Shown here piece after piece: positions 1-64,000 of a stretch of DNA of 64,000 nucleotides (positions are counted from its first letter, which is position 1; each line of letters begins with the position of its first letter). The translations under genes and the position numbers were made by a program. The DNA comes from Hasllibacter sp. MH4015 (GTDB lineage: Bacteria > Pseudomonadota > Alphaproteobacteria > Rhodobacterales > Rhodobacteraceae), in contig NZ_JAHTBK010000001.1 of NCBI RefSeq assembly GCF_020177575.1, forward strand, positions 3,426,001-3,490,000, read 5' to 3'. The notes beneath the pieces are model-generated. The model was given only the letters and a program-made list of their open reading frames with translations, had not been told where the DNA came from and searched no databases.

Positions 1-77
1 GGGCGGACAAGGTGCGCTCCACCCTGCCGGTCATGCGCGACATGCGCGTCAAGCTGGAGGGCGACGGGGAGATGTAG
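1..77 (+). CDS. C-terminal end of an unidentified protein (partial)
   Basis: An open frame enters from the left edge and ends at a TAG at 75-77, leaving the last 24 residues, which finish in KLEGDGEM. Codon use is GC-rich like the neighbours, so it is probably the end of a real gene. It converges on ubiG, whose stop lies about 30 bases away. The piece is too short to identify, and I assign no function. Confidence 0.5.
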   Translation, partial: ADKVRSTLPVMRDMRVKLEGDGEM

Positions 78-106
78 GATGGGCGTCCTTGCGCATCATC
101 GCGACC

Positions 107-853
107 TCACCGCTTCACGGATGCCGTGACGTAGTTGACGCTCAGATCCCGGTCGCTCAATCCCCAGGTCCACAGGATCGGGTTGAAGACGAATCCTTTG
201 CGGTCCACCGGGTCCAAACCGGCCTGTCCGATGAGGTCGAACAACTCGTCCGGAGTGATGAATTTCGACCATTCATGGGTGCCCTTGGGAAGCCAGCGCA
301 TCACATGTTCCGCCCCGATGATCGCCATGAGGTAGCTTTTCGGGTTCCGGTTGAGCGTAGAGCAGATCATCAACCCGCCAGGCTTCAGAAGTTGCTGGCA
401 TGCGGTCAGGTAGGCCAACGGATCGGCCACGTGTTCGACAACTTCCATGTTGAGGACGACGTCGAATTGTTCACCCGCGTCAGCCAGCGCCTCCGCCGTG
501 GTGTGGCGATAGTCGATCTTCAATCCCGATTGTTCCGCATGAACCTGCGCCACGGGGATGTTCCTCTCCGCCGCGTCGGCACCGACCACGTCCGCCCCAA
601 GCCGTGCCATCGGCTCTGCCAGCAAACCGCCGCCGCACCCGATATCGAGGATGCGCAGGCCCGCAAACGGCGCGTTTGCCTTCAGGTCGCGCCCGAACTC
701 CGCCGCGATCTGGCTGGTAATGTAATCCAGCCGCGTGGGGTTGAGCATGTGGAGCGGTTTGAATTTGCCGTCGACATCCCACCATTCGGCGGCCATCGCC
801 TCAAACTTGGCGATCTCGGCGTCATCGACGGTTGTCTGAGGTGCGGCGCTCAT
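107..853 (-). CDS. ubiG: Ubiquinone biosynthesis O-methyltransferase UbiG
   Basis: Class I SAM-dependent methyltransferase of 248 residues, the usual UbiG length. UbiG performs both O-methylations of the quinone ring in ubiquinone synthesis, at the inner membrane face. The glycine-rich SAM loop ([19 protein letters not shown]) follows a UbiG-type N-terminus containing [21 protein letters not shown], and an NMEVVEHV motif follows. The frame is open for eight codons further upstream, but the ATG at 853 is chosen because a GAGGG ribosome site sits seven bases before it and the protein then begins at the family's normal place. It is divergent from the iminopeptidase gene with 69 bases between. 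Confidence 0.93.
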
Positions 854-922
854 GAAAATCCCTCGCTCATCGTGCAATTCCGGGCGTGTCGTTCCCGACC
901 CAACGGTCTATATAGGAGGACA

Positions 923-1912
923 ATGGATAAGTTCTCCGGCCAAAAGCGCGCAGCCGCGCATTTGTTCCCGCCGATCGACCCCTTCGATCAGCGCATGCTG
1001 GATGTGGGCGACGGCCATCACATCTATGTGGAGCAATGCGGCAACCCGCGCGGTGCGCCTGTCGTGGTCCTCCATGGCGGGCCGGGCGGTGGATGCAGCC
1101 CCGCGATGCGGCGCTATTTCGATCCCGATGTCTGGCGCGTGATCCTGTTTGACCAGCGTGGATGCGGCCGGTCGCGGCCCCACGCCTCGACCAAGGGCAA
1201 CACGACCTGGCACCTTGTCGCGGATATCGAGCGCATCCGGCACACCCTGGGCATTGATCGTTGGGCCGTGTTCGGCGGATCCTGGGGTGCGACCCTGGGC
1301 CTGATCTATGCGCAGGCGCATCCAGGCCCGGTGGCGTATCTGGCCCTGCGCGGCGTGTTCTTGTCGATGCAGCGAGAACTGGACTGGTTTTATGGCGGCG
1401 GCGCGGGGCAATTCTGGCCCGATCAATGGGCGCGGTTCGTCAGCCTTGTCCCGGAGGAGGAAAGGGGCGACCTGATCGCGGCCTATAACCGGCGCCTGTT
1501 CTCCGGTGATCTGATGGTGGAGACGCGGTTCGCCCGCGCCTGGGCCGCGTGGGAAAATGCGCTGGCGTCGATGGACAGTGACGGCCATGGCGGCGAAAGC
1601 CCCGCGGATTACGCGCGCGCCTTTGCCCGGTTGGAGAACCACTATTTCGTCAACAAGGGCTTTCTTGAGGAAGACGGCCAGATCCTGCGCGATCTGCACC
1701 GCATCGCCCACATCCCCGGCACCATCGTGCAGGGCCGGTACGACATGATCTGCCCCCCGATCTCTGCCCATACGCTTGCGCGGGGTTGGGCCGCGGGCCG
1801 CCTGCACATGGTGCGTGGTGCCGGCCATGCCCTGAGCGAGGCCGGGATCAGCCAGGAACTCGTACGCGTGATGAAGGCCGTGGGGGACAAGCGCCCGAAA
1901 TTCGGGTTGTGA
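923..1912 (+). CDS. pip: Proline iminopeptidase
   Basis: Alpha/beta-hydrolase of 329 residues that removes N-terminal proline from peptides in the cytoplasm (family S33). The oxyanion motif HGGPGGG, the nucleophile elbow GGSWGATL, an acid residue in GRYDMICPP and the C-terminal histidine in GAGHAL are all in the expected order. The ATG at 923 has a good site, AGGAGG, just upstream. A longer open frame runs upstream across the divergent ubiG gene, but that part is a shadow. The gene converges on dnaE2 with only five bases between stops. Confidence 0.93.
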   Translation: MDKFSGQKRAAAHLFPPIDPFDQRMLDVGDGHHIYVEQCGNPRGAPVVVLHGGPGGGCSPAMRRYFDPDVWRVILFDQRGCGRSRPHASTKGNTTWHLVADIERIRHTLGIDRWAVFGGSWGATLGLIYAQAHPGPVAYLALRGVFLSMQRELDWFYGGGAGQFWPDQWARFVSLVPEEERGDLIAAYNRRLFSGDLMVETRFARAWAAWENALASMDSDGHGGESPADYARAFARLENHYFVNKGFLEEDGQILRDLHRIAHIPGTIVQGRYDMICPPISAHTLARGWAAGRLHMVRGAGHALSEAGISQELVRVMKAVGDKRPKFGL

Positions 1913-1917
1913 CGCCG

Positions 1918-4905
1918 TCACTGTAACGTGGCGGTTCCGATCGCGTTGGGTGCGGGCAAAGCCGTGCGAGGTTGAGGTTTCTCTTCCGTGTCGATTTCGA
2001 CCTTTGCTGGGGCCACGGGTTCCAGAAGCCTTGGATCAATCCCCGGGCTCAGCCGGTCGCGGATCAGGGCCACGGGATGGGTCCTGAGCGTCAGCCGCAT
2101 CGACACGTAATCCTCCACCACTTGCTCCCCCTCACTCATCTGCGGCAGCAAGACCGCTTGCTCCACGATCCCCTCGCCATCCAGATCGCCCGCGAACAGG
2201 GGCAGTTCGTTGCGCGGCGTCAAAGCACGGGCGGCCCAGAGCGCGTCGCGCCGCGACAGGCCGCAGGCCGCAAAGGCATCGGCCTCGGCCAGTATCGTGA
2301 GGATGCGAGCATCGACCCCTGCACGCCGCCAGACATCCTCCACCGCGTGATAGCCATTGCCCCGTGCCGCGACGACCCACTCGGCTTCATCCTCGCGCAT
2401 CGACTTGATCTGCCGGAACCCCAACCTGAGCGCCAGGTCCCCGGCCTCCGTGCGCTCCATGATGTTTTCCCATTTCGACTGGTTCACACAGACGGGCCGC
2501 ACCTCCACCCCGTGTTCCCGCGCGTCCCGCACGATCTGGGCGGGGGCGTAGAACCCCATCGGTTGAGCATTCAGAAGCGCGCAGGCGAAGATGCCGGGGT
2601 GGTGGCATTTCAGCCAGCTCGACGCATAGACCAGCAGGGCGAAACTCGCCGCGTGGCTTTCGGGAAACCCGTAAGAGCCAAAGCCTTCGATCTGCGAAAA
2701 ACACCGCTCCGCGAAGTCGCGCTCATAGCCCTTGTCGCCCATGCCCTTCAGGAACCGCGTGCGGAAATCGCTGACATTGCCGTGCTTCTTGAACGTCGCC
2801 AGTGACCGGCGCAGGCGGTCTGATTCATCGGGGGTGAAGCCCGCCCCGGTGATGGCGATCTGCATCGCCTGTTCCTGGAACAGGGGCACCCCGAGGGTCT
2901 TGCCCAGAACCCGCCCCAACTCGTCTGAAGGGAAGCTGACCTCTTCCTCCCCGTTCCGGCGGCGGATGAACGGATGCACCATGTCGCCCTGGATCGGGCC
3001 AGGGCGGATGATGGCGACCTGGATCACCAGGTCATAGAAGCAACGCGGCCGCATTCTGGGCAGGAAATTCATCTGCGCGCGGCTTTCCACCTGGAACACC
3101 CCAAGGGAATCGGCCCGGCACAGCATGTCATAGACCACCGGATCCTCGGGCGGCAGGGTGGCCAGCGTGTATGTCGTTTCGTGATGCTCCACGAGCAGAT
3201 CAAAGCCCTTCCGGATGCAGGTCAGCATGCCCAGGGCCAGCACATCCACCTTCAGGATGCCGAGCGCGTCAATGTCGTCCTTGTCCCAGCAGATGACCGT
3301 GCGATTGGCCATCGTGGCGTTTTCGATCGGCACCAGTTCATCCAGACGCCCTTCGGTGATGACAAAGCCGCCGACATGCTGGCTCAGGTGCCTCGGGAAA
3401 CCGATGATCTCCTCGATCAGGTGAATGGTCTGGGCCAGGCGCGGACTGTCCGGATCAAGGCCGATCTCGCGCATCCGCTCCATCTCCGGCCCGGTCTTGG
3501 ACCACGACCCCCAGATCTGGGAGCTGAGCGCCGACAGGATATCTTCCGACAGGCCCATCGCCTTTCCGACCTCCCGCACGGCGCGCTTGCCGCGGTAATG
3601 AATCACCGTGGCGCACAGGCCCGCGCGCTCTCGGCTATAGCGTTCGTAGATGTGCTGGATCACCTCCTCGCGACGCTCGTGTTCAAAATCCACGTCGATA
3701 TCGGGGGGCTCGTTGCGGGCCTCCGACACGAAGCGTTCGAACACCATTGTCCCGACCTCGGGGCTGACCGATGTGACGCCAAGCGCGTAGCAGGTGATCG
3801 AATTGGCCGCCGATCCCCGCCCCTGGCACAGGATGTTCTTGGATCGCGCGAAGGCCACGATGTCATGCACCGTCAGGAAATAGGGCTCATAGCCGAGCTT
3901 CTTGATCAGTTGAAGTTCATGGTTCAGCTGCCGCTCCGCCCGTTCGGGCACGCCCTTGGGATAGCGCCATCGCAGCCCCTCAATGGCAAGGCGGCGCAGA
4001 CGCTCAGCGGCGGTTTCGTTGCCGGTGATCTCGGACGGATATTCGTAGCGCAGGCTTTGAATGTCGAAACGCAGCCCGTCGACGACCTCCATACTGCGCG
4101 CAACGGCGTCTTCATGGCCGTTGAAGATGTTGCGCATCTCCGTCTCGCTGCGCAGGCGTTGTTCGGCATTGGCCTGCGCGGCGGTGCCCAGATCCTCCAC
4201 CCGAATACCCTGGCGGATACAGGTCAGAACATCGCTCAGGCGACGACGGCGACCATGGTGCATCAGCGGACGGGCGGAGGCGACGGTTCTCAGGCCCAGG
4301 GTTCCGGCGATCCGTGTCTGCGCGCCAAAGCGAACGCTGTCCTGCCCGTCATAAATCGGTGACAGGCACAGATAGGGGGACAGGGGGGCGATCCGTTCGG
4401 CCGCACGCAGCCAGCGTTTCGTGACCCGCCTCGGCGCATGGAGCAGCAGGGTCAGCCCGCCATTCCGCTCCATAAGGTCGTCCAGTCTCAGGTCGCACTT
4501 CCCCTTCTCCGCCCTGAGCCTGCCGGTCGACAGCAACCGGCACAAAGTGCCCCAGCCCTCGCGATCCCTCGGCAGGGCGGTGATCTCCATCCCGTTGTCG
4601 AAGACCAGGCGACTGGCAGGCAGAAGACGCGGCACATGGTCGATCGGCGCGCGCGGCGCCGGGGGAACGTGATCGGGGCGCGGTGGGCCGATCGGATCAG
4701 CGGCGGCGGCTTTCGCGTCGTCTATCTCCTGCTGGATCTTGCGCAATTCCGACCAGGCGCGAACGACACCGGCGACGGAGTTCGCATCGGCGATGGCAAT
4801 GGCATCCAACTGAAGAAAAGCGGCACGTCTTGCATATTCCTCGGGGTGAGAACCGCCCGTGAGGAAGGTGAAGTTGGACGTGATAGAGAGTTCCGCGAAT
4901 CCCAT
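1918..4905 (-). CDS. dnaE2: Error-prone DNA polymerase DnaE2 (ImuC)
   Basis: C-family polymerase alpha subunit used in SOS translesion synthesis with ImuB. The 995-residue protein starts with a PHP domain (ITSNFTFLTGGSHPEEY), has the palm motif PDIDVDFEHERREE near residue 400, and carries LPLFAGDL and the DnaE2-like segment QMSEGEQVVEDY near the C-terminus. Family members are usually about 1,050-1,150 residues and end in an OB-fold. Here the sequence leaves the family pattern soon after RTHPVALIRD and finishes in a Pro/Ala-rich tail, so the OB-fold appears to be absent. A LexA-like box lies 13 bases before the ATG, and no Shine-Dalgarno is visible. The usual partners imuA and imuB are not adjacent; imuB is at 58.7 kb. 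Confidence 0.93.
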   Translation of the reverse strand: MGFAELSITSNFTFLTGGSHPEEYARRAAFLQLDAIAIADANSVAGVVRAWSELRKIQQEIDDAKAAAADPIGPPRPDHVPPAPRAPIDHVPRLLPASRLVFDNGMEITALPRDREGWGTLCRLLSTGRLRAEKGKCDLRLDDLMERNGGLTLLLHAPRRVTKRWLRAAERIAPLSPYLCLSPIYDGQDSVRFGAQTRIAGTLGLRTVASARPLMHHGRRRRLSDVLTCIRQGIRVEDLGTAAQANAEQRLRSETEMRNIFNGHEDAVARSMEVVDGLRFDIQSLRYEYPSEITGNETAAERLRRLAIEGLRWRYPKGVPERAERQLNHELQLIKKLGYEPYFLTVHDIVAFARSKNILCQGRGSAANSITCYALGVTSVSPEVGTMVFERFVSEARNEPPDIDVDFEHERREEVIQHIYERYSRERAGLCATVIHYRGKRAVREVGKAMGLSEDILSALSSQIWGSWSKTGPEMERMREIGLDPDSPRLAQTIHLIEEIIGFPRHLSQHVGGFVITEGRLDELVPIENATMANRTVICWDKDDIDALGILKVDVLALGMLTCIRKGFDLLVEHHETTYTLATLPPEDPVVYDMLCRADSLGVFQVESRAQMNFLPRMRPRCFYDLVIQVAIIRPGPIQGDMVHPFIRRRNGEEEVSFPSDELGRVLGKTLGVPLFQEQAMQIAITGAGFTPDESDRLRRSLATFKKHGNVSDFRTRFLKGMGDKGYERDFAERCFSQIEGFGSYGFPESHAASFALLVYASSWLKCHHPGIFACALLNAQPMGFYAPAQIVRDAREHGVEVRPVCVNQSKWENIMERTEAGDLALRLGFRQIKSMREDEAEWVVAARGNGYHAVEDVWRRAGVDARILTILAEADAFAACGLSRRDALWAARALTPRNELPLFAGDLDGEGIVEQAVLLPQMSEGEQVVEDYVSMRLTLRTHPVALIRDRLSPGIDPRLLEPVAPAKVEIDTEEKPQPRTALPAPNAIGTATLQ

Positions 4906-4918
4906 AGGCGCGGAGTAT

Positions 4919-4933
4919 ATTCACGTTTTGTTC
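4919..4933 (-). promoter_or_regulatory. LexA-like SOS box upstream of dnaE2
   Basis: Read in the dnaE2 direction the sequence is GAACAAAACGTGAAT, one mismatch from the alphaproteobacterial LexA box GAAC-N7-GAAC. It ends 13 bases before the ATG. It matches the box before imuB at 12 of 15 positions, in the same orientation and at nearly the same distance from the start. LexA repression of dnaE2 is inferred from this and from the known SOS control of the family. Confidence 0.7.
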
Positions 4934-5022
4934 TTGTTGGGAGTGGGTTGATCCGAAACCATGTGGACAGTCCCCAGGGTCAAGCTCAGCATTAAAACGA
5001 GCAAGACGCGCAAAGCCCCCCT

Positions 5023-6273
5023 TCACTCCCCGTCTTTGCGCGTCAATCCGTAACGCTCAGCCACGCGCCAGACATGCTCAGGCACCATGTTCTTGACCCG
5101 GGCGGGATGGGCGCGACGCAGGTGCAGGATCGTCTCGATGGCTTTCATCTCCACCCGCGCCCGGGCGAATTCGAGGCCCCGTGGCCCGATCCTTGGCTGG
5201 AGGAAAGACACCACGGGACGCAGCCAATCGGGCATGGAGCGCAACGGCATCCCGCCCGCCGCCCGCTCCGTGTTGGCGAGAAATCCCTTCACCGCGCCCT
5301 CGCGCTTGCCCTTGTCTGTCAGCGGACGGATGGCCACCCGATCTGAAATCGCCTCCCACATCTCCGCCCCGCTTACATTGCGGGTGATGACCCATTGATC
5401 CCCATCGCCGCCCATATAGCCCACGGTGATGTCAGCCAGCCGGTTGGTATAATCCACGCATGTCTTGCAGGTCAGGGGGAAGAAATCGGGCGGCAGCTTT
5501 GAGATCGGCAATTGCAGGAACGGCACCACGCGGGTCGGCCTTCCATCGTCAAAGCGCAACTCCACACGATAATCGGCTCGGAATTCGAGGTAGCTGATCG
5601 CATCGGGCCGCTCGTCCAGAAGCGCAAGAAAATCGTGGAATTTCTCGGTGGTCGTGTTGTCCGAACACGGGGTTCCGATGACGTATAGACGCTCCAACCC
5701 CAAATCCGCCTCGATCTGCCGAAGTGCGTAGACCTGGCAGGGGATTCCGATCACCGCGATGCGCTTGTGCCCGGCCTCCATTGCCGGCTCCAGCGCCGCC
5801 AGCGTGGGGCCAAACCCCATCCGCATCCCGCGGCATTGGGCCAGCCCCTCGGGTTCCGTCACGATGACAGGCAGGGGCTTCCAGCGATCCTCCGGGTCCG
5901 GGGCGACCGTAAGCACGGCGGTCACGGTGCCGGAGCGGAGCAGTTCAGCCGCCAATTCCGTGGTCAGGCCCGTCCATTGCGCACCGGAGGCGGGAACGCG
6001 CAGACGGGCACGGTGCATGGCTTGGGTGACGCCAAAAAACGCCTCTTCCCCTCTATCGGGGTCCGTGACACGCCCATGGACGCGCCGTTCCGCGCCCGGA
6101 TAATCGGGCTGGATGAATTGGCAGGCTTTGCCACATGCCTTGCCGTCCCCCATCCGGCTGATCCCGCAATCGGTGCACAATCCCGGCCGCGGCCCGCCGC
6201 CAAGCTGCGGGGCAATGGGGATATCTGCACGGGTGTCTCGGGGCATGGGGATGGCTTTCGGACAACGACGCAT
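5023..6273 (-). CDS. FrhB/BciB-family iron-sulfur flavoprotein (F420 hydrogenase beta-subunit-like)
   Basis: Protein of 416 residues of the coenzyme F420 hydrogenase/dehydrogenase beta-subunit superfamily, which includes the ferredoxin-dependent 8-vinyl reductase BciB and 7-hydroxymethyl chlorophyll a reductase. The N-terminal cysteine cluster (GLCTDCGISRMGDGKACGKAC), an internal GIPCQVYALRQIE and the later CKTCVDYTNRLADITVGYMGG motif fit iron-sulfur and flavin binding. No other photosynthesis gene is in the window, so a bacteriochlorophyll role is possible but unproven. The ATG at 6273 has only a weak site; the ATG nine codons in is an alternative. It lies 117 bases upstream of dnaE2 on the same strand. 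Confidence 0.8.
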   Translation of the reverse strand: MRRCPKAIPMPRDTRADIPIAPQLGGGPRPGLCTDCGISRMGDGKACGKACQFIQPDYPGAERRVHGRVTDPDRGEEAFFGVTQAMHRARLRVPASGAQWTGLTTELAAELLRSGTVTAVLTVAPDPEDRWKPLPVIVTEPEGLAQCRGMRMGFGPTLAALEPAMEAGHKRIAVIGIPCQVYALRQIEADLGLERLYVIGTPCSDNTTTEKFHDFLALLDERPDAISYLEFRADYRVELRFDDGRPTRVVPFLQLPISKLPPDFFPLTCKTCVDYTNRLADITVGYMGGDGDQWVITRNVSGAEMWEAISDRVAIRPLTDKGKREGAVKGFLANTERAAGGMPLRSMPDWLRPVVSFLQPRIGPRGLEFARARVEMKAIETILHLRRAHPARVKNMVPEHVWRVAERYGLTRKDGE

Positions 6274-6327
6274 CTTCTGCCCGATAGGGTGTGCAAGTCA
6301 ACTTGAGCGTGTGTGCCCCAATGAAAG

Positions 6328-6357
6328 AGGCAGCCCCGATCCGCACCGGAGCTGCCT
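6328..6357 (-). terminator. Hairpin after the purine permease gene
   Basis: AGGCAGC and GCTGCCT form a seven-base-pair stem with an inner TCCG/CGGA pairing, starting about 25 bases past the permease stop on the minus strand. The tail, CTTTCATT, is only moderately T-rich, so termination strength is uncertain. Confidence 0.5.
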
Positions 6358-6381
6358 ATGGCAAACGATTTTCCAAGTGCC

Positions 6382-7815
6382 TCAGCTTTTGGGCAAGCTG
6401 CCTTCGCCGTGACCCGCCATGCCGCCCGATACCTCTTCGGTGGATTCGGCGGCCAGCTCCTCCGGCAGAACGAGGTTCAGCACGATCGCGATCAATGCCG
6501 CGGGAAGAAGGCCCGAGGTCATGAGGATGCGCAGCGTCTCGGGCAAGTATTGCACCGCCTGCGGGTCAAGTTGCAGGCCCAGACCAACGGACAGCGAAAT
6601 CGCGAAGATCACCATGTTCCGGCGGTTCCAGTTCACGTCCGACAGCATCGAGATGCCTGCGGCCACGACCATGCCGAACATCACGATGACACCACCGCCC
6701 AGAACCTCGATCGGGATGGTGCGGATCACCGCGCCGACCTTCGGCACAAGACCGCACAGGATCAGGAACAGCGCGCCGATGGTCACGACATGGCGGCTCA
6801 TCACGCCGGTCATGGCAATCAGTCCGACATTCTGGCTGAAGGAAGTGTTGGGGAAGCCACCGAACAGGCCCGCAATCGCGGTGCCGACACCATCGGCATA
6901 GGTCGCGCCGGAAATTTCCTTGTCGGTCGCCTCGCGCCCCGCGCCACCCTTGGTGATGCCCGACACATCGCCGACGGTTTCGACCGCCGACACGAACGCC
7001 ATCAGGCAGAAGCCGACAACCGCCGCGATCGAGAATTCGAAGCCGTAGCGGAAGAGCTCGGGCAAGGCGAAGGGTGCGGCGCGACCCCAAGAAGTTCCGA
7101 TCCCCTCGAACGTGACCATGCCGAACATCAGCGCATAGATGTAGCCCGCGATGATGCCGATCACAACGGCGGATACCGACAGCATGCCACGCGCGAAGAA
7201 TTTCAACCCGAGCGTCACGAAGACGACCACAAGCGCCGCGCCCCAGTTCAGAAGGCTGCCGTATTCCGGCTGGGTGATCGCCGGAACACCGCCGGCTGCG
7301 TATTGGATGCCGACCTTCACCAGCGCCAGGCCGATCATCGTAACGACAAGGCCGGTGACAAGCGGCGGAAGGGCGAAGCGGATCTTGCCGATGAACGTCG
7401 CCAGAACGGCGTGGAACAGACCGCCCACGACGACCCCGCCGAACAGTGCCGGAAGCGCCTCGACCCCCTGACCTGCGACAAGCGGGATCATGATCGGAAT
7501 GAAAGCGAAAGACGTGCCCTGGACGATCGGCAGGCGCGCGCCCACGGGCCCCAGGCCGATCGTCTGGAACAGCGTGGCGATGCCTGCGAATAGCATCGAC
7601 ATCTGGATCAGGTATGTCATGTCCGGGAAGCCATTGGCCCCCGCATCGGAGCCGAACCCGAACCCGGCGGCGCCGGAGATGATGATCGCGGGCGTGATGT
7701 TTGATACGAACATGGCCAGCACGTGCTGGATGCCCAGTGGAACCGCGCGGTGAAGCGCCGGTGTGTAATTCGGATCGCGGAGCTGCGCTGGCGTTCCGAT
7801 GCTGTTGTCAGCCAT
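6382..7815 (-). CDS. NCS2-family purine (urate/xanthine) permease
   Basis: Polytopic inner-membrane symporter of 477 residues from the nucleobase-cation symporter-2 family. The NCS2 signature QNVGLIAMTG is complete, and about a dozen hydrophobic segments can be counted. Its place as the last gene of the puuE-uraD/allE/allA operon, 27 bases after allA, suggests it imports urate or xanthine rather than uracil. The start has a clear GGAGGGA site in TGGAGGGACAAGAAG before the ATG. A hairpin follows the stop. Confidence 0.88.
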   Translation of the reverse strand: MADNSIGTPAQLRDPNYTPALHRAVPLGIQHVLAMFVSNITPAIIISGAAGFGFGSDAGANGFPDMTYLIQMSMLFAGIATLFQTIGLGPVGARLPIVQGTSFAFIPIMIPLVAGQGVEALPALFGGVVVGGLFHAVLATFIGKIRFALPPLVTGLVVTMIGLALVKVGIQYAAGGVPAITQPEYGSLLNWGAALVVVFVTLGLKFFARGMLSVSAVVIGIIAGYIYALMFGMVTFEGIGTSWGRAAPFALPELFRYGFEFSIAAVVGFCLMAFVSAVETVGDVSGITKGGAGREATDKEISGATYADGVGTAIAGLFGGFPNTSFSQNVGLIAMTGVMSRHVVTIGALFLILCGLVPKVGAVIRTIPIEVLGGGVIVMFGMVVAAGISMLSDVNWNRRNMVIFAISLSVGLGLQLDPQAVQYLPETLRILMTSGLLPAALIAIVLNLVLPEELAAESTEEVSGGMAGHGEGSLPKS

Positions 7816-7842
7816 CTTCTTGTCCCTCCAGATGACCTGTCG

Positions 7843-8334
7843 TCACCGTTTCGTTGATGTGACAAGCACCGGCTCCTCCATCCGGTACTCCTCAAGGTTG
7901 GGGCCATCGCCGACCCTGTCGATTACGGCGAAAAGGCCGGACCCGGCGATCGGCGCAAGAACGCCGTGCCAGGTGTTGCGTGCCAGGTTTACGGCGACCG
8001 AATGGGTGGCCAGAAATGCGGAAGCGGGGCCGGGTCGGCCCCCGTCGTCGGGCGCGACGATCACGAGATACGCGGCGTCGGACATCGGGATGAAGCATTG
8101 GGAGCCAAGCGGATGACGCTCCAGCAGGTCGCAGGTATACGGCATGTCGCGCAGCGTCGCCTGGAACAGGCTAAGCCCGACTGTGCCGTCTTCGATGTCG
8201 AATGTCGCAAGGTCGGTATACCGGTTGCACATCCCCGCATTGATCAACAGCGGTTGGACTGTGCCGACTTCGATCACTTCGCCGTAGGGCTTGAAAGCCT
8301 CCGCCGTGATCGCAGTGGCGACAAGCGATCTCAT
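7843..8334 (-). CDS. allA: Ureidoglycolate lyase
   Basis: Protein of 163 residues matching AllA, which splits ureidoglycolate into glyoxylate and urea, the last step of ureide breakdown in the cytoplasm. Family features include FKPYGEVIEVG near the start, CNRYTDLA, the cupin-like LLERHPLGSQCFIPM and NTWHGVLAPI near the C-terminus. The ATG at 8334 overlaps the allE stop by four bases (ATGA), which indicates translational coupling. A longer frame upstream lies inside allE and is not used. Confidence 0.92.
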   Translation of the reverse strand: MRSLVATAITAEAFKPYGEVIEVGTVQPLLINAGMCNRYTDLATFDIEDGTVGLSLFQATLRDMPYTCDLLERHPLGSQCFIPMSDAAYLVIVAPDDGGRPGPASAFLATHSVAVNLARNTWHGVLAPIAGSGLFAVIDRVGDGPNLEEYRMEEPVLVTSTKR

Positions 8335-9158
8335 AGGTGCATCGCCGGATGCCGGTTGACGTCCTTGTAGAGCAGGTAGCGGAACGGCCCCGGCCCCCCG
8401 GCATAACAGGCCTGCGGGCAGAAGGCGCGCAGCCACATGAAATCTCCCGCCTCAACCTCCACCCAATCCTGGTTGAGGCGATAGACGGCCTTGCCTTCCA
8501 GCACGTAAATCCCGTGTTCCATCACGTGGGTTTCCGCGAACGGGATCACACCACCCGGCTGAAAGGTCACGACATTGACGTGCATGTCGTGGCGCAAATC
8601 GCTGGGGTCGACAAAGCGGGTTGTGGACCAGACGCCGTCCGTGTCCGGCATCGGCACAGGGTCCACGTCATCGTCATGGGTGAAGACCGGCTCGGGGCGG
8701 TCCAACCCTTCCACGGGTTGGTAACGTTTGCGGATCCAATGGAACTTTGCGTGGCCCGACGTCCGATTACGCAGGCTCCAACCGCTGCCGGCAGGAAGAT
8801 AGGCATAGCCACCGGGGGTCAGGGTACGGGCGCTGTCGCCAAGGGTAATCTCGACCTCGCCTTCCATCACGAAGATCCCGGCCTGAACCGTCTCATCGGG
8901 CTCTGGCCTGTCCGATCCGCCACCCGGTGCCACGTCCATCACATATTGTGCGAAGGTTTCCGCAAAGCCGGTCATGGGCCGGGCCAGGACCCAGGCTCGG
9001 GTGTCATCCCAGAAGGGGAAGGCGCTGGTGACGATATCCTGCATCACCCCCTTGGGTATCACCGCGTAGCTTTCGGTGAACACGGCCCGATCGGTCAGCA
9101 CCTGCGTCTGTGGTGCAAGCCCGCCCTGGGGCGCAAAATATGTGCGGCGTTCGGTCAT
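8331..9158 (-). CDS. allE: (S)-ureidoglycine aminohydrolase
   Basis: Bicupin of 275 residues that converts (S)-ureidoglycine to (S)-ureidoglycolate and ammonia. Two cupin halves are visible: the first includes EGEVEITLGDSARTLTPGGYAYLPAG, and the second carries the metal-binding pattern ETHVMEHGIYVLEG followed by FMWLRAFCPQACYAGG. The N-terminus, YFAPQGGLAPQTQVLTDRAVFTESYAVIPKG, is characteristic of the family. Start and stop both overlap neighbouring genes by four bases, so it belongs to a tight operon. Its substrate normally comes from allantoate amidohydrolase, which is not in this window. Confidence 0.92.
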   Translation of the reverse strand: MTERRTYFAPQGGLAPQTQVLTDRAVFTESYAVIPKGVMQDIVTSAFPFWDDTRAWVLARPMTGFAETFAQYVMDVAPGGGSDRPEPDETVQAGIFVMEGEVEITLGDSARTLTPGGYAYLPAGSGWSLRNRTSGHAKFHWIRKRYQPVEGLDRPEPVFTHDDDVDPVPMPDTDGVWSTTRFVDPSDLRHDMHVNVVTFQPGGVIPFAETHVMEHGIYVLEGKAVYRLNQDWVEVEAGDFMWLRAFCPQACYAGGPGPFRYLLYKDVNRHPAMHL

Positions 9159-10576
9159 TGTGCGAACAAATCCCTCAATCGGTGAAGCGCGATCCGTTCG
9201 ACCTGGTGACAGGCCTCGGCGAATTCTGCGTCGCGGGAATGGGTCAGGCGCTCGTGAAAGGCCGACAGGATGCTGGCCTTGTCATGGTCGCGTACGGCGA
9301 TGATGAAGGGAAAGCCGAACTGCGCCACATATTGCGTGTTGAGGTCCGTGAAGGTCTGGCGTTCGGCATCGGTCAATGCATCCAACCCGGCCGACGATTG
9401 CTCGGACGTCGATTCCGCCGTCAGCCGCTTGGCCTGCGCCAGCTTGCCTGCAAGATCCGGGTGTGCGTTCAACACGCCCAGCCGCCCCTCTTCACTCGCC
9501 AGCCGGAATTGCACGGTAAGGGCGGCATGGATGCCGGTGGCGCTGTCATGGGCGGGCCCAAGCTCCCCGTCAAAGACGCGCTCGGCGATCCACGGAGAAT
9601 GCTCGAAGATGCTGCCGAACGCGGCCACGAAATCATCTTTCGACATGCGGGACGGGCGCAGGTCCGGCGCCTTGTAGGGATGCGTTTTCATCCAATGCTC
9701 CGCAATGTCGATCCGGCGCGCGACCCAGACGTCGTCATGGCCCTGCACATAGTCGAGGAACCGTGCCAGCGCCGCCGCCCTGCCGGGGCGTCCCAGAAGG
9801 CGGCAATGCATCCCAACGCTCATCATCTTGGGCGCGCCTGCCTGCCCTTCCGCATAGAGCGTGTCGAAGCTGTCCTTGAGATAGGCAAAGAAATGATCGC
9901 CGGTGTTGAACCCCTGCGGCGTGGCGAAGCGCATGTCGTTGGCGTCGAGCGTGTAGGGGATCACCAGCTGCGGGCGGTCGGCCACGTCGATCCAATAGGG
10001 CAGATCATCGGCATAGCTGTCGGAAACATAGTCGAAACTGCCGTCTTCCGCGATCAGCCGCACCGTGTTTTCGGAGCACCGCCCCGTATACCACCCGCGC
10101 GGCGCCTGCCCCGTGACGGCCTCGTGCAGCGCCTTGGCCTGCACGATGTGGCCGCGCTCGTCCTCCGGGGTGAAGTCCTTGTACTCGATCCATTTCAGAC
10201 CGTGGCTCGCAATCTCCCACCCCGCGGCATTCATTGCGGCCACCTGCTCCGGCGATCGGGCCAAGGCTGTCGCCACGCCATAGACCGTCAGCGGTAGGTC
10301 GCGGGATGTGAACAGGTTATGCAACCGCCAGAACCCGGCCCGCGCGCCGTATTCATAGATCGACTCCATATTCCAGTGCCGTTGCCCGGGCCAAGCGGCG
10401 GCTCCGACGATCTCGGACAGGAACGCCTCGGATGCGGCATCGCCGTGGAGGATGCAATTCTCACCCCCCTCCTCGTAATTGAGGACGAATTGGAGGGCGA
10501 TCTTCGCGCCACCGGGCCATTCAGCCGCCGGCGGGGTCGACCCATATCCGGACATATCGCGGTCATATCGTTTCAA
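9155..10576 (-). CDS. Fused allantoinase (PuuE type) and OHCU decarboxylase (UraD)
   Basis: Bifunctional protein of 473 residues. Residues 1 to about 305 are a polysaccharide-deacetylase-like allantoinase (PuuE: ALQFVLNYEEGGENCILHGD, ASHGLKWIEY, GWYTGRCSENTVRLI), which opens allantoin to allantoate. From about residue 310 it is 2-oxo-4-hydroxy-4-carboxy-5-ureidoimidazoline decarboxylase, with HPDLAGKL at 372, SSAGLD at 394 and the FGFPFIIAVR motif at 420. The fusion joins two steps that are separated only by free (S)-allantoin. It is the first gene of the operon and is divergent from uraH across 144 bases that hold a perfect inverted repeat. Confidence 0.93.
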   Translation of the reverse strand: MKRYDRDMSGYGSTPPAAEWPGGAKIALQFVLNYEEGGENCILHGDAASEAFLSEIVGAAAWPGQRHWNMESIYEYGARAGFWRLHNLFTSRDLPLTVYGVATALARSPEQVAAMNAAGWEIASHGLKWIEYKDFTPEDERGHIVQAKALHEAVTGQAPRGWYTGRCSENTVRLIAEDGSFDYVSDSYADDLPYWIDVADRPQLVIPYTLDANDMRFATPQGFNTGDHFFAYLKDSFDTLYAEGQAGAPKMMSVGMHCRLLGRPGRAAALARFLDYVQGHDDVWVARRIDIAEHWMKTHPYKAPDLRPSRMSKDDFVAAFGSIFEHSPWIAERVFDGELGPAHDSATGIHAALTVQFRLASEEGRLGVLNAHPDLAGKLAQAKRLTAESTSEQSSAGLDALTDAERQTFTDLNTQYVAQFGFPFIIAVRDHDKASILSAFHERLTHSRDAEFAEACHQVERIALHRLRDLFAQ

Positions 10577-10624
10577 ATTGCACTCCTATCCCAATCTTCG
10601 CATAAACCGCGAGGACGCTTCGGT

Positions 10625-10645
10625 CTTTCAAGAAAAAGTTGAAAG
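10625..10645. promoter_or_regulatory. Perfect inverted repeat between puuE-uraD and uraH
   Basis: CTTTCAA, seven bases, TTGAAAG form a perfect palindrome in the divergent promoter region of the urate genes. Further TTTCAA half-sites lie at about 10571 and 10675. A role as operator for a regulator of the cluster is inferred. It does not match the repeat found before puuD. Confidence 0.45.
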
Positions 10646-10720
10646 TGTTTCAGAGCTTCTTGCATTTCAAAGCAATCTCCCATGTCTCAGTGACAGGGAA
10701 CCAAGGCAAAGAGGTGCATC

Positions 10721-11077
10721 ATGGCGGGATATCTGACAACACATGTTCTGGACACGGCCCGGGGTTGCCCGGCGGCAGGGCTGAAAATCATGCTCTACAA
10801 GCTGTCCGGCAATTCCCATCGCAAGCTTCTGGAGGTCGTGACCAACGATGACGGGCGCACCAATGCCCCGATCCTGCCTGCGGAGAGCTTTGAGACTGGT
10901 TCGTATGAACTGGTCTTCTGTGCGGGCGATTACCTGCGCGCCACGGGTCAGGCCGGGGATGATCCATTGTTCCTCGACGAAATACCGATCCGCTTCGGCA
11001 TGTCTGACGCGGAGGCCCATTACCACGTGCCGCTGCTGTTGAGCCCCTTCAGCTACGGCACCTATCGCGGCAGCTAG
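10721..11077 (+). CDS. uraH: 5-hydroxyisourate hydrolase
   Basis: Transthyretin-like protein of 118 residues that hydrolyses 5-hydroxyisourate to OHCU, the step between PuuD and UraD. The three family signatures are present: THVLDTARGCPA at the start, the central TNDDGRT, and YHVPLLLSPFSYGTYRGS at the end, with the invariant C-terminal YRGS. It has no signal peptide, so it is cytoplasmic. It stands alone on the plus strand and its stop overlaps the end of the converging LysR gene by four bases. The ribosome site is a GAGG about six bases before the ATG. Confidence 0.95.
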   Translation: MAGYLTTHVLDTARGCPAAGLKIMLYKLSGNSHRKLLEVVTNDDGRTNAPILPAESFETGSYELVFCAGDYLRATGQAGDDPLFLDEIPIRFGMSDAEAHYHVPLLLSPFSYGTYRGS

Positions 11078-11976
11078 GCCAATGCGGCTTTCAGCCGTTC
11101 GGACATGAAGTCGATGAAGAACCGGCTTTTCGGGTCTTGGTTCTTCTTGTGCGGGTAAAGGACTGCAAGTTGTGCGGGCAGGGGGTTGGAGGCCTCGCAG
11201 ACGGCGACCAATTCGCCGGATGCCAGATGATCCTCCACCTCGAAAAGCGGCTTGTTGATGATCCCGCGCCCATCCAAGGCCCAAGCCGTCAACACATCCC
11301 CGTCGTCGCAGGCAAACGGCCCCGTGACGTCGAATTTCTCGTAGCCATCGCTGGTGCTGAGGGTCCATCTGAACTCGGTGGACCCGGGAAAGCGCAACAG
11401 AAGGCACGCGTGATTGTCATTGATCAGGTCGCTGCCATCCACCGGCATGCCCCGCCGCTCGATATAGGACGGCGCGGCGCATAGAACGCGGGGAAACTCG
11501 GCGATCGGCTTGATCCGCAGCCCGGAATCCGGCGGGTTCCCGACGACAAAGGCCACGTCGAGCCCTTCGCCCATCAGGTCCAGCGCGCGGTCCGACAGAC
11601 GAAGGCGGGTGTGAACATCGGGGTACTTCTCGTGGAACAGGGCCACGTTCGGCGCGATCAGCCGCCGCCCGATCCCCAGCGGGGCCGAGACAAAGATCGA
11701 CCCGCGCGGGTTCAGCGTGATCTCGTGCACGGCGGCCTCGGCTTCTTCCAGCGCCTCCAGCACCTTGATCGCCTTGGGATAGAAGATGCGCCCTTGTTCC
11801 GTCGGCTGGATCGACCGCGTGGTCCGGGTGAACAGGCGAATCCCCAAACGCTTCTCCAATTCCCCGATCCGCGATGACGCCACGGCGGCGGAGACGCGCA
11901 GATCACGGGCGGCGGCAGACATGTTCTCCAATTCATAGACGCGGGTGAACATGCGGATATTGTTGATGTTGGTCAT
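11074..11976 (-). CDS. LysR-family transcriptional regulator of the urate cluster
   Basis: Regulator of 300 residues with an N-terminal winged helix-turn-helix (MFTRVYELENMSAAARDLRV, then SSRIGELEKRLGIRLFTRTTR) and a C-terminal LysR substrate-binding domain. It sits between uraH and puuD and is divergent from puuD. A T-N11-A palindrome in that gap (12004-12020) is a likely binding site. It probably senses urate or a downstream ureide and controls puuD and perhaps the whole cluster; the effector is inferred only from context. Confidence 0.88.
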   Translation of the reverse strand: MTNINNIRMFTRVYELENMSAAARDLRVSAAVASSRIGELEKRLGIRLFTRTTRSIQPTEQGRIFYPKAIKVLEALEEAEAAVHEITLNPRGSIFVSAPLGIGRRLIAPNVALFHEKYPDVHTRLRLSDRALDLMGEGLDVAFVVGNPPDSGLRIKPIAEFPRVLCAAPSYIERRGMPVDGSDLINDNHACLLLRFPGSTEFRWTLSTSDGYEKFDVTGPFACDDGDVLTAWALDGRGIINKPLFEVEDHLASGELVAVCEASNPLPAQLAVLYPHKKNQDPKSRFFIDFMSERLKAALA

Positions 11977-12003
11977 TATTCGGCTTTTTTTGAAGCTGAT
12001 GCA

Positions 12004-12020
12004 GATAATCGTGAATTATC
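12004..12020. promoter_or_regulatory. LysR-type operator between the regulator and puuD
   Basis: GATAAT, CGTGA, ATTATC form a perfect 6-5-6 palindrome that contains the classical LysR motif T-N11-A (T at 12006, A at 12018). It lies in the 95-base divergent region, 28 bases from the regulator start and 52 from puuD, where LysR proteins usually bind to repress themselves and activate the divergent gene. Confidence 0.6.
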
Positions 12021-12071
12021 ATATAGCCGATGGGCAGTATAGCGTGTCCCGGATGTCAGGAGGGCCGCGCG

Positions 12072-13319
12072 ATGTATGATCTAGCCGTATTCACAGATTG
12101 GTTGGCGTTTGCCGTGCGGTGGCTGCACGTCATCACGGCGATGGCGTGGATTGGCGCGTCGTTCTACTTCATCGCGCTCGACCTGATGCTGAAGCCCGCA
12201 GACGACCTTCCCGAAGGCGCCACCGGCGAAGAGTGGGAGGTTCACGGCGGCGGGTTCTACAACACGGTCAAATACAACGTCGCACCCGCTCGCCTGCCCG
12301 AACATTTGACATGGCACAAATGGCAAAGTTACTGGACGTGGCTGTCCGGTGCTGCCCTGCTGATGCTGGTCTATTGGGGCGGGGCGGAGATGTTCCTGAT
12401 CGACTACGACAAGATCGAGCTGAGCGCGTTTCAGGCTATCCTGATCTCGGGCGGATCCTTGGCGATCGGCTGGGTGCTGTACGATTTCCTGTGCAAAAGC
12501 CCGCTAGGGGACCGCCCGACGCTCCTGATGCTGTTGTTGTTCGTGATCCTCGTGGTCATGGCCTGGGGCTACAACCAGGTGTTCACCGGGCGCGCCGCGC
12601 TTCTGCATCTGGGGGCCTTCACCGCCACGATCATGACGGCGAATGTGTTCTTCATCATCATGCCGAACCAACGGATCGTCGTGAAAGACCTCAAAGAGGG
12701 GCGCGTGCCGGATGCGAAATATGGAAAGATCGCCAAGCTGCGCTCGACCCACAACAATTACCTGACGCTGCCCGTCATCTTCCTGATGCTGTCGAACCAT
12801 TACCCGCTGTCGTTCGCCACCGATTATTCCTGGATCATTGCGTCCCTCGTGTTCCTGCTGGGGGTGCTGATCCGGCACTATTTCAACTCGATGCATTCGG
12901 GCAAAGGCCGGCCCCACTGGACCTGGGGCGCAAGTGCCGTGATCTTCGTCATCATCATGTGGCTGTCCTCCGCCCCGATGTTCCGCGATTACGATTGGCA
13001 GGCAGAGGTCGTGGTGCCCGACGCGCTGGAATACGTCACCGCGTCCGCCGATTTCGACGATGTCCGCAATACCGTGCTCGGCCGTTGCTCCATGTGCCAC
13101 AACGCGGAGCCCGTGTGGCCCGGCGTGAATTGGCCCCCGCGCGACGTGCGCCTGGACGACGACGCCCAGATCGCGCTCAACGCGCGGTCCATCTACCTCC
13201 ATTCCGGCCTCAGCAACGCGATGCCGCCCGGTAATATCACCGGAATGACGGACGAGGAACGGATCCAGATCATCCGCTGGTATCGCGGCCTGAACCGGGA
13301 CATCGCGGCAGCGGATTGA
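12072..13319 (+). CDS. puuD: Membrane urate oxidase with cytochrome c domain (PuuD)
   Basis: Protein of 415 residues that oxidises urate to 5-hydroxyisourate and passes electrons to the respiratory chain instead of making peroxide. Roughly eight to nine membrane helices (from LAFAVRWLHVITAMAWIGASF to WTWGASAVIFVIIMWLSS) are followed by a C-terminal cytochrome c domain with the heme motif CSMCH at 339-343 and a likely axial methionine in SNAMPPGN near 384. The ATG at 12072 is preceded by AGGAGG; a few upstream in-frame codons are ignored. It is divergent from the LysR gene. No soluble uricase is present, so this is the only urate oxidase seen here. Confidence 0.92.
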   Translation: MYDLAVFTDWLAFAVRWLHVITAMAWIGASFYFIALDLMLKPADDLPEGATGEEWEVHGGGFYNTVKYNVAPARLPEHLTWHKWQSYWTWLSGAALLMLVYWGGAEMFLIDYDKIELSAFQAILISGGSLAIGWVLYDFLCKSPLGDRPTLLMLLLFVILVVMAWGYNQVFTGRAALLHLGAFTATIMTANVFFIIMPNQRIVVKDLKEGRVPDAKYGKIAKLRSTHNNYLTLPVIFLMLSNHYPLSFATDYSWIIASLVFLLGVLIRHYFNSMHSGKGRPHWTWGASAVIFVIIMWLSSAPMFRDYDWQAEVVVPDALEYVTASADFDDVRNTVLGRCSMCHNAEPVWPGVNWPPRDVRLDDDAQIALNARSIYLHSGLSNAMPPGNITGMTDEERIQIIRWYRGLNRDIAAAD

Positions 13320-13333
13320 TCCGGCAAGCGGGC

Positions 13334-13410
13334 TGGCGACCCCGGCAGGATTCGAACCTGCAACCTGCCCCTTAGGAGGGGGCTGCTCTATCCAGTTGAG
13401 CCACGGGGCC
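13334..13410 (-). tRNA. tRNA-Arg (CCT anticodon)
   Basis: A 77-base cloverleaf on the minus strand: acceptor GGCCCCG with CGGGGTC, D stem GCTC/GAGC, anticodon stem GCCCC/GGGGC around loop CTCCTAA (anticodon CCT, reading AGG), T loop TTCGAAT, discriminator G, and an encoded CCA. The only imperfect pair is one G-T in the acceptor. Confidence 0.95.
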
Positions 13411-13516
13411 AGCCGATCCGTTTTCGGTGATTTGCCGGCATCCCGCAATCCCTTGCGGTGCTGCGCGTTGCGGGCGTATCAAAGGCGAAAGGCGCACACG
13501 ACCAAAGGACGACCCC

Positions 13517-14539
13517 TTGCGCGGACGCAATCCATTCGACGGCAAACCCCAGATGACCCTGCGTGACGTGGCCGATGCAGCGGGCGTCAGTGAAATGACC
13601 GTCAGCCGGGTCCTGCGCAACCGGGGCGACGTGTCGGACCGCACTCGCGAGCGGGTGTTCGAGGCGGCGCGCACGCTGGGCTACGTTCCCAACAAGATTG
13701 CGGGCGCCCTGGCGTCGAACCGGGTGAACCTGGTGGGCGTCGTGATCCCGTCCCTGTCCAACATGGTGTTTCCCGACGTGCTCCACGGCATTGGCGCGGT
13801 GCTTGACGGTACGGAGTTGCAGCCAGTGATCGGCACCTCCCAATACGATGCCGACAAGGAGGAGAAGGTGATCTACGAGATGCTCTCGTGGCGCCCCTCC
13901 GGCCTGATCGTGGCGGGGCTGGAGCATACGGAACCGGCGCGGGCGATGATGCGCAATGCCGGTGTGCCGGTAGTCGAGGTCATGGACGTGGACGGCGATC
14001 CGGTCGCCGCTGCCGTGGGGATCAGCCACGAGGCCGCCGGGCGCGCCATGGCCGCCGAAATCGTCGCACGGGGCTATCGGCGGATCGGCTACCTCGGCTC
14101 AAGCTCCATCGCCGATGCGCGCGCCCAGAAACGCTATCGCGGCTTCCGCGCCGGTCTGGCGGAGGCGGGCTTGGAGCTTGCCGATGAGATCTTCTATGAC
14201 GGCGCGTCGGGCTTCGGCACCGGACGTGGCATGACGCAGGCCCTGATGGATCGCACGCCCGGCTTGGATTTCCTCTACTACAACACCGACATGAATGCAG
14301 CGGGCGGGTTGCTTTATTGCCTCGACAAGGGCCTTTCGATCCCCGGCGACATCGGAATGGCCGGGTTCAATTCCTTCGAGGTGCTGGACGGCCTGCCGAT
14401 GCGCATCGCGACCATGGACAGCCAGCGCGAAGCCATCGGTCGCCGCGCGGCAGAGCTGATGGTGGCCAACGAATTGACCACCGAGGTTGTACGGCTGGAG
14501 CCGGAATTTCTGCCCGGTGACACGGTGCGGGCGCGATAG
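13517..14539 (+). CDS. LacI-family transcriptional regulator
   Basis: Regulator of about 340 residues with a LacI helix-turn-helix (MTLRDVADAAGVSEMTVSRVLRNRGDVS, of which MTLRDVADAAG opens the domain) and a periplasmic-binding-protein-like ligand domain ending in LPGDTVRAR. The DNA-binding part resembles gluconate repressors (GntR of the LacI family), but no sugar genes are nearby, so the target is unknown. The start is uncertain: a TTG at 13517 has AGGA seven bases upstream, while the ATG at 13553 lacks a ribosome site; I use the TTG. Confidence 0.85.
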   Translation: MRGRNPFDGKPQMTLRDVADAAGVSEMTVSRVLRNRGDVSDRTRERVFEAARTLGYVPNKIAGALASNRVNLVGVVIPSLSNMVFPDVLHGIGAVLDGTELQPVIGTSQYDADKEEKVIYEMLSWRPSGLIVAGLEHTEPARAMMRNAGVPVVEVMDVDGDPVAAAVGISHEAAGRAMAAEIVARGYRRIGYLGSSSIADARAQKRYRGFRAGLAEAGLELADEIFYDGASGFGTGRGMTQALMDRTPGLDFLYYNTDMNAAGGLLYCLDKGLSIPGDIGMAGFNSFEVLDGLPMRIATMDSQREAIGRRAAELMVANELTTEVVRLEPEFLPGDTVRAR

Positions 14540-14546
14540 GCAAGGC

Positions 14547-15230
14547 ATGGCACTCGCCATGGGCACACCTTCAGACAAGGAAGTCGCACTGAAGGCCGGC
14601 TTGGATGCCTTCGAATCCGCGATGCGCCCGTGGTTGAGCCCGCGTTCTCCGCTATCCCCGCTCGTCATCGAGGCCACGACGCGGCCCGCGCCGCAGGTAC
14701 CGCCGATGCGGCGCGATCCCATGGCGGTTCGGCAGACGGAGCGTTCCGCGGATCAGGTGCTGATCTCCTCGGGCGCAGGGCCGAGGCCTGACCAGTGGCA
14801 GGACCGACAATTCAGCGAGACCATCATCACGGTCCATAGCGATGAAGTTTGGTTGTCGTACAACGCCATGCACACCGTTTTCATACGCGGCTGGACCATC
14901 CGCGCACTGACGTTCAACGGCCTGCTCCGCGCACGGTTTGAACAAGCGCTGTTACGGGGCTTGCAAGACCGGTTAATCGACGTCTCGAAACCCAAGCATC
15001 GACAAGGTGGCGGCACAATGGCTGGCTTGGCCGGGCGGCGCAACCGTACGCTCGTGGGGCCTCGCCTATACCCTGACAGCGCATCGCAAGGAGAAGGGTT
15101 CAGCCCGAACTTGCGACTGGAATTGGGCCAAAAGATTAACGGTGTCCTGCGCACCACGCCCGAAATTCTCGGCGCTCAACGGATTATCTGGGGCGGCGAC
15201 GATCCAAACCCGACGCCGTGGTTTCCATAG
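14547..15230 (+). CDS. Weakly supported ORF in an unassigned stretch
   Basis: The 713 bases from 14540 to 15252 have no recognisable gene. The best candidate is this 227-codon frame starting ALAMGTPSDKEVALKAGLD. It has GC-rich third positions in its first half but less typical composition later, no strong ribosome site (AAGGC only), and no domain I recognise. It might be a real orphan gene, a decayed one or chance. Antisense frames here are no better. Confidence 0.25.
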   Translation: MALAMGTPSDKEVALKAGLDAFESAMRPWLSPRSPLSPLVIEATTRPAPQVPPMRRDPMAVRQTERSADQVLISSGAGPRPDQWQDRQFSETIITVHSDEVWLSYNAMHTVFIRGWTIRALTFNGLLRARFEQALLRGLQDRLIDVSKPKHRQGGGTMAGLAGRRNRTLVGPRLYPDSASQGEGFSPNLRLELGQKINGVLRTTPEILGAQRIIWGGDDPNPTPWFP

Positions 15231-15252
15231 AGCGGCCTTTAGCCCATCAGCC

Positions 15253-16665
15253 TCAACATTCCGGCAAATTCACCGCCAACCCGCCCTGGCTCGTTTCCTT
15301 GTATTTCTTGCTCATGTCGATGCCGGTCTGGCGCATCGCTTCGATGCAATTGTCGAGCGGCATGAAATGGGTGCCGTCCCCGCGCAGGGCGAGCGATGCG
15401 GCGGACACCGCCTTGATCGCGCCCAAGCCGTTGCGCTCGATGCACGGCACTTGCACCAACCCACCTACCGGGTCGCAGGTCATGCCAAGGTGATGCTCCA
15501 GCGCGATCTCGGCGGCATTCTCCACCTGCTCATTGGTGCCGCCCAATGCCGCGCACAAACCCGCGGCGGCCATGGCTGACGCGCTCCCGACCTCCCCCTG
15601 GCATCCGACTTCCGCGCCGGAGATGGAGGCATTGTGTTTGATAAGCCCGCCAATCGCGGCGGCGGTCATCAGGAAGTCGCGCCGCCCGTCCTCCGTCGCG
15701 CCGATGCAGTGGTCGCGGTAATAGCGCAGGACCGCCGGTACCACGCCCGCCGCGCCGTTGGTGGGGGAGGTTACAACCCGGCCCCCCGCCGCGTTCTCCT
15801 CGTTCACGGCCATGGCGTAGACGCTCAACCAATCATTCGCGACATGGGGTTGCGCCTGGTTCGTGCCCGCCTCGGCTTTCAACTGGTCATGGATGTTCTT
15901 GGCCCTGCGCTTCACGGCCAGACCGCCGGGCAATTCGCCATCCATCCGCAGGCCCCGGTCGATGCAATCGTCCATCGCGGACCAGATCGCGTCCACGCGC
16001 GCCCGGACCTCCGCGCGCGGGGCCAGTGCCGCCTCGTTTTCCCACTTCATCTGCGCGATGCTCTTGCCCGAGGCACGCCCGAGCGCCAGCATCTCCTGTG
16101 CAGAGCCGAAGGGATGCGGGAACCCGGCTTGCGCCTTTTCCGCATGAAGGGCATCGGGGCCTTCCCCCTGGCCGTCCAATTCCCGCGCGGTCATCACGAA
16201 GCCCCCGCCGATGGAGTAGTATGTTTCCTCCAGGTAGAGGTTTCCGGCCGTGTCGAAGGCGCGCAGGATCATGCCGTTCGCGTGTCCGGGCAGCGTCGTG
16301 TCGTAATCGAAGACAAGGTCCTTGTCCGGAGCGAAGCGCAGGGGCGGCAGATCTGGCGGAGTGACGGTGCCGGTGGCGCGGATTTCGGCCTCCAGCGCCT
16401 CGGCCTTGTCGGGGTCCAACGTGGCGGGTTCGAACCCCGCGAAGCCCAGGATGACCGCGCGGTCCGTCGCATGACCTTTGCCGGTGAAGGCCAGCGATCC
16501 GTGGAGGGAGGCACCGAGCCCACCAAGTTCACCGGCCCCCGGCTCCTTCTCTCGTCCGTTACGCAGATCCTGCAAGAACCGCGCAGCCGCGGTCATCGGC
16601 CCCATCGTGTGGGACGAGGATGGGCCGACGCCGATCTTGAAGATGTCGAAGATACTCAGGAACAT
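15253..16665 (-). CDS. sdaA: L-serine ammonia-lyase, iron-sulfur dependent, single chain
   Basis: L-serine dehydratase of 470 residues that deaminates serine to pyruvate with a [4Fe-4S] cluster in the cytoplasm. Both domains are in one chain: the beta-like part begins [23 protein letters not shown], and the alpha-like part holds [20 protein letters not shown] and [19 protein letters not shown], which supply cluster cysteines. The ATG at 16665 gives the standard family N-terminus; the frame continues upstream but without family sequence. It is divergent from a GntR-family gene across 161 bases. Confidence 0.93.
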
Positions 16666-16779
16666 GGGCCGGGTCTCCACCGCTGGACTATGCCGCGCAA
16701 TATACGACGCCGCCCGGCGGGGGAAGCGAAGGAAGCGACCGGCCAATGGCTCGGGCCGACGCAGCATATTTCTTTCCAA

Positions 16780-16799
16780 TTGTATAAAATTTGTATAAA
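16780..16799. promoter_or_regulatory. Direct repeat TTGTATAAA in the sdaA/GntR divergent region
   Basis: Two copies of TTGTATAAA start at 16780 and 16791, eleven bases apart, which is about one helical turn. They lie 28 bases before the GntR-family start codon. They could be an operator for that regulator or an AT-rich promoter element; nothing in the sequence decides between these. Confidence 0.4.
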
Positions 16800-16826
16800 G
16801 CGGCTAGATCAAGGTAGGAGGCGTGT

Positions 16827-17537
16827 TTGGCGAGTGCCGTGCAAAGCAAGAAGGAAGAGGTCGCGCAGCACCTGCGCGCCGCGATCCTGACATTGGAACT
16901 CCATCCCGGTGCCGATCTTGATGAACCCGACCTGTGCGCCCGCTTTGATCTGTCCCGCACCCCGCTGCGGGACGTGTTTCGCGATCTGGCGGGCGAGGGC
17001 TATCTGTCTTTGCGCCCCAACAGGGGCGCGCGGGTGGCGGACCTGTCCCATACCACGCTGCGCGCATTCTTTCAGGCGGCCCCGATGATCTACGGCGCGG
17101 TTCTGCAATTGGCCGCGCTGTCCGCGACATCGCAACAGATCGAGGCATTGGAAGCCGCCCAGGCACGCTTCAAAGCGGCGCTGTCGAATGGATCGGTCGC
17201 GGCCCGCACCCTCGCCAATGCGCGCTTTCACGCAATCACCGGAGAGATGGCCGCCAATCCCTACCTTTTGCCGTCATTCCAACGGCTTCTGATCGATCAT
17301 GCACGGATCGGCATGACCTTCTATCGACCCCAAACCAGCGAAGATTCCGACCGCCTCGCGACAGCCAGTACCCAGCATGACGCGATCATCGCGGCGATCC
17401 GGGCGCGCGATGGAGCCCTGGCGGGCCGCCTCGCGCTCGATCACTGGGACCTTTCGCGCAACCAGATCGCGCGCTTCGTGATGCCCGGCGGCCTCGACGT
17501 CGCGCTTGGCTCCCTTCCAGAAAGTGAACCCGCATGA
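16827..17537 (+). CDS. GntR-family (FadR-type) transcriptional regulator
   Basis: Regulator of 236 residues with an N-terminal winged helix (VAQHLRAAILTLELHPGADL, LSRTPLRDVFRDLAGEGYLS) and a C-terminal all-helical FCD ligand domain (ANARFHAITGEMAANPYL, ASTQHDAIIAAIRARDGA, LDHWDLSRNQI). The start is a TTG supported by AGGAGG six bases upstream. It overlaps the next gene by four bases, so it is co-transcribed with the DapA-like and FAD-oxidoreductase genes and probably controls them in response to their substrate or product. Confidence 0.87.
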   Translation: MASAVQSKKEEVAQHLRAAILTLELHPGADLDEPDLCARFDLSRTPLRDVFRDLAGEGYLSLRPNRGARVADLSHTTLRAFFQAAPMIYGAVLQLAALSATSQQIEALEAAQARFKAALSNGSVAARTLANARFHAITGEMAANPYLLPSFQRLLIDHARIGMTFYRPQTSEDSDRLATASTQHDAIIAAIRARDGALAGRLALDHWDLSRNQIARFVMPGGLDVALGSLPESEPA

Positions 17538-18451
17538 CCCCCCTGTTCCAATTCGACGGGATTTACACACCCGTTGTCACCCCGTTCCTTGCCGACGGCG
17601 GCGTCAATCGCGACGCCCTGGCCAATGTGATCGAATACCTGATCGGCGCGGGTGTGCATGGCCTGATTTCCGGCGGTTCGACGGGGGAGAATTATGCCCA
17701 AACCCTGGCCGAGCGGGTGGAGATCGCACGCTTCACCCATGACTGCGTCAAGGGCCGCGTTCCGCTGGTCATGGGCACCGGCGCGATGCTGACCGCTGAC
17801 TCCATCGCCTTGGCGGAGGCGGGCAAGGTCATCGGGGCTGATGCGATCCTCGTGGCGTCGCCGCCCTATGCCGTGCCGACCGACCGGGAAAATGCCCTCA
17901 ACGCCCTGGCCATCGACGCGGCGGCGGGTCTTCCGGTGATGCTTTACAATTACCCGCACCGCACCGGCACGATGATGGGGGAGGAATTCCTCACCCGTGT
18001 CGCTGGCAACCGGAATTTCTGCGGGATCAAGGAAAGCTCCGGCGACATCAACCGTCTGCATCTGCTGGCGACGGAGTATCCGCATTTCCAACTGGGCTGC
18101 GGGATGGATGACCAGGCGCTGGAGTTCTTCGCCTGGGGCGCGCCGTTCTGGGTCTGCGGCGGCTCCAACTTCCTGCCCGATGAACATGTCGCGCTTTACA
18201 ACGCGTGCGTCGTGCAAGCCGATTTCGCCAAGGGCCGTCGCATCATGTCGGCGATGATGCCGCTCATGCGGGTGTTGGAGCAGGGCGGCAAGTTCATCCA
18301 GACGATCAAGTACGGCGTGACCCTGAACGGCATTCCCGTGGAAGACGTGCGCACGCCGCTGGAGGGACTGGCAGCAGAGGATAAGCAGGCGCTGGAACAG
18401 GTGATAGCTGACCTGAAACGCGCCGTCGCGGGCATTGTGGCCGAGGGCTGA
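17534..18451 (+). CDS. Dihydrodipicolinate synthase-family lyase (not the lysine-pathway enzyme by context)
   Basis: TIM-barrel protein of 305 residues from the DapA/N-acetylneuraminate lyase family. The Schiff-base lysine is in CGIKESSGD, the proton-relay tyrosine in YNYPHRTG, and a GGSTGENYAQT loop replaces the usual GTTGE. It is translationally coupled to the GntR regulator and followed by a FAD-dependent amine/amino-acid oxidoreductase. That context points to breakdown of an amino acid such as hydroxyproline, where a DapA-like deaminase follows a D-amino-acid dehydrogenase, but the substrate is not shown by the sequence. Confidence 0.85.
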   Translation: MTPLFQFDGIYTPVVTPFLADGGVNRDALANVIEYLIGAGVHGLISGGSTGENYAQTLAERVEIARFTHDCVKGRVPLVMGTGAMLTADSIALAEAGKVIGADAILVASPPYAVPTDRENALNALAIDAAAGLPVMLYNYPHRTGTMMGEEFLTRVAGNRNFCGIKESSGDINRLHLLATEYPHFQLGCGMDDQALEFFAWGAPFWVCGGSNFLPDEHVALYNACVVQADFAKGRRIMSAMMPLMRVLEQGGKFIQTIKYGVTLNGIPVEDVRTPLEGLAAEDKQALEQVIADLKRAVAGIVAEG

Positions 18452-18543
18452 GGCATGGCGGCGAGACGCGATTTGCAATGCGCAGGGCGGATGTCGGTCG
18501 CGATCCCGTCGAACCTCGCCGGTTCCACGAGAGAGGTCGTGAC

Positions 18544-19872
18544 TTGACCCGGTACGTGGCGCGCAGATTGCCGCGGCTTGCAGGACCGGCGGCCTGGAAC
18601 GAGATCCTGGGCCCCGCCCCCGCCTACCCGCCGCTGGAGGGCGACATCACCGCCGAATTCGTCGTCGTGGGGGCCGGGTTCGCGGGTCTATCCGCCGCGC
18701 AACGCCTGACCCAATTGCGCCCGAACGCCCGGATCGTCCTTCTGGAGGCCACCCGGATTGCGGAGGGCGCGGCGGGGCGCAATTCGGGTTTCATGATTGA
18801 CCTGCCCCACGACCTGACCAGTGCCGATTACAAGGGCGCGGGCGACGATGCAGCCCGGATCGCGCTCAACCGACAGGCCATCGCCTTCGCGCGGGACGCC
18901 GTGGCGGAATACGGGATCAAGCCGGATTACTTTGATGAGGCGGGAAAGGTGAACGGCGCGGCCAGCCCGGCGGCGGAGGCCCATAATCAAAGCTACGCCG
19001 CGCATCTTGCGGGCTTGGGGGAAACCTTCGAACATCTAGACGCAAAAGCGATGCAGGACCTGACCGGCAGCGCCCATTACCATTCCGGCCTCTTCACGCC
19101 CGGCACGGTGATGCTGCAACCGGCGGGCTACATCCGTGGCCTTGCCGCCGGGTTGGCGCAATACGTGCAGGTCCATGAGCGGAGCCCCGTGATCTCCCTC
19201 AAGCGGCAGGGGAGTGGGTGGCAGGTACAGGTACCGGCGGGCACGATCTCCGCGCCGCGCGTCATTCTCGCCGTGAACGGGCACCTGGAAAGCTTCGGTT
19301 TCGCCAAGAACCGACTAATGCATGTGTTCCTCTATGCTTCGATGAGTTCCGTGCTTCCCGACGGCGCGATCGGTGGGGCTGCTCGGTGGGGTATCACGCC
19401 CTCCGATCCCATGGGCACCACGCTTCGCCGGATCGACACGGGGCAGGGCGGCAACCGGATCGTCACCCGAACCGTGGCCACGCTGCGCTCCGACATGAAG
19501 ATCACCACCAAGGACATCGCGCGCGCCACGGCGGTGCAGCGGAAAAAATTCGATGCGCGGTTTCCGGGCTTCGCCGGTCTGATGCCGGAATACGAATGGG
19601 CGGGCGGGCTCTGCCTGTCGCGCAACGGCGTCTCGGTGACCGGGGAAATCGACGCGGGCCTCTTCGCCGCCTGTGTGCAGAACGGCCTCGGCACCGTGCG
19701 CGGCACGATGACCGGCATTGCCGCCGCCGAAATGGCCTGTGGTGAAAGCACCGCTTTCACCCGCCATTGCGCCGCCGAGGACGCGCCGACCAGGTTGCCA
19801 CCGGCACCGATCCGCGACATCGGCGGCAACGCGGTCATCCGCTACAGGGAATGGAAGGCGCGGGCCGAATAG
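18544..19872 (+). CDS. FAD-dependent oxidoreductase (DAO/DadA-type)
   Basis: Flavoprotein of 442 residues with an N-terminal Rossmann motif (FVVVGAGFAGLSAAQRL), the EGAAGRNSGFMIDLPHDL segment of the amine-oxidase-like DAO family, and a C-terminal FAD contact (CVQNGLGTVRGTMTGIAAAEM). The family oxidises amino acids or polyamines such as glutamylputrescine. A TTG at 18544 with GAGAGG seven bases before it is the probable start; the frame upstream lacks a site. It is the third gene of the GntR-DapA-like operon and is followed by tRNA-Lys. Substrate unknown. Confidence 0.85.
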   Translation: MTRYVARRLPRLAGPAAWNEILGPAPAYPPLEGDITAEFVVVGAGFAGLSAAQRLTQLRPNARIVLLEATRIAEGAAGRNSGFMIDLPHDLTSADYKGAGDDAARIALNRQAIAFARDAVAEYGIKPDYFDEAGKVNGAASPAAEAHNQSYAAHLAGLGETFEHLDAKAMQDLTGSAHYHSGLFTPGTVMLQPAGYIRGLAAGLAQYVQVHERSPVISLKRQGSGWQVQVPAGTISAPRVILAVNGHLESFGFAKNRLMHVFLYASMSSVLPDGAIGGAARWGITPSDPMGTTLRRIDTGQGGNRIVTRTVATLRSDMKITTKDIARATAVQRKKFDARFPGFAGLMPEYEWAGGLCLSRNGVSVTGEIDAGLFAACVQNGLGTVRGTMTGIAAAEMACGESTAFTRHCAAEDAPTRLPPAPIRDIGGNAVIRYREWKARAE

Positions 19873-19905
19873 CGCGCGGGCCGGACCGTTCAGAGGCAGG
19901 AAAAA

Positions 19906-19981
19906 TGGTGAGCCCGACAGGATTCGAACCTGTGACCAATTGATTAAAAGTCAACTGCTCTACCAACTGAGCTACGGGCCC
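19906..19981 (-). tRNA. tRNA-Lys (TTT anticodon)
   Basis: A 76-base cloverleaf on the minus strand: acceptor GGGCCCG with CGGGCTC, D stem GCTC/GAGC, anticodon loop CTTTTAA (anticodon TTT), T stem ACAGG/CCTGT around TTCGAAT, discriminator A and encoded CCA. A run of T follows the 3' end. Confidence 0.96.
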
Positions 19982-20069
19982 ACTCAGGGATGCGTACCTA
20001 GGAGAGCGCTTTTGCCCCGTCAAGCGAAAATCCCGCTGGGGTCTTTGAAGATCGGGGACTTGCGCGTAT

Positions 20070-20918
20070 ATGCCCCGAATGCCCGCGAACACGCCCCATA
20101 CCCCTTTGCGCTTTGAGAAAATGCACGGCCTTGGCAACGACTTCGTTGTCATCGACGCGCGCGATGCGGCCCACGCGGTAACGCCTGCACTCGCGCGCGC
20201 CCTCGGGGACCGTCATCGCGGTGTGGGATTCGACCAGCTGGCCGTGATCGAGGCGGGCGAAGATACCGATTTGACCCTGACCTTCTGGAACGCCGATGGC
20301 TCGACCTCCGGTGCGTGCGGCAACGCCACCCGCTGCATCGCCCGGCGAGAGATGGAGCGGACGGGTGCATCCGCCGTGACCCTGCGGACCGAGCGGGGCG
20401 TATTGCATGCGATGGATGCGGGCAACGGGCGCACGTCCGTCAACATGGGGGCGCCGCAACTCGATTGGCAAAGCGTTCCGCTGAAAGGTGCCTGTGACAC
20501 GCTGAACCTGCCGATTGACGGCGCGCCAGTGGCGACGGGCATGGGCAACCCCCACTGCACCTTCTTCGTGGAAGATGCCGACGCGGTGAATCTCGCCACG
20601 CTCGGCGCGAAGTTCGAGCGTCACCCCCTGTTCCCCCAGCGCACCAACGTCCAGTTCGCCCACGTGATCGACACCGACCACCTGCGGATGCGGGTTTGGG
20701 AACGGGGGGTGGGCGTGACGCTGGCCTCCGGCTCCTCCTCCTGCGCGGTGGCGGTGGCGGCGGCGCGGCGGGGCCTGACCGGGCGCAAGGTGCGCCTGAC
20801 CCTCGATGGCGGTGACATCGCGGTGGAATGGCGCGACGATGGCGTCTGGATGACCGGGCCGACCGCCCATGTCTTCACCGCCGAGGTCAGCCCCGCCTTC
20901 CTGGAAGGTCTGTTGTGA
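20070..20918 (+). CDS. dapF: Diaminopimelate epimerase
   Basis: Protein of 282 residues that interconverts LL- and meso-diaminopimelate for lysine and peptidoglycan. The two catalytic cysteines are seen in [10 protein letters not shown] and in [15 protein letters not shown], and the family start [18 protein letters not shown] is intact. Either of two in-frame ATGs (20070 or 20079) could be used. Its stop overlaps the mtaB start by one base (TGATG), so the two form a pair. dapD and dapE are elsewhere in the window. Confidence 0.94.
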
Positions 20919-22177
20919 TGGACGCCAAGGCCCCGGTTTTCCATACGCTCGGCTGTCGCCTCAACGCCTACGAGACCGAAGCGATGCGAGAGATGACGTC
21001 CGCCGCCGGTCTGCAAGACGCGGTGATCGTGAACACCTGCGCCGTCACCGGGGAAGCCGTCCGCAAGGCCCGGCAGGAGATCCGCAAGCTCCGCCGCGAC
21101 AACCCCACCGCCAAGCTGATCGTCACCGGCTGCGCCGCCCAGACCGAGCCCCAGACGTTTCAGGCGATGGAGGAGGTCGACCTTGTCCTCGGCAATTCCG
21201 AGAAGATGGACCCGGCCATCTGGCGCGCCCTGCCCGCCGACTTCATCGGAGAGACGGAGAAGGTGCAGGTCAACGACATCATGTCGGTGCGCGAAACGGC
21301 GGAGCATCTGATCGACGGCTTCGGCACCCGGTCCCGCGCCTATGTGCAGGTGCAAAACGGCTGCGACCACCGCTGCACCTTCTGCATCATCCCTTACGGT
21401 CGCGGAAACTCCCGCTCGGTGCCTGCGGGCGTCGTGGTGGACCAGATCAAACGCCTCGTGGACCGTGGCTTCAATGAGGTCGTGCTGACCGGCGTCGACA
21501 TGACGTCGTGGGGTGCGGATCTTCCGGGTGCGCCGAAATTGGGTGATCTGGTGATGCGCATCCTCAAGCTAGTCCCGGACCTGCCGCGCCTGCGCATCTC
21601 CTCCATCGACTCGATCGAAGTGGACGAGAACCTGATGCAGGCCATCGCGACCGAGCCGCGGCTGATGCCGCACCTGCACCTGAGCCTGCAACATGGCGAC
21701 GACCTGATCCTCAAGCGCATGAAACGCCGCCACCTGCGCGATGACGCGATCCGCTTTTGCGAAGACGCCCGCCGCCTTCGGCCCGACATCACCTTCGGCG
21801 CCGACATCATCGCCGGTTTCCCGACGGAGACCGAGGCGCATTTCGCCAATTCGCTCAAGCTGGTGCGCGAATGTGATCTGACATGGCTGCATGTCTTCCC
21901 CTACAGCCCGCGCAAAGGCACACCGGCCGCGCGCATGCCCCAGGTGCCTGGCCCCGACATCAAGGATCGTGCGCGGCGGTTGCGCGACCTGGGCGCGGCG
22001 CAGGTTGCCGCGCACCTGTCCAAACAGATAGGGCAATTGCACAACATCCTGATGGAAAACCCCCGCATGGGCCGGACGGAGCAATTCACCGAGGTTGCAT
22101 TCCAGCAGGATCAACCGGAAGGGCAGATCATCTGCGCGCGCATAGGCGGACACGATGGACGGCAATTACGGGTCTGA
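20918..22177 (+). CDS. mtaB: tRNA threonylcarbamoyladenosine methylthiotransferase MtaB
   Basis: Radical-SAM methylthiotransferase of 419 residues that turns t6A37 into ms2t6A37 in tRNA. The N-terminal UPF0004 domain has cysteines in TLGCRLN, NTCAVT and TGCAAQ for the second cluster; the radical-SAM motif CDHRCTFC starts at about residue 149. MtaB rather than MiaB or RimO is favoured by TLGCRLNAYETEAM and the absence of a clear TRAM tail. Coupled to dapF by a one-base overlap. Confidence 0.92.
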   Translation: MDAKAPVFHTLGCRLNAYETEAMREMTSAAGLQDAVIVNTCAVTGEAVRKARQEIRKLRRDNPTAKLIVTGCAAQTEPQTFQAMEEVDLVLGNSEKMDPAIWRALPADFIGETEKVQVNDIMSVRETAEHLIDGFGTRSRAYVQVQNGCDHRCTFCIIPYGRGNSRSVPAGVVVDQIKRLVDRGFNEVVLTGVDMTSWGADLPGAPKLGDLVMRILKLVPDLPRLRISSIDSIEVDENLMQAIATEPRLMPHLHLSLQHGDDLILKRMKRRHLRDDAIRFCEDARRLRPDITFGADIIAGFPTETEAHFANSLKLVRECDLTWLHVFPYSPRKGTPAARMPQVPGPDIKDRARRLRDLGAAQVAAHLSKQIGQLHNILMENPRMGRTEQFTEVAFQQDQPEGQIICARIGGHDGRQLRV

Positions 22178-22210
22178 TCGGCGCGCGTCGTTCAACATTA
22201 GTGAGTAACG

Positions 22211-22864
22211 ATGCATCCAAATCCAGCGTTTCGAAAAGAACCGGACTTCCTGAACCTCACCCTGTGCCGAAAGCGTGGGTTCGGAATGTTGTGTTTGAAT
22301 GCCGACCCGGCCCCCTTGATCAGCCACGTGCCGTTCTTCCTCGACGAAGCCGGGCAGGTGGCGGAGTTGCACCTCGTCCGCTCCAATCCGATTGCGCGCC
22401 ATGTCACGCAAGCGACGCCCGCCGTGATCGTGGTCAACGGGCCGGACGGCTATGTCTCGCCCGATTGGTATGACATGCCCGATCAGGTGCCGACCTGGAA
22501 TTACGTCGCCGTGCACCTGCGCGGCGTGCTGCATCCGATGGACGAGGGCCTGATGCGTAAACATCTGGACCGCCTCTCGGGCCATTTCGAGGGGCGGCTG
22601 GCGCCCAAGCTGCCCTGGACCACGGACAAGATGTCCGACACTGCCTTGGAGCGGATGATGCGGCAGATCCTGCCCTTCCGGTTCGAGGTGACACAGGTCG
22701 ATGGCACGTGGAAACTGAACCAGAACAAACCCGATGCCGCGCGGGAAGGCGCGGCGGAGGCGATCCGGCAAAGCCCCATCGGCCATGAACTCGAAACCCT
22801 GAGCGCATTGATGACCGGGGGCGTGCCGTCGATAGACAAGGGCACGCCGCTTACCTACATCTAG
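22211..22864 (+). CDS. PaiB-family FMN-binding protein
   Basis: Protein of 217 residues resembling the FMN-binding split-barrel PaiB family (Bacillus PaiB is a negative regulator of sporulation and protease genes). Family features are the NPAFR start, SHVPFFLDEAG, HLVRSNPIARH, and GYVSPDWYDMPDQVPTWNYVAVHLRG. In proteobacteria the role is unknown and may be enzymatic rather than regulatory. It stands alone, 33 bases after mtaB. Confidence 0.82.
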   Translation: MHPNPAFRKEPDFLNLTLCRKRGFGMLCLNADPAPLISHVPFFLDEAGQVAELHLVRSNPIARHVTQATPAVIVVNGPDGYVSPDWYDMPDQVPTWNYVAVHLRGVLHPMDEGLMRKHLDRLSGHFEGRLAPKLPWTTDKMSDTALERMMRQILPFRFEVTQVDGTWKLNQNKPDAAREGAAEAIRQSPIGHELETLSALMTGGVPSIDKGTPLTYI

Positions 22865-22896
22865 GGAAACGCCTCCTTTGTGAAAGGACGACCCCG

Positions 22897-23178
22897 ATGG
22901 CCCTGCAAATTCCCCCGATGGCGTTCCTCGCCCTCAAATACGGCGCCGTGGCTGCCGCCGGCTTCACCGCGGCGCGCCTTGCCCCGCGCGGACGGTTCCC
23001 ACAGGCCGTGGAGGCCGAGATGGACGCGACCCCGAACGGGCTCCGCTTTCGCAAGGCACACGGTCAGCTTTCGGCGGCCGGCCGGATCACGCGCGATTGG
23101 CGTGCCGGGCGGTTCGGACCGAAATTCCGGATCGACGGCACGGCGCTGGCGCGTCTCAGGATAAGGCGTCTGACATGA
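22897..23178 (+). CDS. Small protein of unknown function
   Basis: Protein of 93 residues with a single weakly hydrophobic N-terminal stretch (PMAFLALKYGAVAAAGFTAARL) and a basic C-terminal half. AAAGGA lies upstream of the ATG. Its stop overlaps the glutathione-transferase start by four bases, so it is the first gene of a GST-GNAT operon. I recognise no family. Confidence 0.65.
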   Translation: MALQIPPMAFLALKYGAVAAAGFTAARLAPRGRFPQAVEAEMDATPNGLRFRKAHGQLSAAGRITRDWRAGRFGPKFRIDGTALARLRIRRLT

Positions 23179-23777
23179 TGGAACTCCTCGGCTCTCCGGC
23201 ATCCCCCTTCGTGCGCAAGGCCCGCATCGCGTTGGCGGAGGCACGCATCACCGACATCCCGTTCGTGGAGGTCGCGGCCTCCCCCATGGGGGGTGACGAC
23301 ACGATCAACGCGGCCAATCCCCTGGGCAAGATCCCGGCCCTGCGCCGCGATGACGGCCCGACGATCTATGACAGCAACGTGGTGTGCCGGTTCCTCGACG
23401 ATCGGGCCGATGCAGGTCTGTATCCGAAGGCGCGGCTTTGGGAAGTCCTGACGCTGGAGGCGACGGGCGACGGCATCATGGAGGCCGCGGTCGGCATGAT
23501 CTACGAGAAGCGGTTCCGCCCCGAGGACAAACATTGGCAGCCCTGGTTCGACGGACAATGGGCCAAGATCAACCGTGCGCTCGACGTGCTCGGGCGGCAA
23601 TGGATGAGCCACCTTTATGGACCCGTCGATATGGGGCAGGTCAGCGTCGCCTGCGCCCTGGGCTATCTGGATTTCCGCTTCCCGGACGACGATTGGCGCA
23701 CCGGCCGCGACGGCCTTTCGGCATGGTACAAGACCTTCGCGGAGCGTCCCTCCATGGTGGAGACAGCGCCGGAGTGA
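23175..23777 (+). CDS. Glutathione S-transferase family protein
   Basis: Protein of 200 residues with an N-terminal thioredoxin-like domain (ELLGSPASPFVRKARIALAE, then NPLGKIPAL and a DSNVVCRFLDD glutathione-contact segment) and an alpha-helical C-terminal domain. The SPF-VRKAR pattern suggests a bacterial GST with a serine or cysteine-free active site near the start. Two tandem ATGs (23175 and 23178) are possible. It sits between a small unknown gene and an acetyltransferase gene, overlapping both. Confidence 0.87.
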   Translation: MMELLGSPASPFVRKARIALAEARITDIPFVEVAASPMGGDDTINAANPLGKIPALRRDDGPTIYDSNVVCRFLDDRADAGLYPKARLWEVLTLEATGDGIMEAAVGMIYEKRFRPEDKHWQPWFDGQWAKINRALDVLGRQWMSHLYGPVDMGQVSVACALGYLDFRFPDDDWRTGRDGLSAWYKTFAERPSMVETAPE

Positions 23778-24199
23778 GGATTGGACGCGCCGAAGACGAC
23801 GCCGCGCGGCAGGCCTGTTTCGACATCCGCCGCGCCGTCTTCATCGAAGAACAGCGAATCCCGGAAGGTGAGGAATGGGACGCCCACGATGCGACCTGTA
23901 TCCACTACCTTGCCGAGGATGCGACAGGCCCTGTCGGCACTGCACGGCTGATCGCGAAGGGGCAACGTGCCAAGATCGGGCGCGTGGCCGTCATGCCCTC
24001 CCATCGCGGCACCGGCCTCGGCGCGCAGATCATGCAGGCCGTGATGGACGACGCGAAAGCCCACGGCTTCGCCCGGGCGGAGCTGGAGGCGCAGGTTTAC
24101 GCAATCGCCTTCTATGAGCGCCTCGGGTTCGTGGCCGAGGGGCCGGATTTCGACGATGGGTCCGGCATCATGCATCGGGTCATGCGCGCAGAGCTGTAG
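23774..24199 (+). CDS. GNAT-family N-acetyltransferase
   Basis: Acetyltransferase of 141 residues in the ElaA/YjcF-like group: CFDIRRAVFIEEQRIPEGEEWD at the start, the acetyl-CoA loop RVAVMPSHRGTGLGAQIM, and a C-terminal AFYERLGFVAEG. The start is the GTG at 23774, which overlaps the GST stop by four bases. The substrate is unknown. Confidence 0.86.
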   Translation: MRIGRAEDDAARQACFDIRRAVFIEEQRIPEGEEWDAHDATCIHYLAEDATGPVGTARLIAKGQRAKIGRVAVMPSHRGTGLGAQIMQAVMDDAKAHGFARAELEAQVYAIAFYERLGFVAEGPDFDDGSGIMHRVMRAEL

Positions 24200-24249
24200 T
24201 CATCTCCACGTGTTCGCGATATGTTCTTTCTGAAACAGAAGGAATCGCC

Positions 24250-24798
24250 ATGCCGCTTGGCCGGAAACTGAATGGAACGCTGCGCGCCTTTATCGAACGT
24301 CAGCAGGTGTTCTTTGTCGCGACCGCCGCGCCGACCGGGCGGGTGAACGTGTCGCCCAAAGGGGCGGACAGCCTTCGCATCCTCAGTGACACCCACGTCC
24401 AATGGCTGAACCTGTCGGGCAGCGGGAACGAGACGGCGGGCCATCTGCGCCAATCGAACCGCATGACGCTGATGTTCTGCGCGTTTGAAGGGGATGCCCT
24501 GATCCTGCGCCTCTATGGAACGGCCAGCGTCCTGCACCCGCGCGACGCGGGGTGGGAGGACGCGGCGGCGCGGTTCCCCAAGATGGCGGGCACGCGGCAG
24601 ATCTTCGATATGCAGATCGCATCCATCAACATGTCCTGCGGGTCCGGCGTGCCGTTCATGGACTATCAGGGCGACCGCTCGGCCAAGGAAATGATCCCGT
24701 ATTTCGAGGACCTGGGGCCGGACGGAACGGATGCATTCTGGCGTCGGAAGAACGTTGAGACCATCGATGGCCATCCCACGGGCCTGTTTGAGGATTAG
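24250..24798 (+). CDS. Pyridoxamine-phosphate-oxidase-like FMN protein
   Basis: Protein of 182 residues with the flavin split-barrel pattern of PNPOx-like proteins (QVFFVATAAPTGRVNVSPKG, VQWLNLSGSGNETAGHL, MTLMFCAFEG). It is not true PdxH and may be an FMN or F420-type oxidoreductase of unknown substrate. AGAAGGAA precedes the ATG. Stand-alone gene ahead of the petABC promoter region. Confidence 0.78.
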   Translation: MPLGRKLNGTLRAFIERQQVFFVATAAPTGRVNVSPKGADSLRILSDTHVQWLNLSGSGNETAGHLRQSNRMTLMFCAFEGDALILRLYGTASVLHPRDAGWEDAAARFPKMAGTRQIFDMQIASINMSCGSGVPFMDYQGDRSAKEMIPYFEDLGPDGTDAFWRRKNVETIDGHPTGLFED

Positions 24799-25029
24799 GG
24801 CGCGGAGTTAATCCAGACGGGTCCCCTGGGTGCCGGTTTCGGGCTGCAGACATTGACGGGCGCGGATTCTGCGACATTTCGGCCAACATGCGCGTGTTTG
24901 TCCGCTGGACGCCTATACTGTCTGTCAGTAACACAAGCGCTAGCTTGGCGACCCAGAGATTCCTTCGCCAACGGAGCAGGTTTCCAGGTCCAAAGACGTT
25001 TGGACCCAGAGAGAAAGGACACAGAGCTC

Positions 25030-25605
25030 GTGTCAGATACGCATGATCAGTCCGGCGACCGCCGGGACTTTCTGTACTACGCCACCGCCGGCACCGGTGT
25101 TGTCGTTGCAGGCGCGGCTGCATGGCCGCTTGTGAATTCCATGAATCCCTCCGCCGACGTGCAGGCCGCCAGCCAGTTGCGCGTTGACGTGGGCGGTGTC
25201 GATCCCGGCACCCAACTGACGGTTCTGTTCCTCGGCAAGCCGATCTTCATCCGCCGCCGCACGGAGGAAGAGATCGAAGCCGCCCGTGCGGTCGAGATGA
25301 GCGAGCTTGTCGATACCGATGCGCGTAACGCCAATGCCGAAGGTGAAGACGCGGCCGACATCAACCGCTCATTGCCCACCCCCGATGGGGAAAACACCGG
25401 CGAATGGCTCGTGATGCAGGGTGTGTGTACGCATCTTGGTTGCGTTCCCATTGGCGAAGGTGCGGGCGATTTCGGCGGCTGGTTCTGCCCCTGCCACGGC
25501 TCGCACTACGACACCGCCGGCCGCATCCGTCGCGGGCCCGCGCCCGAGAACCTGCCGATCCCCGCGGCAGAGTTCATCGACGAAACAACAATCCTGCTCG
25601 GTTAA
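25030..25605 (+). CDS. petA: Rieske iron-sulfur subunit of the cytochrome bc1 complex
   Basis: Protein of 191 residues, the normal length. A twin-arginine-type N-terminus ([15 protein letters not shown]) leads into one membrane helix, and the periplasmic Rieske domain has the [2Fe-2S] ligands CTHLGC and CPCHGS. It passes electrons from ubiquinol to cytochrome c1. The start is a GTG at 25030, which places the RRDFL motif where it is in Rhodobacter FbcF. First gene of petABC; 231 bases before it hold the promoter but no gene. Confidence 0.96.
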
Positions 25606-25618
25606 GGGAGAGATACGC

Positions 25619-26968
25619 ATGTCCGGAATTCCCCACGACCATTACGAACCGAATTCGCGCGGCGAAAAGTGGCTCCACCGCCGCCTACCGATCGTCGGTT
25701 TGATGTATGACACACTGATGATCCCCACGCCCAAGAACCTGAACTGGATGTGGATCTTCGGTATCGTGCTCGTCTTCTGCCTGGTGATGCAGATCATCAC
25801 CGGCGTTCTTCTGGTGATGCACTACACGCCCCATGTCGACATGGCCTTCGCGTCGGTCGAACACATCATGCGCAACGTGAACGGGGGATGGGCGATCCGC
25901 TACATCCACCAAAACGGGGCATCGCTGTTCTTCATCGCGGTCTACCTGCACATCTTCCGCGGCCTTTACTACGGCTCTTACAAGGCGCCGCGAGAGGTCA
26001 CGTGGATTATCGGTATGCTGATCTATGTGCTGATGATGGGCACCGCGTTCATGGGCTACGTCCTGCCCTGGGGTCAGATGTCCTTCTGGGGCGCGACCGT
26101 GATCACCGGCCTCTTCGGTGCCATCCCGTTCATTGGGGAAAGCATCCAGACCTGGCTTCTGGGTGGACCGGCCGTGGACAACGCCACGCTGAATCGCTTC
26201 CTCAGCCTGCACTATCTGCTGCCCTTCGTGATCCTGGGCCTCGTGATCGTGCATGTCTGGGCGTTCCACACCACGGGCAACAACAACCCCACCGGTGTCG
26301 AAGTGCGCCGCACCTCGAAGAAAGAGGCGGAGGCAGACACGCTGCCCTTCTGGCCCTACTTCGTGATCAAGGACCTGTTCGCTCTGGCCGTGATCCTCGT
26401 GATCTTCTTCGCCATCGTGGGCTTCATGCCGAACTACCTCGGCCACCCCGACAACTATATCGAGGCGAACCCGCTGGCGACGCCCGCGCATATCGTGCCC
26501 GAATGGTACTTCCTGCCGTTCTACGCGATCCTGCGCGCCTTCGATAACGAGGTCTGGGTCGTGATCGCCGCCAATTGGCTGACCGGCGGGATCGTCGACG
26601 CCGCCTTCTTCGGCGTGGTCGCGATGTTCGGCGCGATCGTCGTGATGGCGCTGGCCCCGTGGCTCGACACCTCTTCGGTCCGTTCCGGTCGCTATCGCCC
26701 GATGTTCAAGTGGTGGTTCTGGGTCTTCGTGGTGAACTTCATCATGCTGACCTGGGTGGGCGCCCGCCCGGCGGAGGGGATATATCCCTATATCTCGCTG
26801 ATCGGTGCCGCGTACTGGTTTGCGTATTTCCTCGTGATCCTCCCGCTTCTGGGCGTGATCGAGAAACCGCTGCCGCAGCCCGAGACGATCGAGGAAGATT
26901 TCCGCGAAAACATGGCCAAGCACGTCGGGGGCACCAAGACCCTCGGTGCCGAAACCCCGGCAGAATGA
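25619..26968 (+). CDS. petB: Cytochrome b of the bc1 complex
   Basis: Membrane protein of 449 residues, full-length bc1-type cytochrome b. Quinol-site and heme features are seen, such as [42 protein letters not shown], a [13 protein letters not shown] segment near the Qo site, and histidines on two helices. GGGAGA lies just before the ATG at 25619. It sits 13 bases after petA, and its stop is next to the petC ribosome site. Confidence 0.97.
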
Positions 26969-26982
26969 GAGAGGAGCTGACG

Positions 26983-27792
26983 ATGCTCAGAAAACTAGCG
27001 ATCAGCGCCACAGCCGCGCTGGCCCTCTCCACCGGGGGCGCGATGGCCGCGGGTGGCGCAGGTGAAATCACCAACGTCCCGTTCTCGTTCCAGGGGCCGT
27101 TCGGCACCTACGATCAGGACCAGCTTCAGCGGGGCCTTCAGGTTTATACCGAGGTCTGCGCGGGCTGCCACGGTCTGCAATACGTGCCGCTTCGCACCCT
27201 CGCGGATGAAGGTGGCGTCGGCTGGACCGAGGATGAGGTGCGCGCCTATATCGACGAGAACTTCATCGAGGTGTTTGACGAGGATCTTCAGGATTTTCGT
27301 CTGGCCACGCCCAATGACAACTTCCCGGCCAACGATGCCGTCGGTGCCCCTGATCTCAGCCTGATGGCCAAGGCCCGCACCGGCTTCTCCGGCCCGCGCG
27401 GTACGGCGATCTACCCGTTGCTCTACGGTTTGGGTGGTCCGGAATACATCTACTCGTTGCTCACCCATTACACGGGGGAGGAGGTCGAGCAGTTCGGCAC
27501 CATCCTCTATGTGAACGAGACGATGGAAGGCGGCCTGATCTCCATGGCGCCGCCGCTGTGGGAAGGGGCCGTCGAATACGCGGACGGCACCGAAGCCACG
27601 GAATCTCAGATGGCCGAAGACGTCTCCGCGTTCCTGATGTGGGCGGCGGAACCGCACATGATGGCGCGCAAGCAGATGGGCCTCGTGGCGGTCATCATCC
27701 TCGGCATCTTCTCGGTCCTGCTCTACCTGACCAACAAGCGCCTCTGGGCACCGGTCAAGGCCCGCGCGAAGGGCCAGCAGCCCGCCGAATAA
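26983..27792 (+). CDS. petC: Cytochrome c1 of the bc1 complex
   Basis: Protein of 269 residues with a Sec signal peptide (LRKLAISATAALALSTGGAMA), a periplasmic heme domain (CAGCH), the axial methionine region in EGGLISMAPPL, and a C-terminal membrane anchor (MGLVAVIILGIFSVLLYLTNKRLW). The ATG at 26983 has GAGGAG six bases before it; an earlier ATG at 26965 overlaps the petB stop but gives a worse site. It is the last gene of the operon and is followed by a strong terminator. Confidence 0.95.
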   Translation: MLRKLAISATAALALSTGGAMAAGGAGEITNVPFSFQGPFGTYDQDQLQRGLQVYTEVCAGCHGLQYVPLRTLADEGGVGWTEDEVRAYIDENFIEVFDEDLQDFRLATPNDNFPANDAVGAPDLSLMAKARTGFSGPRGTAIYPLLYGLGGPEYIYSLLTHYTGEEVEQFGTILYVNETMEGGLISMAPPLWEGAVEYADGTEATESQMAEDVSAFLMWAAEPHMMARKQMGLVAVIILGIFSVLLYLTNKRLWAPVKARAKGQQPAE

Positions 27793-27811
27793 GCATCGGT
27801 CGTCCCAATTG

Positions 27812-27847
27812 AAAACGCGCTCCGGATTGCCGGGGCGCGTTTTTGTT
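27812..27847 (+). terminator. Rho-independent terminator after petABC
   Basis: The stem ACGCGCTCCGG with CCGGGGCGCGT (one G-T pair) and a four-base loop is followed by TTTTTG. It begins 20 bases past the petC stop. Confidence 0.9.
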
Positions 27848-27951
27848 TGTGCAGATGGGTTGCAGCGAATGTCGCTACCTTATTCTTATACTATAACGCG
27901 AATATATCCTGAAATCAGGGGCATGACCCCCCGTTTCAACCTTGAAACACC

Positions 27952-28641
27952 TCACATCCAAGGCTCGAGCACTGGTGCCCGTTCCGCCACGGAGCCCGCC
28001 AAGGGTGCATCCAAAACGACCGTTCCACCCTCCAGTAGCAGCAGATGGTCACACAGCCGCTCCGCATCCCGCAAATCATGGGTCACCATCACCAGCGTCT
28101 GCCCGGTCTCCGCACATAGCGCCTTTACGAGGTCCAGCATCTCCCTCCGCAAGCCAGGATCAAGCGCGGCAAACGGCTCGTCCAGCAAGACAAGCGGGCG
28201 ATCCTGCAACAGCATTCGCGCCAGTGCGACACGGCTTTGCTGACCCCCCGACAGTTCCGCCGGTTTGCGGTGCCCCATTCCGTCCAGCCCGACCTTTTCC
28301 AAGGCCTCTGTGACACGCTCCTGATCCTCCCGGCGGAGCGTCAGGCCCGGCTCGATCCCGACCGCCACGTTCTGTTGCGCGGTCAGGTGCGGAAACAGGT
28401 TGCCGTCCTGAAACAGGATCGACATCGGGCGCTCGGCGACCGGGGCGTGGGTGACATCGGCACCGTTGATCCAGACGGTCCCGCGATCCGGCACGGAAAA
28501 TCCGGCGATCACCGACAGCAGCGTCGACTTGCCCGACCCCGATGCACCCATCAGCGCCACGCGCGCCCCTTTCGGCACGTCAAGCGACAGGGACAGGGTG
28601 AACGCGCCCAGCCGCAGTGTCACATCCTCAAGTCGAAGCAT
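27952..28641 (-). CDS. thiQ: Thiamine ABC transporter ATPase
   Basis: ATP-binding subunit of 229 residues with Walker A GASGSGKST, signature LSGGQQSRVALAR, Walker B LVLLDEPFAALD and the switch histidine in VTHD. It energises the thiamine/TPP importer at the inner membrane. It overlaps thiP by 14 bases and is the last gene of the thiBPQ operon. A perfect GTTTCAA-CC-TTGAAAC palindrome lies just past the stop (27933-27948) but lacks a T tract. Confidence 0.93.
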   Translation of the reverse strand: MLRLEDVTLRLGAFTLSLSLDVPKGARVALMGASGSGKSTLLSVIAGFSVPDRGTVWINGADVTHAPVAERPMSILFQDGNLFPHLTAQQNVAVGIEPGLTLRREDQERVTEALEKVGLDGMGHRKPAELSGGQQSRVALARMLLQDRPLVLLDEPFAALDPGLRREMLDLVKALCAETGQTLVMVTHDLRDAERLCDHLLLLEGGTVVLDAPLAGSVAERAPVLEPWM

Positions 28642-30193
28642 TCACGCGCCCTCCCCGGTCGAACAGCCAGAACAGTCCCAGCGACAGGGCCATCAACAGA
28701 ACCGCCGCCCCCTGCGCATCATCGGTGCGGTAGGACCCGAAGAGGCGATACATCTCCAGCGGCAACGTCTCCTGCCCCGGGGCGCTGAAAAGAGCGATGA
28801 CACCCAAGTCGCCCATGGAAAACGCCGCCGCCAGCCCGGCTCCGAACCCAAGTGGGCGGCGCAGGCGCGGCAGGATCGCGTGGCGAAACCGCGCCATCCC
28901 ATGCATCCCCAGCGCATCGGCCAACCGCCCGTGCGTGGCCTCTGCCTCCGTGGCGGCAGGGATGAGCGCGCGCAGCAGGAAGGGAAGCGCCACCAACGCA
29001 TTGACCAGCCCCGTGATCGGCAGAGACAGGGCCACGGGATTGGCGACCGGAAAAACGATCAGGAACAGGCCTGTGCCGATGACGAGCGGCGACACGGCGA
29101 TGGACAAAAGCCCCACGGCCTCCAGCCCCGCCCGCGCCGCCCGCCCGGCAATTAACAGCGCGATCGGCACGGCCAGCGTGACGGCCAATGCAGTAGACCC
29201 AAGCGCCACAAGGATCGACCGCAATGCCGCCGCCCAGGTCGAACCCGGCAAGCTTACGACCGCGCCGATCCCCTCCAACGTGACGGCCAGAAGGGGCAAC
29301 AAAAGGAACAATCCCGCAAGGCCAAGCGCCAAACCATCCGTGAAACGGGCCGCTTGTCCATCCCCCGGCCATGACATTGCCGGACGGTCCAGCCCTGCCC
29401 CGAACGACGCCTGCGCGGCGAAAAGCCAGGCCAGAAGTCCCGCCCCGATGCAGATGCCGACCTGGACCATGCCCAGAAGGGCCGCGCGGCCAAGATCGAA
29501 CTCGAACCGGAACGCCTGGTAGATCGCAAGCTCCACCGTCGTGGCCGACGGTCCGCCCCCCAATGTCAGCGCGACGGCGAAACTGGTGGTGCAGATCAGG
29601 AAGATCACCAGCGCGGCACCGGGAAGGGCGGCGCGCAGCACGGGAATTTCAAAATGCCGCCGCATGGCCCGTGGGCCGAAATTCAGCGCATGGGCCAGTC
29701 GCATCCGTTCCGACGGAATGGACAGCCACGCCTGCAACAAAAGCCGTGTTGCCAGCGGCAGGTTCAGGAAAACATGGGCCAGCACCACACCGCCAAGCCC
29801 GTAGATATCCACCGTCCCGGCCCCAAGGTCGGTCAGAACGGCGTTGACCCATCCCGCGCGCCCGAAGACGGCCAGCAAGCCAAGCACGGCCACGAGAACC
29901 GGCAGGATGAACGGCGCCCCCATCAGCGCGACATAGGCGCCGCGCCCGGTGAACCTGCGCCGTGCCAGGGCGCGGGCCACGGGAACCGCCGCCAGGCATG
30001 ACAGGAGGGCGGACAGGGCGGCCTGCAACAGCGTAAACCGGATCGCGGCCCAGTCGGACGCGCCCAATCCGCCGAACCCCTCTGCCCGCAGCACGACGGC
30101 GATCAACGGCCCGAGGATCAGCAACGCGACCAGCAGGATGAACACCCCGCCGGTCGCCTGAACCCAGCTTAACGGCTGAGCGCGCGCTGCCAT
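28628..30193 (-). CDS. thiP: Thiamine ABC transporter permease
   Basis: Membrane protein of 521 residues with two fused permease halves and about a dozen helices, matching ThiP. It forms the channel of the thiamine/TPP importer. It overlaps thiB by 25 bases at its start and thiQ by 14 at its end, so all three are made from one transcript under the upstream TPP riboswitch. Confidence 0.92.
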   Translation of the reverse strand: MAARAQPLSWVQATGGVFILLVALLILGPLIAVVLRAEGFGGLGASDWAAIRFTLLQAALSALLSCLAAVPVARALARRRFTGRGAYVALMGAPFILPVLVAVLGLLAVFGRAGWVNAVLTDLGAGTVDIYGLGGVVLAHVFLNLPLATRLLLQAWLSIPSERMRLAHALNFGPRAMRRHFEIPVLRAALPGAALVIFLICTTSFAVALTLGGGPSATTVELAIYQAFRFEFDLGRAALLGMVQVGICIGAGLLAWLFAAQASFGAGLDRPAMSWPGDGQAARFTDGLALGLAGLFLLLPLLAVTLEGIGAVVSLPGSTWAAALRSILVALGSTALAVTLAVPIALLIAGRAARAGLEAVGLLSIAVSPLVIGTGLFLIVFPVANPVALSLPITGLVNALVALPFLLRALIPAATEAEATHGRLADALGMHGMARFRHAILPRLRRPLGFGAGLAAAFSMGDLGVIALFSAPGQETLPLEMYRLFGSYRTDDAQGAAVLLMALSLGLFWLFDRGGRVNAST

Positions 30194-31158
30194 GTCTCAA
30201 GCGCCGTTTCACGGTTGGCCGGCACATCCGTATCCGGGAACAGAAGCGATGTGAGCGGGACGGTCAGGGTCTGGAACCCGTCGGGCAGGGCATCGGCGGG
30301 CAGGGCGGCGGGATACATCCAATTCGTGGTGGGGATCACCTGCTGGAAGTCCGGGCTCAGCATGAACTCCATGAACTGACCGGCCAGCGCGGTATCGTCG
30401 GCGGTGTTCAGGATACCGGCGACTTCAACCTGCATGTAATGACCTTCCTCGAACGCGGCGGCGGCGAAGCTGTCATCCTCTTCCGCGATCAGGTGGTAAG
30501 CGGGGGAGGTGGTGTAGGACAGGACCATGTCCGCCTCCCCCTCCACGAACAGGGCATAGGCTTCGGACCAGCCGGGGGTCACGGTCAGGATGTTGTCGGC
30601 AAGCCCCTCCCAGATCGCTTCCGCCTCATTCCCGTAGGCGCTTTGCACCCACATCAGAAGGCCCAGGCCCGGGGTAGAGGACCGAGGGTCCTGGATGACG
30701 ATGCGCAAATCCGACGCGGCCAGTTCGATGAAACTGCCCGGAACGTCTTCCAGATCCGTGCGGTGGACGAAAGCGAAGTAGCCCCAATCAAAGGGCAGGA
30801 AGTTCGGATCATCCCACGTGACGGGCATGGTTAGGCCTTCAGGCGTGATCCCATGCTCGGCGATCAACCCGGCCTCAAGCGCGGCGGCCGTGAGGTTTGT
30901 GTCGAGGCCGAGGACGATGTCGGCCTCGGACCGATCCCCCTCCAGCCGCAGACGCGACAGGACGGCCGCGCCGTCGCCCGCGCCGACAAATTGCAGATCG
31001 CAGTCACAAACCGCTTCGAACGCCTCCTCGATCGCGGGGCCGGGCCCCCAATCGGCGACGAAACTGTCATAGGTATAGACCGTCAAGACCGGGGCGTCCT
31101 GCGCGAACGCGGCCCCCGCCATTACAGTCAATCCCGCAGCGATGATGGTGGGTTTCAT
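30169..31158 (-). CDS. thiB: Thiamine-binding periplasmic protein
   Basis: Protein of 329 residues with a Sec signal peptide (KPTIIAAGLTVMAGAAFA before QDAPV) and a solute-binding fold: LTVYTYDSFVADWGPGPAI, ADIVLGLDTNL and a C-terminal SLLFPDTDVPANRE. It captures thiamine and its phosphates for ThiPQ. GGAGGAG precedes the ATG. A TPP riboswitch lies 52 bases upstream. Confidence 0.94.
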   Translation of the reverse strand: MKPTIIAAGLTVMAGAAFAQDAPVLTVYTYDSFVADWGPGPAIEEAFEAVCDCDLQFVGAGDGAAVLSRLRLEGDRSEADIVLGLDTNLTAAALEAGLIAEHGITPEGLTMPVTWDDPNFLPFDWGYFAFVHRTDLEDVPGSFIELAASDLRIVIQDPRSSTPGLGLLMWVQSAYGNEAEAIWEGLADNILTVTPGWSEAYALFVEGEADMVLSYTTSPAYHLIAEEDDSFAAAAFEEGHYMQVEVAGILNTADDTALAGQFMEFMLSPDFQQVIPTTNWMYPAALPADALPDGFQTLTVPLTSLLFPDTDVPANRETALETWQRALSR

Positions 31159-31210
31159 ACCTCACTCCTCCAAATACTGTGGGCGAAGTGAAGTCTTGGC
31201 GATTGCCGTA

Positions 31211-31305
31211 CCCTTCCCTCCGCCGGTTCTAACCGGTTCAGGTTCAACGGGTCAGCTTTCGCAATCTCAGCCAGGCGTGGTGTTACCCGCGCAAGGCCCC
31301 CCGAG
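31211..31305 (-). promoter_or_regulatory. TPP riboswitch (thi box) controlling thiBPQ
   Basis: Read on the minus strand, the sequence contains the conserved elements CTGAGA, ACCCGTTGAACCTGA and CCGGTTAGAACCGGCGGAGG in order, with closing arms GGGG and a terminal GGAGGGAAGGG. These are the P2-P5 core of the thiamine pyrophosphate aptamer. It should repress the transporter when TPP is plentiful; the mechanism (start-site masking or termination) is not decided here. Confidence 0.95.
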
Positions 31306-31384
31306 GTGCGACAAGAGGTAGGGCAAAGCGGCCGTGGCGGCAAGCGGCTTGGCATTTGTGTCGCACGGGGCTAACCCGGGGGCC

Positions 31385-32485
31385 ATGAGCATGAATTCCT
31401 ACGGTCACTTGTTCCGCGTCACCACCTGGGGCGAAAGCCACGGTCCCGCTTTGGGCGCGACGGTGGATGGTTGCCCGCCCGGCGTGCCGATTGACGCGGC
31501 AGAGATCCAGCATTGGCTGGACCGCCGCAAGCCCGGCCAGAACAAGTATACGACCCAGCGGCGCGAAGCCGATGAGGTTGAGGTCCTGTCGGGCGTCTTC
31601 GAAGGGCAAAGCACCGGCACGCCGATCCAGCTGATGATCCGCAACACCGATCAGCGGTCCAAGGATTACGGCGACATCGCCGAGAAGTTCCGCCCCGGCC
31701 ATGCCGATATCACCTATTGGCAAAAATACGGTATCCGCGATTATCGGGGCGGGGGCCGATCCAGCGCGCGGGAAACGGCGGCGCGGGTCGCTGCCGGTGG
31801 CGTGGCGCGGGCGGCCTTGGCGCAGATGCTGCCGAATCTGCGGATCACGGGCTACATGGTCCAGATGGGGCCCCACGCCATCGACCGTGACCGCTTCGAT
31901 CTGGCCGAGGTGGAGAATAATCCCTTCTGGGTCCCGGACACGCAGGCCGCGCAAGATTGGGCCGACTACCTTGATGCGCTGCGGAAATCCGGCGACAGCG
32001 TCGGTGCGGTGATAGAGCTGCGCGCTTCGGGCCTTCCCGCCGGTCTTGGTGCGCCGATCTATGGCAAGCTCGATACGGATCTGGCTGCCGCAATGATGTC
32101 CATCAACGCCGTGAAGGGGGTGGAGATCGGGGACGGCATGGCCGCCGCGGCCCTCACCGGGTCGGCCAATGCCGATGAGATTCACATGGGCGCGGACGGT
32201 CCGGAATACTCGTCCAACCACGCGGGCGGTATCCTTGGCGGTATCTCCACGGGGCAGGACGTGGTGGTGCGGTTTGCGGTCAAGCCGACCTCTTCCATCC
32301 TCACGCCACGGGCCACGATCACCAAGTCGGGCGAGCCGACGCAGATCGTAACCAAGGGTCGCCACGACCCCTGCGTTGGCATCCGGGCCGTGCCCGTGGG
32401 GGAGGCGATGATGGCCTGCGTTCTGCTCGACCACATCTTGCTCCACCGCGGGCAGATCGGCGAAAATCGCGGCGCGATAGGGTAA
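31385..32485 (+). CDS. aroC: Chorismate synthase
   Basis: Enzyme of 366 residues that turns EPSP into chorismate, the last shared step to aromatic amino acids, using reduced FMN. Signatures are [22 protein letters not shown] near the start, [21 protein letters not shown], and the C-terminal [17 protein letters not shown]. ATGs at 31385 and 31391 are both possible; the first gives the family's usual MSMNS start. It is divergent from thiBPQ. Confidence 0.96.
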
Positions 32486-32645
32486 GCATTCCTTAATCCC
32501 TGCGCGGTGATTTGCCCAATCCCGGGAACCGGCTGGCTTTGGTTCCAAGCGGGCGACAATGTGTCAAAACTGCCCTGCCGTTGCCTTGTTTCTGCCTCAA
32601 TTGGCCAAAATTAAGGCAGCACTGGGTTTTTGAATTGGATGTCGA

Positions 32646-33335
32646 ATGGGGCAGAACGCTCGCATTGGGTCACGTCCGCGCGGGCTGATCACGATAGACT
32701 GGGTCCTTGCCTGCGTGGCAATGCTCTCCATCTTTCTGGCCGCTGGCGTGTTGATCCGGACCAGCGTGGAAACCGATCCCACGCGCGGCGTCGGCGGGGT
32801 GCGTATCCTGTCCGACAGCGACACGCTTCTTGCCTTCCAGGATTTCGAGTTCGAAGCCGAGGGGTGGCGCCCCGATCTGACGACCACCGAGATCGCCGGA
32901 CTTGGCCCGGTCCTTGGCCCGTTCACGGATGATGCGGTGACGCGAAGCCTCTCCGTCGCGGACGACATCACCGACCTCTACATCGCGTTCGACCTGCACC
33001 TTCTGGGCGCATGGGACGGCGCGCTTGCGATTGCTGCCAACGAAACCGCATTGGCCGCGGTCACGCCGTCCGATCTTGCGGAAACCACGGCGGACAGGGG
33101 CGAGGGCTTCACGATCCTCACACGGGGGGAGGCAATCACGCCGCAACCGGGCGAAGCGGAACTGCCGGGCCGTGATGCAAGCTTCGTGACCCTGTCGGTC
33201 CGCATTCAGGCGCAGGACCCGGATACGAATATCGCCTTGCGCCTCTCGGCCTCCGATGCGGGCGAGGGCGCGAGCTGGGCCTTGGACAATTTCACCGTGA
33301 TCGGCTTTGCCAGCGAGTTGAACGGGGGCCGCTAG
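32646..33335 (+). CDS. Membrane-anchored protein of unknown function
   Basis: Protein of 229 residues with a short basic N-terminus, one membrane helix (WVLACVAMLSIFLAAGVLI at about 19-37) and a periplasmic domain rich in acidic residues. The end, GEGASWALDNFTVIGF, resembles the last strand of lectin- or concanavalin-like folds that close with an ALDNF motif. It stands alone between aroC and a converging thioredoxin gene. Family not recognised. Confidence 0.75.
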   Translation: MGQNARIGSRPRGLITIDWVLACVAMLSIFLAAGVLIRTSVETDPTRGVGGVRILSDSDTLLAFQDFEFEAEGWRPDLTTTEIAGLGPVLGPFTDDAVTRSLSVADDITDLYIAFDLHLLGAWDGALAIAANETALAAVTPSDLAETTADRGEGFTILTRGEAITPQPGEAELPGRDASFVTLSVRIQAQDPDTNIALRLSASDAGEGASWALDNFTVIGFASELNGGR

Positions 33336-33347
33336 ACCCCCCAGATC

Positions 33348-33743
33348 TCAAAGCCCCGCTTCAAGCAACGCGCGGATATCAGCCTCCCGCGTGCCGGCCA
33401 CGATGCGACCCACCTCGCGTCCGTCGCGGAACAGGACGAGCGTGGAGCGGCGCGGGATGTTGAGCTGCGTCGCCAGATCGCCGCGCCCGTAATCGTCCCA
33501 GTCCACCCGGTAGAAGGTGATGGCCTCCCCATAGGCCGGGTTATCGCCCAGAAGTGCGTTGATCGTGCGTTCCTGCGACCGGCAGGTTGAACACCAATCC
33601 GCTGCGAAATCGAGGAACACGGTCTCACCGGCGTTGATCGCCTGCTCCGCCGCGCCGGGCGTGTAATCGATCATGTTGGAGTGGGCGGCGAAGGGCGCCA
33701 GCGTGATTGCTGCGGCGGCGGCAAGTAGACTGCGACGGTTCAT
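33348..33743 (-). CDS. Exported thioredoxin-fold protein
   Basis: Protein of 131 residues with an N-terminal signal (NRRSLLAAAAAITLAPFAAHS) and a thioredoxin fold whose active site is WCSTC, like the C-terminal domain of DsbD rather than WCGPC thioredoxin. The cis-proline loop is IPRRSTLVLF. It lies 26 bases after a ccdA-type gene on the same strand. CcdA moves electrons across the membrane to such partners, so this protein probably receives them in the periplasm. Confidence 0.85.
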   Translation of the reverse strand: MNRRSLLAAAAAITLAPFAAHSNMIDYTPGAAEQAINAGETVFLDFAADWCSTCRSQERTINALLGDNPAYGEAITFYRVDWDDYGRGDLATQLNIPRRSTLVLFRDGREVGRIVAGTREADIRALLEAGL

Positions 33744-33769
33744 GGAAAGAACACTCCTGTAACAAGCGG

Positions 33770-34483
33770 TCAAAGTGATACGGACAGATCCTGAAGCCAG
33801 ATCGGCATACGATCGAGGATCCAGATTTCGGCGACCAGATGCCAACGCATATAGATCGCCAGGCCGACAAGGAAAAACACGATCCCGAGAACGGGGCGGG
33901 ACGCGGCGGCGAATTTGCGCAAGGTTCCCATGCGTTTCTGCATCGCCGCCCGCGCGCCGTAGCCAAGGGCGATGATGACGGTGCCGATGCCGAACGCGAA
34001 CGCGACCATGATGAGGAAGGCGCGCACCAGCTCCTCCCCCTGTGACGCGAGCGAGATGGCGGAGCCGAGGACAGGGCCGACGCAGGGGCTCCAGACCGCG
34101 CCCAGAAGCAGGCCGCCCAGGAACTGCCCCTGCCAGCCGTCCGTCGACATCTCGCGCATTCCGTCATCGGCACGCGCGGCAATTCCGCCGGTCGCCGTGG
34201 CGAACCGGGCGGACAATTGCGGAACCAGCAGGACCGCACCGAACACCATCATCAGGATCGCGCCCGCCTGGCTGACGGTTTCCTCGCGCAGGCCCACAAG
34301 ATGGCCCGCGGCGATCACCCCGAACCCGATGGTGACAAAGGCCAGTCCCATCCCACCGGCAAGCGCCAGAGGACCGTACCGGCTGGATTGGAGGGAGCCC
34401 GCCAGAACGATCGGCAAGACCGGCAGGACGCAGGGGTTGATGAGGGTCAAGAGCCCCGCAGCATAGGCAAGCAGAAATTCCAT
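33770..34483 (-). CDS. ccdA: CcdA-type transmembrane disulfide reductant transporter
   Basis: Inner-membrane protein of 237 residues with six or so helices. The two redox cysteines sit in the family motifs LTLINPCVLPVLPI and GAVWSPCVGPVLG. It carries reducing power from cytoplasmic thioredoxin to periplasmic acceptors for cytochrome c maturation or other repair. The downstream exported thioredoxin (33348-33743) completes a two-gene, DsbD-like relay. Confidence 0.9.
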   Translation of the reverse strand: MEFLLAYAAGLLTLINPCVLPVLPIVLAGSLQSSRYGPLALAGGMGLAFVTIGFGVIAAGHLVGLREETVSQAGAILMMVFGAVLLVPQLSARFATATGGIAARADDGMREMSTDGWQGQFLGGLLLGAVWSPCVGPVLGSAISLASQGEELVRAFLIMVAFAFGIGTVIIALGYGARAAMQKRMGTLRKFAAASRPVLGIVFFLVGLAIYMRWHLVAEIWILDRMPIWLQDLSVSL

Positions 34484-34534
34484 GGCGCGGTGATGCAGGA
34501 AGCCTTTCGCAGAGTCACATGAAATGCGCGTGAG

Positions 34535-35407
34535 TCAGCTTTTGATCCGTGCGCGCTGCACCGCAAGAATCCCGCCCGCGATGATCGCAACACCCAGCGC
34601 GTCGCTCCACCCCAGCGCCTCATTCAACAGCGCGAAGGCGATAGCGACGCCGAAGACGGGGTTGAGGAAATGGTAGGTCGCCGCCCGTGTCGGCCCGATG
34701 CGGCCCACCAGAAGAAACCAGATCAACGTCGCCGCAAGCCCGGGCATCAGGGTGGTATAGATGAACGCGAGGATGAACGGCGTGGTCCAATCGACGGCCA
34801 GCGTCTCAAGCATCAGGGCAGGCGGCAGCAGCGCGGCGGAGCCCACCAGCATCTGCAACCCCACGATCATCAGCACGTTGCCCCCGTCGGATGACGCGCT
34901 TTTGACGGTCAGGGTCGCGGCGGCCAATGCCACGGCGGCGATCAGGCACAACGCAATGCCAAGCGGGTCCGCCCCACCGCCGAAGCGTTGCGCCATGATG
35001 ATCGCGACCCCGGTAAACCCCGCCACAAGGCCGAGGACGCCGAGGATCGGCAGCTTCTCGCGAAAGATTGTCCAGTTCGCCAGCGCCACCAGAAGCGGCA
35101 TGGTCGAGGCGATGATCGCGGCCAGCGACGCCTCGATCCATTGCATCGCGACGAAGTTCAGGCCGAGGTAGATGGCGTTCTGGCAGATCCCGAACACCAC
35201 GACGGCGCGCCATTGGTTGCGGGTCAGGCGGAAGGTCTGGCCAAGGGCCAAAGCGATGCCTATGCCGATGACACCTGAGATCGCGAAGCGCGCGGAGAGA
35301 GAGAAGAGCGGCGGCGCGGCCTCCACGATGATCCGGGCAGAGGTGAAGGCCGACGACCAGATCAGGGCGAAGGTCAGGCCCATGGCGACGGCGCGTAAAT
35401 CCATCAT
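34535..35407 (-). CDS. EamA/DMT-family transporter
   Basis: Membrane protein of 290 residues with about ten helices in two EamA halves. Typical features are LIWSSAFTSARIIVEAAPPL, LVALANWTIFREKLPILGVLG and the C-terminal FLNPVFGVAIAFALLNEALG. The family exports metabolites or amino acids; the substrate is unknown. Tandem ATGs at 35407 and 35404 both have GGGGA upstream. A terminator hairpin for the HU gene ends only 14 bases before the start. Confidence 0.85.
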   Translation of the reverse strand: MMDLRAVAMGLTFALIWSSAFTSARIIVEAAPPLFSLSARFAISGVIGIGIALALGQTFRLTRNQWRAVVVFGICQNAIYLGLNFVAMQWIEASLAAIIASTMPLLVALANWTIFREKLPILGVLGLVAGFTGVAIIMAQRFGGGADPLGIALCLIAAVALAAATLTVKSASSDGGNVLMIVGLQMLVGSAALLPPALMLETLAVDWTTPFILAFIYTTLMPGLAATLIWFLLVGRIGPTRAATYHFLNPVFGVAIAFALLNEALGWSDALGVAIIAGGILAVQRARIKS

Positions 35408-35420
35408 GTCCCCGAACAGC

Positions 35421-35453
35421 AAAAGGGCCGCGACCCGTTGGGCGCGACCCTTT
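35421..35453 (-). terminator. Terminator hairpin between HU and the DMT transporter
   Basis: Read on the minus strand, AAAGGGTCGCGCCC pairs with GGGTCGCGGCCCTTT (one wobble pair and one bulge) and is followed by TTTTGCTG. It begins 48 bases after the HU stop. Confidence 0.7.
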
Positions 35454-35501
35454 CAGAATTCAGTGGCGTGGGCAATCGGCCCGCGCCCGCAGCGTCCGGC
35501 T

Positions 35502-35792
35502 TCAGCCGTTCACGCTGTCCTTGAGTGCCTTGGCAACGGTGACCTTCACCTGCTTGTCGGCCTCTTTCTTGATCTGCTCGCCCGTGGCGGGGTTGCGAAC
35601 CATGCGCTCGGGACGCTCGCGGCAATAGACCTTGCCGATGCCGGGAAGGGTCACGGCGCCGCCGTTGGACACTTCCTTGGTGACGACGGCCGTCACGGCG
35701 TCGAGTGCTGCACCGGCAGCTTTCTTGTCAGTGCCCATCTCATCGGCCAGAGCGGCGACGAGTTGCGTTTTGGTCATGGGTTTGGTTGCCAT
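35502..35792 (-). CDS. hup: HU-family DNA-binding protein
   Basis: Nucleoid protein of 96 residues that bends DNA as a dimer. The start MATKPMTKTQLVAALADEMG, the beta-arm region GIGKVYCRERPERMVRNPATGE and the ending KQVKVTVAKALKDSVNG are classical HU; the arm proline in RNPATGE is kept. AGGAG lies upstream of the ATG. It has its own terminator. Confidence 0.94.
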   Translation of the reverse strand: MATKPMTKTQLVAALADEMGTDKKAAGAALDAVTAVVTKEVSNGGAVTLPGIGKVYCRERPERMVRNPATGEQIKKEADKQVKVTVAKALKDSVNG

Positions 35793-35927
35793 GTCTTTTT
35801 CTCCTGCTGTCTTTCCCCCGAGCCCTTGGGCCGGTTGCGGCGAAGCTAACCGAATATTGTGGCCGCACACAACGCCCCGGATGCGTTTTAGGCAGAAAAA
35901 TAGGGGCTATGAGCGGATTTTATCGCC

Positions 35928-37412
35928 TCAAAGGAAGGCAGTTTCCTCGAACGAGCGCAATTTCCGGCTGTGAAGGCGTTCCAGCGGCATTTTCTGAAGG
36001 TGCTCCATCGCGCGGATTCCGATCAGCAAATGGCGTGAAACCTGGCTTTTGTAGAAGTCGGACGCCATGCCGGGCAGCTTCAATTCGCCGTGCAGCGGCT
36101 TGTCCGACACGCAAAGCAACGTCCCGTAGGGCACCCGGAAGCGGAAACCGTTGGCCGCGATCGTGGCGCTTTCCATGTCCAGTGCCACGGCACGCGATTG
36201 CGACAGGCGCTGCACCGGGCCGGTCTGGTCGCGAAGCTCCCAATTGCGGTTGTCGAAACTGGCGACCGTGCCCGTTCGCATGATCCGCTTCAGCTCGTAG
36301 CCTTCCAGCTCCGTCACGTTGGCCACGGCGGTTTCCAGCGCGACCTGGATCTCCGCCAGGGCCGGGACCGGCACCCAGACCGGCAAGTCGTCGTCCAGCA
36401 CCTTGTCCTCGCGCAGGTAGGCATGGGCGAGCACGAAATCTCCAAGGCGCTGCGAATTGCGAAGGCCCGCACAATGGCCCACCATCACCCACGCATGGGG
36501 ACGCAGGACGGCGATGTGATCGGTCGCGGTCTTCGCGTTCGACGGACCGACGCCGATATTGACCAGCGTGATCCCAGACCCGTCCGCCCGTTTCAGGTGA
36601 TAGGTCGGCATTTGCGGCATCTTCACCGGCGGGGTGATCGCCGTTTCGGAATCCGTGATCTCCACGTTCCCGGTCGCCACGAAGCTGGAATAGCCGCTGT
36701 CCGCGTCGGCCAATCTGGTCCGCGCATAGGCTTCGAATTCGTCTACGTAGAATTGGTAATTGGTGAACAGGACGTGGTTCTGGAAATGGCTGGGGTCGGT
36801 GGCGGTGTAATGGGCCAGACGGGCCAGGGAATAGTCGATCCGTTGCGCGGTGAACGCGGCCAACGGCATCGCGCCGTCTTCATAGGTGAACCCCGTGCCG
36901 TTCACGATGTCATCGTTCGTGGTGGCAAGGTCCGGCACATCGAACACGTCGCGCAGGGTAAAATCGCCCGCACCTTCCTGCGGCACCGTGATCGCGGTGT
37001 CGTTGGCCACGGCGAAATGCACCGGCATCGGCGTGAGAGAGGGTCCGATACTTACCTGCACGGAATGGTTCTTCAGCAAAAGGCCGATCTGCTGGATCAG
37101 GTAATTCTCGAAAAGATCGGGCCGCGTGATGGTCGTGGCATAGGTGCCCGGCTCCGACACGTGCCCGAAGCTCAACCGGCTGTCGACGCCCGCAAAGGAT
37201 GTCGTGCGCAGCCGGATCTCCGGATAAAAGGCCCGGTACCGCGTGCCAACGGGCGCGCCCGACGTCAGGGTTTCCGCGAAACGGGTACAGAGAAATTCCG
37301 AGGCTTCGGTATAGAGCTTTTGCAGATGCGCGACGGCCCCTGCGGCATCGGTGAAGGCCACGGGTTCACCGTGATCGGGCGTTTCGACGTGAAGGGTTGG
37401 GTGCGTGGTCAT
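35928..37412 (-). CDS. amn: AMP nucleosidase
   Basis: Protein of 494 residues that splits AMP into adenine and ribose 5-phosphate. It has an N-terminal Amn-specific domain and a C-terminal phosphorylase-like domain with VNIGVGPSNAKTATDHIAVLRPHAW, GHCAGLRNSQRLGDFVLAHAYLRED and ALDMESATIAANG. Its ATG overlaps the stop of the unknown gene before it by four bases. It forms an operon with adenine deaminase (ade), which uses the adenine it makes. Confidence 0.94.
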   Translation of the reverse strand: MTTHPTLHVETPDHGEPVAFTDAAGAVAHLQKLYTEASEFLCTRFAETLTSGAPVGTRYRAFYPEIRLRTTSFAGVDSRLSFGHVSEPGTYATTITRPDLFENYLIQQIGLLLKNHSVQVSIGPSLTPMPVHFAVANDTAITVPQEGAGDFTLRDVFDVPDLATTNDDIVNGTGFTYEDGAMPLAAFTAQRIDYSLARLAHYTATDPSHFQNHVLFTNYQFYVDEFEAYARTRLADADSGYSSFVATGNVEITDSETAITPPVKMPQMPTYHLKRADGSGITLVNIGVGPSNAKTATDHIAVLRPHAWVMVGHCAGLRNSQRLGDFVLAHAYLREDKVLDDDLPVWVPVPALAEIQVALETAVANVTELEGYELKRIMRTGTVASFDNRNWELRDQTGPVQRLSQSRAVALDMESATIAANGFRFRVPYGTLLCVSDKPLHGELKLPGMASDFYKSQVSRHLLIGIRAMEHLQKMPLERLHSRKLRSFEETAFL

Positions 37413-38176
37413 TCTTCCTCAATCACGTATTCATAGGACTCGCGCAAGATCGCGATTCCCTCTTCGCCCAGGATCTCCCTCAATTCGGAGGTGATGACGT
37501 AGGGATTTTCCGGCGTCATGCCGGGGATTGCGCCAATTTCGGGTTCGGGCATGACGGCTTCGATCCAGTCGCGGATCGGGTCCGGGGCAATGTCTGCGGG
37601 AATGGTAATGCCCAGGGCGCTGGCCCGGTCCGGCAGGGTGACGCCGAACGTGTCCGTCAAGAACGCGCGGAATTCCAGTGGCGGCACGGGCGGGTCCCCG
37701 AAATCCTGCAAGGCATGCTCGATGGGCGTCAGGCCAGGGTCGGTGATGGCGCCGGGTTCGGTGTAGCCAAGGGCAAGGAATTGCAGGGCGATCAATGCGT
37801 CGTCCGTCAGGACATAGGGGATGCCGTGATTGAAGACCACGATCCATTGCTTGCCGTCGTCGTCAAGCCAAAGCGAAAGGGTTCCGCCATCGCCCGCGAT
37901 CTTGGCAATCGTGGCCACGCGCGCCATCGCTTCCGGCGGGGGCTGGTACAGGGGGGGTCCCGCCTCGAACCGGAACACGACATGGCTGGCCGATGGCAGG
38001 TTGCGCGCCGCCTGCGGGTAGATGAACAGCATCCGATTGCCGAAGTCCTGTGGGTCGCCGTTGGGAACGGTGTCGTGCCATCCCTGTGCCTCCAACCAGT
38101 CGAAGGTCCGCACGAAAGCGGTGGGCAATGTCAGGCCATCGGGCAGGTGCGTGGCCATGTCTTCGGCAAAGCTCAC
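37409..38176 (-). CDS. Protein of unknown function between ade and amn
   Basis: Protein of 255 residues with an acidic composition and no signal peptide or membrane helix. It contains DWLEAQGWHDTVPNGDPQDFG and KQWIVVFNHGIPYVLTDDALIALQFLALG. The GTG start at 38176 overlaps the ade stop, with GAGG upstream, and its stop overlaps the amn start, so translation is coupled across all three genes. The location suggests a link to adenine or AMP turnover; I recognise no family. Confidence 0.75.
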   Translation of the reverse strand: MSFAEDMATHLPDGLTLPTAFVRTFDWLEAQGWHDTVPNGDPQDFGNRMLFIYPQAARNLPSASHVVFRFEAGPPLYQPPPEAMARVATIAKIAGDGGTLSLWLDDDGKQWIVVFNHGIPYVLTDDALIALQFLALGYTEPGAITDPGLTPIEHALQDFGDPPVPPLEFRAFLTDTFGVTLPDRASALGITIPADIAPDPIRDWIEAVMPEPEIGAIPGMTPENPYVITSELREILGEEGIAILRESYEYVIEEE

Positions 38177-39957
38177 ACGATCACCTCGGTCAGCTCGAAC
38201 GCCCGCACATCCACCAGCCCGAGGTCCGAGATCCGCAATTCCGGGATCACCACCAATGCCAGAAGCGAATGCTGCATATAGGCGTTGTTGAGCGTGCACC
38301 CCGCCGCCGTCATTGCATGCACCAGCCCCGTGACCTTGGCCGCGACCTCCGTCGCCGGGCGATCCGACATCAGGCCCGCGATGGGCAATTCGACCAGCGC
38401 CCGCTCCGCCCCGTCCTGCCACAGGGTCACGCCGCCACCGACCTCCCCCAAACGCATCGCGGCTTTCGCCATCATCTCCCGGTCCGTGCCGACCACGATC
38501 ATGTGGTGGCTGTCATGGGCCACGGTGGAGGCCATGGCCATGCCGGGGCCGTACCCGAAACCGCTGACCAAGGCATTGGTGACACCGCCGGTGCCGCGAT
38601 GACGCTCCACCAGTGCGATCTGGGCGATGCCGTCCGGTTCCACCACGCCGTCCCGCACCGGCAGGTCCAGCCGCAGTGCCTTGGTGGGCGCCTGGTTTTC
38701 GACGACACCGATGACGTTGGCCGTCACCTGCGCGGCGTCCGAGCGGATTTCGAAATCCTGCGCCGTCAATGCCTTGCCCAGATGGACGGAGGCGCGGGTA
38801 TCCTCCGGCCAGTCCAGATGCGGGCAATCGGCAAGACACTCCCCGGCCTCCGCCACCTTAACACCGCGCCCATAGACGATTTCGACAGGCAGCGTGTTCA
38901 GGTCGCTCGTGACGATCATATCCGCACGCCTACCGGGGGCGATCTGCCCGATCTCGCGCTCCAGCCCGAAATGGGTGGCGGTGTTGATCGTGGCCATTTG
39001 CAGGGCCACCAGCGGATCACAGCCGCAGTCGATGGCATGGCGCACGGCGCGGTTCATGTGGCCGTCTTCCACCAGCGTCTTGGCGAAGCAATCGTCGGTG
39101 CAGATAATCATGTTGCGCGGGTCTAGGCCGCGCTCGGTGATCGCGGTGATCTGGCTTTCGATGTCGTACCAGGCGCTGCCAAGGCGGATCATCGACCGCA
39201 TGCCTTGCCTCATCCGTGCTATCGCATCGTCTTCGCAGGTGCCCTCATGGTCATCCGCCGGACCACCGGCGGCATAGGCATGGAAGGCAGGGCCCAGATC
39301 GGGGGAGGCGTAGTGCCCACCCACCGTCTTGCCCGCATCCTGCGTCGCGGCGATCTCGGCCAGCATCTGCTGGCTGCCGTTCACGACGCCGGGGAAATTC
39401 ATCATCTCCCCCAAGCCAACGATGCCAGGCCACGCCATCGCCTCGGCCACGTCCTCCGGCCCGATCTCGTAACCCGTCGTCTCCAGCCCCGGCGCGGACG
39501 GCGCGCAAGAGGGCATTTGCGTGAACACGTTGACCGGCTGCATCAGCGCCTCGTCATGCATCAGCCGCACCCCGCGCAGGCCGAAGACATTGGCGATCTC
39601 GTGGGGGTCGGTGAACATGCTCGTCGTGCCATGGGGGATCACGGCGCGGGTGAATTCGGCGGGCGTCAGCATGCCCGACTCGATATGCATGTGCCCGTCG
39701 CAGAGTCCGGGGATCAGGTAGCGGTTGCCAAGATCCTGCACGTCCGTTTCCGGCCCGATGCAATGGGACGCATCGGGTCCGACATAGGCGAAACGGCCTT
39801 GTTTGACGGCGACTTGCCAGCCCTCCATCACCTCGCGCGTCTGCACGAGGACGACGCGGGCATGGATCAGGACAAGGTCGGCGGACGCGCGGCCCGCGGC
39901 GGTGGCGACAAGATCGCTTGCCACGTCTTGCCATGTGGGAAAGGAGTGATGTTCCAT
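38173..39957 (-). CDS. ade: Adenine deaminase
   Basis: Amidohydrolase of 594 residues that deaminates adenine to hypoxanthine. The metal-binding GLCDGHMHIESG is near the N-terminus, with further residues in HGTTSMFTDPHEIANVFG, GGHYA and ICTDDCFAKTLV, and a C-terminal adenine-deaminase domain (HDSHHMIVVGTDREMM). The ATG at 39957 gives the usual start; the longer upstream frame lies in a gene-free region. First gene of the ade-unknown-amn operon. Confidence 0.94.
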   Translation of the reverse strand: MEHHSFPTWQDVASDLVATAAGRASADLVLIHARVVLVQTREVMEGWQVAVKQGRFAYVGPDASHCIGPETDVQDLGNRYLIPGLCDGHMHIESGMLTPAEFTRAVIPHGTTSMFTDPHEIANVFGLRGVRLMHDEALMQPVNVFTQMPSCAPSAPGLETTGYEIGPEDVAEAMAWPGIVGLGEMMNFPGVVNGSQQMLAEIAATQDAGKTVGGHYASPDLGPAFHAYAAGGPADDHEGTCEDDAIARMRQGMRSMIRLGSAWYDIESQITAITERGLDPRNMIICTDDCFAKTLVEDGHMNRAVRHAIDCGCDPLVALQMATINTATHFGLEREIGQIAPGRRADMIVTSDLNTLPVEIVYGRGVKVAEAGECLADCPHLDWPEDTRASVHLGKALTAQDFEIRSDAAQVTANVIGVVENQAPTKALRLDLPVRDGVVEPDGIAQIALVERHRGTGGVTNALVSGFGYGPGMAMASTVAHDSHHMIVVGTDREMMAKAAMRLGEVGGGVTLWQDGAERALVELPIAGLMSDRPATEVAAKVTGLVHAMTAAGCTLNNAYMQHSLLALVVIPELRISDLGLVDVRAFELTEVIV

Positions 39958-40241
39958 GTCCCAATTTCGCAAAGCGCACGGGGGGCCGCAAGGGACGATT
40001 GGAGGGCGGTGGCGGGTCGGTGCAGCATGACCAATCGAAGTGGAAACTTGGCCGGAGCCGCGACATTGACGGGCCTCGGGCTGGCGATCCAACCTGCCTT
40101 TTTTGAGCGCTTTATGGCGGCCAAGCCCTTCCTCAGAAGAAGCGTGGCGCCAACATCAACCAAATCGCCGGGCCGTGGGGAGGCCCGTCGATGGCGGGGC
40201 GGCTGCGCCGCTGTTAACCCCCTGATTAACAGAGAAAACAG
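39958..40241. other. Gene-free region upstream of ade
   Basis: These 284 bases hold the ade promoter region and the end of the transcript of the sulfotransferase-like gene. The only structure I see is a perfect CTGTTAA-N8-TTAACAG palindrome at 40211-40232. It has no T tract, so it may be an operator rather than a terminator. Confidence 0.4.
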
Positions 40242-40940
40242 TCAAACCCTCAACCGCCGCTCCCACATGGCGCAATAAATCGGCAGCGCCTCGTCCAGCA
40301 GAGCGCGGTGCGCGTCGTCCACATCCGGCAAGGCCCCTTCCGCCCCCGCGAACCCGATGGAGCGGTGGACCGCGTCGTACCAATGGGGGGCCCACGCGCC
40401 GTCGAAGGGCTTGGGTCCGGCAGGCCAGCTCAGCATGGCCTTGTCGAAGGGCAGATCAATGGCCCCACACAGCGCGCGCAGCATCGGCTCCGGGTCCGCC
40501 CTGATATCGGCGCTGTCGATAATGGGGCCGGGCAAGGCGTTGTATACACGGTCCACATCCGCGAAGCCGATATCGGCCATCGTGATGCTCCGTCGCTTCC
40601 GCCCGTAACTGGCAATCACCCGTGCGGGGTGGCGGATCAGGTGGACGTTCACGAAACCCTCCGCCCAATCCAGGGGCGTGTCGGGACCCATGTGATGGGT
40701 CATCAGCTTGAGGTATTGGACGGGTCGCGCGGGCCGTGCCAGCACCCGCTCCACCACCGCGCCGTAGTCGGGTGGCTGGCTGGCCAGCACCGCCGCGCGC
40801 ATCGGGTGATCGGCGCCACTCTCCGCCAGATAGGCGGCGTAGAACGGCTCATCCCATGCTACGCAATCGGGGCGGTTTCCGAAGGCGTACATCATCGCCG
40901 TCGACAGGTTGCGTGGCCCCGACCACATCGCGATTCTCAC
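40242..40940 (-). CDS. Sulfotransferase-like P-loop protein
   Basis: Protein of 232 residues beginning RIAMWSGPRNLSTAMMYAFGNR, the 5'-phosphosulfate-binding loop of the sulfotransferase superfamily in the group often found beside branched-chain aminotransferases. The second site, NVHLIRHPARVIASYGRKRR, matches the 3'-phosphate-binding region. The substrate is unknown. It stands alone, 160 bases from the divergent msrA. Confidence 0.82.
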   Translation of the reverse strand: MRIAMWSGPRNLSTAMMYAFGNRPDCVAWDEPFYAAYLAESGADHPMRAAVLASQPPDYGAVVERVLARPARPVQYLKLMTHHMGPDTPLDWAEGFVNVHLIRHPARVIASYGRKRRSITMADIGFADVDRVYNALPGPIIDSADIRADPEPMLRALCGAIDLPFDKAMLSWPAGPKPFDGAWAPHWYDAVHRSIGFAGAEGALPDVDDAHRALLDEALPIYCAMWERRLRV

Positions 40941-41099
40941 AGGTCACACTCCTTGCGCAGGTGATGCACAGCCGATGCATACCGGCGATGCAGCCGCCGA
41001 CGGGCGGTTTCACCCTTTCGTGACATCAAGCGCCTATGTCTTGCAATGGCGGGCCCGGCACGGTTCGCTGGACCCAACGGCAAGCAGAGGACCCGCGCC

Positions 41100-41777
41100 A
41101 TGGCACGCACCCCGATCCGCGAAAGCGTCAAGACCCTGATGTTGAGCATCGGCATCCTGACCGGGCTGGCGCTCAGCCACGGCAAGGCCAATGCCGAGGA
41201 TATCCGCACCACGATCGTGGCCGGTGGCTGCTTCTGGTGCGTGGAATCGGATTTCGAGCGGGTGGACGGCGTGATCGAGGTCGTGTCGGGTTTCGCCGGC
41301 GGGACGGTGCCGGACCCCTCCTACCGGGAGGTGGTCAGCGGCGGCACCGGGCATCTGGAGGTCGTGCAGATCACCTATGACGCGGATGTGCTGCCCTATG
41401 CCAGTCTGCTGCGCCTGTTCCTGCGGTCGGTCGATCCTCTGGATGCGGGCGGGCAATTTTGCGATCGGGGCGAAAGCTACACCACCGCGATTTTCGTCGA
41501 TAACGCGCAGGAGCGGGAGATTGCGCGCGGCGCCATTCAGGAGGCGGAGGGCGTTCTGGGCCAATCCCTGGTGACGCCGATCCGCGACGCCGCGCCCTTC
41601 TATCCGGCGGAGGATTATCACCAGGATTACTACCGCTCCAACGACATAATCCTGACCCGCTTCGGCCCGCGACGGAAGGCGGTCGCCTACGAGCTGTACC
41701 GTCAGGCCTGCGGCCGCGATCAGCGGGTGCTCGACATCTGGGGGCAGGAAGCGGCCTTCGCCGCCGATCACCTATAG
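41100..41777 (+). CDS. msrA: Peptide methionine-S-sulfoxide reductase, exported form
   Basis: MsrA of 225 residues with the catalytic motif [17 protein letters not shown], a conserved [15 protein letters not shown] and a family DYHQDYY segment. Unlike cytoplasmic MsrA it starts with a signal peptide ([25 protein letters not shown]), so it acts in the periplasm and needs an extracytoplasmic reductant. The ATG at 41100 has AGAGG nine bases upstream. Its end overlaps the converging YggT gene by six bases. Confidence 0.92.
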
Positions 41778-42059
41778 GAACAGCGCCACGTTGTTCCGCA
41801 AAACGATCTCCACGATGTAGAGGCCGAGGATCACGATCAGCGGTGCAAGGTCCAGTCCGCCCATATTCGGCAAGATACGCCGGATCGGGTCATAGATCGG
41901 TTGCAGAAGCCGGTTCAGCCCGTCCCAGATCTGCGCCACGATCGGTTGCCCCATGTTCAGGACGCCGAAGGTAATCAGCCACGACATGATGATGTGGACG
42001 ATGACGATGAAGAACGCCACGTCGATCAGCAGCATCAGGATTTGAAAGATCGAGGTCAT
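41772..42059 (-). CDS. YggT-family membrane protein
   Basis: Protein of 95 residues with two membrane helices ([20 protein letters not shown] and [16 protein letters not shown]) and the YggT motif [27 protein letters not shown]. The family is found with cell-division and secretion genes and helps membrane protein assembly or osmotic tolerance; the exact role is unclear. Only the last part of a longer open frame is used. Confidence 0.88.
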
Positions 42060-42209
42060 GGGGCAGGCCGTGAAGTTCGTGAATGATCCATGGCACATAG
42101 GCGGACATCGGCGTCGTCGCAAGCAATCGGCGCGCATTTGCAACAATGGGTCGGCCTTTGACGCAACGGCGGGCTTTTGGCCCCGCACGGTCTGCGGCAA
42201 TGTCGCGCC

Positions 42210-42740
42210 ATGTACCCCTATGCCCGTTTCGCCGCCCTGATCCTGTCCGAAAAGCGCAAGCCGCCCATCGGCCTGTTCGAGACCCACAGCCTGCCGATGC
42301 GGTGCTGGCCGCTCGACATCGACGGGTTTCTGGAGATGAACAACGGCCGCGTGCTGACATTGTTCGACCTTGGCCGGTTCGCGCTGGCGATGCGGATCGG
42401 CCTTTGGGATGTCCTCAACCGAGAGAAATGGGGGCTGGTCGTGGCGGGCTCGACCGTGCGCTACCGGGCGCGGATCACCACCTTCCAGCGCTTCGAGATG
42501 CGCACGCGGTTCCTGGGGTGGGACCACCGCTTCTTCTATCTGGAACAGGCGATGTGGCGCGGGGATACCTGTTGCAACCACGCGCTTCTGCGCACCGGGG
42601 TTACAGCGAAGGGCCGTCTTGCCCCGGTGGCCGACGTCGCACAAGCCATGGGGATCACCGACGGCTCCCCCCCGTTACCGGAATGGGCGCGCGCCTGGGC
42701 TGAGGCAGACGGGACACGGCCCTGGCCGCCCGAATTCTGA
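42210..42740 (+). CDS. Hotdog-fold acyl-CoA thioesterase-like protein
   Basis: Protein of 176 residues with a 4HBT-type thioesterase pattern: MRCWPLDIDGFLEMNNGRVLTLFDLGRFALAMR followed by a strand-rich GLVVAGSTVRYRARITTFQRFEMRTR, matching the YbgC/FadM-like group in which a D-x-x-x-H-M-N site is varied to DGFLEMNN. Substrate unknown. It is followed after 52 bases by an MFS gene on the same strand. Confidence 0.82.
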   Translation: MYPYARFAALILSEKRKPPIGLFETHSLPMRCWPLDIDGFLEMNNGRVLTLFDLGRFALAMRIGLWDVLNREKWGLVVAGSTVRYRARITTFQRFEMRTRFLGWDHRFFYLEQAMWRGDTCCNHALLRTGVTAKGRLAPVADVAQAMGITDGSPPLPEWARAWAEADGTRPWPPEF

Positions 42741-42792
42741 CCACCACCCTATTCCATGGACAGGCGCGGCGGCGGAGGGCAGGGTTCGTCCC

Positions 42793-44217
42793 ATGAAAAC
42801 GCTCGCTGCCAGACGGCCCCTGCCGCCCTACGATTCCGCGTCCCCCGAGGGCAAACGTTGCATCTGGGGATGGTGGGCGTTCGACTGGGCCAGCCAGCCC
42901 TATTTCACCCTCGGACTGACCTTCATCTTCGGACCCTACTTCGCGTCTGTCGCGGCGGAGTATTACCTCGGCACCGGGCTGGATGAGCAGGCCGCGGATG
43001 CGCGCGCGCAAAGCCTGTGGTCGCTGGGCCAGACCGTGACTGGCGTTATTATCGCCATCTGTGCCCCGATCCTCGGCGCGCTGGCCGACAATGCGGGCAA
43101 ACGGATGCCCTGGGTGATCGCGTTCTCGCTCTTCTACGTTTTCGGCGCGCTGTCGCTGTGGTTCCTGTTGCCCGACGGCGCGTTCCTGACCGGGGCGCTG
43201 ATCGCGTTCGGTATCGGCCTGATCGGAGCCGAGTTCACCACGATCTTCACCAATTCCCTGCTGCCCGAGCTGGGCAAGAAGGATGAGATCGGGCGGATAT
43301 CGGGCACCGGATATGCCTGGGGCTACGCGGGCGGCGTTCTGGCGCTGTTCATCATGTTGCTTCTGTTCGTGGAGCAAGACGGCGGCCGGACCCTGATCGG
43401 GCTGGCACCGCCCTTCGGGCTCGATCCAGAGGCGCGCGAAGGCACCCGCGCCGTGGGGCCGTTCATCGCCATCTGGTACGTGATCTTCATGATCCCCTTC
43501 GCCCTGTGGGTGCGCGAAGCCCCCCGCGCGCGCAAACCGGGCGGTGTGGCGCTTGCCATCAATGACATCATCACGGTGCTCAAAAGCCTGCCGCGCCGGA
43601 TCAGCCTTGCGGCATATCTGGGATCGTCGATGTTCTACCGCGACGCGTTGGTGGCGCTTTATACCTTCGGGGGGACCTACGCGACGCTGGTGCTGAACTG
43701 GTCGATCACGCAGGTGGGCATCTTCGGCATCATCGCGGCAATCACCTCTGCCGTGACAACCTGGATCGGCGGCATCGTGGACGGGCGGGTCGGGCCGAAG
43801 CCGATCATCATCTGCATGATCCTGACCCTGATGGCGGTCTGCCTGTTCATCCTCGGCATGACGCGGGAGGCGATCTGGGGCATCGCGCTGCCCGAGGGGT
43901 CCGGCATACCCGACATCGCGTTCTTCATCTGCGGCGCGATCATCGGCGGGGCGGGCGGGGTGCTTCAGGCCTCTTCCCGGACGATGATGGTACGCCATGC
44001 CAGCCCCGACAAACCGACCGAGGCCTTCGGCCTTTACGCGCTGTCGGGCAAGGCGACCTCGTTCCTGGGACCGGCCTTGATCCTTCTGGCCACGTCGCTG
44101 TCAGGCGATGCGCGTCTGGGCATGCTGCCCCTTGTTTTCCTTTTCGCCATTGGACTTGTTCTATTATTCTGGGTGAACCCCGAAGGGGTGACGGACCCAA
44201 AGGAGGTTTCGCAATGA
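42793..44217 (+). CDS. MFS transporter, Atg22/UMF1-like
   Basis: Membrane protein of 474 residues with about twelve helices. The start WGWWAFDWASQPYFTLGLTFIFGPYFA is the marker of the Atg22-like family, which in yeast exports amino acids from the vacuole; the bacterial role is not known. GKRMPWVIAFSLFYVFGA and a C-terminal GLYALSGKATSFLGPALI segment support this. Its stop overlaps the mepA start by four bases. Confidence 0.88.
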   Translation: MKTLAARRPLPPYDSASPEGKRCIWGWWAFDWASQPYFTLGLTFIFGPYFASVAAEYYLGTGLDEQAADARAQSLWSLGQTVTGVIIAICAPILGALADNAGKRMPWVIAFSLFYVFGALSLWFLLPDGAFLTGALIAFGIGLIGAEFTTIFTNSLLPELGKKDEIGRISGTGYAWGYAGGVLALFIMLLLFVEQDGGRTLIGLAPPFGLDPEAREGTRAVGPFIAIWYVIFMIPFALWVREAPRARKPGGVALAINDIITVLKSLPRRISLAAYLGSSMFYRDALVALYTFGGTYATLVLNWSITQVGIFGIIAAITSAVTTWIGGIVDGRVGPKPIIICMILTLMAVCLFILGMTREAIWGIALPEGSGIPDIAFFICGAIIGGAGGVLQASSRTMMVRHASPDKPTEAFGLYALSGKATSFLGPALILLATSLSGDARLGMLPLVFLFAIGLVLLFWVNPEGVTDPKEVSQ

Positions 44218-45119
44218 GACGCTTGTTTCCCTTCGCCATGATGTTTCTGGCCGCCTGCGGATCGGGCGGCGGGTCGTCGGTGCGACTTGATCCGACCGTC
44301 TCCGGGCAGGAAGCGCGGCAATATTTCGGGGCGGAGACAAGCGGATCGGGCGGGTCGAGCGAGGCGATCGGCTTCTATTCCAACGGGTGCCTTGCAGGGG
44401 GCGTGGAACTGGCCGAAAGCGGGCCGACCTGGCAGGCGATGCGGCTGAGCCGGAACCGCAATTGGGGTCATACGGAACTCATCGACTACCTCCAGACGCT
44501 CAGCGCAAACGTGGCCGCCAACACCTCTTGGCCCGGCCTCTATATCGGCGACCTGAGCCAGCCGCGCGGCGGGCCGATGTTGACGGGTCACGCCAGCCAC
44601 CAGGTCGGGATCGACGCCGATATCTGGATGCTGCCGCCCTCGCGCCTCGACCTGACCGTGCAGGAGCGGGAGGATCTGTCGTCGATCTCCGTGCGCGCGC
44701 AGCGGGGCGCGTCGGTCAACGGCAACTGGACGGCGGACCATGCGGAGGTGCTTCGCCTCGCCGCCACCGACCCGCGCGTCGAACGCATTTTCGTGACAAC
44801 CGGCGTGAAGGTCTGGCTCTGTCAGAACGTCACCGGCGATCGCTCATGGCTCAGCCATATCCGGCCCGCCAACGGGCACCATTATCATTTCCATGTCCGC
44901 CTGCGTTGCCCTGCGGGGGACCGCAATTGCGTGAACCAGGCCCCGCCCCAGGGCGATGGCTGCCAGGAGGCGTATGACCGCGCCGCCCGTATCCTCAACC
45001 CGCCGCCCCCCGGCCCGCCGTCCAACGACCCGCCGGTCGAACGACCGCCGCGCGGCATGCGCGTGGCCCTGGGGGACATCCCGAACCAGTGCGTGGGGCT
45101 GTTGAGCGGGTTGAACTAG
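44214..45119 (+). CDS. mepA: Penicillin-insensitive murein endopeptidase, lipoprotein form
   Basis: Protein of 301 residues that cuts D-Ala-meso-DAP cross-links in peptidoglycan. The metal site GHASHQVGIDADIW and the later HYHFHVRLRCP are conserved. The N-terminus RRLFPFAMMFLAACGSG ends in a lipobox (LAAC), so it is probably anchored in a membrane facing the periplasm. The C-terminus has a proline-rich linker (PPPPGPPSNDPPVERPP). Translationally coupled to the preceding transporter gene by ATGA. Confidence 0.93.
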   Translation: MRRLFPFAMMFLAACGSGGGSSVRLDPTVSGQEARQYFGAETSGSGGSSEAIGFYSNGCLAGGVELAESGPTWQAMRLSRNRNWGHTELIDYLQTLSANVAANTSWPGLYIGDLSQPRGGPMLTGHASHQVGIDADIWMLPPSRLDLTVQEREDLSSISVRAQRGASVNGNWTADHAEVLRLAATDPRVERIFVTTGVKVWLCQNVTGDRSWLSHIRPANGHHYHFHVRLRCPAGDRNCVNQAPPQGDGCQEAYDRAARILNPPPPGPPSNDPPVERPPRGMRVALGDIPNQCVGLLSGLN

Positions 45120-45319
45120 GCCGGACAAAAACGCCTGATCAGGAATGACATGATCGCAGCGCACATCCGCGTTGGCGGAAAAACCGCGCTGCACCGGAGG
45201 CTATGTCATTTTCGCACCACGGCACGGTTTCTCTCCGAATTGGTATCGGCCTGAAGCTGGCCTCCGCTATGGTCGACACAAGGCCGAAAAGGTCGGGCAG
45301 TAAAATCATGGAGTTCTAA

Positions 45320-45910
45320 ATGAACCGCTTAATCGTGCCATTGATCGCAATGGCGTTCTCAACCCCTGTTTACGCGCAAAGTAGTCTTTCAGGCGATGGC
45401 TCGCCCTGGTCCGGAAGCTATTTCGGATTTCAGTACGGTATTCCCACCGACAGCACGATCACCTCCGACGTGGCGCCCGCAAGCCGGGCTGAGATGAACG
45501 GCAACCTCGGCGGCGCGCAGATCGGGTTCCGTCGCCAGAACGGATCCCTCGTCTACGGGGCCGAAATCGCGTTTCTCGTGGGCGAACAGGTCATCGAAGA
45601 GACGGGCCAGCCCGACGTGGATGTCCGTGTCACCACAACCCGTTTCGGTGGGCAGGCCGGATACGCGTTCGGGCGTGTTCTCCCCTACGGGACCGCCGGT
45701 ATCGGACGGATGACCTTTCAGGATACCACGGGGTTTGGCGACACCGCGTCCTTCGGAACCTATGCGGGCTTCGGGTTGCAATACCAACTTGCGGAAGACA
45801 CATCCGTCGGGCTTGAGGCCGTGCGCCACAACTATTCAGATTTTGACCGTGGCAACAGTGTCAACGTGACGCAAACCAACATGAGTTTTCGGCTGAACTT
45901 CCACTTCTAG
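45320..45910 (+). CDS. Outer-membrane beta-barrel protein
   Basis: Protein of 196 residues with a signal peptide (NRLIVPLIAMAFSTPVYA before QSSLS), repeated amphipathic strands such as WSGSYFGFQYGIP and FGTYAGFGLQYQLA, and a terminal aromatic (FRLNFHF), all typical of small OmpA/porin-family barrels. GGAG precedes the ATG. It stands alone; the 200 bases upstream show no other gene. Confidence 0.85.
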   Translation: MNRLIVPLIAMAFSTPVYAQSSLSGDGSPWSGSYFGFQYGIPTDSTITSDVAPASRAEMNGNLGGAQIGFRRQNGSLVYGAEIAFLVGEQVIEETGQPDVDVRVTTTRFGGQAGYAFGRVLPYGTAGIGRMTFQDTTGFGDTASFGTYAGFGLQYQLAEDTSVGLEAVRHNYSDFDRGNSVNVTQTNMSFRLNFHF

Positions 45911-45939
45911 GCGGACGCGGCGGGGCGGGCCCGTGGGCG

Positions 45940-46779
45940 CTACCGCCCCGGGATCTCGCCGCGCTTGCCGCTGAGCGTCCAGCCGTCGATCACGTCCAGC
46001 GCATCCTGCGCCGTTTCCACGAACCGGAAGAGGTCGAGATCGGCCGCTGAAATCGTGCCCGCACGTACCAGCGCGTCCCAATTGACGATCTCGCGCCAGA
46101 ACTCCTCCCCGAACAGCAGGACCGGCACCTGCTCCATCCGCCCTGTCTGGATGAGCGTCAGGGCCTCGAACGTCTCGTCCATCGTGCCAAACCCGCCGGG
46201 GAAGACGGCGATGGCCTTGGCGCGCAGCAGGAAATGCATCTTGCGGATCGCGAAGTAGTGGAAATTGAAGCACAGCTCGGGCGTGATGTAGTGGTTCGGC
46301 TCCTGCTCGTGGGGAAGCACGATGTTGAGCCCGATGGACTTGCCGCCCGCATCCTGCGCGCCGCGATTGCCGGCCTCCATCACACCGGGACCGCCACCGG
46401 TGACGACGACGTTCTCGGTGCAGCCGGACGCCACCGACCGCTCGGTGATCGCGCGGGCGAAATCCCGGGCCTCCTCGTAGTATTTCGACATGTCGCGCAA
46501 GGTGTCGCTGCGCGCCGCGTCGCGGTCTTCGGGGCGCGGAATGCGTGCGCCGCCGAACAAAACGATGGTCGACCGTATCCCATGTTCATCGAGGCCCAGT
46601 TCCGGCTTCATCAGTTCCAGTTGCAACCGGACCGGGCGCAATTCATCACGGCACAGGAAATCGTCATCGGCAAAGGCCAGACGATAGGCGGGCGATTGCG
46701 CCTGCGGCGTATCGGGCAGCGATTGCACCGCGCTTCGGTCCTGATGGGCGTCGCGGAAAGGCTTTCGGTCGTCTTTCAT
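45940..46779 (-). CDS. LOG-family (TIGR00730) nucleotide phosphoribohydrolase-like protein
   Basis: Protein of 279 residues with a Rossmann fold and the LOG signature PGGFGTMDE, preceded by VVTGGGPGVMEAGNRGAQDAGG. LOG proteins cut nucleoside 5'-monophosphates (AMP and cytokinin nucleotides) to a free base and ribose 5-phosphate; PpnN-like members act on general nucleotides. It stands alone, divergent from a PlsC-like gene. With Amn it may be a second way to split AMP. Confidence 0.9.
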   Translation of the reverse strand: MKDDRKPFRDAHQDRSAVQSLPDTPQAQSPAYRLAFADDDFLCRDELRPVRLQLELMKPELGLDEHGIRSTIVLFGGARIPRPEDRDAARSDTLRDMSKYYEEARDFARAITERSVASGCTENVVVTGGGPGVMEAGNRGAQDAGGKSIGLNIVLPHEQEPNHYITPELCFNFHYFAIRKMHFLLRAKAIAVFPGGFGTMDETFEALTLIQTGRMEQVPVLLFGEEFWREIVNWDALVRAGTISAADLDLFRFVETAQDALDVIDGWTLSGKRGEIPGR

Positions 46780-46854
46780 TACGGATTTCCGTAGTTGCAG
46801 GTTGGATGAACGCCTATACCCTTACCCGGGGCAGAGCGGCAACTGGACGTTTCG

Positions 46855-47583
46855 ATGAATGCAATTCTCCGGCTTCTGGATGCGACCCTAGGGCGTATCC
46901 TTCGCCACGTCTTCTTCATCTGCCTGCGGACCTATTTCAGCCTGTTCTACAATATCAGCTGCTCCAACAAGCACCTGTTGCAGCCGTTGCCACGCGGGTT
47001 GATCCTCGCCACCCATGTGACGCGGCTCGACGGGCCGATGGTCGCCTCTTTGCTGTATCCCGCCCGCCGGGTGCTGCCGGCGGTGCATTATAACGAGTAT
47101 TACCATCCGGCCCAGTTCCCGATCCTGATGCCGTCGGGCTGTATCCCGCTGTCATCGCCGAAAAGCTGGCCCGCGGAAAAGCGGGCGGAGCGGAAGGCCT
47201 GGGCGCAGGACAAGCTGAACAAGACGATCCGGCAGGGCAAGATCGTCCTGCTGTTCCCCGGCGGTCAGGCCAAGCGCCAGGAGCGGGAAGTCATTCAGCC
47301 CCATTTCAGCGGGGCCTACGACACCTTGAAAGCCAATCCCGATTGCCCGGTTTTGATCCTGCGCATCCGGGGCCTCAGCAAATACGACATTCCGGTCCAT
47401 GATAGGTTCTGGAGTTTCCTGGGCATAATGCGCGGGCGCCGCCATGTGGGAATTTCCATCGAGCGGCTGGAGGATGGTCTCGACACCAGCGTCGGCCTTG
47501 AGCGCTTCAACCGCGAACTGGAAGAGAGGTTCAACGCCCCGCCCCACTGGCCTGCCGCTCACCCCGCCGAGGGGGTCAGTTGA
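46855..47583 (+). CDS. PlsC-like acyltransferase with altered motifs
   Basis: Protein of 242 residues with one N-terminal hydrophobic stretch and an acyltransferase fold. Motif I is THVTRLDGP (H-X4-D present), but motif III reads LLFPGGQAKR instead of the usual FPEGTRS, so the acyl donor or acceptor may differ from lysophosphatidate. Its 3' end overlaps the converging lipoprotein gene by eight bases. Confidence 0.75.
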   Translation: MNAILRLLDATLGRILRHVFFICLRTYFSLFYNISCSNKHLLQPLPRGLILATHVTRLDGPMVASLLYPARRVLPAVHYNEYYHPAQFPILMPSGCIPLSSPKSWPAEKRAERKAWAQDKLNKTIRQGKIVLLFPGGQAKRQEREVIQPHFSGAYDTLKANPDCPVLILRIRGLSKYDIPVHDRFWSFLGIMRGRRHVGISIERLEDGLDTSVGLERFNRELEERFNAPPHWPAAHPAEGVS

Positions 47584-47971
47584 CCGCCCAGGATTCCTGA
47601 ACGAACTCGCCAAGGGTGTCGTAGAGTTCGAGGAAGTCGCCGTCAAAGCGTACTGGGACACACGCGCCTCCGGCATAGGCGGCGACGGGGCCGGTGAAGC
47701 ACATCGCGACCGAACTCTCCACCGTGCTCCAGGTCCCGAATGACTGCTGGTTTCCGGACGACATTGTGTAGCTGCCATCGCTCCACAGGTTCAGGGTTTG
47801 CCCGGTCTGTGTGTTCACATAGGCCCGTCCGCCCCCCACGGCACTGGCCAACGCACCCGTGGGTGCGGTCACGGATCCGGTGCCGCCGCCCTGCGGGCCA
47901 ACGGGGACGGCCACGCAGCCCGCCGCCAGCAGTGAAAGTGCGGCCAATGCCGTCAGGCTAATCTTGTTCAT
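47576..47971 (-). CDS. Small lipoprotein of unknown function
   Basis: Protein of 131 residues with a lipoprotein signal ending in LAAGC (NKISLTALAALSLLAAGC) and a beta-rich rest including GRAYVNTQTGQTLNLWSDGSYTM and a two-cysteine AMCFTGPVAAYAGGACVPV loop. Its family is not recognised. Converges on a PlsC-like gene. Confidence 0.75.
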   Translation of the reverse strand: MNKISLTALAALSLLAAGCVAVPVGPQGGGTGSVTAPTGALASAVGGGRAYVNTQTGQTLNLWSDGSYTMSSGNQQSFGTWSTVESSVAMCFTGPVAAYAGGACVPVRFDGDFLELYDTLGEFVQESWAVN

Positions 47972-48162
47972 TATGTCACATCCCCGTTTTCATGATCGGT
48001 GGAGACTGCGCGTATCTTGGCACGTGATGCAAGGACCTTGGCCTGGAGGGGAGCGCGTGACGGAGGGGGGTGTCGGCCAGTGCCCGCCCGCGTTGCATTG
48101 GGGCAGGCGCGCCACTATAGCCCTTTGCGACTGCCCAAAGCCGCAACCAGGAACCGCGCCCC

Positions 48163-48990
48163 ATGTCCAACGCCCAACTTGAATCCGCCATCGAAACCGC
48201 CTGGGAGGCGCGCGACCAGATTACGCCGGCCACCCAAGGCGAAACACGCGAGGCGATCGAAGATACGCTGAACGCACTCGACAGCGGCAAGCTGCGCGTG
48301 GCCGAACGGCAGGAGAGCGGCGAATGGCACGTGAACCAATGGGCCAAGAAGGCCGTGCTGCTCGGGTTCCGCCTCAAGGATATGGAGATGCAGGGCGGCT
48401 CCGCCCAGGGCGGCAGCTGGTGGGACAAGGTCGACAGCAAATGGGCCAGCTGGGGTGAAAACGAATGGGGAGCCGCAGGCTTCCGTGCCGTGCCCAACTG
48501 CGTGGTGCGCAAGTCGGCCTATATCGCGCCGGGCGTGGTGCTGATGCCGTCCTTCGTGAACCTCGGCGCTTACGTGGACAGCGGGACGATGGTCGACACC
48601 TGGGCCACCGTCGGCTCCTGCGCGCAGATCGGAAAGAACGTCCACCTGTCGGGCGGCGTCGGCATCGGCGGCGTTTTGGAACCAATGCAGGCGGGTCCGA
48701 CGATCATCGAGGATAACTGCTTCATCGGCGCGCGGTCCGAGGTCGTGGAAGGGTGTATCGTCCGCGAAGGCTCCGTCCTCGGCATGGGCGTCTTCATCGG
48801 CCAGTCCACCAAGATCGTGGACCGCGAGACGGGCGACGTGATGTATGGCGAGGTCCCCGCAGGCTCCGTCGTTGTGGCGGGGTCGATGCCGTCCAAGAAC
48901 GGTGTGAACCTCTATTGCGCTGTGATCGTGAAGCGGGTGGACGAACGCACCCGCTCCAAGACCTCCATCAACGAGCTGCTGCGCGATTGA
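48163..48990 (+). CDS. dapD: Tetrahydrodipicolinate N-succinyltransferase
   Basis: Trimeric left-handed beta-helix enzyme of 275 residues in the succinylase route to diaminopimelate and lysine. The hexapeptide region ([62 protein letters not shown]) and the C-terminal [16 protein letters not shown] are characteristic. Its stop overlaps the next small gene by one base. dapE lies 3.8 kb downstream and dapF is at 20 kb. Confidence 0.96.
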
Positions 48991-49418
48991 TGCGCCGCGC
49001 GCTGGCTGGCCTCGCGCTGTTCGTGTGCCTGATGGCGGCGGGCTGGGCCTGGCAGGAGTTTGCGACAATCGCACCGGGCCCGGACCACGAAGGCACCTTC
49101 GTTCGTGTTACGGTGATGGAGGGGCGAGAGGCGCTGTGTGCTGACACATCGGACAGGGTGCCCGAGGGCACTATGCGCATCGGATCAACCGAGGTCTCTC
49201 GACCGGGGGGCGCATGCCGGATCGCATCCCGGGTGGCCACGGCGCAGGGCGGTGCCGAGCTTGCCTTGATTTGCGGTGATGATCCAAGGGGCCCCGATGG
49301 TTACGATGCGCTTTTGGCGCTATCGGGGCCCTATGCCGAATGGACGGGCTACGTCGAAACGGAGGCCGATGCATTTTTCGAAGCGCATGCCACGTTTATT
49401 CGGTGTGAAAACGTCTAG
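48990..49418 (+). CDS. Small secreted protein of unknown function
   Basis: Protein of 142 residues with a signal-like N-terminus (RRALAGLALFVCLMAAGWAW) and four cysteines. It starts at an ATG overlapping the dapD stop (TGATG), so it is translated with dapD. It may be membrane-anchored or exported. No family recognised. Confidence 0.7.
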   Translation: MRRALAGLALFVCLMAAGWAWQEFATIAPGPDHEGTFVRVTVMEGREALCADTSDRVPEGTMRIGSTEVSRPGGACRIASRVATAQGGAELALICGDDPRGPDGYDALLALSGPYAEWTGYVETEADAFFEAHATFIRCENV

Positions 49419-49490
49419 GCCGTGGGGCCACCCAAACGCCCCATACTTGCCGTGCTTGACACGCCGTCCTTGCTCCGCCATCCGCGACCC

Positions 49491-49856
49491 ATGGCAGAAA
49501 AACCCGAAAAGAAATCGAAACACGCCGTCTACACCCTCCTTGTCCAGGTCGGCCGCAAGGAGGGCGACGGCCTGCCCGACGGATCGACAGGGGCGGGCCT
49601 GTTGTGCTTCGCCACCGGCGTCGATGAGGCGGAGGCGGTTCGCGAAACCGTGGCCGTCCTGAAGCAGGCGGACCTCGCGCCGCTCGATGTCACCGGCTAC
49701 GGCACCTTGCTGGAGCGAGAGCAGCAGGGCGATGAGATCAGCGATGAGGAACGCGAACTCATGGCGCGCGCGCTGGCGGAAAACGCCGTGATCGTGGTTC
49801 AGATGACCCCGTTCTTCGACAAGGATGGCGGCGGCGCGGACGGCTCCGGGATCTGA
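49491..49856 (+). CDS. Small acidic protein of unknown function
   Basis: Protein of 121 residues, very acidic in the second half (REQQGDEISDEERELMARAL), with a likely beta-alpha-beta start HAVYTLLVQVGRKEGDGLP. The first in-frame ATG region is poorly supported; the ATG at 49491 gives a lysine-rich start. It is between dapD and the Hint-domain genes and converges on the second of them. No family recognised. Confidence 0.65.
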   Translation: MAEKPEKKSKHAVYTLLVQVGRKEGDGLPDGSTGAGLLCFATGVDEAEAVRETVAVLKQADLAPLDVTGYGTLLEREQQGDEISDEERELMARALAENAVIVVQMTPFFDKDGGGADGSGI

Positions 49857-49860
49857 CGGC

Positions 49861-50907
49861 TCAGGCGGCGCGGGAATGCGCCGTGACCAGCGCGCGTGCC
49901 GTGGCGCGGTCCAGCAGCGGCAGGGATGGGGTCAGGTCCTGCTCCATCGGGGCGGCACCGTGGCTGATCTCCCGCCCGCCCTGTGCAAGCACATCGCCCA
50001 GATGCGCCGTCTCGACCGCGCAGCGTTCAACCACAACCTGCGTCGCATCATCCAGCATCATGTGAAAGAACATCCGCACGGGCCGGGACCGGTCGCGAAA
50101 CACGGCGGAGCCATTGGTAAGGTCCCGCGCGTTGACCAGAACCGCCTCGGTCCCGCACAGGTATTCGACCATTGGCCCGGTCTGGAACAGGCGCGTCTGG
50201 GGCGTGACCACCAGATTGCGAGCCAGCCCGAAATACGGGGAGCGGAGCCGGATCGGCGCCATGCGCCCGAGGCAGAGGCGCGACCGGCCCTCGATCCAGC
50301 GGATCGGGTGCGCCTCCTTGTTACGATCCAGGATAAGGTCGCCCGGCCGCAGCATGTCCACGGGCCGCGGCCCCTGCGGCGTGTCGATCAGGGCGCCGCT
50401 TTCCACGCCCGGCAGGTCCGAGGCCGGTACGGCGGATGATGCGATGGCCACCACATGGGCCACCGTCAGGAAACCGCCCGAACGTGGCAACACTTCCGAC
50501 AGGCGCGAGATGCGGCCAAGGCCCGATCGCAGGTGATCCGTCCGATCCTGATCGTAATTCGTCACCTCGAAGGCATCCGCGCGCCCCTCGGCGCAGGTGA
50601 CATAGCGGATGCCGATGGTCTCTCCGGGTCGGATCAGGCCGGGCCGGGTGGCGAGGTCGATCTCGCCGTGGATCAGCCGCACGGCCCCGTCATGCATCAT
50701 GTAGATGGCGACCGGGTCATCTGCGGACGCGCCGTGCCACAGGCGCAGGGGCATCGCCTTGCCCGGCCCAAGCTGGCCGCGTCCCCGCGGCAGGGGCAGC
50801 GGCCCGGACAGTTCCAGCCGCAAGGTCACGGACCGCAGCGGCGCGTCGCAATCGGCGGGTGGCGCGCGGCGTTCCCGCCCCTCGCTCCATATCGCCTGCC
50901 ACGTCAT
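49861..50907 (-). CDS. Degenerate Hint-domain protein
   Basis: Protein of 348 residues. The C-terminal half (about 167-300) aligns colinearly with Hint_2 domains, with RPGDLILDR, HPIRWIEG and LARNLVVTPQTRLF. The three catalytic positions are changed: the nucleophile cysteine position is glycine (GVESGALIDT), SPQHR is TPQTR, and the later FDAH is LDDAT. The first 165 residues are a separate domain I do not recognise. It follows the active-looking Hint gene after 16 bases on the same strand, so the pair is probably one transcript. Self-cleavage is not expected. Confidence 0.85.
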   Translation of the reverse strand: MTWQAIWSEGRERRAPPADCDAPLRSVTLRLELSGPLPLPRGRGQLGPGKAMPLRLWHGASADDPVAIYMMHDGAVRLIHGEIDLATRPGLIRPGETIGIRYVTCAEGRADAFEVTNYDQDRTDHLRSGLGRISRLSEVLPRSGGFLTVAHVVAIASSAVPASDLPGVESGALIDTPQGPRPVDMLRPGDLILDRNKEAHPIRWIEGRSRLCLGRMAPIRLRSPYFGLARNLVVTPQTRLFQTGPMVEYLCGTEAVLVNARDLTNGSAVFRDRSRPVRMFFHMMLDDATQVVVERCAVETAHLGDVLAQGGREISHGAAPMEQDLTPSLPLLDRATARALVTAHSRAA

Positions 50908-50923
50908 CTGGTCGCTGCGCCGG

Positions 50924-52501
50924 TCAATTCAGCATCGCCTTCGCCTCGAACCCGCGCAGGGGGATGCGCGCCGCCGGGCCGTATCCCAGTTTCGTATCGG
51001 GGTCGATTTCCGGAAAGAGCGTCAGCACCTCATCCTGCACGTCAGCATCCAGATCGTTCAGGACGGTGGGGCCGGGCAGGAAGCTCTCCGTCGCCAGGCC
51101 CTCGGAAAAGACGATCTGGTGGGCGTCGAACAGAAGGTGGAAATACTCCACCTCGTCGCCCGCCAGCACCCGAACGGAGCATTCGTTGACCAGGTCCTTG
51201 GCGGCGACCAGCACCTCGTCCTCGCCGAACATCAATTCCGCCATCCAATGGGTCAGCATGATCCGGTGCTGCGGTGACACGACCAGCCGGCGATGCATCC
51301 CGAACGTGCCCGCCTCGATCACCACGGGGGCAAACCGGCCCTCCGCCGCGATCTTGCGCGATCCGATCCAGCGGATCGGTTGCAAGCCGTTATCCCGCGT
51401 CTCGACCAGATCGCCGGGGCGCAGGTCTTCCACCTTCTTTTCGCCCCGGTCGGTCAGGATATGGGTGCCGCGCACGAAGCACGGGATCGCCGTGACCGTG
51501 ACGAAGGCGGTATCCGTGATCCCGGTGCCATCGTCGGCGGTATAGGTGAAGTTGATCGTCTCGTCCGCCGTCAGGCCGGTCTGCGTGGCGGGCGGATCAA
51601 TCTCCAGGTCCCCGGTCAGCGTCAGAGTGATGACATGCCCGTCGCTGAGCGTGACGCTGTCGCCGGGACTGACCTCGATCCCGTTGATATGGGTGATGAA
51701 CGCGATCCCGCCCGAGGTCGGATCATTCGCCAGCACGTCCAGGACGGTGGTGATCCCCTCCTGGTGGGTGATGCTGTCATCGTAGGCAATGAACTCGCCC
51801 TGGATCGAATCCGCCGCGATCAGGACCGAACTGTCGTAGGAGCTGTCGCCCACATCCGCGATGCCGATCTTGATGTCGTTGGCCGCATCCTTGATGACCG
51901 GAATGATGAACGACAGCGTCACCGTGAAGCCGTCCATCTCCGTGTTGAAGTCATCGTTGGTGTTGTCGTTGAATAGCGTCGCGTTCTCGGATTGGTTGAC
52001 CGAGTTGATCTGGGTGACGTTCACCGTTGGCGAGGTGACGAGGTTGCCGTTGATCCACACCCCCACCGCGTCGTTGTAGATGGAGCCGGTGAATTCCGGA
52101 TATTCCTCCGACGCGAAGGTGAATTGCATCGTCACGAAATCGGTCGTCGGCGTGAAGTTGATCTCCAGAAACGACGCATCATAGGTCGGCCCACCGGCGA
52201 TCGCGTTGAAATCGGGGTCGTTGTTGGGGCCGGACGTGTTGGTCGATTCATTGGTCTGCCGGTTCGGATCACCGTTGGACCGCGTGATGTCGCTGGCCCG
52301 CCCGGTCGACAGGATCACGCCGGTATCCGCCGGTGTCAGCGCGCCCGAGACGCTGTCGCCATTGGTGTAGATGCCCGACGATTGGCTCCACCCCGTATAG
52401 GTTGCGCTGTTCACGGTCGTGCCGGGGCCGAAGATGGTCTCGGCCATCTGCAACGCCGTGGCGCTTTCATTGATCGGAAGCTCTTGTCCCGTTGCGGGCA
52501 T
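50924..52501 (-). CDS. Adhesin-like protein with an autoprocessing Hint domain
   Basis: Protein of 525 residues. Residues 1 to about 240 form a choice-of-anchor-L-type domain (LQMAETIFGPGTTVNSATYTG, SGALTPADTGVILSTGRA, FASEEYPEFTGSIYNDAVGVW), followed by a cadherin/VCBS-like repeat with VLDVLANDPTSGG and FTYTADDGT. From Cys341 it is a Hint_2 domain: CFVRGTHILT, RPGDLVETRDNG, SPQHRIML (His412) and FDAHQIVFSEG (His461). Hint domains cleave themselves at the cysteine. No signal peptide is seen, so export by a type I system is inferred. Start ATG at 52501. Confidence 0.9.
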   Translation of the reverse strand: MPATGQELPINESATALQMAETIFGPGTTVNSATYTGWSQSSGIYTNGDSVSGALTPADTGVILSTGRASDITRSNGDPNRQTNESTNTSGPNNDPDFNAIAGGPTYDASFLEINFTPTTDFVTMQFTFASEEYPEFTGSIYNDAVGVWINGNLVTSPTVNVTQINSVNQSENATLFNDNTNDDFNTEMDGFTVTLSFIIPVIKDAANDIKIGIADVGDSSYDSSVLIAADSIQGEFIAYDDSITHQEGITTVLDVLANDPTSGGIAFITHINGIEVSPGDSVTLSDGHVITLTLTGDLEIDPPATQTGLTADETINFTYTADDGTGITDTAFVTVTAIPCFVRGTHILTDRGEKKVEDLRPGDLVETRDNGLQPIRWIGSRKIAAEGRFAPVVIEAGTFGMHRRLVVSPQHRIMLTHWMAELMFGEDEVLVAAKDLVNECSVRVLAGDEVEYFHLLFDAHQIVFSEGLATESFLPGPTVLNDLDADVQDEVLTLFPEIDPDTKLGYGPAARIPLRGFEAKAMLN

Positions 52502-52800
52502 GACCTGCCTTCACCCAATTCGGGCCGAGGTCTGGCAGACCGAAATATCCCCATCCCACAACGCAATGCGCCACGCGACGATGGCGTGTGCGGGGATGGT
52601 GAACCTCGTTACTCAACTCGATGTGGCGCGATTTTCCGCGTCCACTGCCTGCCTCGGCGTTATATTTATGAAGAAAGCGTTAACACGGCTGCCCGATTAT
52701 TGGTCATGTTTCTGCACGCTTTGCGCCCTGTTCTTGTCGTATTGTGATCTTCCGGCCACGCCGATAGGGGTTGGAGAGGCCCTGACCAAGGAGGTTTCGC
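52502..52800. other. Gene-free region between the Hint genes and dapE
   Basis: These 299 bases are the divergent promoter region of the Hint gene pair and dapE. An AT-rich segment is at about 52660-52710. I see no ORF, RNA or strong palindrome. Confidence 0.5.
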
Positions 52801-53952
52801 ATGTCCCACACCCCCGTCGATCCCGTCGCCCTGACCGCCGATCTGGTGCGCTGCAATTCCGTCACGCCGCGCGAAGGTGGCGCGCTTGTGCTGCTGGAAA
52901 AGCTGCTCTCGGATGCCGGGTTCGACTGCACCCGTGTGGACCGTGGCGGCATCGCGAACCTCTATGCGCGCTGGGGCACGCGGGGCAACGGCAAGGCGTT
53001 CGGCTTCAACGGCCACACGGACGTGGTGCCGGTGGGGGATGAGGCCGCGTGGACCTTCCCGCCCTTCGGCGCGGTGATCGACGGCGACTGGCTCTATGGG
53101 CGCGGCGCCACGGATATGAAATCGGGGGTCGCGGCCTTCGCCGCCGCCGCCGTGGATTTCGTGCGCGACACCCCGCCGGACGGCGCGGTCATCCTTGCGA
53201 TCACGGGCGATGAGGAAGGCGAAAGCACCGACGGCACCATCGCTCTTCTGGACTGGATGGCGGAGGCAGGCGAACGCATGGATGCCTGCATCGTCGGGGA
53301 GCCCACCTGCCCCGAGCGGATGGGCGACATGATGAAGATCGGCCGCCGCGGCGCGCTGACCGCGTTTTTTGAGGTGATCGGCAAGCAGGGCCATTCCGCC
53401 TACCCCCACAAGGCGCTCAACCCGATGCCCGCGGTCACGCTCCTGGGCCACCGGCTCGCGACCCACACGCTTGACCAGGGAACCGATCATTTTGATCCCT
53501 CCACGCTCGCCATCACCACGATCGACACCGGCAATCCGGCCAACAACGTCATCCCCGCGCGCACGAAAATGACCGTGAACCTGCGCTTCAACGATCTGCA
53601 TTCCGGCGACAGCCTGACGGAATGGCTCCGGGCGGAGGCGGACAAGGTCGCGTCGGAAACCGGCACCCTGATCGAGATGTCCTCGAAGCTGAGCGGTGAG
53701 AGCTTCCTGACCCCGCCCGGCGACCTCTCCGCGCTGGTCGCCAAGGCTGTCACCGCCGAAACGGGACTCACGCCCGAGATGTCGACCACCGGCGGCACGT
53801 CGGACGCGCGCTTCGTGAAGAACCACTGCCCCGTCGTCGAATTCGGCCTTGTCGGCCACCGGATGCACGAGGTCGACGAACGGGTCCGCGTCAGCGACAT
53901 CCACGCCCTCAAGGCCGTCTATGCTCGCGTCTTGAACGATTACTTCGCCTGA
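52801..53952 (+). CDS. dapE: Succinyl-diaminopimelate desuccinylase
   Basis: Zinc aminoacylase-type hydrolase of 383 residues that releases LL-diaminopimelate in the lysine and peptidoglycan pathway. Metal and catalytic motifs are [40 protein letters not shown] and the C-terminal [17 protein letters not shown] precedes the ATG. Located 3.8 kb from dapD. Confidence 0.96.
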
Positions 53953-54023
53953 TCACCCGCTAGGATCTACACGCGCCGACCCCCTACCCGTGGGGCGGCC
54001 CGGCCCGTGATCACGGCGGACGC

Positions 54024-54060
54024 CCCTCTTTGCTTTCCAAATACCTCCCCCGGAGGGTCC
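54024..54060 (+). repeat. Intergenic repeat, copy 1
   Basis: The segment starts CCCTCTTTGCTTTCCAAATA and continues through ACCTC to a GGGTCC. It matches the copy at 62822 in CCCTCTTTGCTTT and AAATACCTC, with the two bases between differing. It lies 71 bases after the dapE stop and before rnr. Confidence 0.6.
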
Positions 54061-54134
54061 GCCCGCGCCACGCGCGCCAAACGCCCGCCAATTCCCCGAT
54101 GACGCCCCCCCACGCCCATGATACGCCCGCACCC

Positions 54135-56387
54135 ATGAGCAACATCCCCTCCAAAGACGAAATCCTGCAATGGATCACCGATAATCCCGGCCAGCGCTCC
54201 AAGCGCGACATCGCCAAGGCCTTCGGGATCAAGGGCGCCGCGCGGATCGACCTCAAACGCCTCCTGAAGGAGCTTGAGGCGGAGGGGCATCTCGAAAAGA
54301 AGGGCCGCACCTACCGCGACCCGGACAAGCTGCCTCCGGTCGGTGTGCTGATCGTGCAGGCCCCTGACAGCGACGGCGATCTTTTCGCGCGCCCGATGAA
54401 CTGGGACGGCGACGGGGTGGAGCCTCGCGTGCTCTACACGCCCCGCAATTCGGACCCTGTTGTGGGTGAAGGCGACCGCATCCTCGCCAAGCTGTTCGCG
54501 GCGGACGGGGAAGATCACCAATATACCGCCAAACTGATCCGCAAGATCGGCACCAACCCGCGCAAGATCCTCGGCATTTTCCGCAAGGGCTCCGACGGTG
54601 GGCGCATCTCTCCCATCTCCAAGGGGTCCGACAAGGAATGGCTGGTCAAGCCCGGCGACACTCACGGCGCGAAGGACGGGGAATTGGTGGAGGGTGAGCT
54701 GGCCGGACCCAAGGCGCGCATGGGCCTGCCGCGCGCGCGGATCGTCACCCGGCTGGGTGATCCCGGTGGCCCCCGCGCCGTGTCCCTGATCGCGATCCAT
54801 GAACACGGCATCCCCGACGCGTTTCCCGATGCCGCAATCGCCCAGGCTGACGCCGCTGAACCCGCCGGCCTGGACGGGCGGGAGGATCTGCGCCACCTGC
54901 CCCTCGTCACCATCGACCCGGCCGATGCGCGCGACCATGACGATGCCTGTTATGCCCACGCCGATGACGATCCCCAGAACAAGGGCGGCCATGTCATCTG
55001 GGTCGCCATCGCCGATGTCGCCCATTACGTGACCCCCGGATCGGCGCTCGACCGTGAAGCGCGCAAGCGTGGCAATTCCACCTATTTCCCCGATCGCGTC
55101 GTGCCGATGTTGCCCGACAGCCTCTCGGGGGATCTCTGCTCGCTCCACGAAGGGGTGGATCGCGCCACCATCGCCGTGCGCATGGTGATCAACGCAAACG
55201 GGGCCAAGATCGGCCACTCCTTCCATCGCGGCCTCATGCGCTCCCCAGCGTCACTGAATTATGAGGAGGTTCAGGCCGCCCGGGACGGCACTCCGAACGA
55301 CAAGACAGCACCCTTGCTGGAGAACGTGATCGCCCCGCTCTACGCCGCCTATGACAGCCTTCTGACCGCGCGGGCCAAGCGGCAGCCGCTGGAACTGGAC
55401 CTGCCGGAGCGGCGGATTGAGCTGGACGAGGATGGCACCGTCACCTCCGTCGCCTTCAAGGATCGCCTTGATGCGCACCGCCTGATTGAGGAATTCATGG
55501 TCCTGGCCAACGTCGCCGCGGCCGAGACGCTGATACGCAAGAAGACCCCGCTCCTGTTCCGGGTCCACGAAGAACCCTCGCCCGAGAAGCTCGATGCCCT
55601 TCGGGAAACGGCGCAGGCGTCCGGCCTGACGCTGGCCAAGGGGCAGGTGCTCAAGACCTCCCACCTCAACGCGCTTCTGAACGCGGCGGGGGAGGATCAG
55701 GCGGAACTGATTTCCATCTCCACCCTGCGGTCCATGCAGCAGGCCTACTACAATCCCGAGAATTTCGGCCATTTCGGACTGGCCCTGAAAAGCTACGCCC
55801 ATTTCACCTCCCCCATCCGCCGCTATGCCGATCTGATCGTGCATCGCGCGCTGATCACCGCCCATGGCTGGGGAGACGACGGCTTGCAGCCCGACGAAAT
55901 CGACCGCCTGGCCGAAACCGCGAAGCTGATTTCCGATACCGAGCGGCGGTCCATGGTGGCCGAACGCGACACGTCCGACCGCTACCTCGCCGCCTATCTC
56001 TCGGACCGGGTCGGCGCGGAATTTACCGGGCGCATCTCCGGCATCGTGCGGTTCGGGGCTTTCGTGAAGCTCGATGAGACCGGGGCCGACGGCCTTCTGC
56101 CGATGCGCGCGCTGGGGGATGAGTATTTCCACTACGACGACGAGACCCAGACCCTGATGGGGTCGGATACCGGCATCCTGATTGGCGTGGGCGAACGCGT
56201 GGTCGTGAAACTGGCCGAAGCGGTGCCCGTGACCGGTGGCCTGACGCTGGAGCTTCTGGAACATGCAGGCCAGGCCCGCCCGAAACCCGCGCGGCGCAAC
56301 GGGCGACGCAAGGGGCCGGTCCGGCGCAAGGTTGGGGCCTCGAAATCCGGTAAGGCCAAGCTGCGAAAGAAGAAAGCGCGGCGGTGA
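54135..56387 (+). CDS. rnr: Ribonuclease R
   Basis: 3'-5' exoribonuclease of 750 residues. It has an N-terminal winged-helix segment (SNIPSKDEILQWITDNPGQ), cold-shock domains, the RNB catalytic core (TIDPADARDHDDACYAHADD, with the metal aspartates, and GHVIWVAIADVAHYV), a C-terminal S1 domain (GAEFTGRISGIVRFGAFVKL) and a basic Lys/Arg tail (RRNGRRKGPVRRKVG). It degrades structured RNA, including tRNA and rRNA fragments. ATG at 54135 chosen as the family start; an earlier ATG at 54099 is possible. Confidence 0.95.
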   Translation: MSNIPSKDEILQWITDNPGQRSKRDIAKAFGIKGAARIDLKRLLKELEAEGHLEKKGRTYRDPDKLPPVGVLIVQAPDSDGDLFARPMNWDGDGVEPRVLYTPRNSDPVVGEGDRILAKLFAADGEDHQYTAKLIRKIGTNPRKILGIFRKGSDGGRISPISKGSDKEWLVKPGDTHGAKDGELVEGELAGPKARMGLPRARIVTRLGDPGGPRAVSLIAIHEHGIPDAFPDAAIAQADAAEPAGLDGREDLRHLPLVTIDPADARDHDDACYAHADDDPQNKGGHVIWVAIADVAHYVTPGSALDREARKRGNSTYFPDRVVPMLPDSLSGDLCSLHEGVDRATIAVRMVINANGAKIGHSFHRGLMRSPASLNYEEVQAARDGTPNDKTAPLLENVIAPLYAAYDSLLTARAKRQPLELDLPERRIELDEDGTVTSVAFKDRLDAHRLIEEFMVLANVAAAETLIRKKTPLLFRVHEEPSPEKLDALRETAQASGLTLAKGQVLKTSHLNALLNAAGEDQAELISISTLRSMQQAYYNPENFGHFGLALKSYAHFTSPIRRYADLIVHRALITAHGWGDDGLQPDEIDRLAETAKLISDTERRSMVAERDTSDRYLAAYLSDRVGAEFTGRISGIVRFGAFVKLDETGADGLLPMRALGDEYFHYDDETQTLMGSDTGILIGVGERVVVKLAEAVPVTGGLTLELLEHAGQARPKPARRNGRRKGPVRRKVGASKSGKAKLRKKKARR

Positions 56388-56525
56388 TCTTCACGCCCCG
56401 TTAATCGGACGCCGTGCATCGTAACCGGCAGAACCCCGCGCATTGGTACGAGGAAACCTGTCAGTTTCGGGCGAAAATGCTATATTGTTGCGCTATCGTG
56501 CACGATGATCCGACGAAGAATCCCT

Positions 56526-56551
56526 GTGACTGACCCACGTGACTGACCCAC
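56526..56551 (+). repeat. Perfect 13-base tandem repeat before the lytic transglycosylase
   Basis: GTGACTGACCCAC occurs twice back to back and ends four bases before the ATG at 56556. It covers the place where a ribosome site should be, and none is seen. Confidence 0.7.
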
Positions 56552-56555
56552 ACCG

Positions 56556-58088
56556 ATGAACCCACGTCCCCCCATGATCCTGTTCGCGCTTGCCTTGAGT
56601 GCCATGCCGGCCCTCGCGGCCCCGCCCGATGCGTCGCCCGTGCCGATGCCGCGCCCGGACCGCGCGCAGACGGAAGTGGCCCCGACCGCGGATCTGGCGG
56701 CAGAGCCGGCCGCGCCGCGCGGTGGCGTGGTGATCGAAGTGATTGCCCTTGCCGCCATCGAGGAGGCGGAGACGGAGCCGTCCGAAATTCAGCCCGCCGA
56801 CGCCGCCAGCATCACCGGAACCGAGACCAGCGGCACCGGGGAGCCGAGCGCATTGGCCATCGCGACCTCCCGCAGGCCCGTCGCGCGCGGGGAGGTGCCC
56901 GAGGATTTCGCCGCCCGTGCCGCCGAGTTGCGCGCGGCCGCCGATGCGCCGACCCGCACGAATGATCCCGAATTCCGCGCCTGGATCACCGAATTCCAGG
57001 CCCGTGCGCGCGCCGCCGGGATCGCGCAATCCACCCTCGACGCCGCCTTCGCAGGCGTGCAGCTCAACACCCGCGTGCTGGAACGGGACCGCAACCAGGC
57101 CGAGTTTTCCCGCGCGTTGTGGGACTACCTCGACAGTGCCGTCTCCGACACGCGGATCCGCAATGGCCGCGCCCAGACGGAGGAGTGGTCCCAGACGCTC
57201 GCCCGGATCGAGGAGCAATACCGGGTGGAGGCCGAGGTTGTCGTCGCGATCTGGGGTTTGGAAAGCGCCTACGGGGCCGCGCGCGGCTCCACCGACATCA
57301 TCGAAGCGATGGCCTCGCTCGCCTATGACGGGCGGCGGCGCGATTTTTTCGAGGAGCAGCTGATCGCCGCGTTGCAGATCCTTCAGGCGGGCGACACCAG
57401 CCCCCGCAACATGACCGGATCCTGGGCCGGCGCGATGGGCCACACGCAATTCATGCCGACAAGCTACCTGCAATATGCGCGGGATTTCGGTGGCGACGGG
57501 CGGCGGGACATCTGGTCGGACAATCCGCAGGACGCGCTCGCCTCGACCGCCCACTACCTGGCCGAACACGGCTGGACCTATGGCCAGCCCTGGGGGATGG
57601 AGGTGCGCATTCCCGATGGCTTCGATTACCGCCTTGCGGGGGAACAGGAACGCATCGGCGCGGCTTTCTGGAACGGGCAGGGGGTGCGCCTCATCAACGG
57701 CGACCCGATCCCGGATCACGGCCCGGCCTCCATCCTTCTGCCCGCGGGGCATCGCGGCGTTGCGCTTGTCGTCTACAACAATTTCCGCGTGATCGAACGC
57801 TACAACCCTGCGGACGCCTATGTGATCGCCGTGGGGCATCTGTCTGACCGGATACAGGGGCGGCCCGATTTCCGCGCGTCCTGGCCCCGTGGCGACCGCG
57901 CGCTGACCTTTGCGGAGCGGGAGGAGTTGCAGCGTCTTTTGCGTGCGGCTGGCCATTATTCGGAGGATATCGACGGCATCGTCGGGCCGATCACCATTGC
58001 GTCGATCCGCAGCTATCAGGATGCGATCGGCGTAACGCCCGATGGCTATGCGTCCCTGTCGATCCTGGAGCGGTTGCGCAACAGCTAG
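56556..58088 (+). CDS. Lytic murein transglycosylase, MltB-like, with peptidoglycan-binding domain
   Basis: Secreted enzyme of 510 residues that cuts peptidoglycan glycan strands to give 1,6-anhydromuramyl ends. A signal peptide (PPMILFALALSAMPALA before APPDA) is followed by an unusually long Ala/Glu/Thr-rich linker to about residue 130, then the SLT_2 domain with the catalytic glutamate in IWGLESAYGAARGSTDI and SWAGAMGHTQFMPTSYLQYA, and a C-terminal peptidoglycan-binding repeat (LLRAAGHYSEDIDGIVGPIT). The start lacks a ribosome site and follows a tandem repeat. Confidence 0.92.
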   Translation: MNPRPPMILFALALSAMPALAAPPDASPVPMPRPDRAQTEVAPTADLAAEPAAPRGGVVIEVIALAAIEEAETEPSEIQPADAASITGTETSGTGEPSALAIATSRRPVARGEVPEDFAARAAELRAAADAPTRTNDPEFRAWITEFQARARAAGIAQSTLDAAFAGVQLNTRVLERDRNQAEFSRALWDYLDSAVSDTRIRNGRAQTEEWSQTLARIEEQYRVEAEVVVAIWGLESAYGAARGSTDIIEAMASLAYDGRRRDFFEEQLIAALQILQAGDTSPRNMTGSWAGAMGHTQFMPTSYLQYARDFGGDGRRDIWSDNPQDALASTAHYLAEHGWTYGQPWGMEVRIPDGFDYRLAGEQERIGAAFWNGQGVRLINGDPIPDHGPASILLPAGHRGVALVVYNNFRVIERYNPADAYVIAVGHLSDRIQGRPDFRASWPRGDRALTFAEREELQRLLRAAGHYSEDIDGIVGPITIASIRSYQDAIGVTPDGYASLSILERLRNS

Positions 58089-58097
58089 GCGGGAGGG

Positions 58098-58139
58098 AAG
58101 GCCCTTGGAAGGGCCTTGCCGGGTTTTTCGAAAAACCCG
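58098..58139. terminator. Two hairpins between converging genes
   Basis: AAGGCCCTTGGAAGGGCCTT is a perfect palindrome at 58098-58117, followed by CGGGTTTTTCGAAAAACCCG at 58120-58139, also perfect. Placed between the stops of the transglycosylase and MOSC genes, they probably stop transcription from both sides. Confidence 0.75.
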
Positions 58140-58147
58140 CCCCGCGC

Positions 58148-58615
58148 CTAGTCCGGGCGGACCGTATCCCCGATTGCGATGGCACCCGGTTCCACCACCT
58201 GCGCGCACCACCCGCCATGGCCCCGCATCGCGTTGTATCCGCCGGGGCCAAGGGCGGCTTCCATGCGCGAGCAGGGCGCGCAGGGGATCGTGATCTCCAC
58301 CAGCGCGGAGCCGAGGCGCAGGCGCTTGCCGCGCAACGCGCCCAGGTTCAGACCCGCGATCACGAGGTTGCGGCGCAAGGTCTCCGGCGCGACCGCCTCG
58401 ATATGGGCCAGCGCGGCGATCACCGGCAGATGCTCCGCCTGGATCAGGGTCAGCGCGCGCTTGCCCGGGCGGGCATGGTCGCCCTCCAGCCCCGTGTCGC
58501 GCAAGGCCGCGCGGTCGACGGCCACCATGTCGGCCAGGCGCTTGGGCCGCAGGCCGATCCAGTCGATCCGTCCGGTGCCCGCATGGCGCGCGGTAAGGGT
58601 GGCAAGCGTTTCCAT
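58148..58615 (-). CDS. MOSC-domain protein
   Basis: Protein of 155 residues with the MOSC pattern DTGLEGDHARPGKRALTLIQAEH and a conserved cysteine in ALVEITIPCAPCSRMEAALGPGGYNAMRGHGGW. The family handles sulfur and molybdenum cofactor chemistry; here it stands alone with no molybdoenzyme in sight. Divergent from imuB with 89 bases to the ATG of that gene. Confidence 0.87.
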   Translation of the reverse strand: METLATLTARHAGTGRIDWIGLRPKRLADMVAVDRAALRDTGLEGDHARPGKRALTLIQAEHLPVIAALAHIEAVAPETLRRNLVIAGLNLGALRGKRLRLGSALVEITIPCAPCSRMEAALGPGGYNAMRGHGGWCAQVVEPGAIAIGDTVRPD

Positions 58616-58677
58616 GGGCTGACCGTATCAACATCGCACGGCGGACTCGACTCCCGGCAAGGGGCGTTCTAATTTGA

Positions 58678-58692
58678 GAACAAAGTGTGAAC
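58678..58692 (+). promoter_or_regulatory. LexA box upstream of imuB
   Basis: GAACAAAGTGTGAAC matches the alphaproteobacterial LexA box GAAC-N7-GAAC exactly and ends 12 bases before the ATG at 58705. The GTG at 58687 lies inside it, so that codon is unlikely to be the start. Confidence 0.85.
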
Positions 58693-58704
58693 ATAGCGTT
58701 GCCA

Positions 58705-60396
58705 ATGCCCGCGTCTCCCGCCCAATTCGCCTTCACCAAGAACCGCCGGATCCTGTCGCTCTGGTTTCCACGGCTGGGAGCGGAGCGTGTCTTGCGCGCC
58801 GAGCCCAGCCTGGCGGAGGCCGCGCTTGTGACCGTGTCCCAGATCGGCAATACGCGGGAGCTTGCCACCACCACCGCCCCGGCCGAGGCGCGCGGCCTGT
58901 CGCGGGGGCAGCCGCTCAGCGAAGCGGTGGTGCTGTGCCCCGACATCATCACCCGTCCCGCCGAACCGGGGCAGGAGGCGGCGTTCCTGGCGGCCCTGCG
59001 CCGGTGGGCCGGGAGGTTCAGCCCGTGGGTGGCGGAGGAGGGGCCCGAAAGCCTTCTGATCGACCTGACCGGCTGCGCGCATCTGTTCGGCGGGGAACAG
59101 GCGCTGTTCGATCAGGTCCACGTGGATTGCGCCGATCTGGGGCTGACGGTCCGTGCCGGGATCGCCGATACCCCCGGCGCGGCCTGGGCCCTGGCGCGTT
59201 ATGCGGGCGGCGGCGGCGTGGTGGCCGGGCGCAATGGCGATGCGATCGACCAGGAAGCGCCCGCAACCCGGTCCCGTGCGGGCAAACGCCATTGGGTGAA
59301 GGGCGGGGCCGCGCCCCCCGTTTCCGTCGCCGGCGGCGTGGTGGACCGGATCGCCGCCACGGGCAATACCCGCCGCGCCCTCGCCCCCCTGCCGATCGCC
59401 GCCCTGAGGGTGGATGCGGACCTCTGCGCGAGCCTCGCCCGGCTGGGCTTGCGCCGGATCGAGGATTTGCTGGGCCTGCCCCGCGCGGGCCTGACGCGGC
59501 GCTTTGGCCAGATACTCGTGCGGCGGCTGGATCAGGCCCTGGGCTTGCAGACCGAGTCGATTTCCCCGGTGGGGGCGCCGCTGCATTTCGCGGTCCGCAT
59601 CAGCTTTCCCGATCCCATCGGGCTGGAGGCCGATATCATGGCCGGGCTCGACCGGGTCCTGTCACCCCTGTGCGAGAAGCTGCGCGCCAAGGGCCGCGGC
59701 GCACGGCGCGTCCGGCTGGAGGTCAGCCGCGTCGACGGCGATATCCAAACGGTGGAGATCGGGCTGGCCCGTGCCGCGGATCAGCCCGATACGCTTCGAC
59801 CGCTGTTCGAGATGAAGCTGAAGGATGTCGATGCGGGCTACGGGATCGACCGGCTGCGGGTGCTGGCCCATGTGACCGAACCGCTCCACGCGGTGGAGCA
59901 CAAGGGCGGATGGGCCGTCGCGCAGGAGGCCGCCGCCCCGCCCACCGACAGTCGGCTCATGGCCGACCTGATCGCGCGGCTGGGGGCGCGGGTCGGGCTG
60001 GACGCGATCCAGCGCACCCGCCCCGCCGACAGCCACATCCCCGAAAAGACCGACGTGTCCCTGTCGGCCGCCTGGTCCGAGCCCGAGCCGCCCGGCACCT
60101 GGCCCAAACCCGACCGCCCCCGGCCCCTGACCCTGTTCCGCCCCGAACCCGTCACCGCGCCGGATACGCCCGCGCTGCCCTTCGAGTTCCGCTGGCGGGG
60201 GCGGGTGTTCCAGACCCTCTCGGCGCTCGGTCCGGAACGGATCGCCCCGGAATGGTGGCTCGATGATCCCAACTGGCGTTCGGGCGTGCGCGACTATTGG
60301 CGGGTCGTCACCCAAGACGGTGTGATGCTGTGGCTCTATTACGCCCATGGCGGCCTGTCGTCTTCCGGTTGGTTCGCCCAGGGTGATTTCGGGTAG
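58705..60396 (+). CDS. imuB: ImuB, Y-family polymerase-like SOS mutagenesis factor
   Basis: Protein of 563 residues with a Y-family polymerase fold that lacks the catalytic acids, as in all ImuB proteins: motif I reads ILSLWFPRLGAERVLRAEP in place of a D-M-D start, and the motif III position is LLIDLTGCAHLFGG. It connects DnaE2 with the sliding clamp in translesion synthesis. The helix-hairpin-helix region is IAALRVDADLCASLARLG. ATG at 58705 is preferred because the GTG at 58687 is within the LexA box. The imuA gene is not adjacent and dnaE2 is 54 kb away. The end (VTQDGVMLWLYYAHG) fits the family. Confidence 0.92.
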   Translation: MPASPAQFAFTKNRRILSLWFPRLGAERVLRAEPSLAEAALVTVSQIGNTRELATTTAPAEARGLSRGQPLSEAVVLCPDIITRPAEPGQEAAFLAALRRWAGRFSPWVAEEGPESLLIDLTGCAHLFGGEQALFDQVHVDCADLGLTVRAGIADTPGAAWALARYAGGGGVVAGRNGDAIDQEAPATRSRAGKRHWVKGGAAPPVSVAGGVVDRIAATGNTRRALAPLPIAALRVDADLCASLARLGLRRIEDLLGLPRAGLTRRFGQILVRRLDQALGLQTESISPVGAPLHFAVRISFPDPIGLEADIMAGLDRVLSPLCEKLRAKGRGARRVRLEVSRVDGDIQTVEIGLARAADQPDTLRPLFEMKLKDVDAGYGIDRLRVLAHVTEPLHAVEHKGGWAVAQEAAAPPTDSRLMADLIARLGARVGLDAIQRTRPADSHIPEKTDVSLSAAWSEPEPPGTWPKPDRPRPLTLFRPEPVTAPDTPALPFEFRWRGRVFQTLSALGPERIAPEWWLDDPNWRSGVRDYWRVVTQDGVMLWLYYAHGGLSSSGWFAQGDFG

Positions 60397-60659
60397 CCCC
60401 CCCGATTGGCTCCGAAGTGGAAACAACAAGCCGATTTTCGCGGAACTGTGGATCAAGATACTGAAAAACAGTCAAAAATTTGGCTAAAAAGAGTCTTCAC
60501 AAAGACCCGCTATAGGTAAAAAATTAACACAATCATGCGGCCAGCCCGGATTCGTCTGCCAATGGACCGGGATCACCACAGAACGTGCCGCCGTAACGCG
60601 TTGAACAAAGCCAGCCGGGTCCCATTGGACCCGTGCGGCTCTGACCGGGGGAAATTTCA

Positions 60660-62351
60660 ATGTTCACCATCTTACCGCTTCTGCTCATCGGCCTTGGCTT
60701 CGCGCTGTTTCTCGGGGGGGACGACGACGATGAAACAAGCGCGCCGCCCGTCGCCAATCCCGGCGGCAACGGCACGGCAGGCGCGGATGACCTCATCATC
60801 ACCGATGCCTCGCAGCCCGACATCCTGACCTTCGCGGGCAGCGATTCCGTCGATGTGCAAGGCGCGGGCGATTACAACATCAACCTCGGCTTCGGGTCCG
60901 ACACGATCAATCTCGGCGACGGCAACAGTACGGTGGATGCCAGCAACGGCCCCGACCTCGTGAATGGCGGCAACGGTCCCGCCACGGTCGATCTGGGCGC
61001 GGGCACCGACCGGCTTGTGGGCGGCGCGGGCGCGCTGGACGCCACGGGCGGCACCGGACAGGATTCCATGCTTGGCGGGTCCGGCGACGATACGCTGTCG
61101 GGCGGCAACGGCCCCGATACGGTGGATGGTGCCGGTGGCAACGACATCGTCGATGGCGATGCGGGCAACGATTCCCTCGATGGTGGGGACGGCAACGATA
61201 CCGTGCGCGGTGGCCTGGGTGAGGATACGCTGAACGGCGGCGCGGGCGACGACAACCTGATCGGTGGGGCCGGCGCGGATTCCGTGCAGGGCTTCGAGGG
61301 TCAGGATACCCTGCGCGGCTATGGCGGCGCGGACACGCTTGATGGCGTCGGCACCGGCGGCGGCACGACCACCCAGGAATTGTTCGGCGGCTACGGCAAT
61401 GATGAGCTGATCGGCGACAACGGCGACACCCTGACGGGCGGCGAAAACACCGACAGCTTCGTGGTCGACACCTTCTTCGGGAACGACAACGGCCCGGTTC
61501 TCATCCGCGATTTCGACCCGGATATGGAGACGCTGACCATCAAACTCGACGCGCTGCAATTCGGCGACCCGCGCGCAGATGACTTCGCCTTCGACGTCGA
61601 AACCCGTGACAGCGCCGACGGTATGGAAGTCCTGGTCGGCGGAGAGGTCTATGCCGTGCTGGCGGGCGTCACCGTCGATGATGAGATCGCCATCGAATTC
61701 GACGCCGACAACACGCTCTTCGCGGTGCCCGGCACGTTCGAGAACCTTGGACCGGAGGATGACACCGAAATGGGCGGCCCGCTCGATGACACGCTCAATG
61801 GCGGGGACGGTGCCGATGCGCTGGCCGGAATGGATGGCCGCGACGTGCTCAATGGCGAGGATGGCAATGATACCCTTGACGGCGGGGACGGTCGCGATGA
61901 CCTGAACGGCGGCGCGGGGGACGACCTTCTGATCAGTGGCGGCTTCGACGGTGCCTTCACGACCACGCCGGTGGATGAGCAGCTGGACGGCGGCATCGGC
62001 AATGACACGCTACAGGCCGATGGCGCCTTCGTGGAGATGACGGGGGGCGACGGCGTTGACGTCTTCAACCTCACACGCTCCGCCGCGGATATGGATGACG
62101 GATCGGGCGCGGGCTTCCCCCTGAACACGATCACCGACTTCGATCCGGCGACCGAACAGGTGAACATCAACTACATCAACGGCGATGCGACCGCCGCATC
62201 GGTGCCCTACGTCCTGTCGAATGCCAGTGACGGGTCCGGCGTCGAGGTCAGGATCGACGGCGATGTCTATGTCCTGCTTGAGGGTCTGACCGTGGCGCAG
62301 GTTCTGGCCACCACGCCCACGCCGATCAACGTGACCGGCGCGGTTGCCTGA
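60660..62351 (+). CDS. RTX-type calcium-binding repeat protein with N-terminal membrane anchor
   Basis: Protein of 563 residues. It starts with one hydrophobic helix (FTILPLLLIGLGFALFLGG) and an aspartate cluster, then two blocks of GG-x-G-x-D-x-L/V nonapeptides (about residues 110-220 and 370-430), for example GGNGPDTVDGAGGNDIVDG. Each block is followed by a domain with a DFDP motif (IRDFDPDMETLTI and ITDFDPATEQVNI). Such repeats bind calcium outside the cell. The N-terminal helix is unlike freely secreted RTX toxins. The 263 bases before the gene are AT-rich, and no type I exporter is nearby. Confidence 0.85.
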   Translation: MFTILPLLLIGLGFALFLGGDDDDETSAPPVANPGGNGTAGADDLIITDASQPDILTFAGSDSVDVQGAGDYNINLGFGSDTINLGDGNSTVDASNGPDLVNGGNGPATVDLGAGTDRLVGGAGALDATGGTGQDSMLGGSGDDTLSGGNGPDTVDGAGGNDIVDGDAGNDSLDGGDGNDTVRGGLGEDTLNGGAGDDNLIGGAGADSVQGFEGQDTLRGYGGADTLDGVGTGGGTTTQELFGGYGNDELIGDNGDTLTGGENTDSFVVDTFFGNDNGPVLIRDFDPDMETLTIKLDALQFGDPRADDFAFDVETRDSADGMEVLVGGEVYAVLAGVTVDDEIAIEFDADNTLFAVPGTFENLGPEDDTEMGGPLDDTLNGGDGADALAGMDGRDVLNGEDGNDTLDGGDGRDDLNGGAGDDLLISGGFDGAFTTTPVDEQLDGGIGNDTLQADGAFVEMTGGDGVDVFNLTRSAADMDDGSGAGFPLNTITDFDPATEQVNINYINGDATAASVPYVLSNASDGSGVEVRIDGDVYVLLEGLTVAQVLATTPTPINVTGAVA

Positions 62352-62808
62352 TCGCGGCTTCCGTATACGGGGATTGGGTGAAATCGCCATCCGCTGCGAC
62401 GATGTCGGGCGGATGGCGGACTTCTACGAAAACACGCTCGGGTTGGAGCGGATGGAGGGCAGTGCCGCAAGCGGCATCGTCTTTTTCCGCATTGCCGAAG
62501 GCTTCGGCGGCCATACCCAGATCTTGGCCCTGTTCGACAAGGCGATGACGGGCCGCCCCGGCCTGCACCCGACCGGCCCCGACGCGCCAGAGACCGGCGC
62601 GAAATCCTCGCTCCACCATATCGCGCTTAGCCTGCCTTACGCCGAACAGGACGCCGTGATGGCGTGGTACAACGCGCGGGGCCTGCCCTACCGGGTGGAA
62701 CATTTCGGCTGGGTCGGCTGGCGCGGCGTATTCACCGAAGACCCCGAAGGCAACACGGTGGAGCTGGTCGCCTACCACCCGGATCTGCTCCAGCCTTCGG
62801 GCGCATAA
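62344..62808 (+). CDS. VOC/glyoxalase-family protein
   Basis: Protein of about 154 residues with one vicinal-oxygen-chelate domain: LGEIAIRCDDVGRMADFYENTLGLERMEG, an internal SSLHHIALSLPY with a metal histidine, and FTEDPEGNTVELVAYHPDLL with the second ligand. The substrate is unknown. The start is unsure: a TTG at 62344 overlaps the RTX stop by eight bases, and no ATG is close. Confidence 0.8.
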   Translation: MPDRGFRIRGLGEIAIRCDDVGRMADFYENTLGLERMEGSAASGIVFFRIAEGFGGHTQILALFDKAMTGRPGLHPTGPDAPETGAKSSLHHIALSLPYAEQDAVMAWYNARGLPYRVEHFGWVGWRGVFTEDPEGNTVELVAYHPDLLQPSGA

Positions 62809-62821
62809 TGGGCCAATCGTG

Positions 62822-62884
62822 CCCTCTTTGCTTTGAAAATACCTCGGTGGGGGGTCTGGGGGGGAGGCAGCGCCTCTCCCCAGG
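62822..62884 (+). repeat. Intergenic repeat, copy 2, with a hairpin
   Basis: CCCTCTTTGCTTTGAAAATA and ACCTC match copy 1 (54024) except at two positions. The right part forms a G/C stem, with GGGGAGGC and GCCTCTCCCC separated by AGC. It lies between the VOC gene and the converging aminotransferase gene. Confidence 0.6.
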
Positions 62885-62913
62885 CGGTCGACCGCGTCAG
62901 CGGGCGAAACCTC

Positions 62914-63771
62914 TCAGATCGCAGCCTTCCGCATCTCGTCGAGGTAAATCTCCCGCAGCCGGGCGGTCACATTGCCCGGTGCGCCATTGCCCACGGCCTC
63001 CCCGTCGATCTCCACCACCGGCATCACGAAGGTCGATGCGCTGGTGATGAATGCCTCATCCGCCGCCTTCGCCTCTTCCATCGTGAAGGGACGTTCCTCC
63101 ACCTTCATCTGCGCCTCCTGCGCCATGCGCAGGACGGCGGCGCGGGTGATCCCGTGCAGGATTTCGTGGCCCAAATGCCGGGTGATGATCGTGTTGCCCT
63201 TGACGATATAGGCGTTGTTGGACGTGCCTTCGGTCACGACACCGTCCTCCACCATCCATGCATCATGGGCGCCCGCGGCCTTCGCCGCCATCTTGCCCAT
63301 CGACGGGTAAAGCAGCTGCACCGTCTTGATGTCGCGCCGCCCCCAGCGTTCGTCGGGGATGGAGATCACCTTCATTCCCGTCTTCGCCATCGGGTTTTCC
63401 GCCAGCCCCGCCTTGGCCTGAGTGAACAGCACGATGGTCGGGTCTGTCTCCTCGGACGGGTAGGCGAAATCCCGATCCGCCGCCCCGCGCGTGACTTGCA
63501 GGTAGATCAGGCCCTCGGTCAGGTCATTGGCGCGCACCAATTCGCGGTGGATCTCCAGCAGCTCGTCCTCGGTGACGGGGTTTCGCATCTCCAACTCATC
63601 CAGCGACCGCTGCAACCGCTTCGCATGGCCCGCAAAGTCGATCAGCTTGCCGTCCAGAACGCTCGTCACCTCATAGACGCCATCGGCGAACAGGAACCCA
63701 CGGTCGAAGATCGACACTGTGGCGTCGTGTTCGGGCAGGTATTCTCCGTTGACGTAGACGGTGCGGGTCAT
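62914..63771 (-). CDS. dat: D-amino-acid aminotransferase
   Basis: PLP-dependent fold-IV aminotransferase of 285 residues, interconverting D-alanine and D-glutamate. Family motifs are VYVNGEYLPEHDATVSIFDRGFLFADGVYE at the start, the PLP lysine in RRDIKTVQLLYP, EGTSNNAYIVKGNTIITR and GITRAAVLRMAQ. Branched-chain aminotransferases look alike, but the FDRGFLFADGVYE pattern favours the D-amino-acid type. It could supply D-amino acids for peptidoglycan. Confidence 0.9.
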   Translation of the reverse strand: MTRTVYVNGEYLPEHDATVSIFDRGFLFADGVYEVTSVLDGKLIDFAGHAKRLQRSLDELEMRNPVTEDELLEIHRELVRANDLTEGLIYLQVTRGAADRDFAYPSEETDPTIVLFTQAKAGLAENPMAKTGMKVISIPDERWGRRDIKTVQLLYPSMGKMAAKAAGAHDAWMVEDGVVTEGTSNNAYIVKGNTIITRHLGHEILHGITRAAVLRMAQEAQMKVEERPFTMEEAKAADEAFITSASTFVMPVVEIDGEAVGNGAPGNVTARLREIYLDEMRKAAI

Positions 63772-63804
63772 GGTCGGTGCTCCTGTATTCGTGTGGCGCT
63801 TGGT

Positions 63805-64000
63805 CTAGAGAGTGCCAAGGATCTGTTCAATCGCCCATTCGACCCGGTCCACGGAATAGCTGTGGCCGCCCTCGAACAGGCAGAGGGTCAGACCGATACC
63901 ATCGAGGTTGAACCCCGCCGCACAGCTGGTGCCGTATGGGAAATCCAGGGGAACCGGCTGCAGGACCTGCATGTGGCGACCGTACATCTCGATGGCCCGC
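63805..64000 (-). CDS. Esterase/depolymerase-like alpha/beta hydrolase, C-terminal part
   Basis: The last 64 residues of a gene entering from the right edge. They include TSCAAGFNLDGIGLTLCLFEGGHSYSVDRVEWAIEQIL, in which EGGHSYS resembles the histidine region (GGGH-type) of LpqC/polyhydroxybutyrate depolymerase-like esterases. The catalytic serine and acid are beyond the window, so the identity is uncertain. Confidence 0.5.
   Translation of the reverse strand, partial: RAIEMYGRHMQVLQPVPLDFPYGTSCAAGFNLDGIGLTLCLFEGGHSYSVDRVEWAIEQILGTL

Follow-up and report, generated by a model that had tools for sequence, protein, structure and literature searches.

The ImuA-ImuB-DnaE2 translesion mutasome is generally regarded as a single operon that encodes a fixed set of proteins. 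The cassette is described as a LexA-regulated family whose members are contiguous or split (PMC6511836, PMC3919608), and variants that lack ImuA or encode a standalone ImuB-C carry mutasome modules as separate proteins (PMC6511836, PMC12926913). The mycobacterial arrangement also has unlinked transcription units, with imuA' and imuB kept together and dnaE2 elsewhere. The 64,000-nucleotide stretch of DNA analysed here, referred to as the window, comes from Hasllibacter sp. MH4015, a marine member of the Rhodobacteraceae, and differs from each of these systems. Its genome encodes homologs of cassette ImuA, ImuB, and DnaE2, and cassette-type relatives occur within the same family, but here four unlinked genes replace the single operon, with an OB domain encoded separately from DnaE2. 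Unlike in mycobacteria, imuA and imuB are apart and the polymerase chain itself is divided; and whereas the ImuA-less variants have a split ImuB, in this genome ImuA is present and the split falls in DnaE2.

Table 1. Features of the four mutasome genes and their upstream regions (window positions, or positions on G000:C1 where so prefixed)
Feature	Position	Strand	Remarks
dnaE2 core, error-prone DNA polymerase, 995 aa	1918..4905	-	NCBIfam NF004225 match
LexA box of dnaE2, GAACAAAACGTGAAT	4933-4919	-	one mismatch to GAAC-N7-GAAC; 13 nt before ATG
-10-like hexamer of dnaE2, TATACT	4914..4919	-	ends 8 nt before ATG; last T of box shared
imuB, Y-family polymerase-like protein, C-terminal DUF6504	58705..60396	+	Pfam IMS, IMS_C, DUF6504 above cut-off
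LexA box of imuB, GAACAAAGTGTGAAC	58678-58692	+	exact GAAC-N7-GAAC; 12 nt before ATG
-35-like element of imuB, TTGAGA	58674..58679	+	overlaps start of imuB box
imuA	starts G000:C1:2162786		third locus, about 1.3 Mb from window genes; own exact LexA box
DnaE2 OB domain gene, 126 aa	G000:C1:2189721-2190101		about 26 kb from imuA; directly behind exact LexA box

As an earlier note on this DNA had stated, dnaE2 and imuB are separate genes 54 kb apart, and imuA lies outside the window (Table 1). DnaE2 matches the 1047-position profile NF004225 over positions 5-938 with 1213.9 bits (cut-off 939), and its Pfam domains are the polymerase core, fingers, and HHH_6. Pfam found no OB domain in this protein, its alignments with relatives stop near residue 955-987, and the C-terminal OB region is missing from the chain. 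ImuB, whose DUF6504 we take to be ImuB-C, has near-full-length matches of 75-77% identity in seven species, all of one genus. Similarity searches of the genome returned one DnaE2, one ImuB, and one ImuA, beside DnaE1, and no intact imuA-imuB-dnaE2 cassette, so the objection to a split that the earlier note had itself raised, a complete cassette elsewhere, falls away. The identity of ImuA rests on its similarity to cassette ImuA (35% identity, E 3.7e-16), the split ImuA having no match among curated families. A scheme in which imuA is absent and RecA stands in for it was rejected, because imuA was found elsewhere with its own box. Thus the split picture held but was incomplete, with imuA in a third place and the OB domain of DnaE2 in a fourth.

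The imuA and OB genes are both about 1.2-1.3 Mb from the dnaE2 and imuB genes of the window. The OB protein aligns with positions 947-1039 of NF004225 (E 9.4e-32), so that the core and the OB protein are complementary parts of a single DnaE2 profile, and it also belongs to Pfam PF01336 (46.7 bits, cut-off 27). Consistent with detachment of the domain, split DnaE2 proteins extend only 0-42 aa past the aligned core, against 125-190 aa for fused DnaE2. A predicted structure, built on a deeper alignment of 75 of the 80 named loci, those whose start lies no more than 5 nt from an exact box, is an OB fold with a pLDDT of 84; the first model, from 20 sequences, reached 54 and was discarded. Among the 50 PDB matches listed for the later model are RPA, Stn1-Ten1/CST, and tRNA synthetases, all known OB-fold proteins, and none of the 50 is a DnaE. 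Searching the PDB with the OB sequence itself gave no informative match (best E 0.17).

The detached gene is widespread in the family. In a first sample of 49 family genomes, OB stands alone in 24 and is fused to DnaE2 in 22 (two of these read as contig fragments); the remaining three have neither OB nor a DnaE2-level match. Each of 80 named loci has an OB frame of 128-467 aa, never of DnaE2 length and none fused, and in all 29 named isolates DnaE2 is accompanied by an OB gene that lies on a different contig or at a great distance from it. Across 159 genera a standalone OB was found in 68 (counted by hand, with duplicates checked), and in 53 of the 54 of these that were previously untested, DnaE2 is present away from the single OB match. 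One could accept a split mutasome and still regard OB as an independent SOS-induced single-strand-binding factor, with a DnaE2 that works without it. DnaE2 and DnaE3 proteins lacking OB have been reported, several DnaE2 sequences among them, in passages that mention no standalone OB gene, no LexA control of one, and no Rhodobacteraceae context (PMC3919608). Furthermore, one genome (G124) has OB and ImuB with no DnaE2 match, and in three drafts (G117, G136, G226) no OB match accompanies ImuB and a DnaE2 with a short frame. We nevertheless consider an independent factor unlikely, because standalone OB occurs almost only alongside OB-less DnaE2, because the 11 genera in the 159-genera sample that have neither DnaE2 nor ImuB are also without OB, and because the OB protein still matches the DnaE2 profile and changes at a pace as slow as that of the core.

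That rate is evident from four species pairs, in which dN/dS is 0.03-0.12 for OB and 0.06-0.14 for the DnaE2 core, values that indicate purifying selection on OB like that on the polymerase core. They also bear on whether this is an ordinary mycobacteria-like split cassette in which the gene for the short DnaE2 is decaying and the OB gene is a remnant of it. A single split DnaE2, that of G025, does run over two frames, as would follow from gene decay or from an error in sequencing. Such an origin is very improbable for the arrangement as a whole, given that many genera share the pattern, that dN/dS is 0.03-0.14 over the two pieces, that OB is served by a promoter and a box of its own, and that the split cores other than that of G238 form a supported group (99/97). 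How often the chain divided is a separate question. The first trees, with 23 split rows, supported a single origin; after G238, G152, and G156 were added, two changes were needed, and a single origin was marginally rejected (p-AU 0.037, in an analysis without the long rows G045 and G156). Because the core and OB genes of G238 are 1 kb apart, each with its own box, and because of this marginal rejection, fission of core and OB may have happened more than once.

Having traced the two pieces of the polymerase, we turn to the operators. The boxes of dnaE2 and imuB agree at 12 of their 15 positions and have the same orientation, and the gap between box and start codon lacks a Shine-Dalgarno sequence in both cases, all as first described. 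Both resemble GAAC-N7-GAAC, presumably the alphaproteobacterial LexA operator motif, exact copies of which also precede recA and lexA in this genome (gene identities confirmed). Could the boxes be chance matches before genes outside the LexA regulon? The dnaE2 box has a mismatch, and the exact pattern occurs 93 times in the 3.71-Mb genome against 80 for a reversed control; with a count so near chance, the number of motifs was rejected as evidence, and the argument rests on the position and conservation of the boxes. On these grounds coincidence is scarcely credible, since boxes are kept upstream across genera and the motif stands before recA and lexA. Among split-type genomes, the dnaE2 box is upstream with at most one mismatch in 21 of 23 (9 exact, 12 one-mismatch), the script found exact imuB boxes in 21 of 23, with exact boxes present in the other two (G023, G045) on separate inspection, and imuA has an exact box in 21 of 22 by script and in the 22nd (G013) on separate inspection. 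A box precedes the OB start codon in 24 of 24 split-type genomes, and in the named OB loci it is exact in 79 of 80, with the start codon 1-5 nt past it in 75 of 79. The one-mismatch box of dnaE2 in G019 is >70 nt upstream. In G045, where the gene row is imuB-methyltransferase-dnaE2, the search for an exact box ahead of dnaE2 found none.

This conservation upstream across relatives bears out in silico the proposal that the split cassette is co-regulated by LexA, a prediction that is well supported at the level of sequence. The further suggestion that the split cassette kept the same control element does not follow from this, as the OB box has the opposite orientation and a different place in its promoter, and the operators may therefore have been set separately.

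The promoters themselves suggest how some of these messages begin. In aligned OB promoters a -35 element, a 16-bp spacer, and a -10 element can be recognized, with the start codon 6-8 nt past the -10 in 72 of 79, and the TATACT of dnaE2 has the same leaderless geometry. With the -10 placed just before the start codon, the OB and dnaE2 mRNAs are likely to be leaderless. We are less sure of imuA and imuB: the imuA of this genome has AAGGAG 3 nt before its ATG, and no clear -10 was found in the imuB promoter, where the position of TTGAGA matches a -35-like site of imuA promoters. The idea of leaderless messages, raised initially for the two window genes, is thus strongly suggested for dnaE2, and for OB, but not for imuB. 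Shine-Dalgarno-like motifs before script-picked starts (imuB 5/21, imuA 3/21 including that of this genome, dnaE2 0/21, OB 0/24) were dropped as weak evidence, since a naive control found such motifs before just 9 of 33 window ORFs.

Taken together, these observations make it quite probable that the ImuA-ImuB-DnaE2 mutasome has been dispersed into four LexA-controlled units, with OB re-joining DnaE2 in trans. The dnaE2 core, imuB, imuA, and OB would form four transcription units, each with its own LexA operator that, for OB and dnaE2 at least, would lie within a promoter whose -10 directly precedes the start codon. In undamaged cells LexA would bind and cover each promoter; RecA-stimulated cleavage of LexA would then allow the four proteins to be made together and to assemble, with ImuB as scaffold, ImuA as a RecA-like partner, and the DnaE2 core as catalyst. 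Elsewhere the fused OB domain is thought to bind the single-stranded template, and the OB protein would do so here after re-joining the core physically. We suggest only tentatively that this is a two-chain DnaE2 in which OB, separately promoted and LexA-controlled, is a dissociable subunit that, through its abundance, determines when and where this mutagenic polymerase engages its template.

As a dispersed mutasome, this system varies a known theme; no description of the detached, LexA-controlled OB subunit of DnaE2 was found in the literature searched, mostly titles and abstract openings. Genome surveys that class DnaE2 by a single chain will score split polymerases as truncated. What OB contributes to an error-prone polymerase of the C family is difficult to isolate from the rest of the chain; because the domain is naturally detached here, that contribution is directly testable by deletion of a single gene. 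Likewise, leaderless promoters give a clear prediction on how translation of these mRNAs would start after damage. In many genera of one family the four genes are maintained singly and under common control, which suggests that a shared operator, and not linkage, coordinates them. The emergency polymerase of this host and of many of its relatives is apparently assembled from the products of four scattered genes, each of which carries a copy of the same damage switch sequence.

The four genes of an ImuA-ImuB-DnaE2 mutasome appear, from their sequences, to be dispersed in the window's genome, with a DnaE2 split into two genes and a LexA box of its own before each gene. Similarity searches of this genome gave single matches for ImuA, for ImuB and, besides a distant DnaE1, for DnaE2, and an intact imuA-imuB-dnaE2 cassette, sought in the same way, was not found elsewhere, in agreement with an earlier note that had read imuB and dnaE2 as parts of a split cassette. 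The coordinates it gave for the two genes, their two boxes (12 of 15 bases identical), the common orientation and the distances of 13 and 12 nt to the starts all proved correct on the window sequence. Exact boxes (GAAC-N7-GAAC, no mismatch) precede imuA and a 126-aa ORF.

Features of the dispersed mutasome and its surroundings (C1, contig of the window's genome)
Feature	Position	Strand	Remark
dnaE2	window 1918-4905	-	
imuB	window 58705-60396	+	
imuA	C1:2162855-2163280		exact box GAACATTTCATGAAC, ATG 16 nt on
Box of 126-aa ORF	C1:2189704-2189718		GTTCTATCTTTGTTC, 2 nt ahead of ATG
Prolyl aminopeptidase frame end	window 1912-1918		converges on dnaE2, ends 5 nt from its stop, where OB would continue
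F420 hydrogenase/dehydrogenase beta-subunit family protein (coenzyme F420; FrhB/FdhB)	window 5023-6273	-	directly upstream of dnaE2
RTX-type calcium-binding repeat protein	window 60660-62351	+	after imuB
ORF in L266 (locus of G238)	4432-5307		opposite strand, between dnaE2 core and OB genes
G025 dnaE2	G025:C1:1557935-1560831	-	over two frames near 5' end: frameshift or sequencing error

The 126-aa ORF encodes the C-terminal OB domain of DnaE2. It aligns with positions 947-1039 of the 1047 in the NCBIfam error-prone polymerase model (E 9.4e-32), of which the window's DnaE2 covers positions 5-938, and Pfam places an OB fold in the ORF with a score above cut-off and no OB domain in the window's DnaE2. 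An AlphaFold model of the OB protein (75 sequences) had a pLDDT of 84; its 50 listed structure matches in the PDB included RPA, Stn1-Ten1/CST and tRNA synthetases, which are OB-fold proteins, and no DnaE, and against PDB sequences DNA polymerase III alpha was matched at E 0.17 only. The OB gene appears to be kept under selection like the polymerase core: over four species pairs each in the window's genus, dN/dS was 0.03-0.12 for OB versus 0.06-0.14 for dnaE2, with 0.04-0.17 for imuB and 0.04-0.36 for imuA.

In cassette-type relatives the imuA-imuB-dnaE2 adjacency is kept, with rearranged exceptions that include genomes G016, G029 and G035. More than 20 kb or a contig boundary separates the four genes from one another in the 23 split genomes, though separate contigs are no proof of distance in drafts. 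The exception is imuB and dnaE2 in two of them: in G043 they are divergent, with ~0.6 kb between and a box each, and in G045 imuB, a methyltransferase-like ORF and dnaE2 share one direction, with an exact box before imuB only. Locus L248 of G045 resembles locus L270 of G156 in having imuB, a similar ~310-aa ORF (methyltransferase-like by eye) and dnaE2 codirectional and OB elsewhere; both genomes are small, with long DnaE2 branches. A similarity search gave no imuA match in the split genome G003. The 54 kb between imuB and dnaE2 in the window is ordinary for the genus, since the spacing there is 46-79 kb (nine species measured); that between imuA and OB is 24-28 kb (eight species). At the protein level, cassette-type matches skip a ~45-residue stretch of split-type ImuB (residues ~170-215 of P0001).

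The first sample of relatives held 81 genomes, 49 of the window's family (its own counted) and 32 of other families. A standalone OB ORF was found in 24/49 family genomes and an OB fused at the DnaE2 3' end in 22/49 (G033 and G034 as contig fragments), G047 having both, while three (G015, G020, G031) gave neither an OB nor a DnaE2-level match. Chains of DnaE2 end 0-42 aa past the aligned core in standalone-OB genomes (23 with DnaE2 extracted) and run 125-190 aa past it when fused (n=21; G008, in pieces, left out). The 32 genomes of other families lacked a standalone DnaE2-type OB at E <=1e-5, and two weak OB matches outside the family (G068, G073) lie within DnaE1 frames. Three members of the window's genus (G009, G010, G011) carry a distant set with full-length DnaE2 in place of the split set; G011 gave a weak second OB match (E 5.7e-7).

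An OB alignment scan of named genomes was confined to the best 80 loci, hence biased to close relatives, all of them titled after a genus of Rhodobacteraceae or a broader group. The OB frame is <400 aa in 77 and 447-467 aa in the other three, so none of the 80 is of DnaE2 length. An exact box, always in the same orientation, precedes 79 of them, and in 75 of these the first in-frame start lies 1-5 nt past it. A DnaE2 and a separately located OB gene are present in all 29 named isolates picked from these loci. The DnaE2 frame is 939-1033 aa in 26; those of G085 (1086), G087 (1061) and G096 (1455) are undecidable by length, and no OB was found in them. In the Rhodovulum species G087 and G097 the split DnaE2 is accompanied by another of full length, to which the OB is fused. 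The samples overlap, because at least five of the 29 recur under other handles.

By hand count among the matches listed, a standalone OB (E <=1.6e-40) occurs in 68 of 159 family genera, 15 have no OB match, and the remainder show fused or short ambiguous frames. In 53 of 54 standalone genera not sampled before, DnaE2 lies away from the single OB match (that of G207 in two contig pieces), G152 and G156 being additional split cases; the other, G124, gave OB and ImuB and no DnaE2 match. Eleven of the 15 OB-less genera also lack DnaE2 and ImuB, ImuB and a short-frame DnaE2 occur without any OB match in G117, G136 and G226, and G210 has a DnaE2 frame of 1144 and ImuB as a fragment only.

In DnaE2 trees a 100/100 branch separates the 23 split rows from all others, whether residues past the core are kept or not. 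When G238, G152 and G156 were added, the split rows stayed together save G238, which pairs with the fused G029 (98/95); with long rows dropped, the other 23 split rows grouped at 99/97. Forcing G238 into the split group, which was defined after seeing the data, was marginally rejected (p-AU 0.037). Its core and OB genes lie ~1 kb apart, each behind an exact box, an arrangement that could reflect either a separate fission event or a remnant of the original one.

The genome-wide scan proposed in the note for GAAC-N7-GAAC, presumably the alphaproteobacterial LexA motif, was run, and at 93 exact sites versus 80 for the reversed pattern the count is near control level, so the motif by itself is no proof. 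From this density, about one gene in a thousand should have an exact site in the 40 nt ahead of its start. The same motif precedes recA and lexA (identified by NCBIfam) by 86 and 81 nt, and by this usual comparative argument it can be taken as the LexA operator of this genome; at such distances, the near-start position is not general in the regulon. Genes behind exact boxes were inspected at 13/93 sites. Two of the exact boxes suggest further leaderless SOS genes: the one at L022 ends 2 nt short of a radical-SAM DNA-repair-type gene, and candidate starts of a DNA polymerase IV-like gene follow the one at L025 by 6-30 nt.

The note had also raised the possibility of leaderless messages. When the 79 OB promoters are aligned by their boxes, T96, T61/G39, G90 occupy positions -18 to -16 and T96 A96 T86 n T92 T89 box +4 to +9, with low conservation between save for bases adjoining the box; the profile is that of a predicted promoter whose -35 is spaced 16 bp from a -10 that lies inside the operator. 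The OB start codon follows the -10 hexamer by 6-8 nt in 72/79. Before imuA in the window's genus (eight species; G007 by eye, the script having chosen another start) the box overlaps TTGAGA, and the ATG lies 6-8 nt beyond a following TATACT, which the window's genome has as TATAAA; this -10 is weaker outside the genus; in many dnaE2 promoters the last T of the box is common to TATACT or TATAAT. From this -10 geometry, the predicted transcription start of OB, dnaE2 and, less surely, imuA falls on the start codon or close to it, which would make the messages leaderless. An AAGGAG 3 nt before the ATG of the window genome's imuA counts against that reading, as do Shine-Dalgarno-like motifs ahead of 3/21 imuA and 5/21 imuB starts as script-picked, compared with 0/21 for dnaE2 and 0/24 for OB. 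Absence of such motifs is weak support, because a naive control found them before only 9/33 window ORFs. The imuB promoter has TTGAGA and no good -10, and leaderless imuB is therefore not claimed.

Split cassettes, ImuA-less mutasome variants and standalone ImuB-C are already known (PMC6511836, PMC12926913, PMC3765255), as are LexA-regulated cassettes, contiguous or split, and several DnaE2 sequences without an OB domain, the accessible part of that account naming no standalone partner (PMC3919608). Other papers count this cassette among the core SOS genes of alphaproteobacteria (PMC3323433) and describe a plasmid imuA-imuB-dnaE2-type cassette in Dinoroseobacter (PMC9426580); the main text of an in silico study of LexA sites there contains none of dnaE, imu, error-prone or OB-fold (PMC6473078). 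No description of a detached DnaE2 OB gene was found in the literature searched, most subscription journals lying outside its coverage. The system of the window's genome is like the ImuA-ImuB-DnaE2 mutasome in composition but lacks both the usual single cassette and the OB in the DnaE2 chain; because these two usual features fail, it is filed as a variant of that mutasome, in which the OB protein would work in trans and the genes would be bound by LexA and induced by damage.
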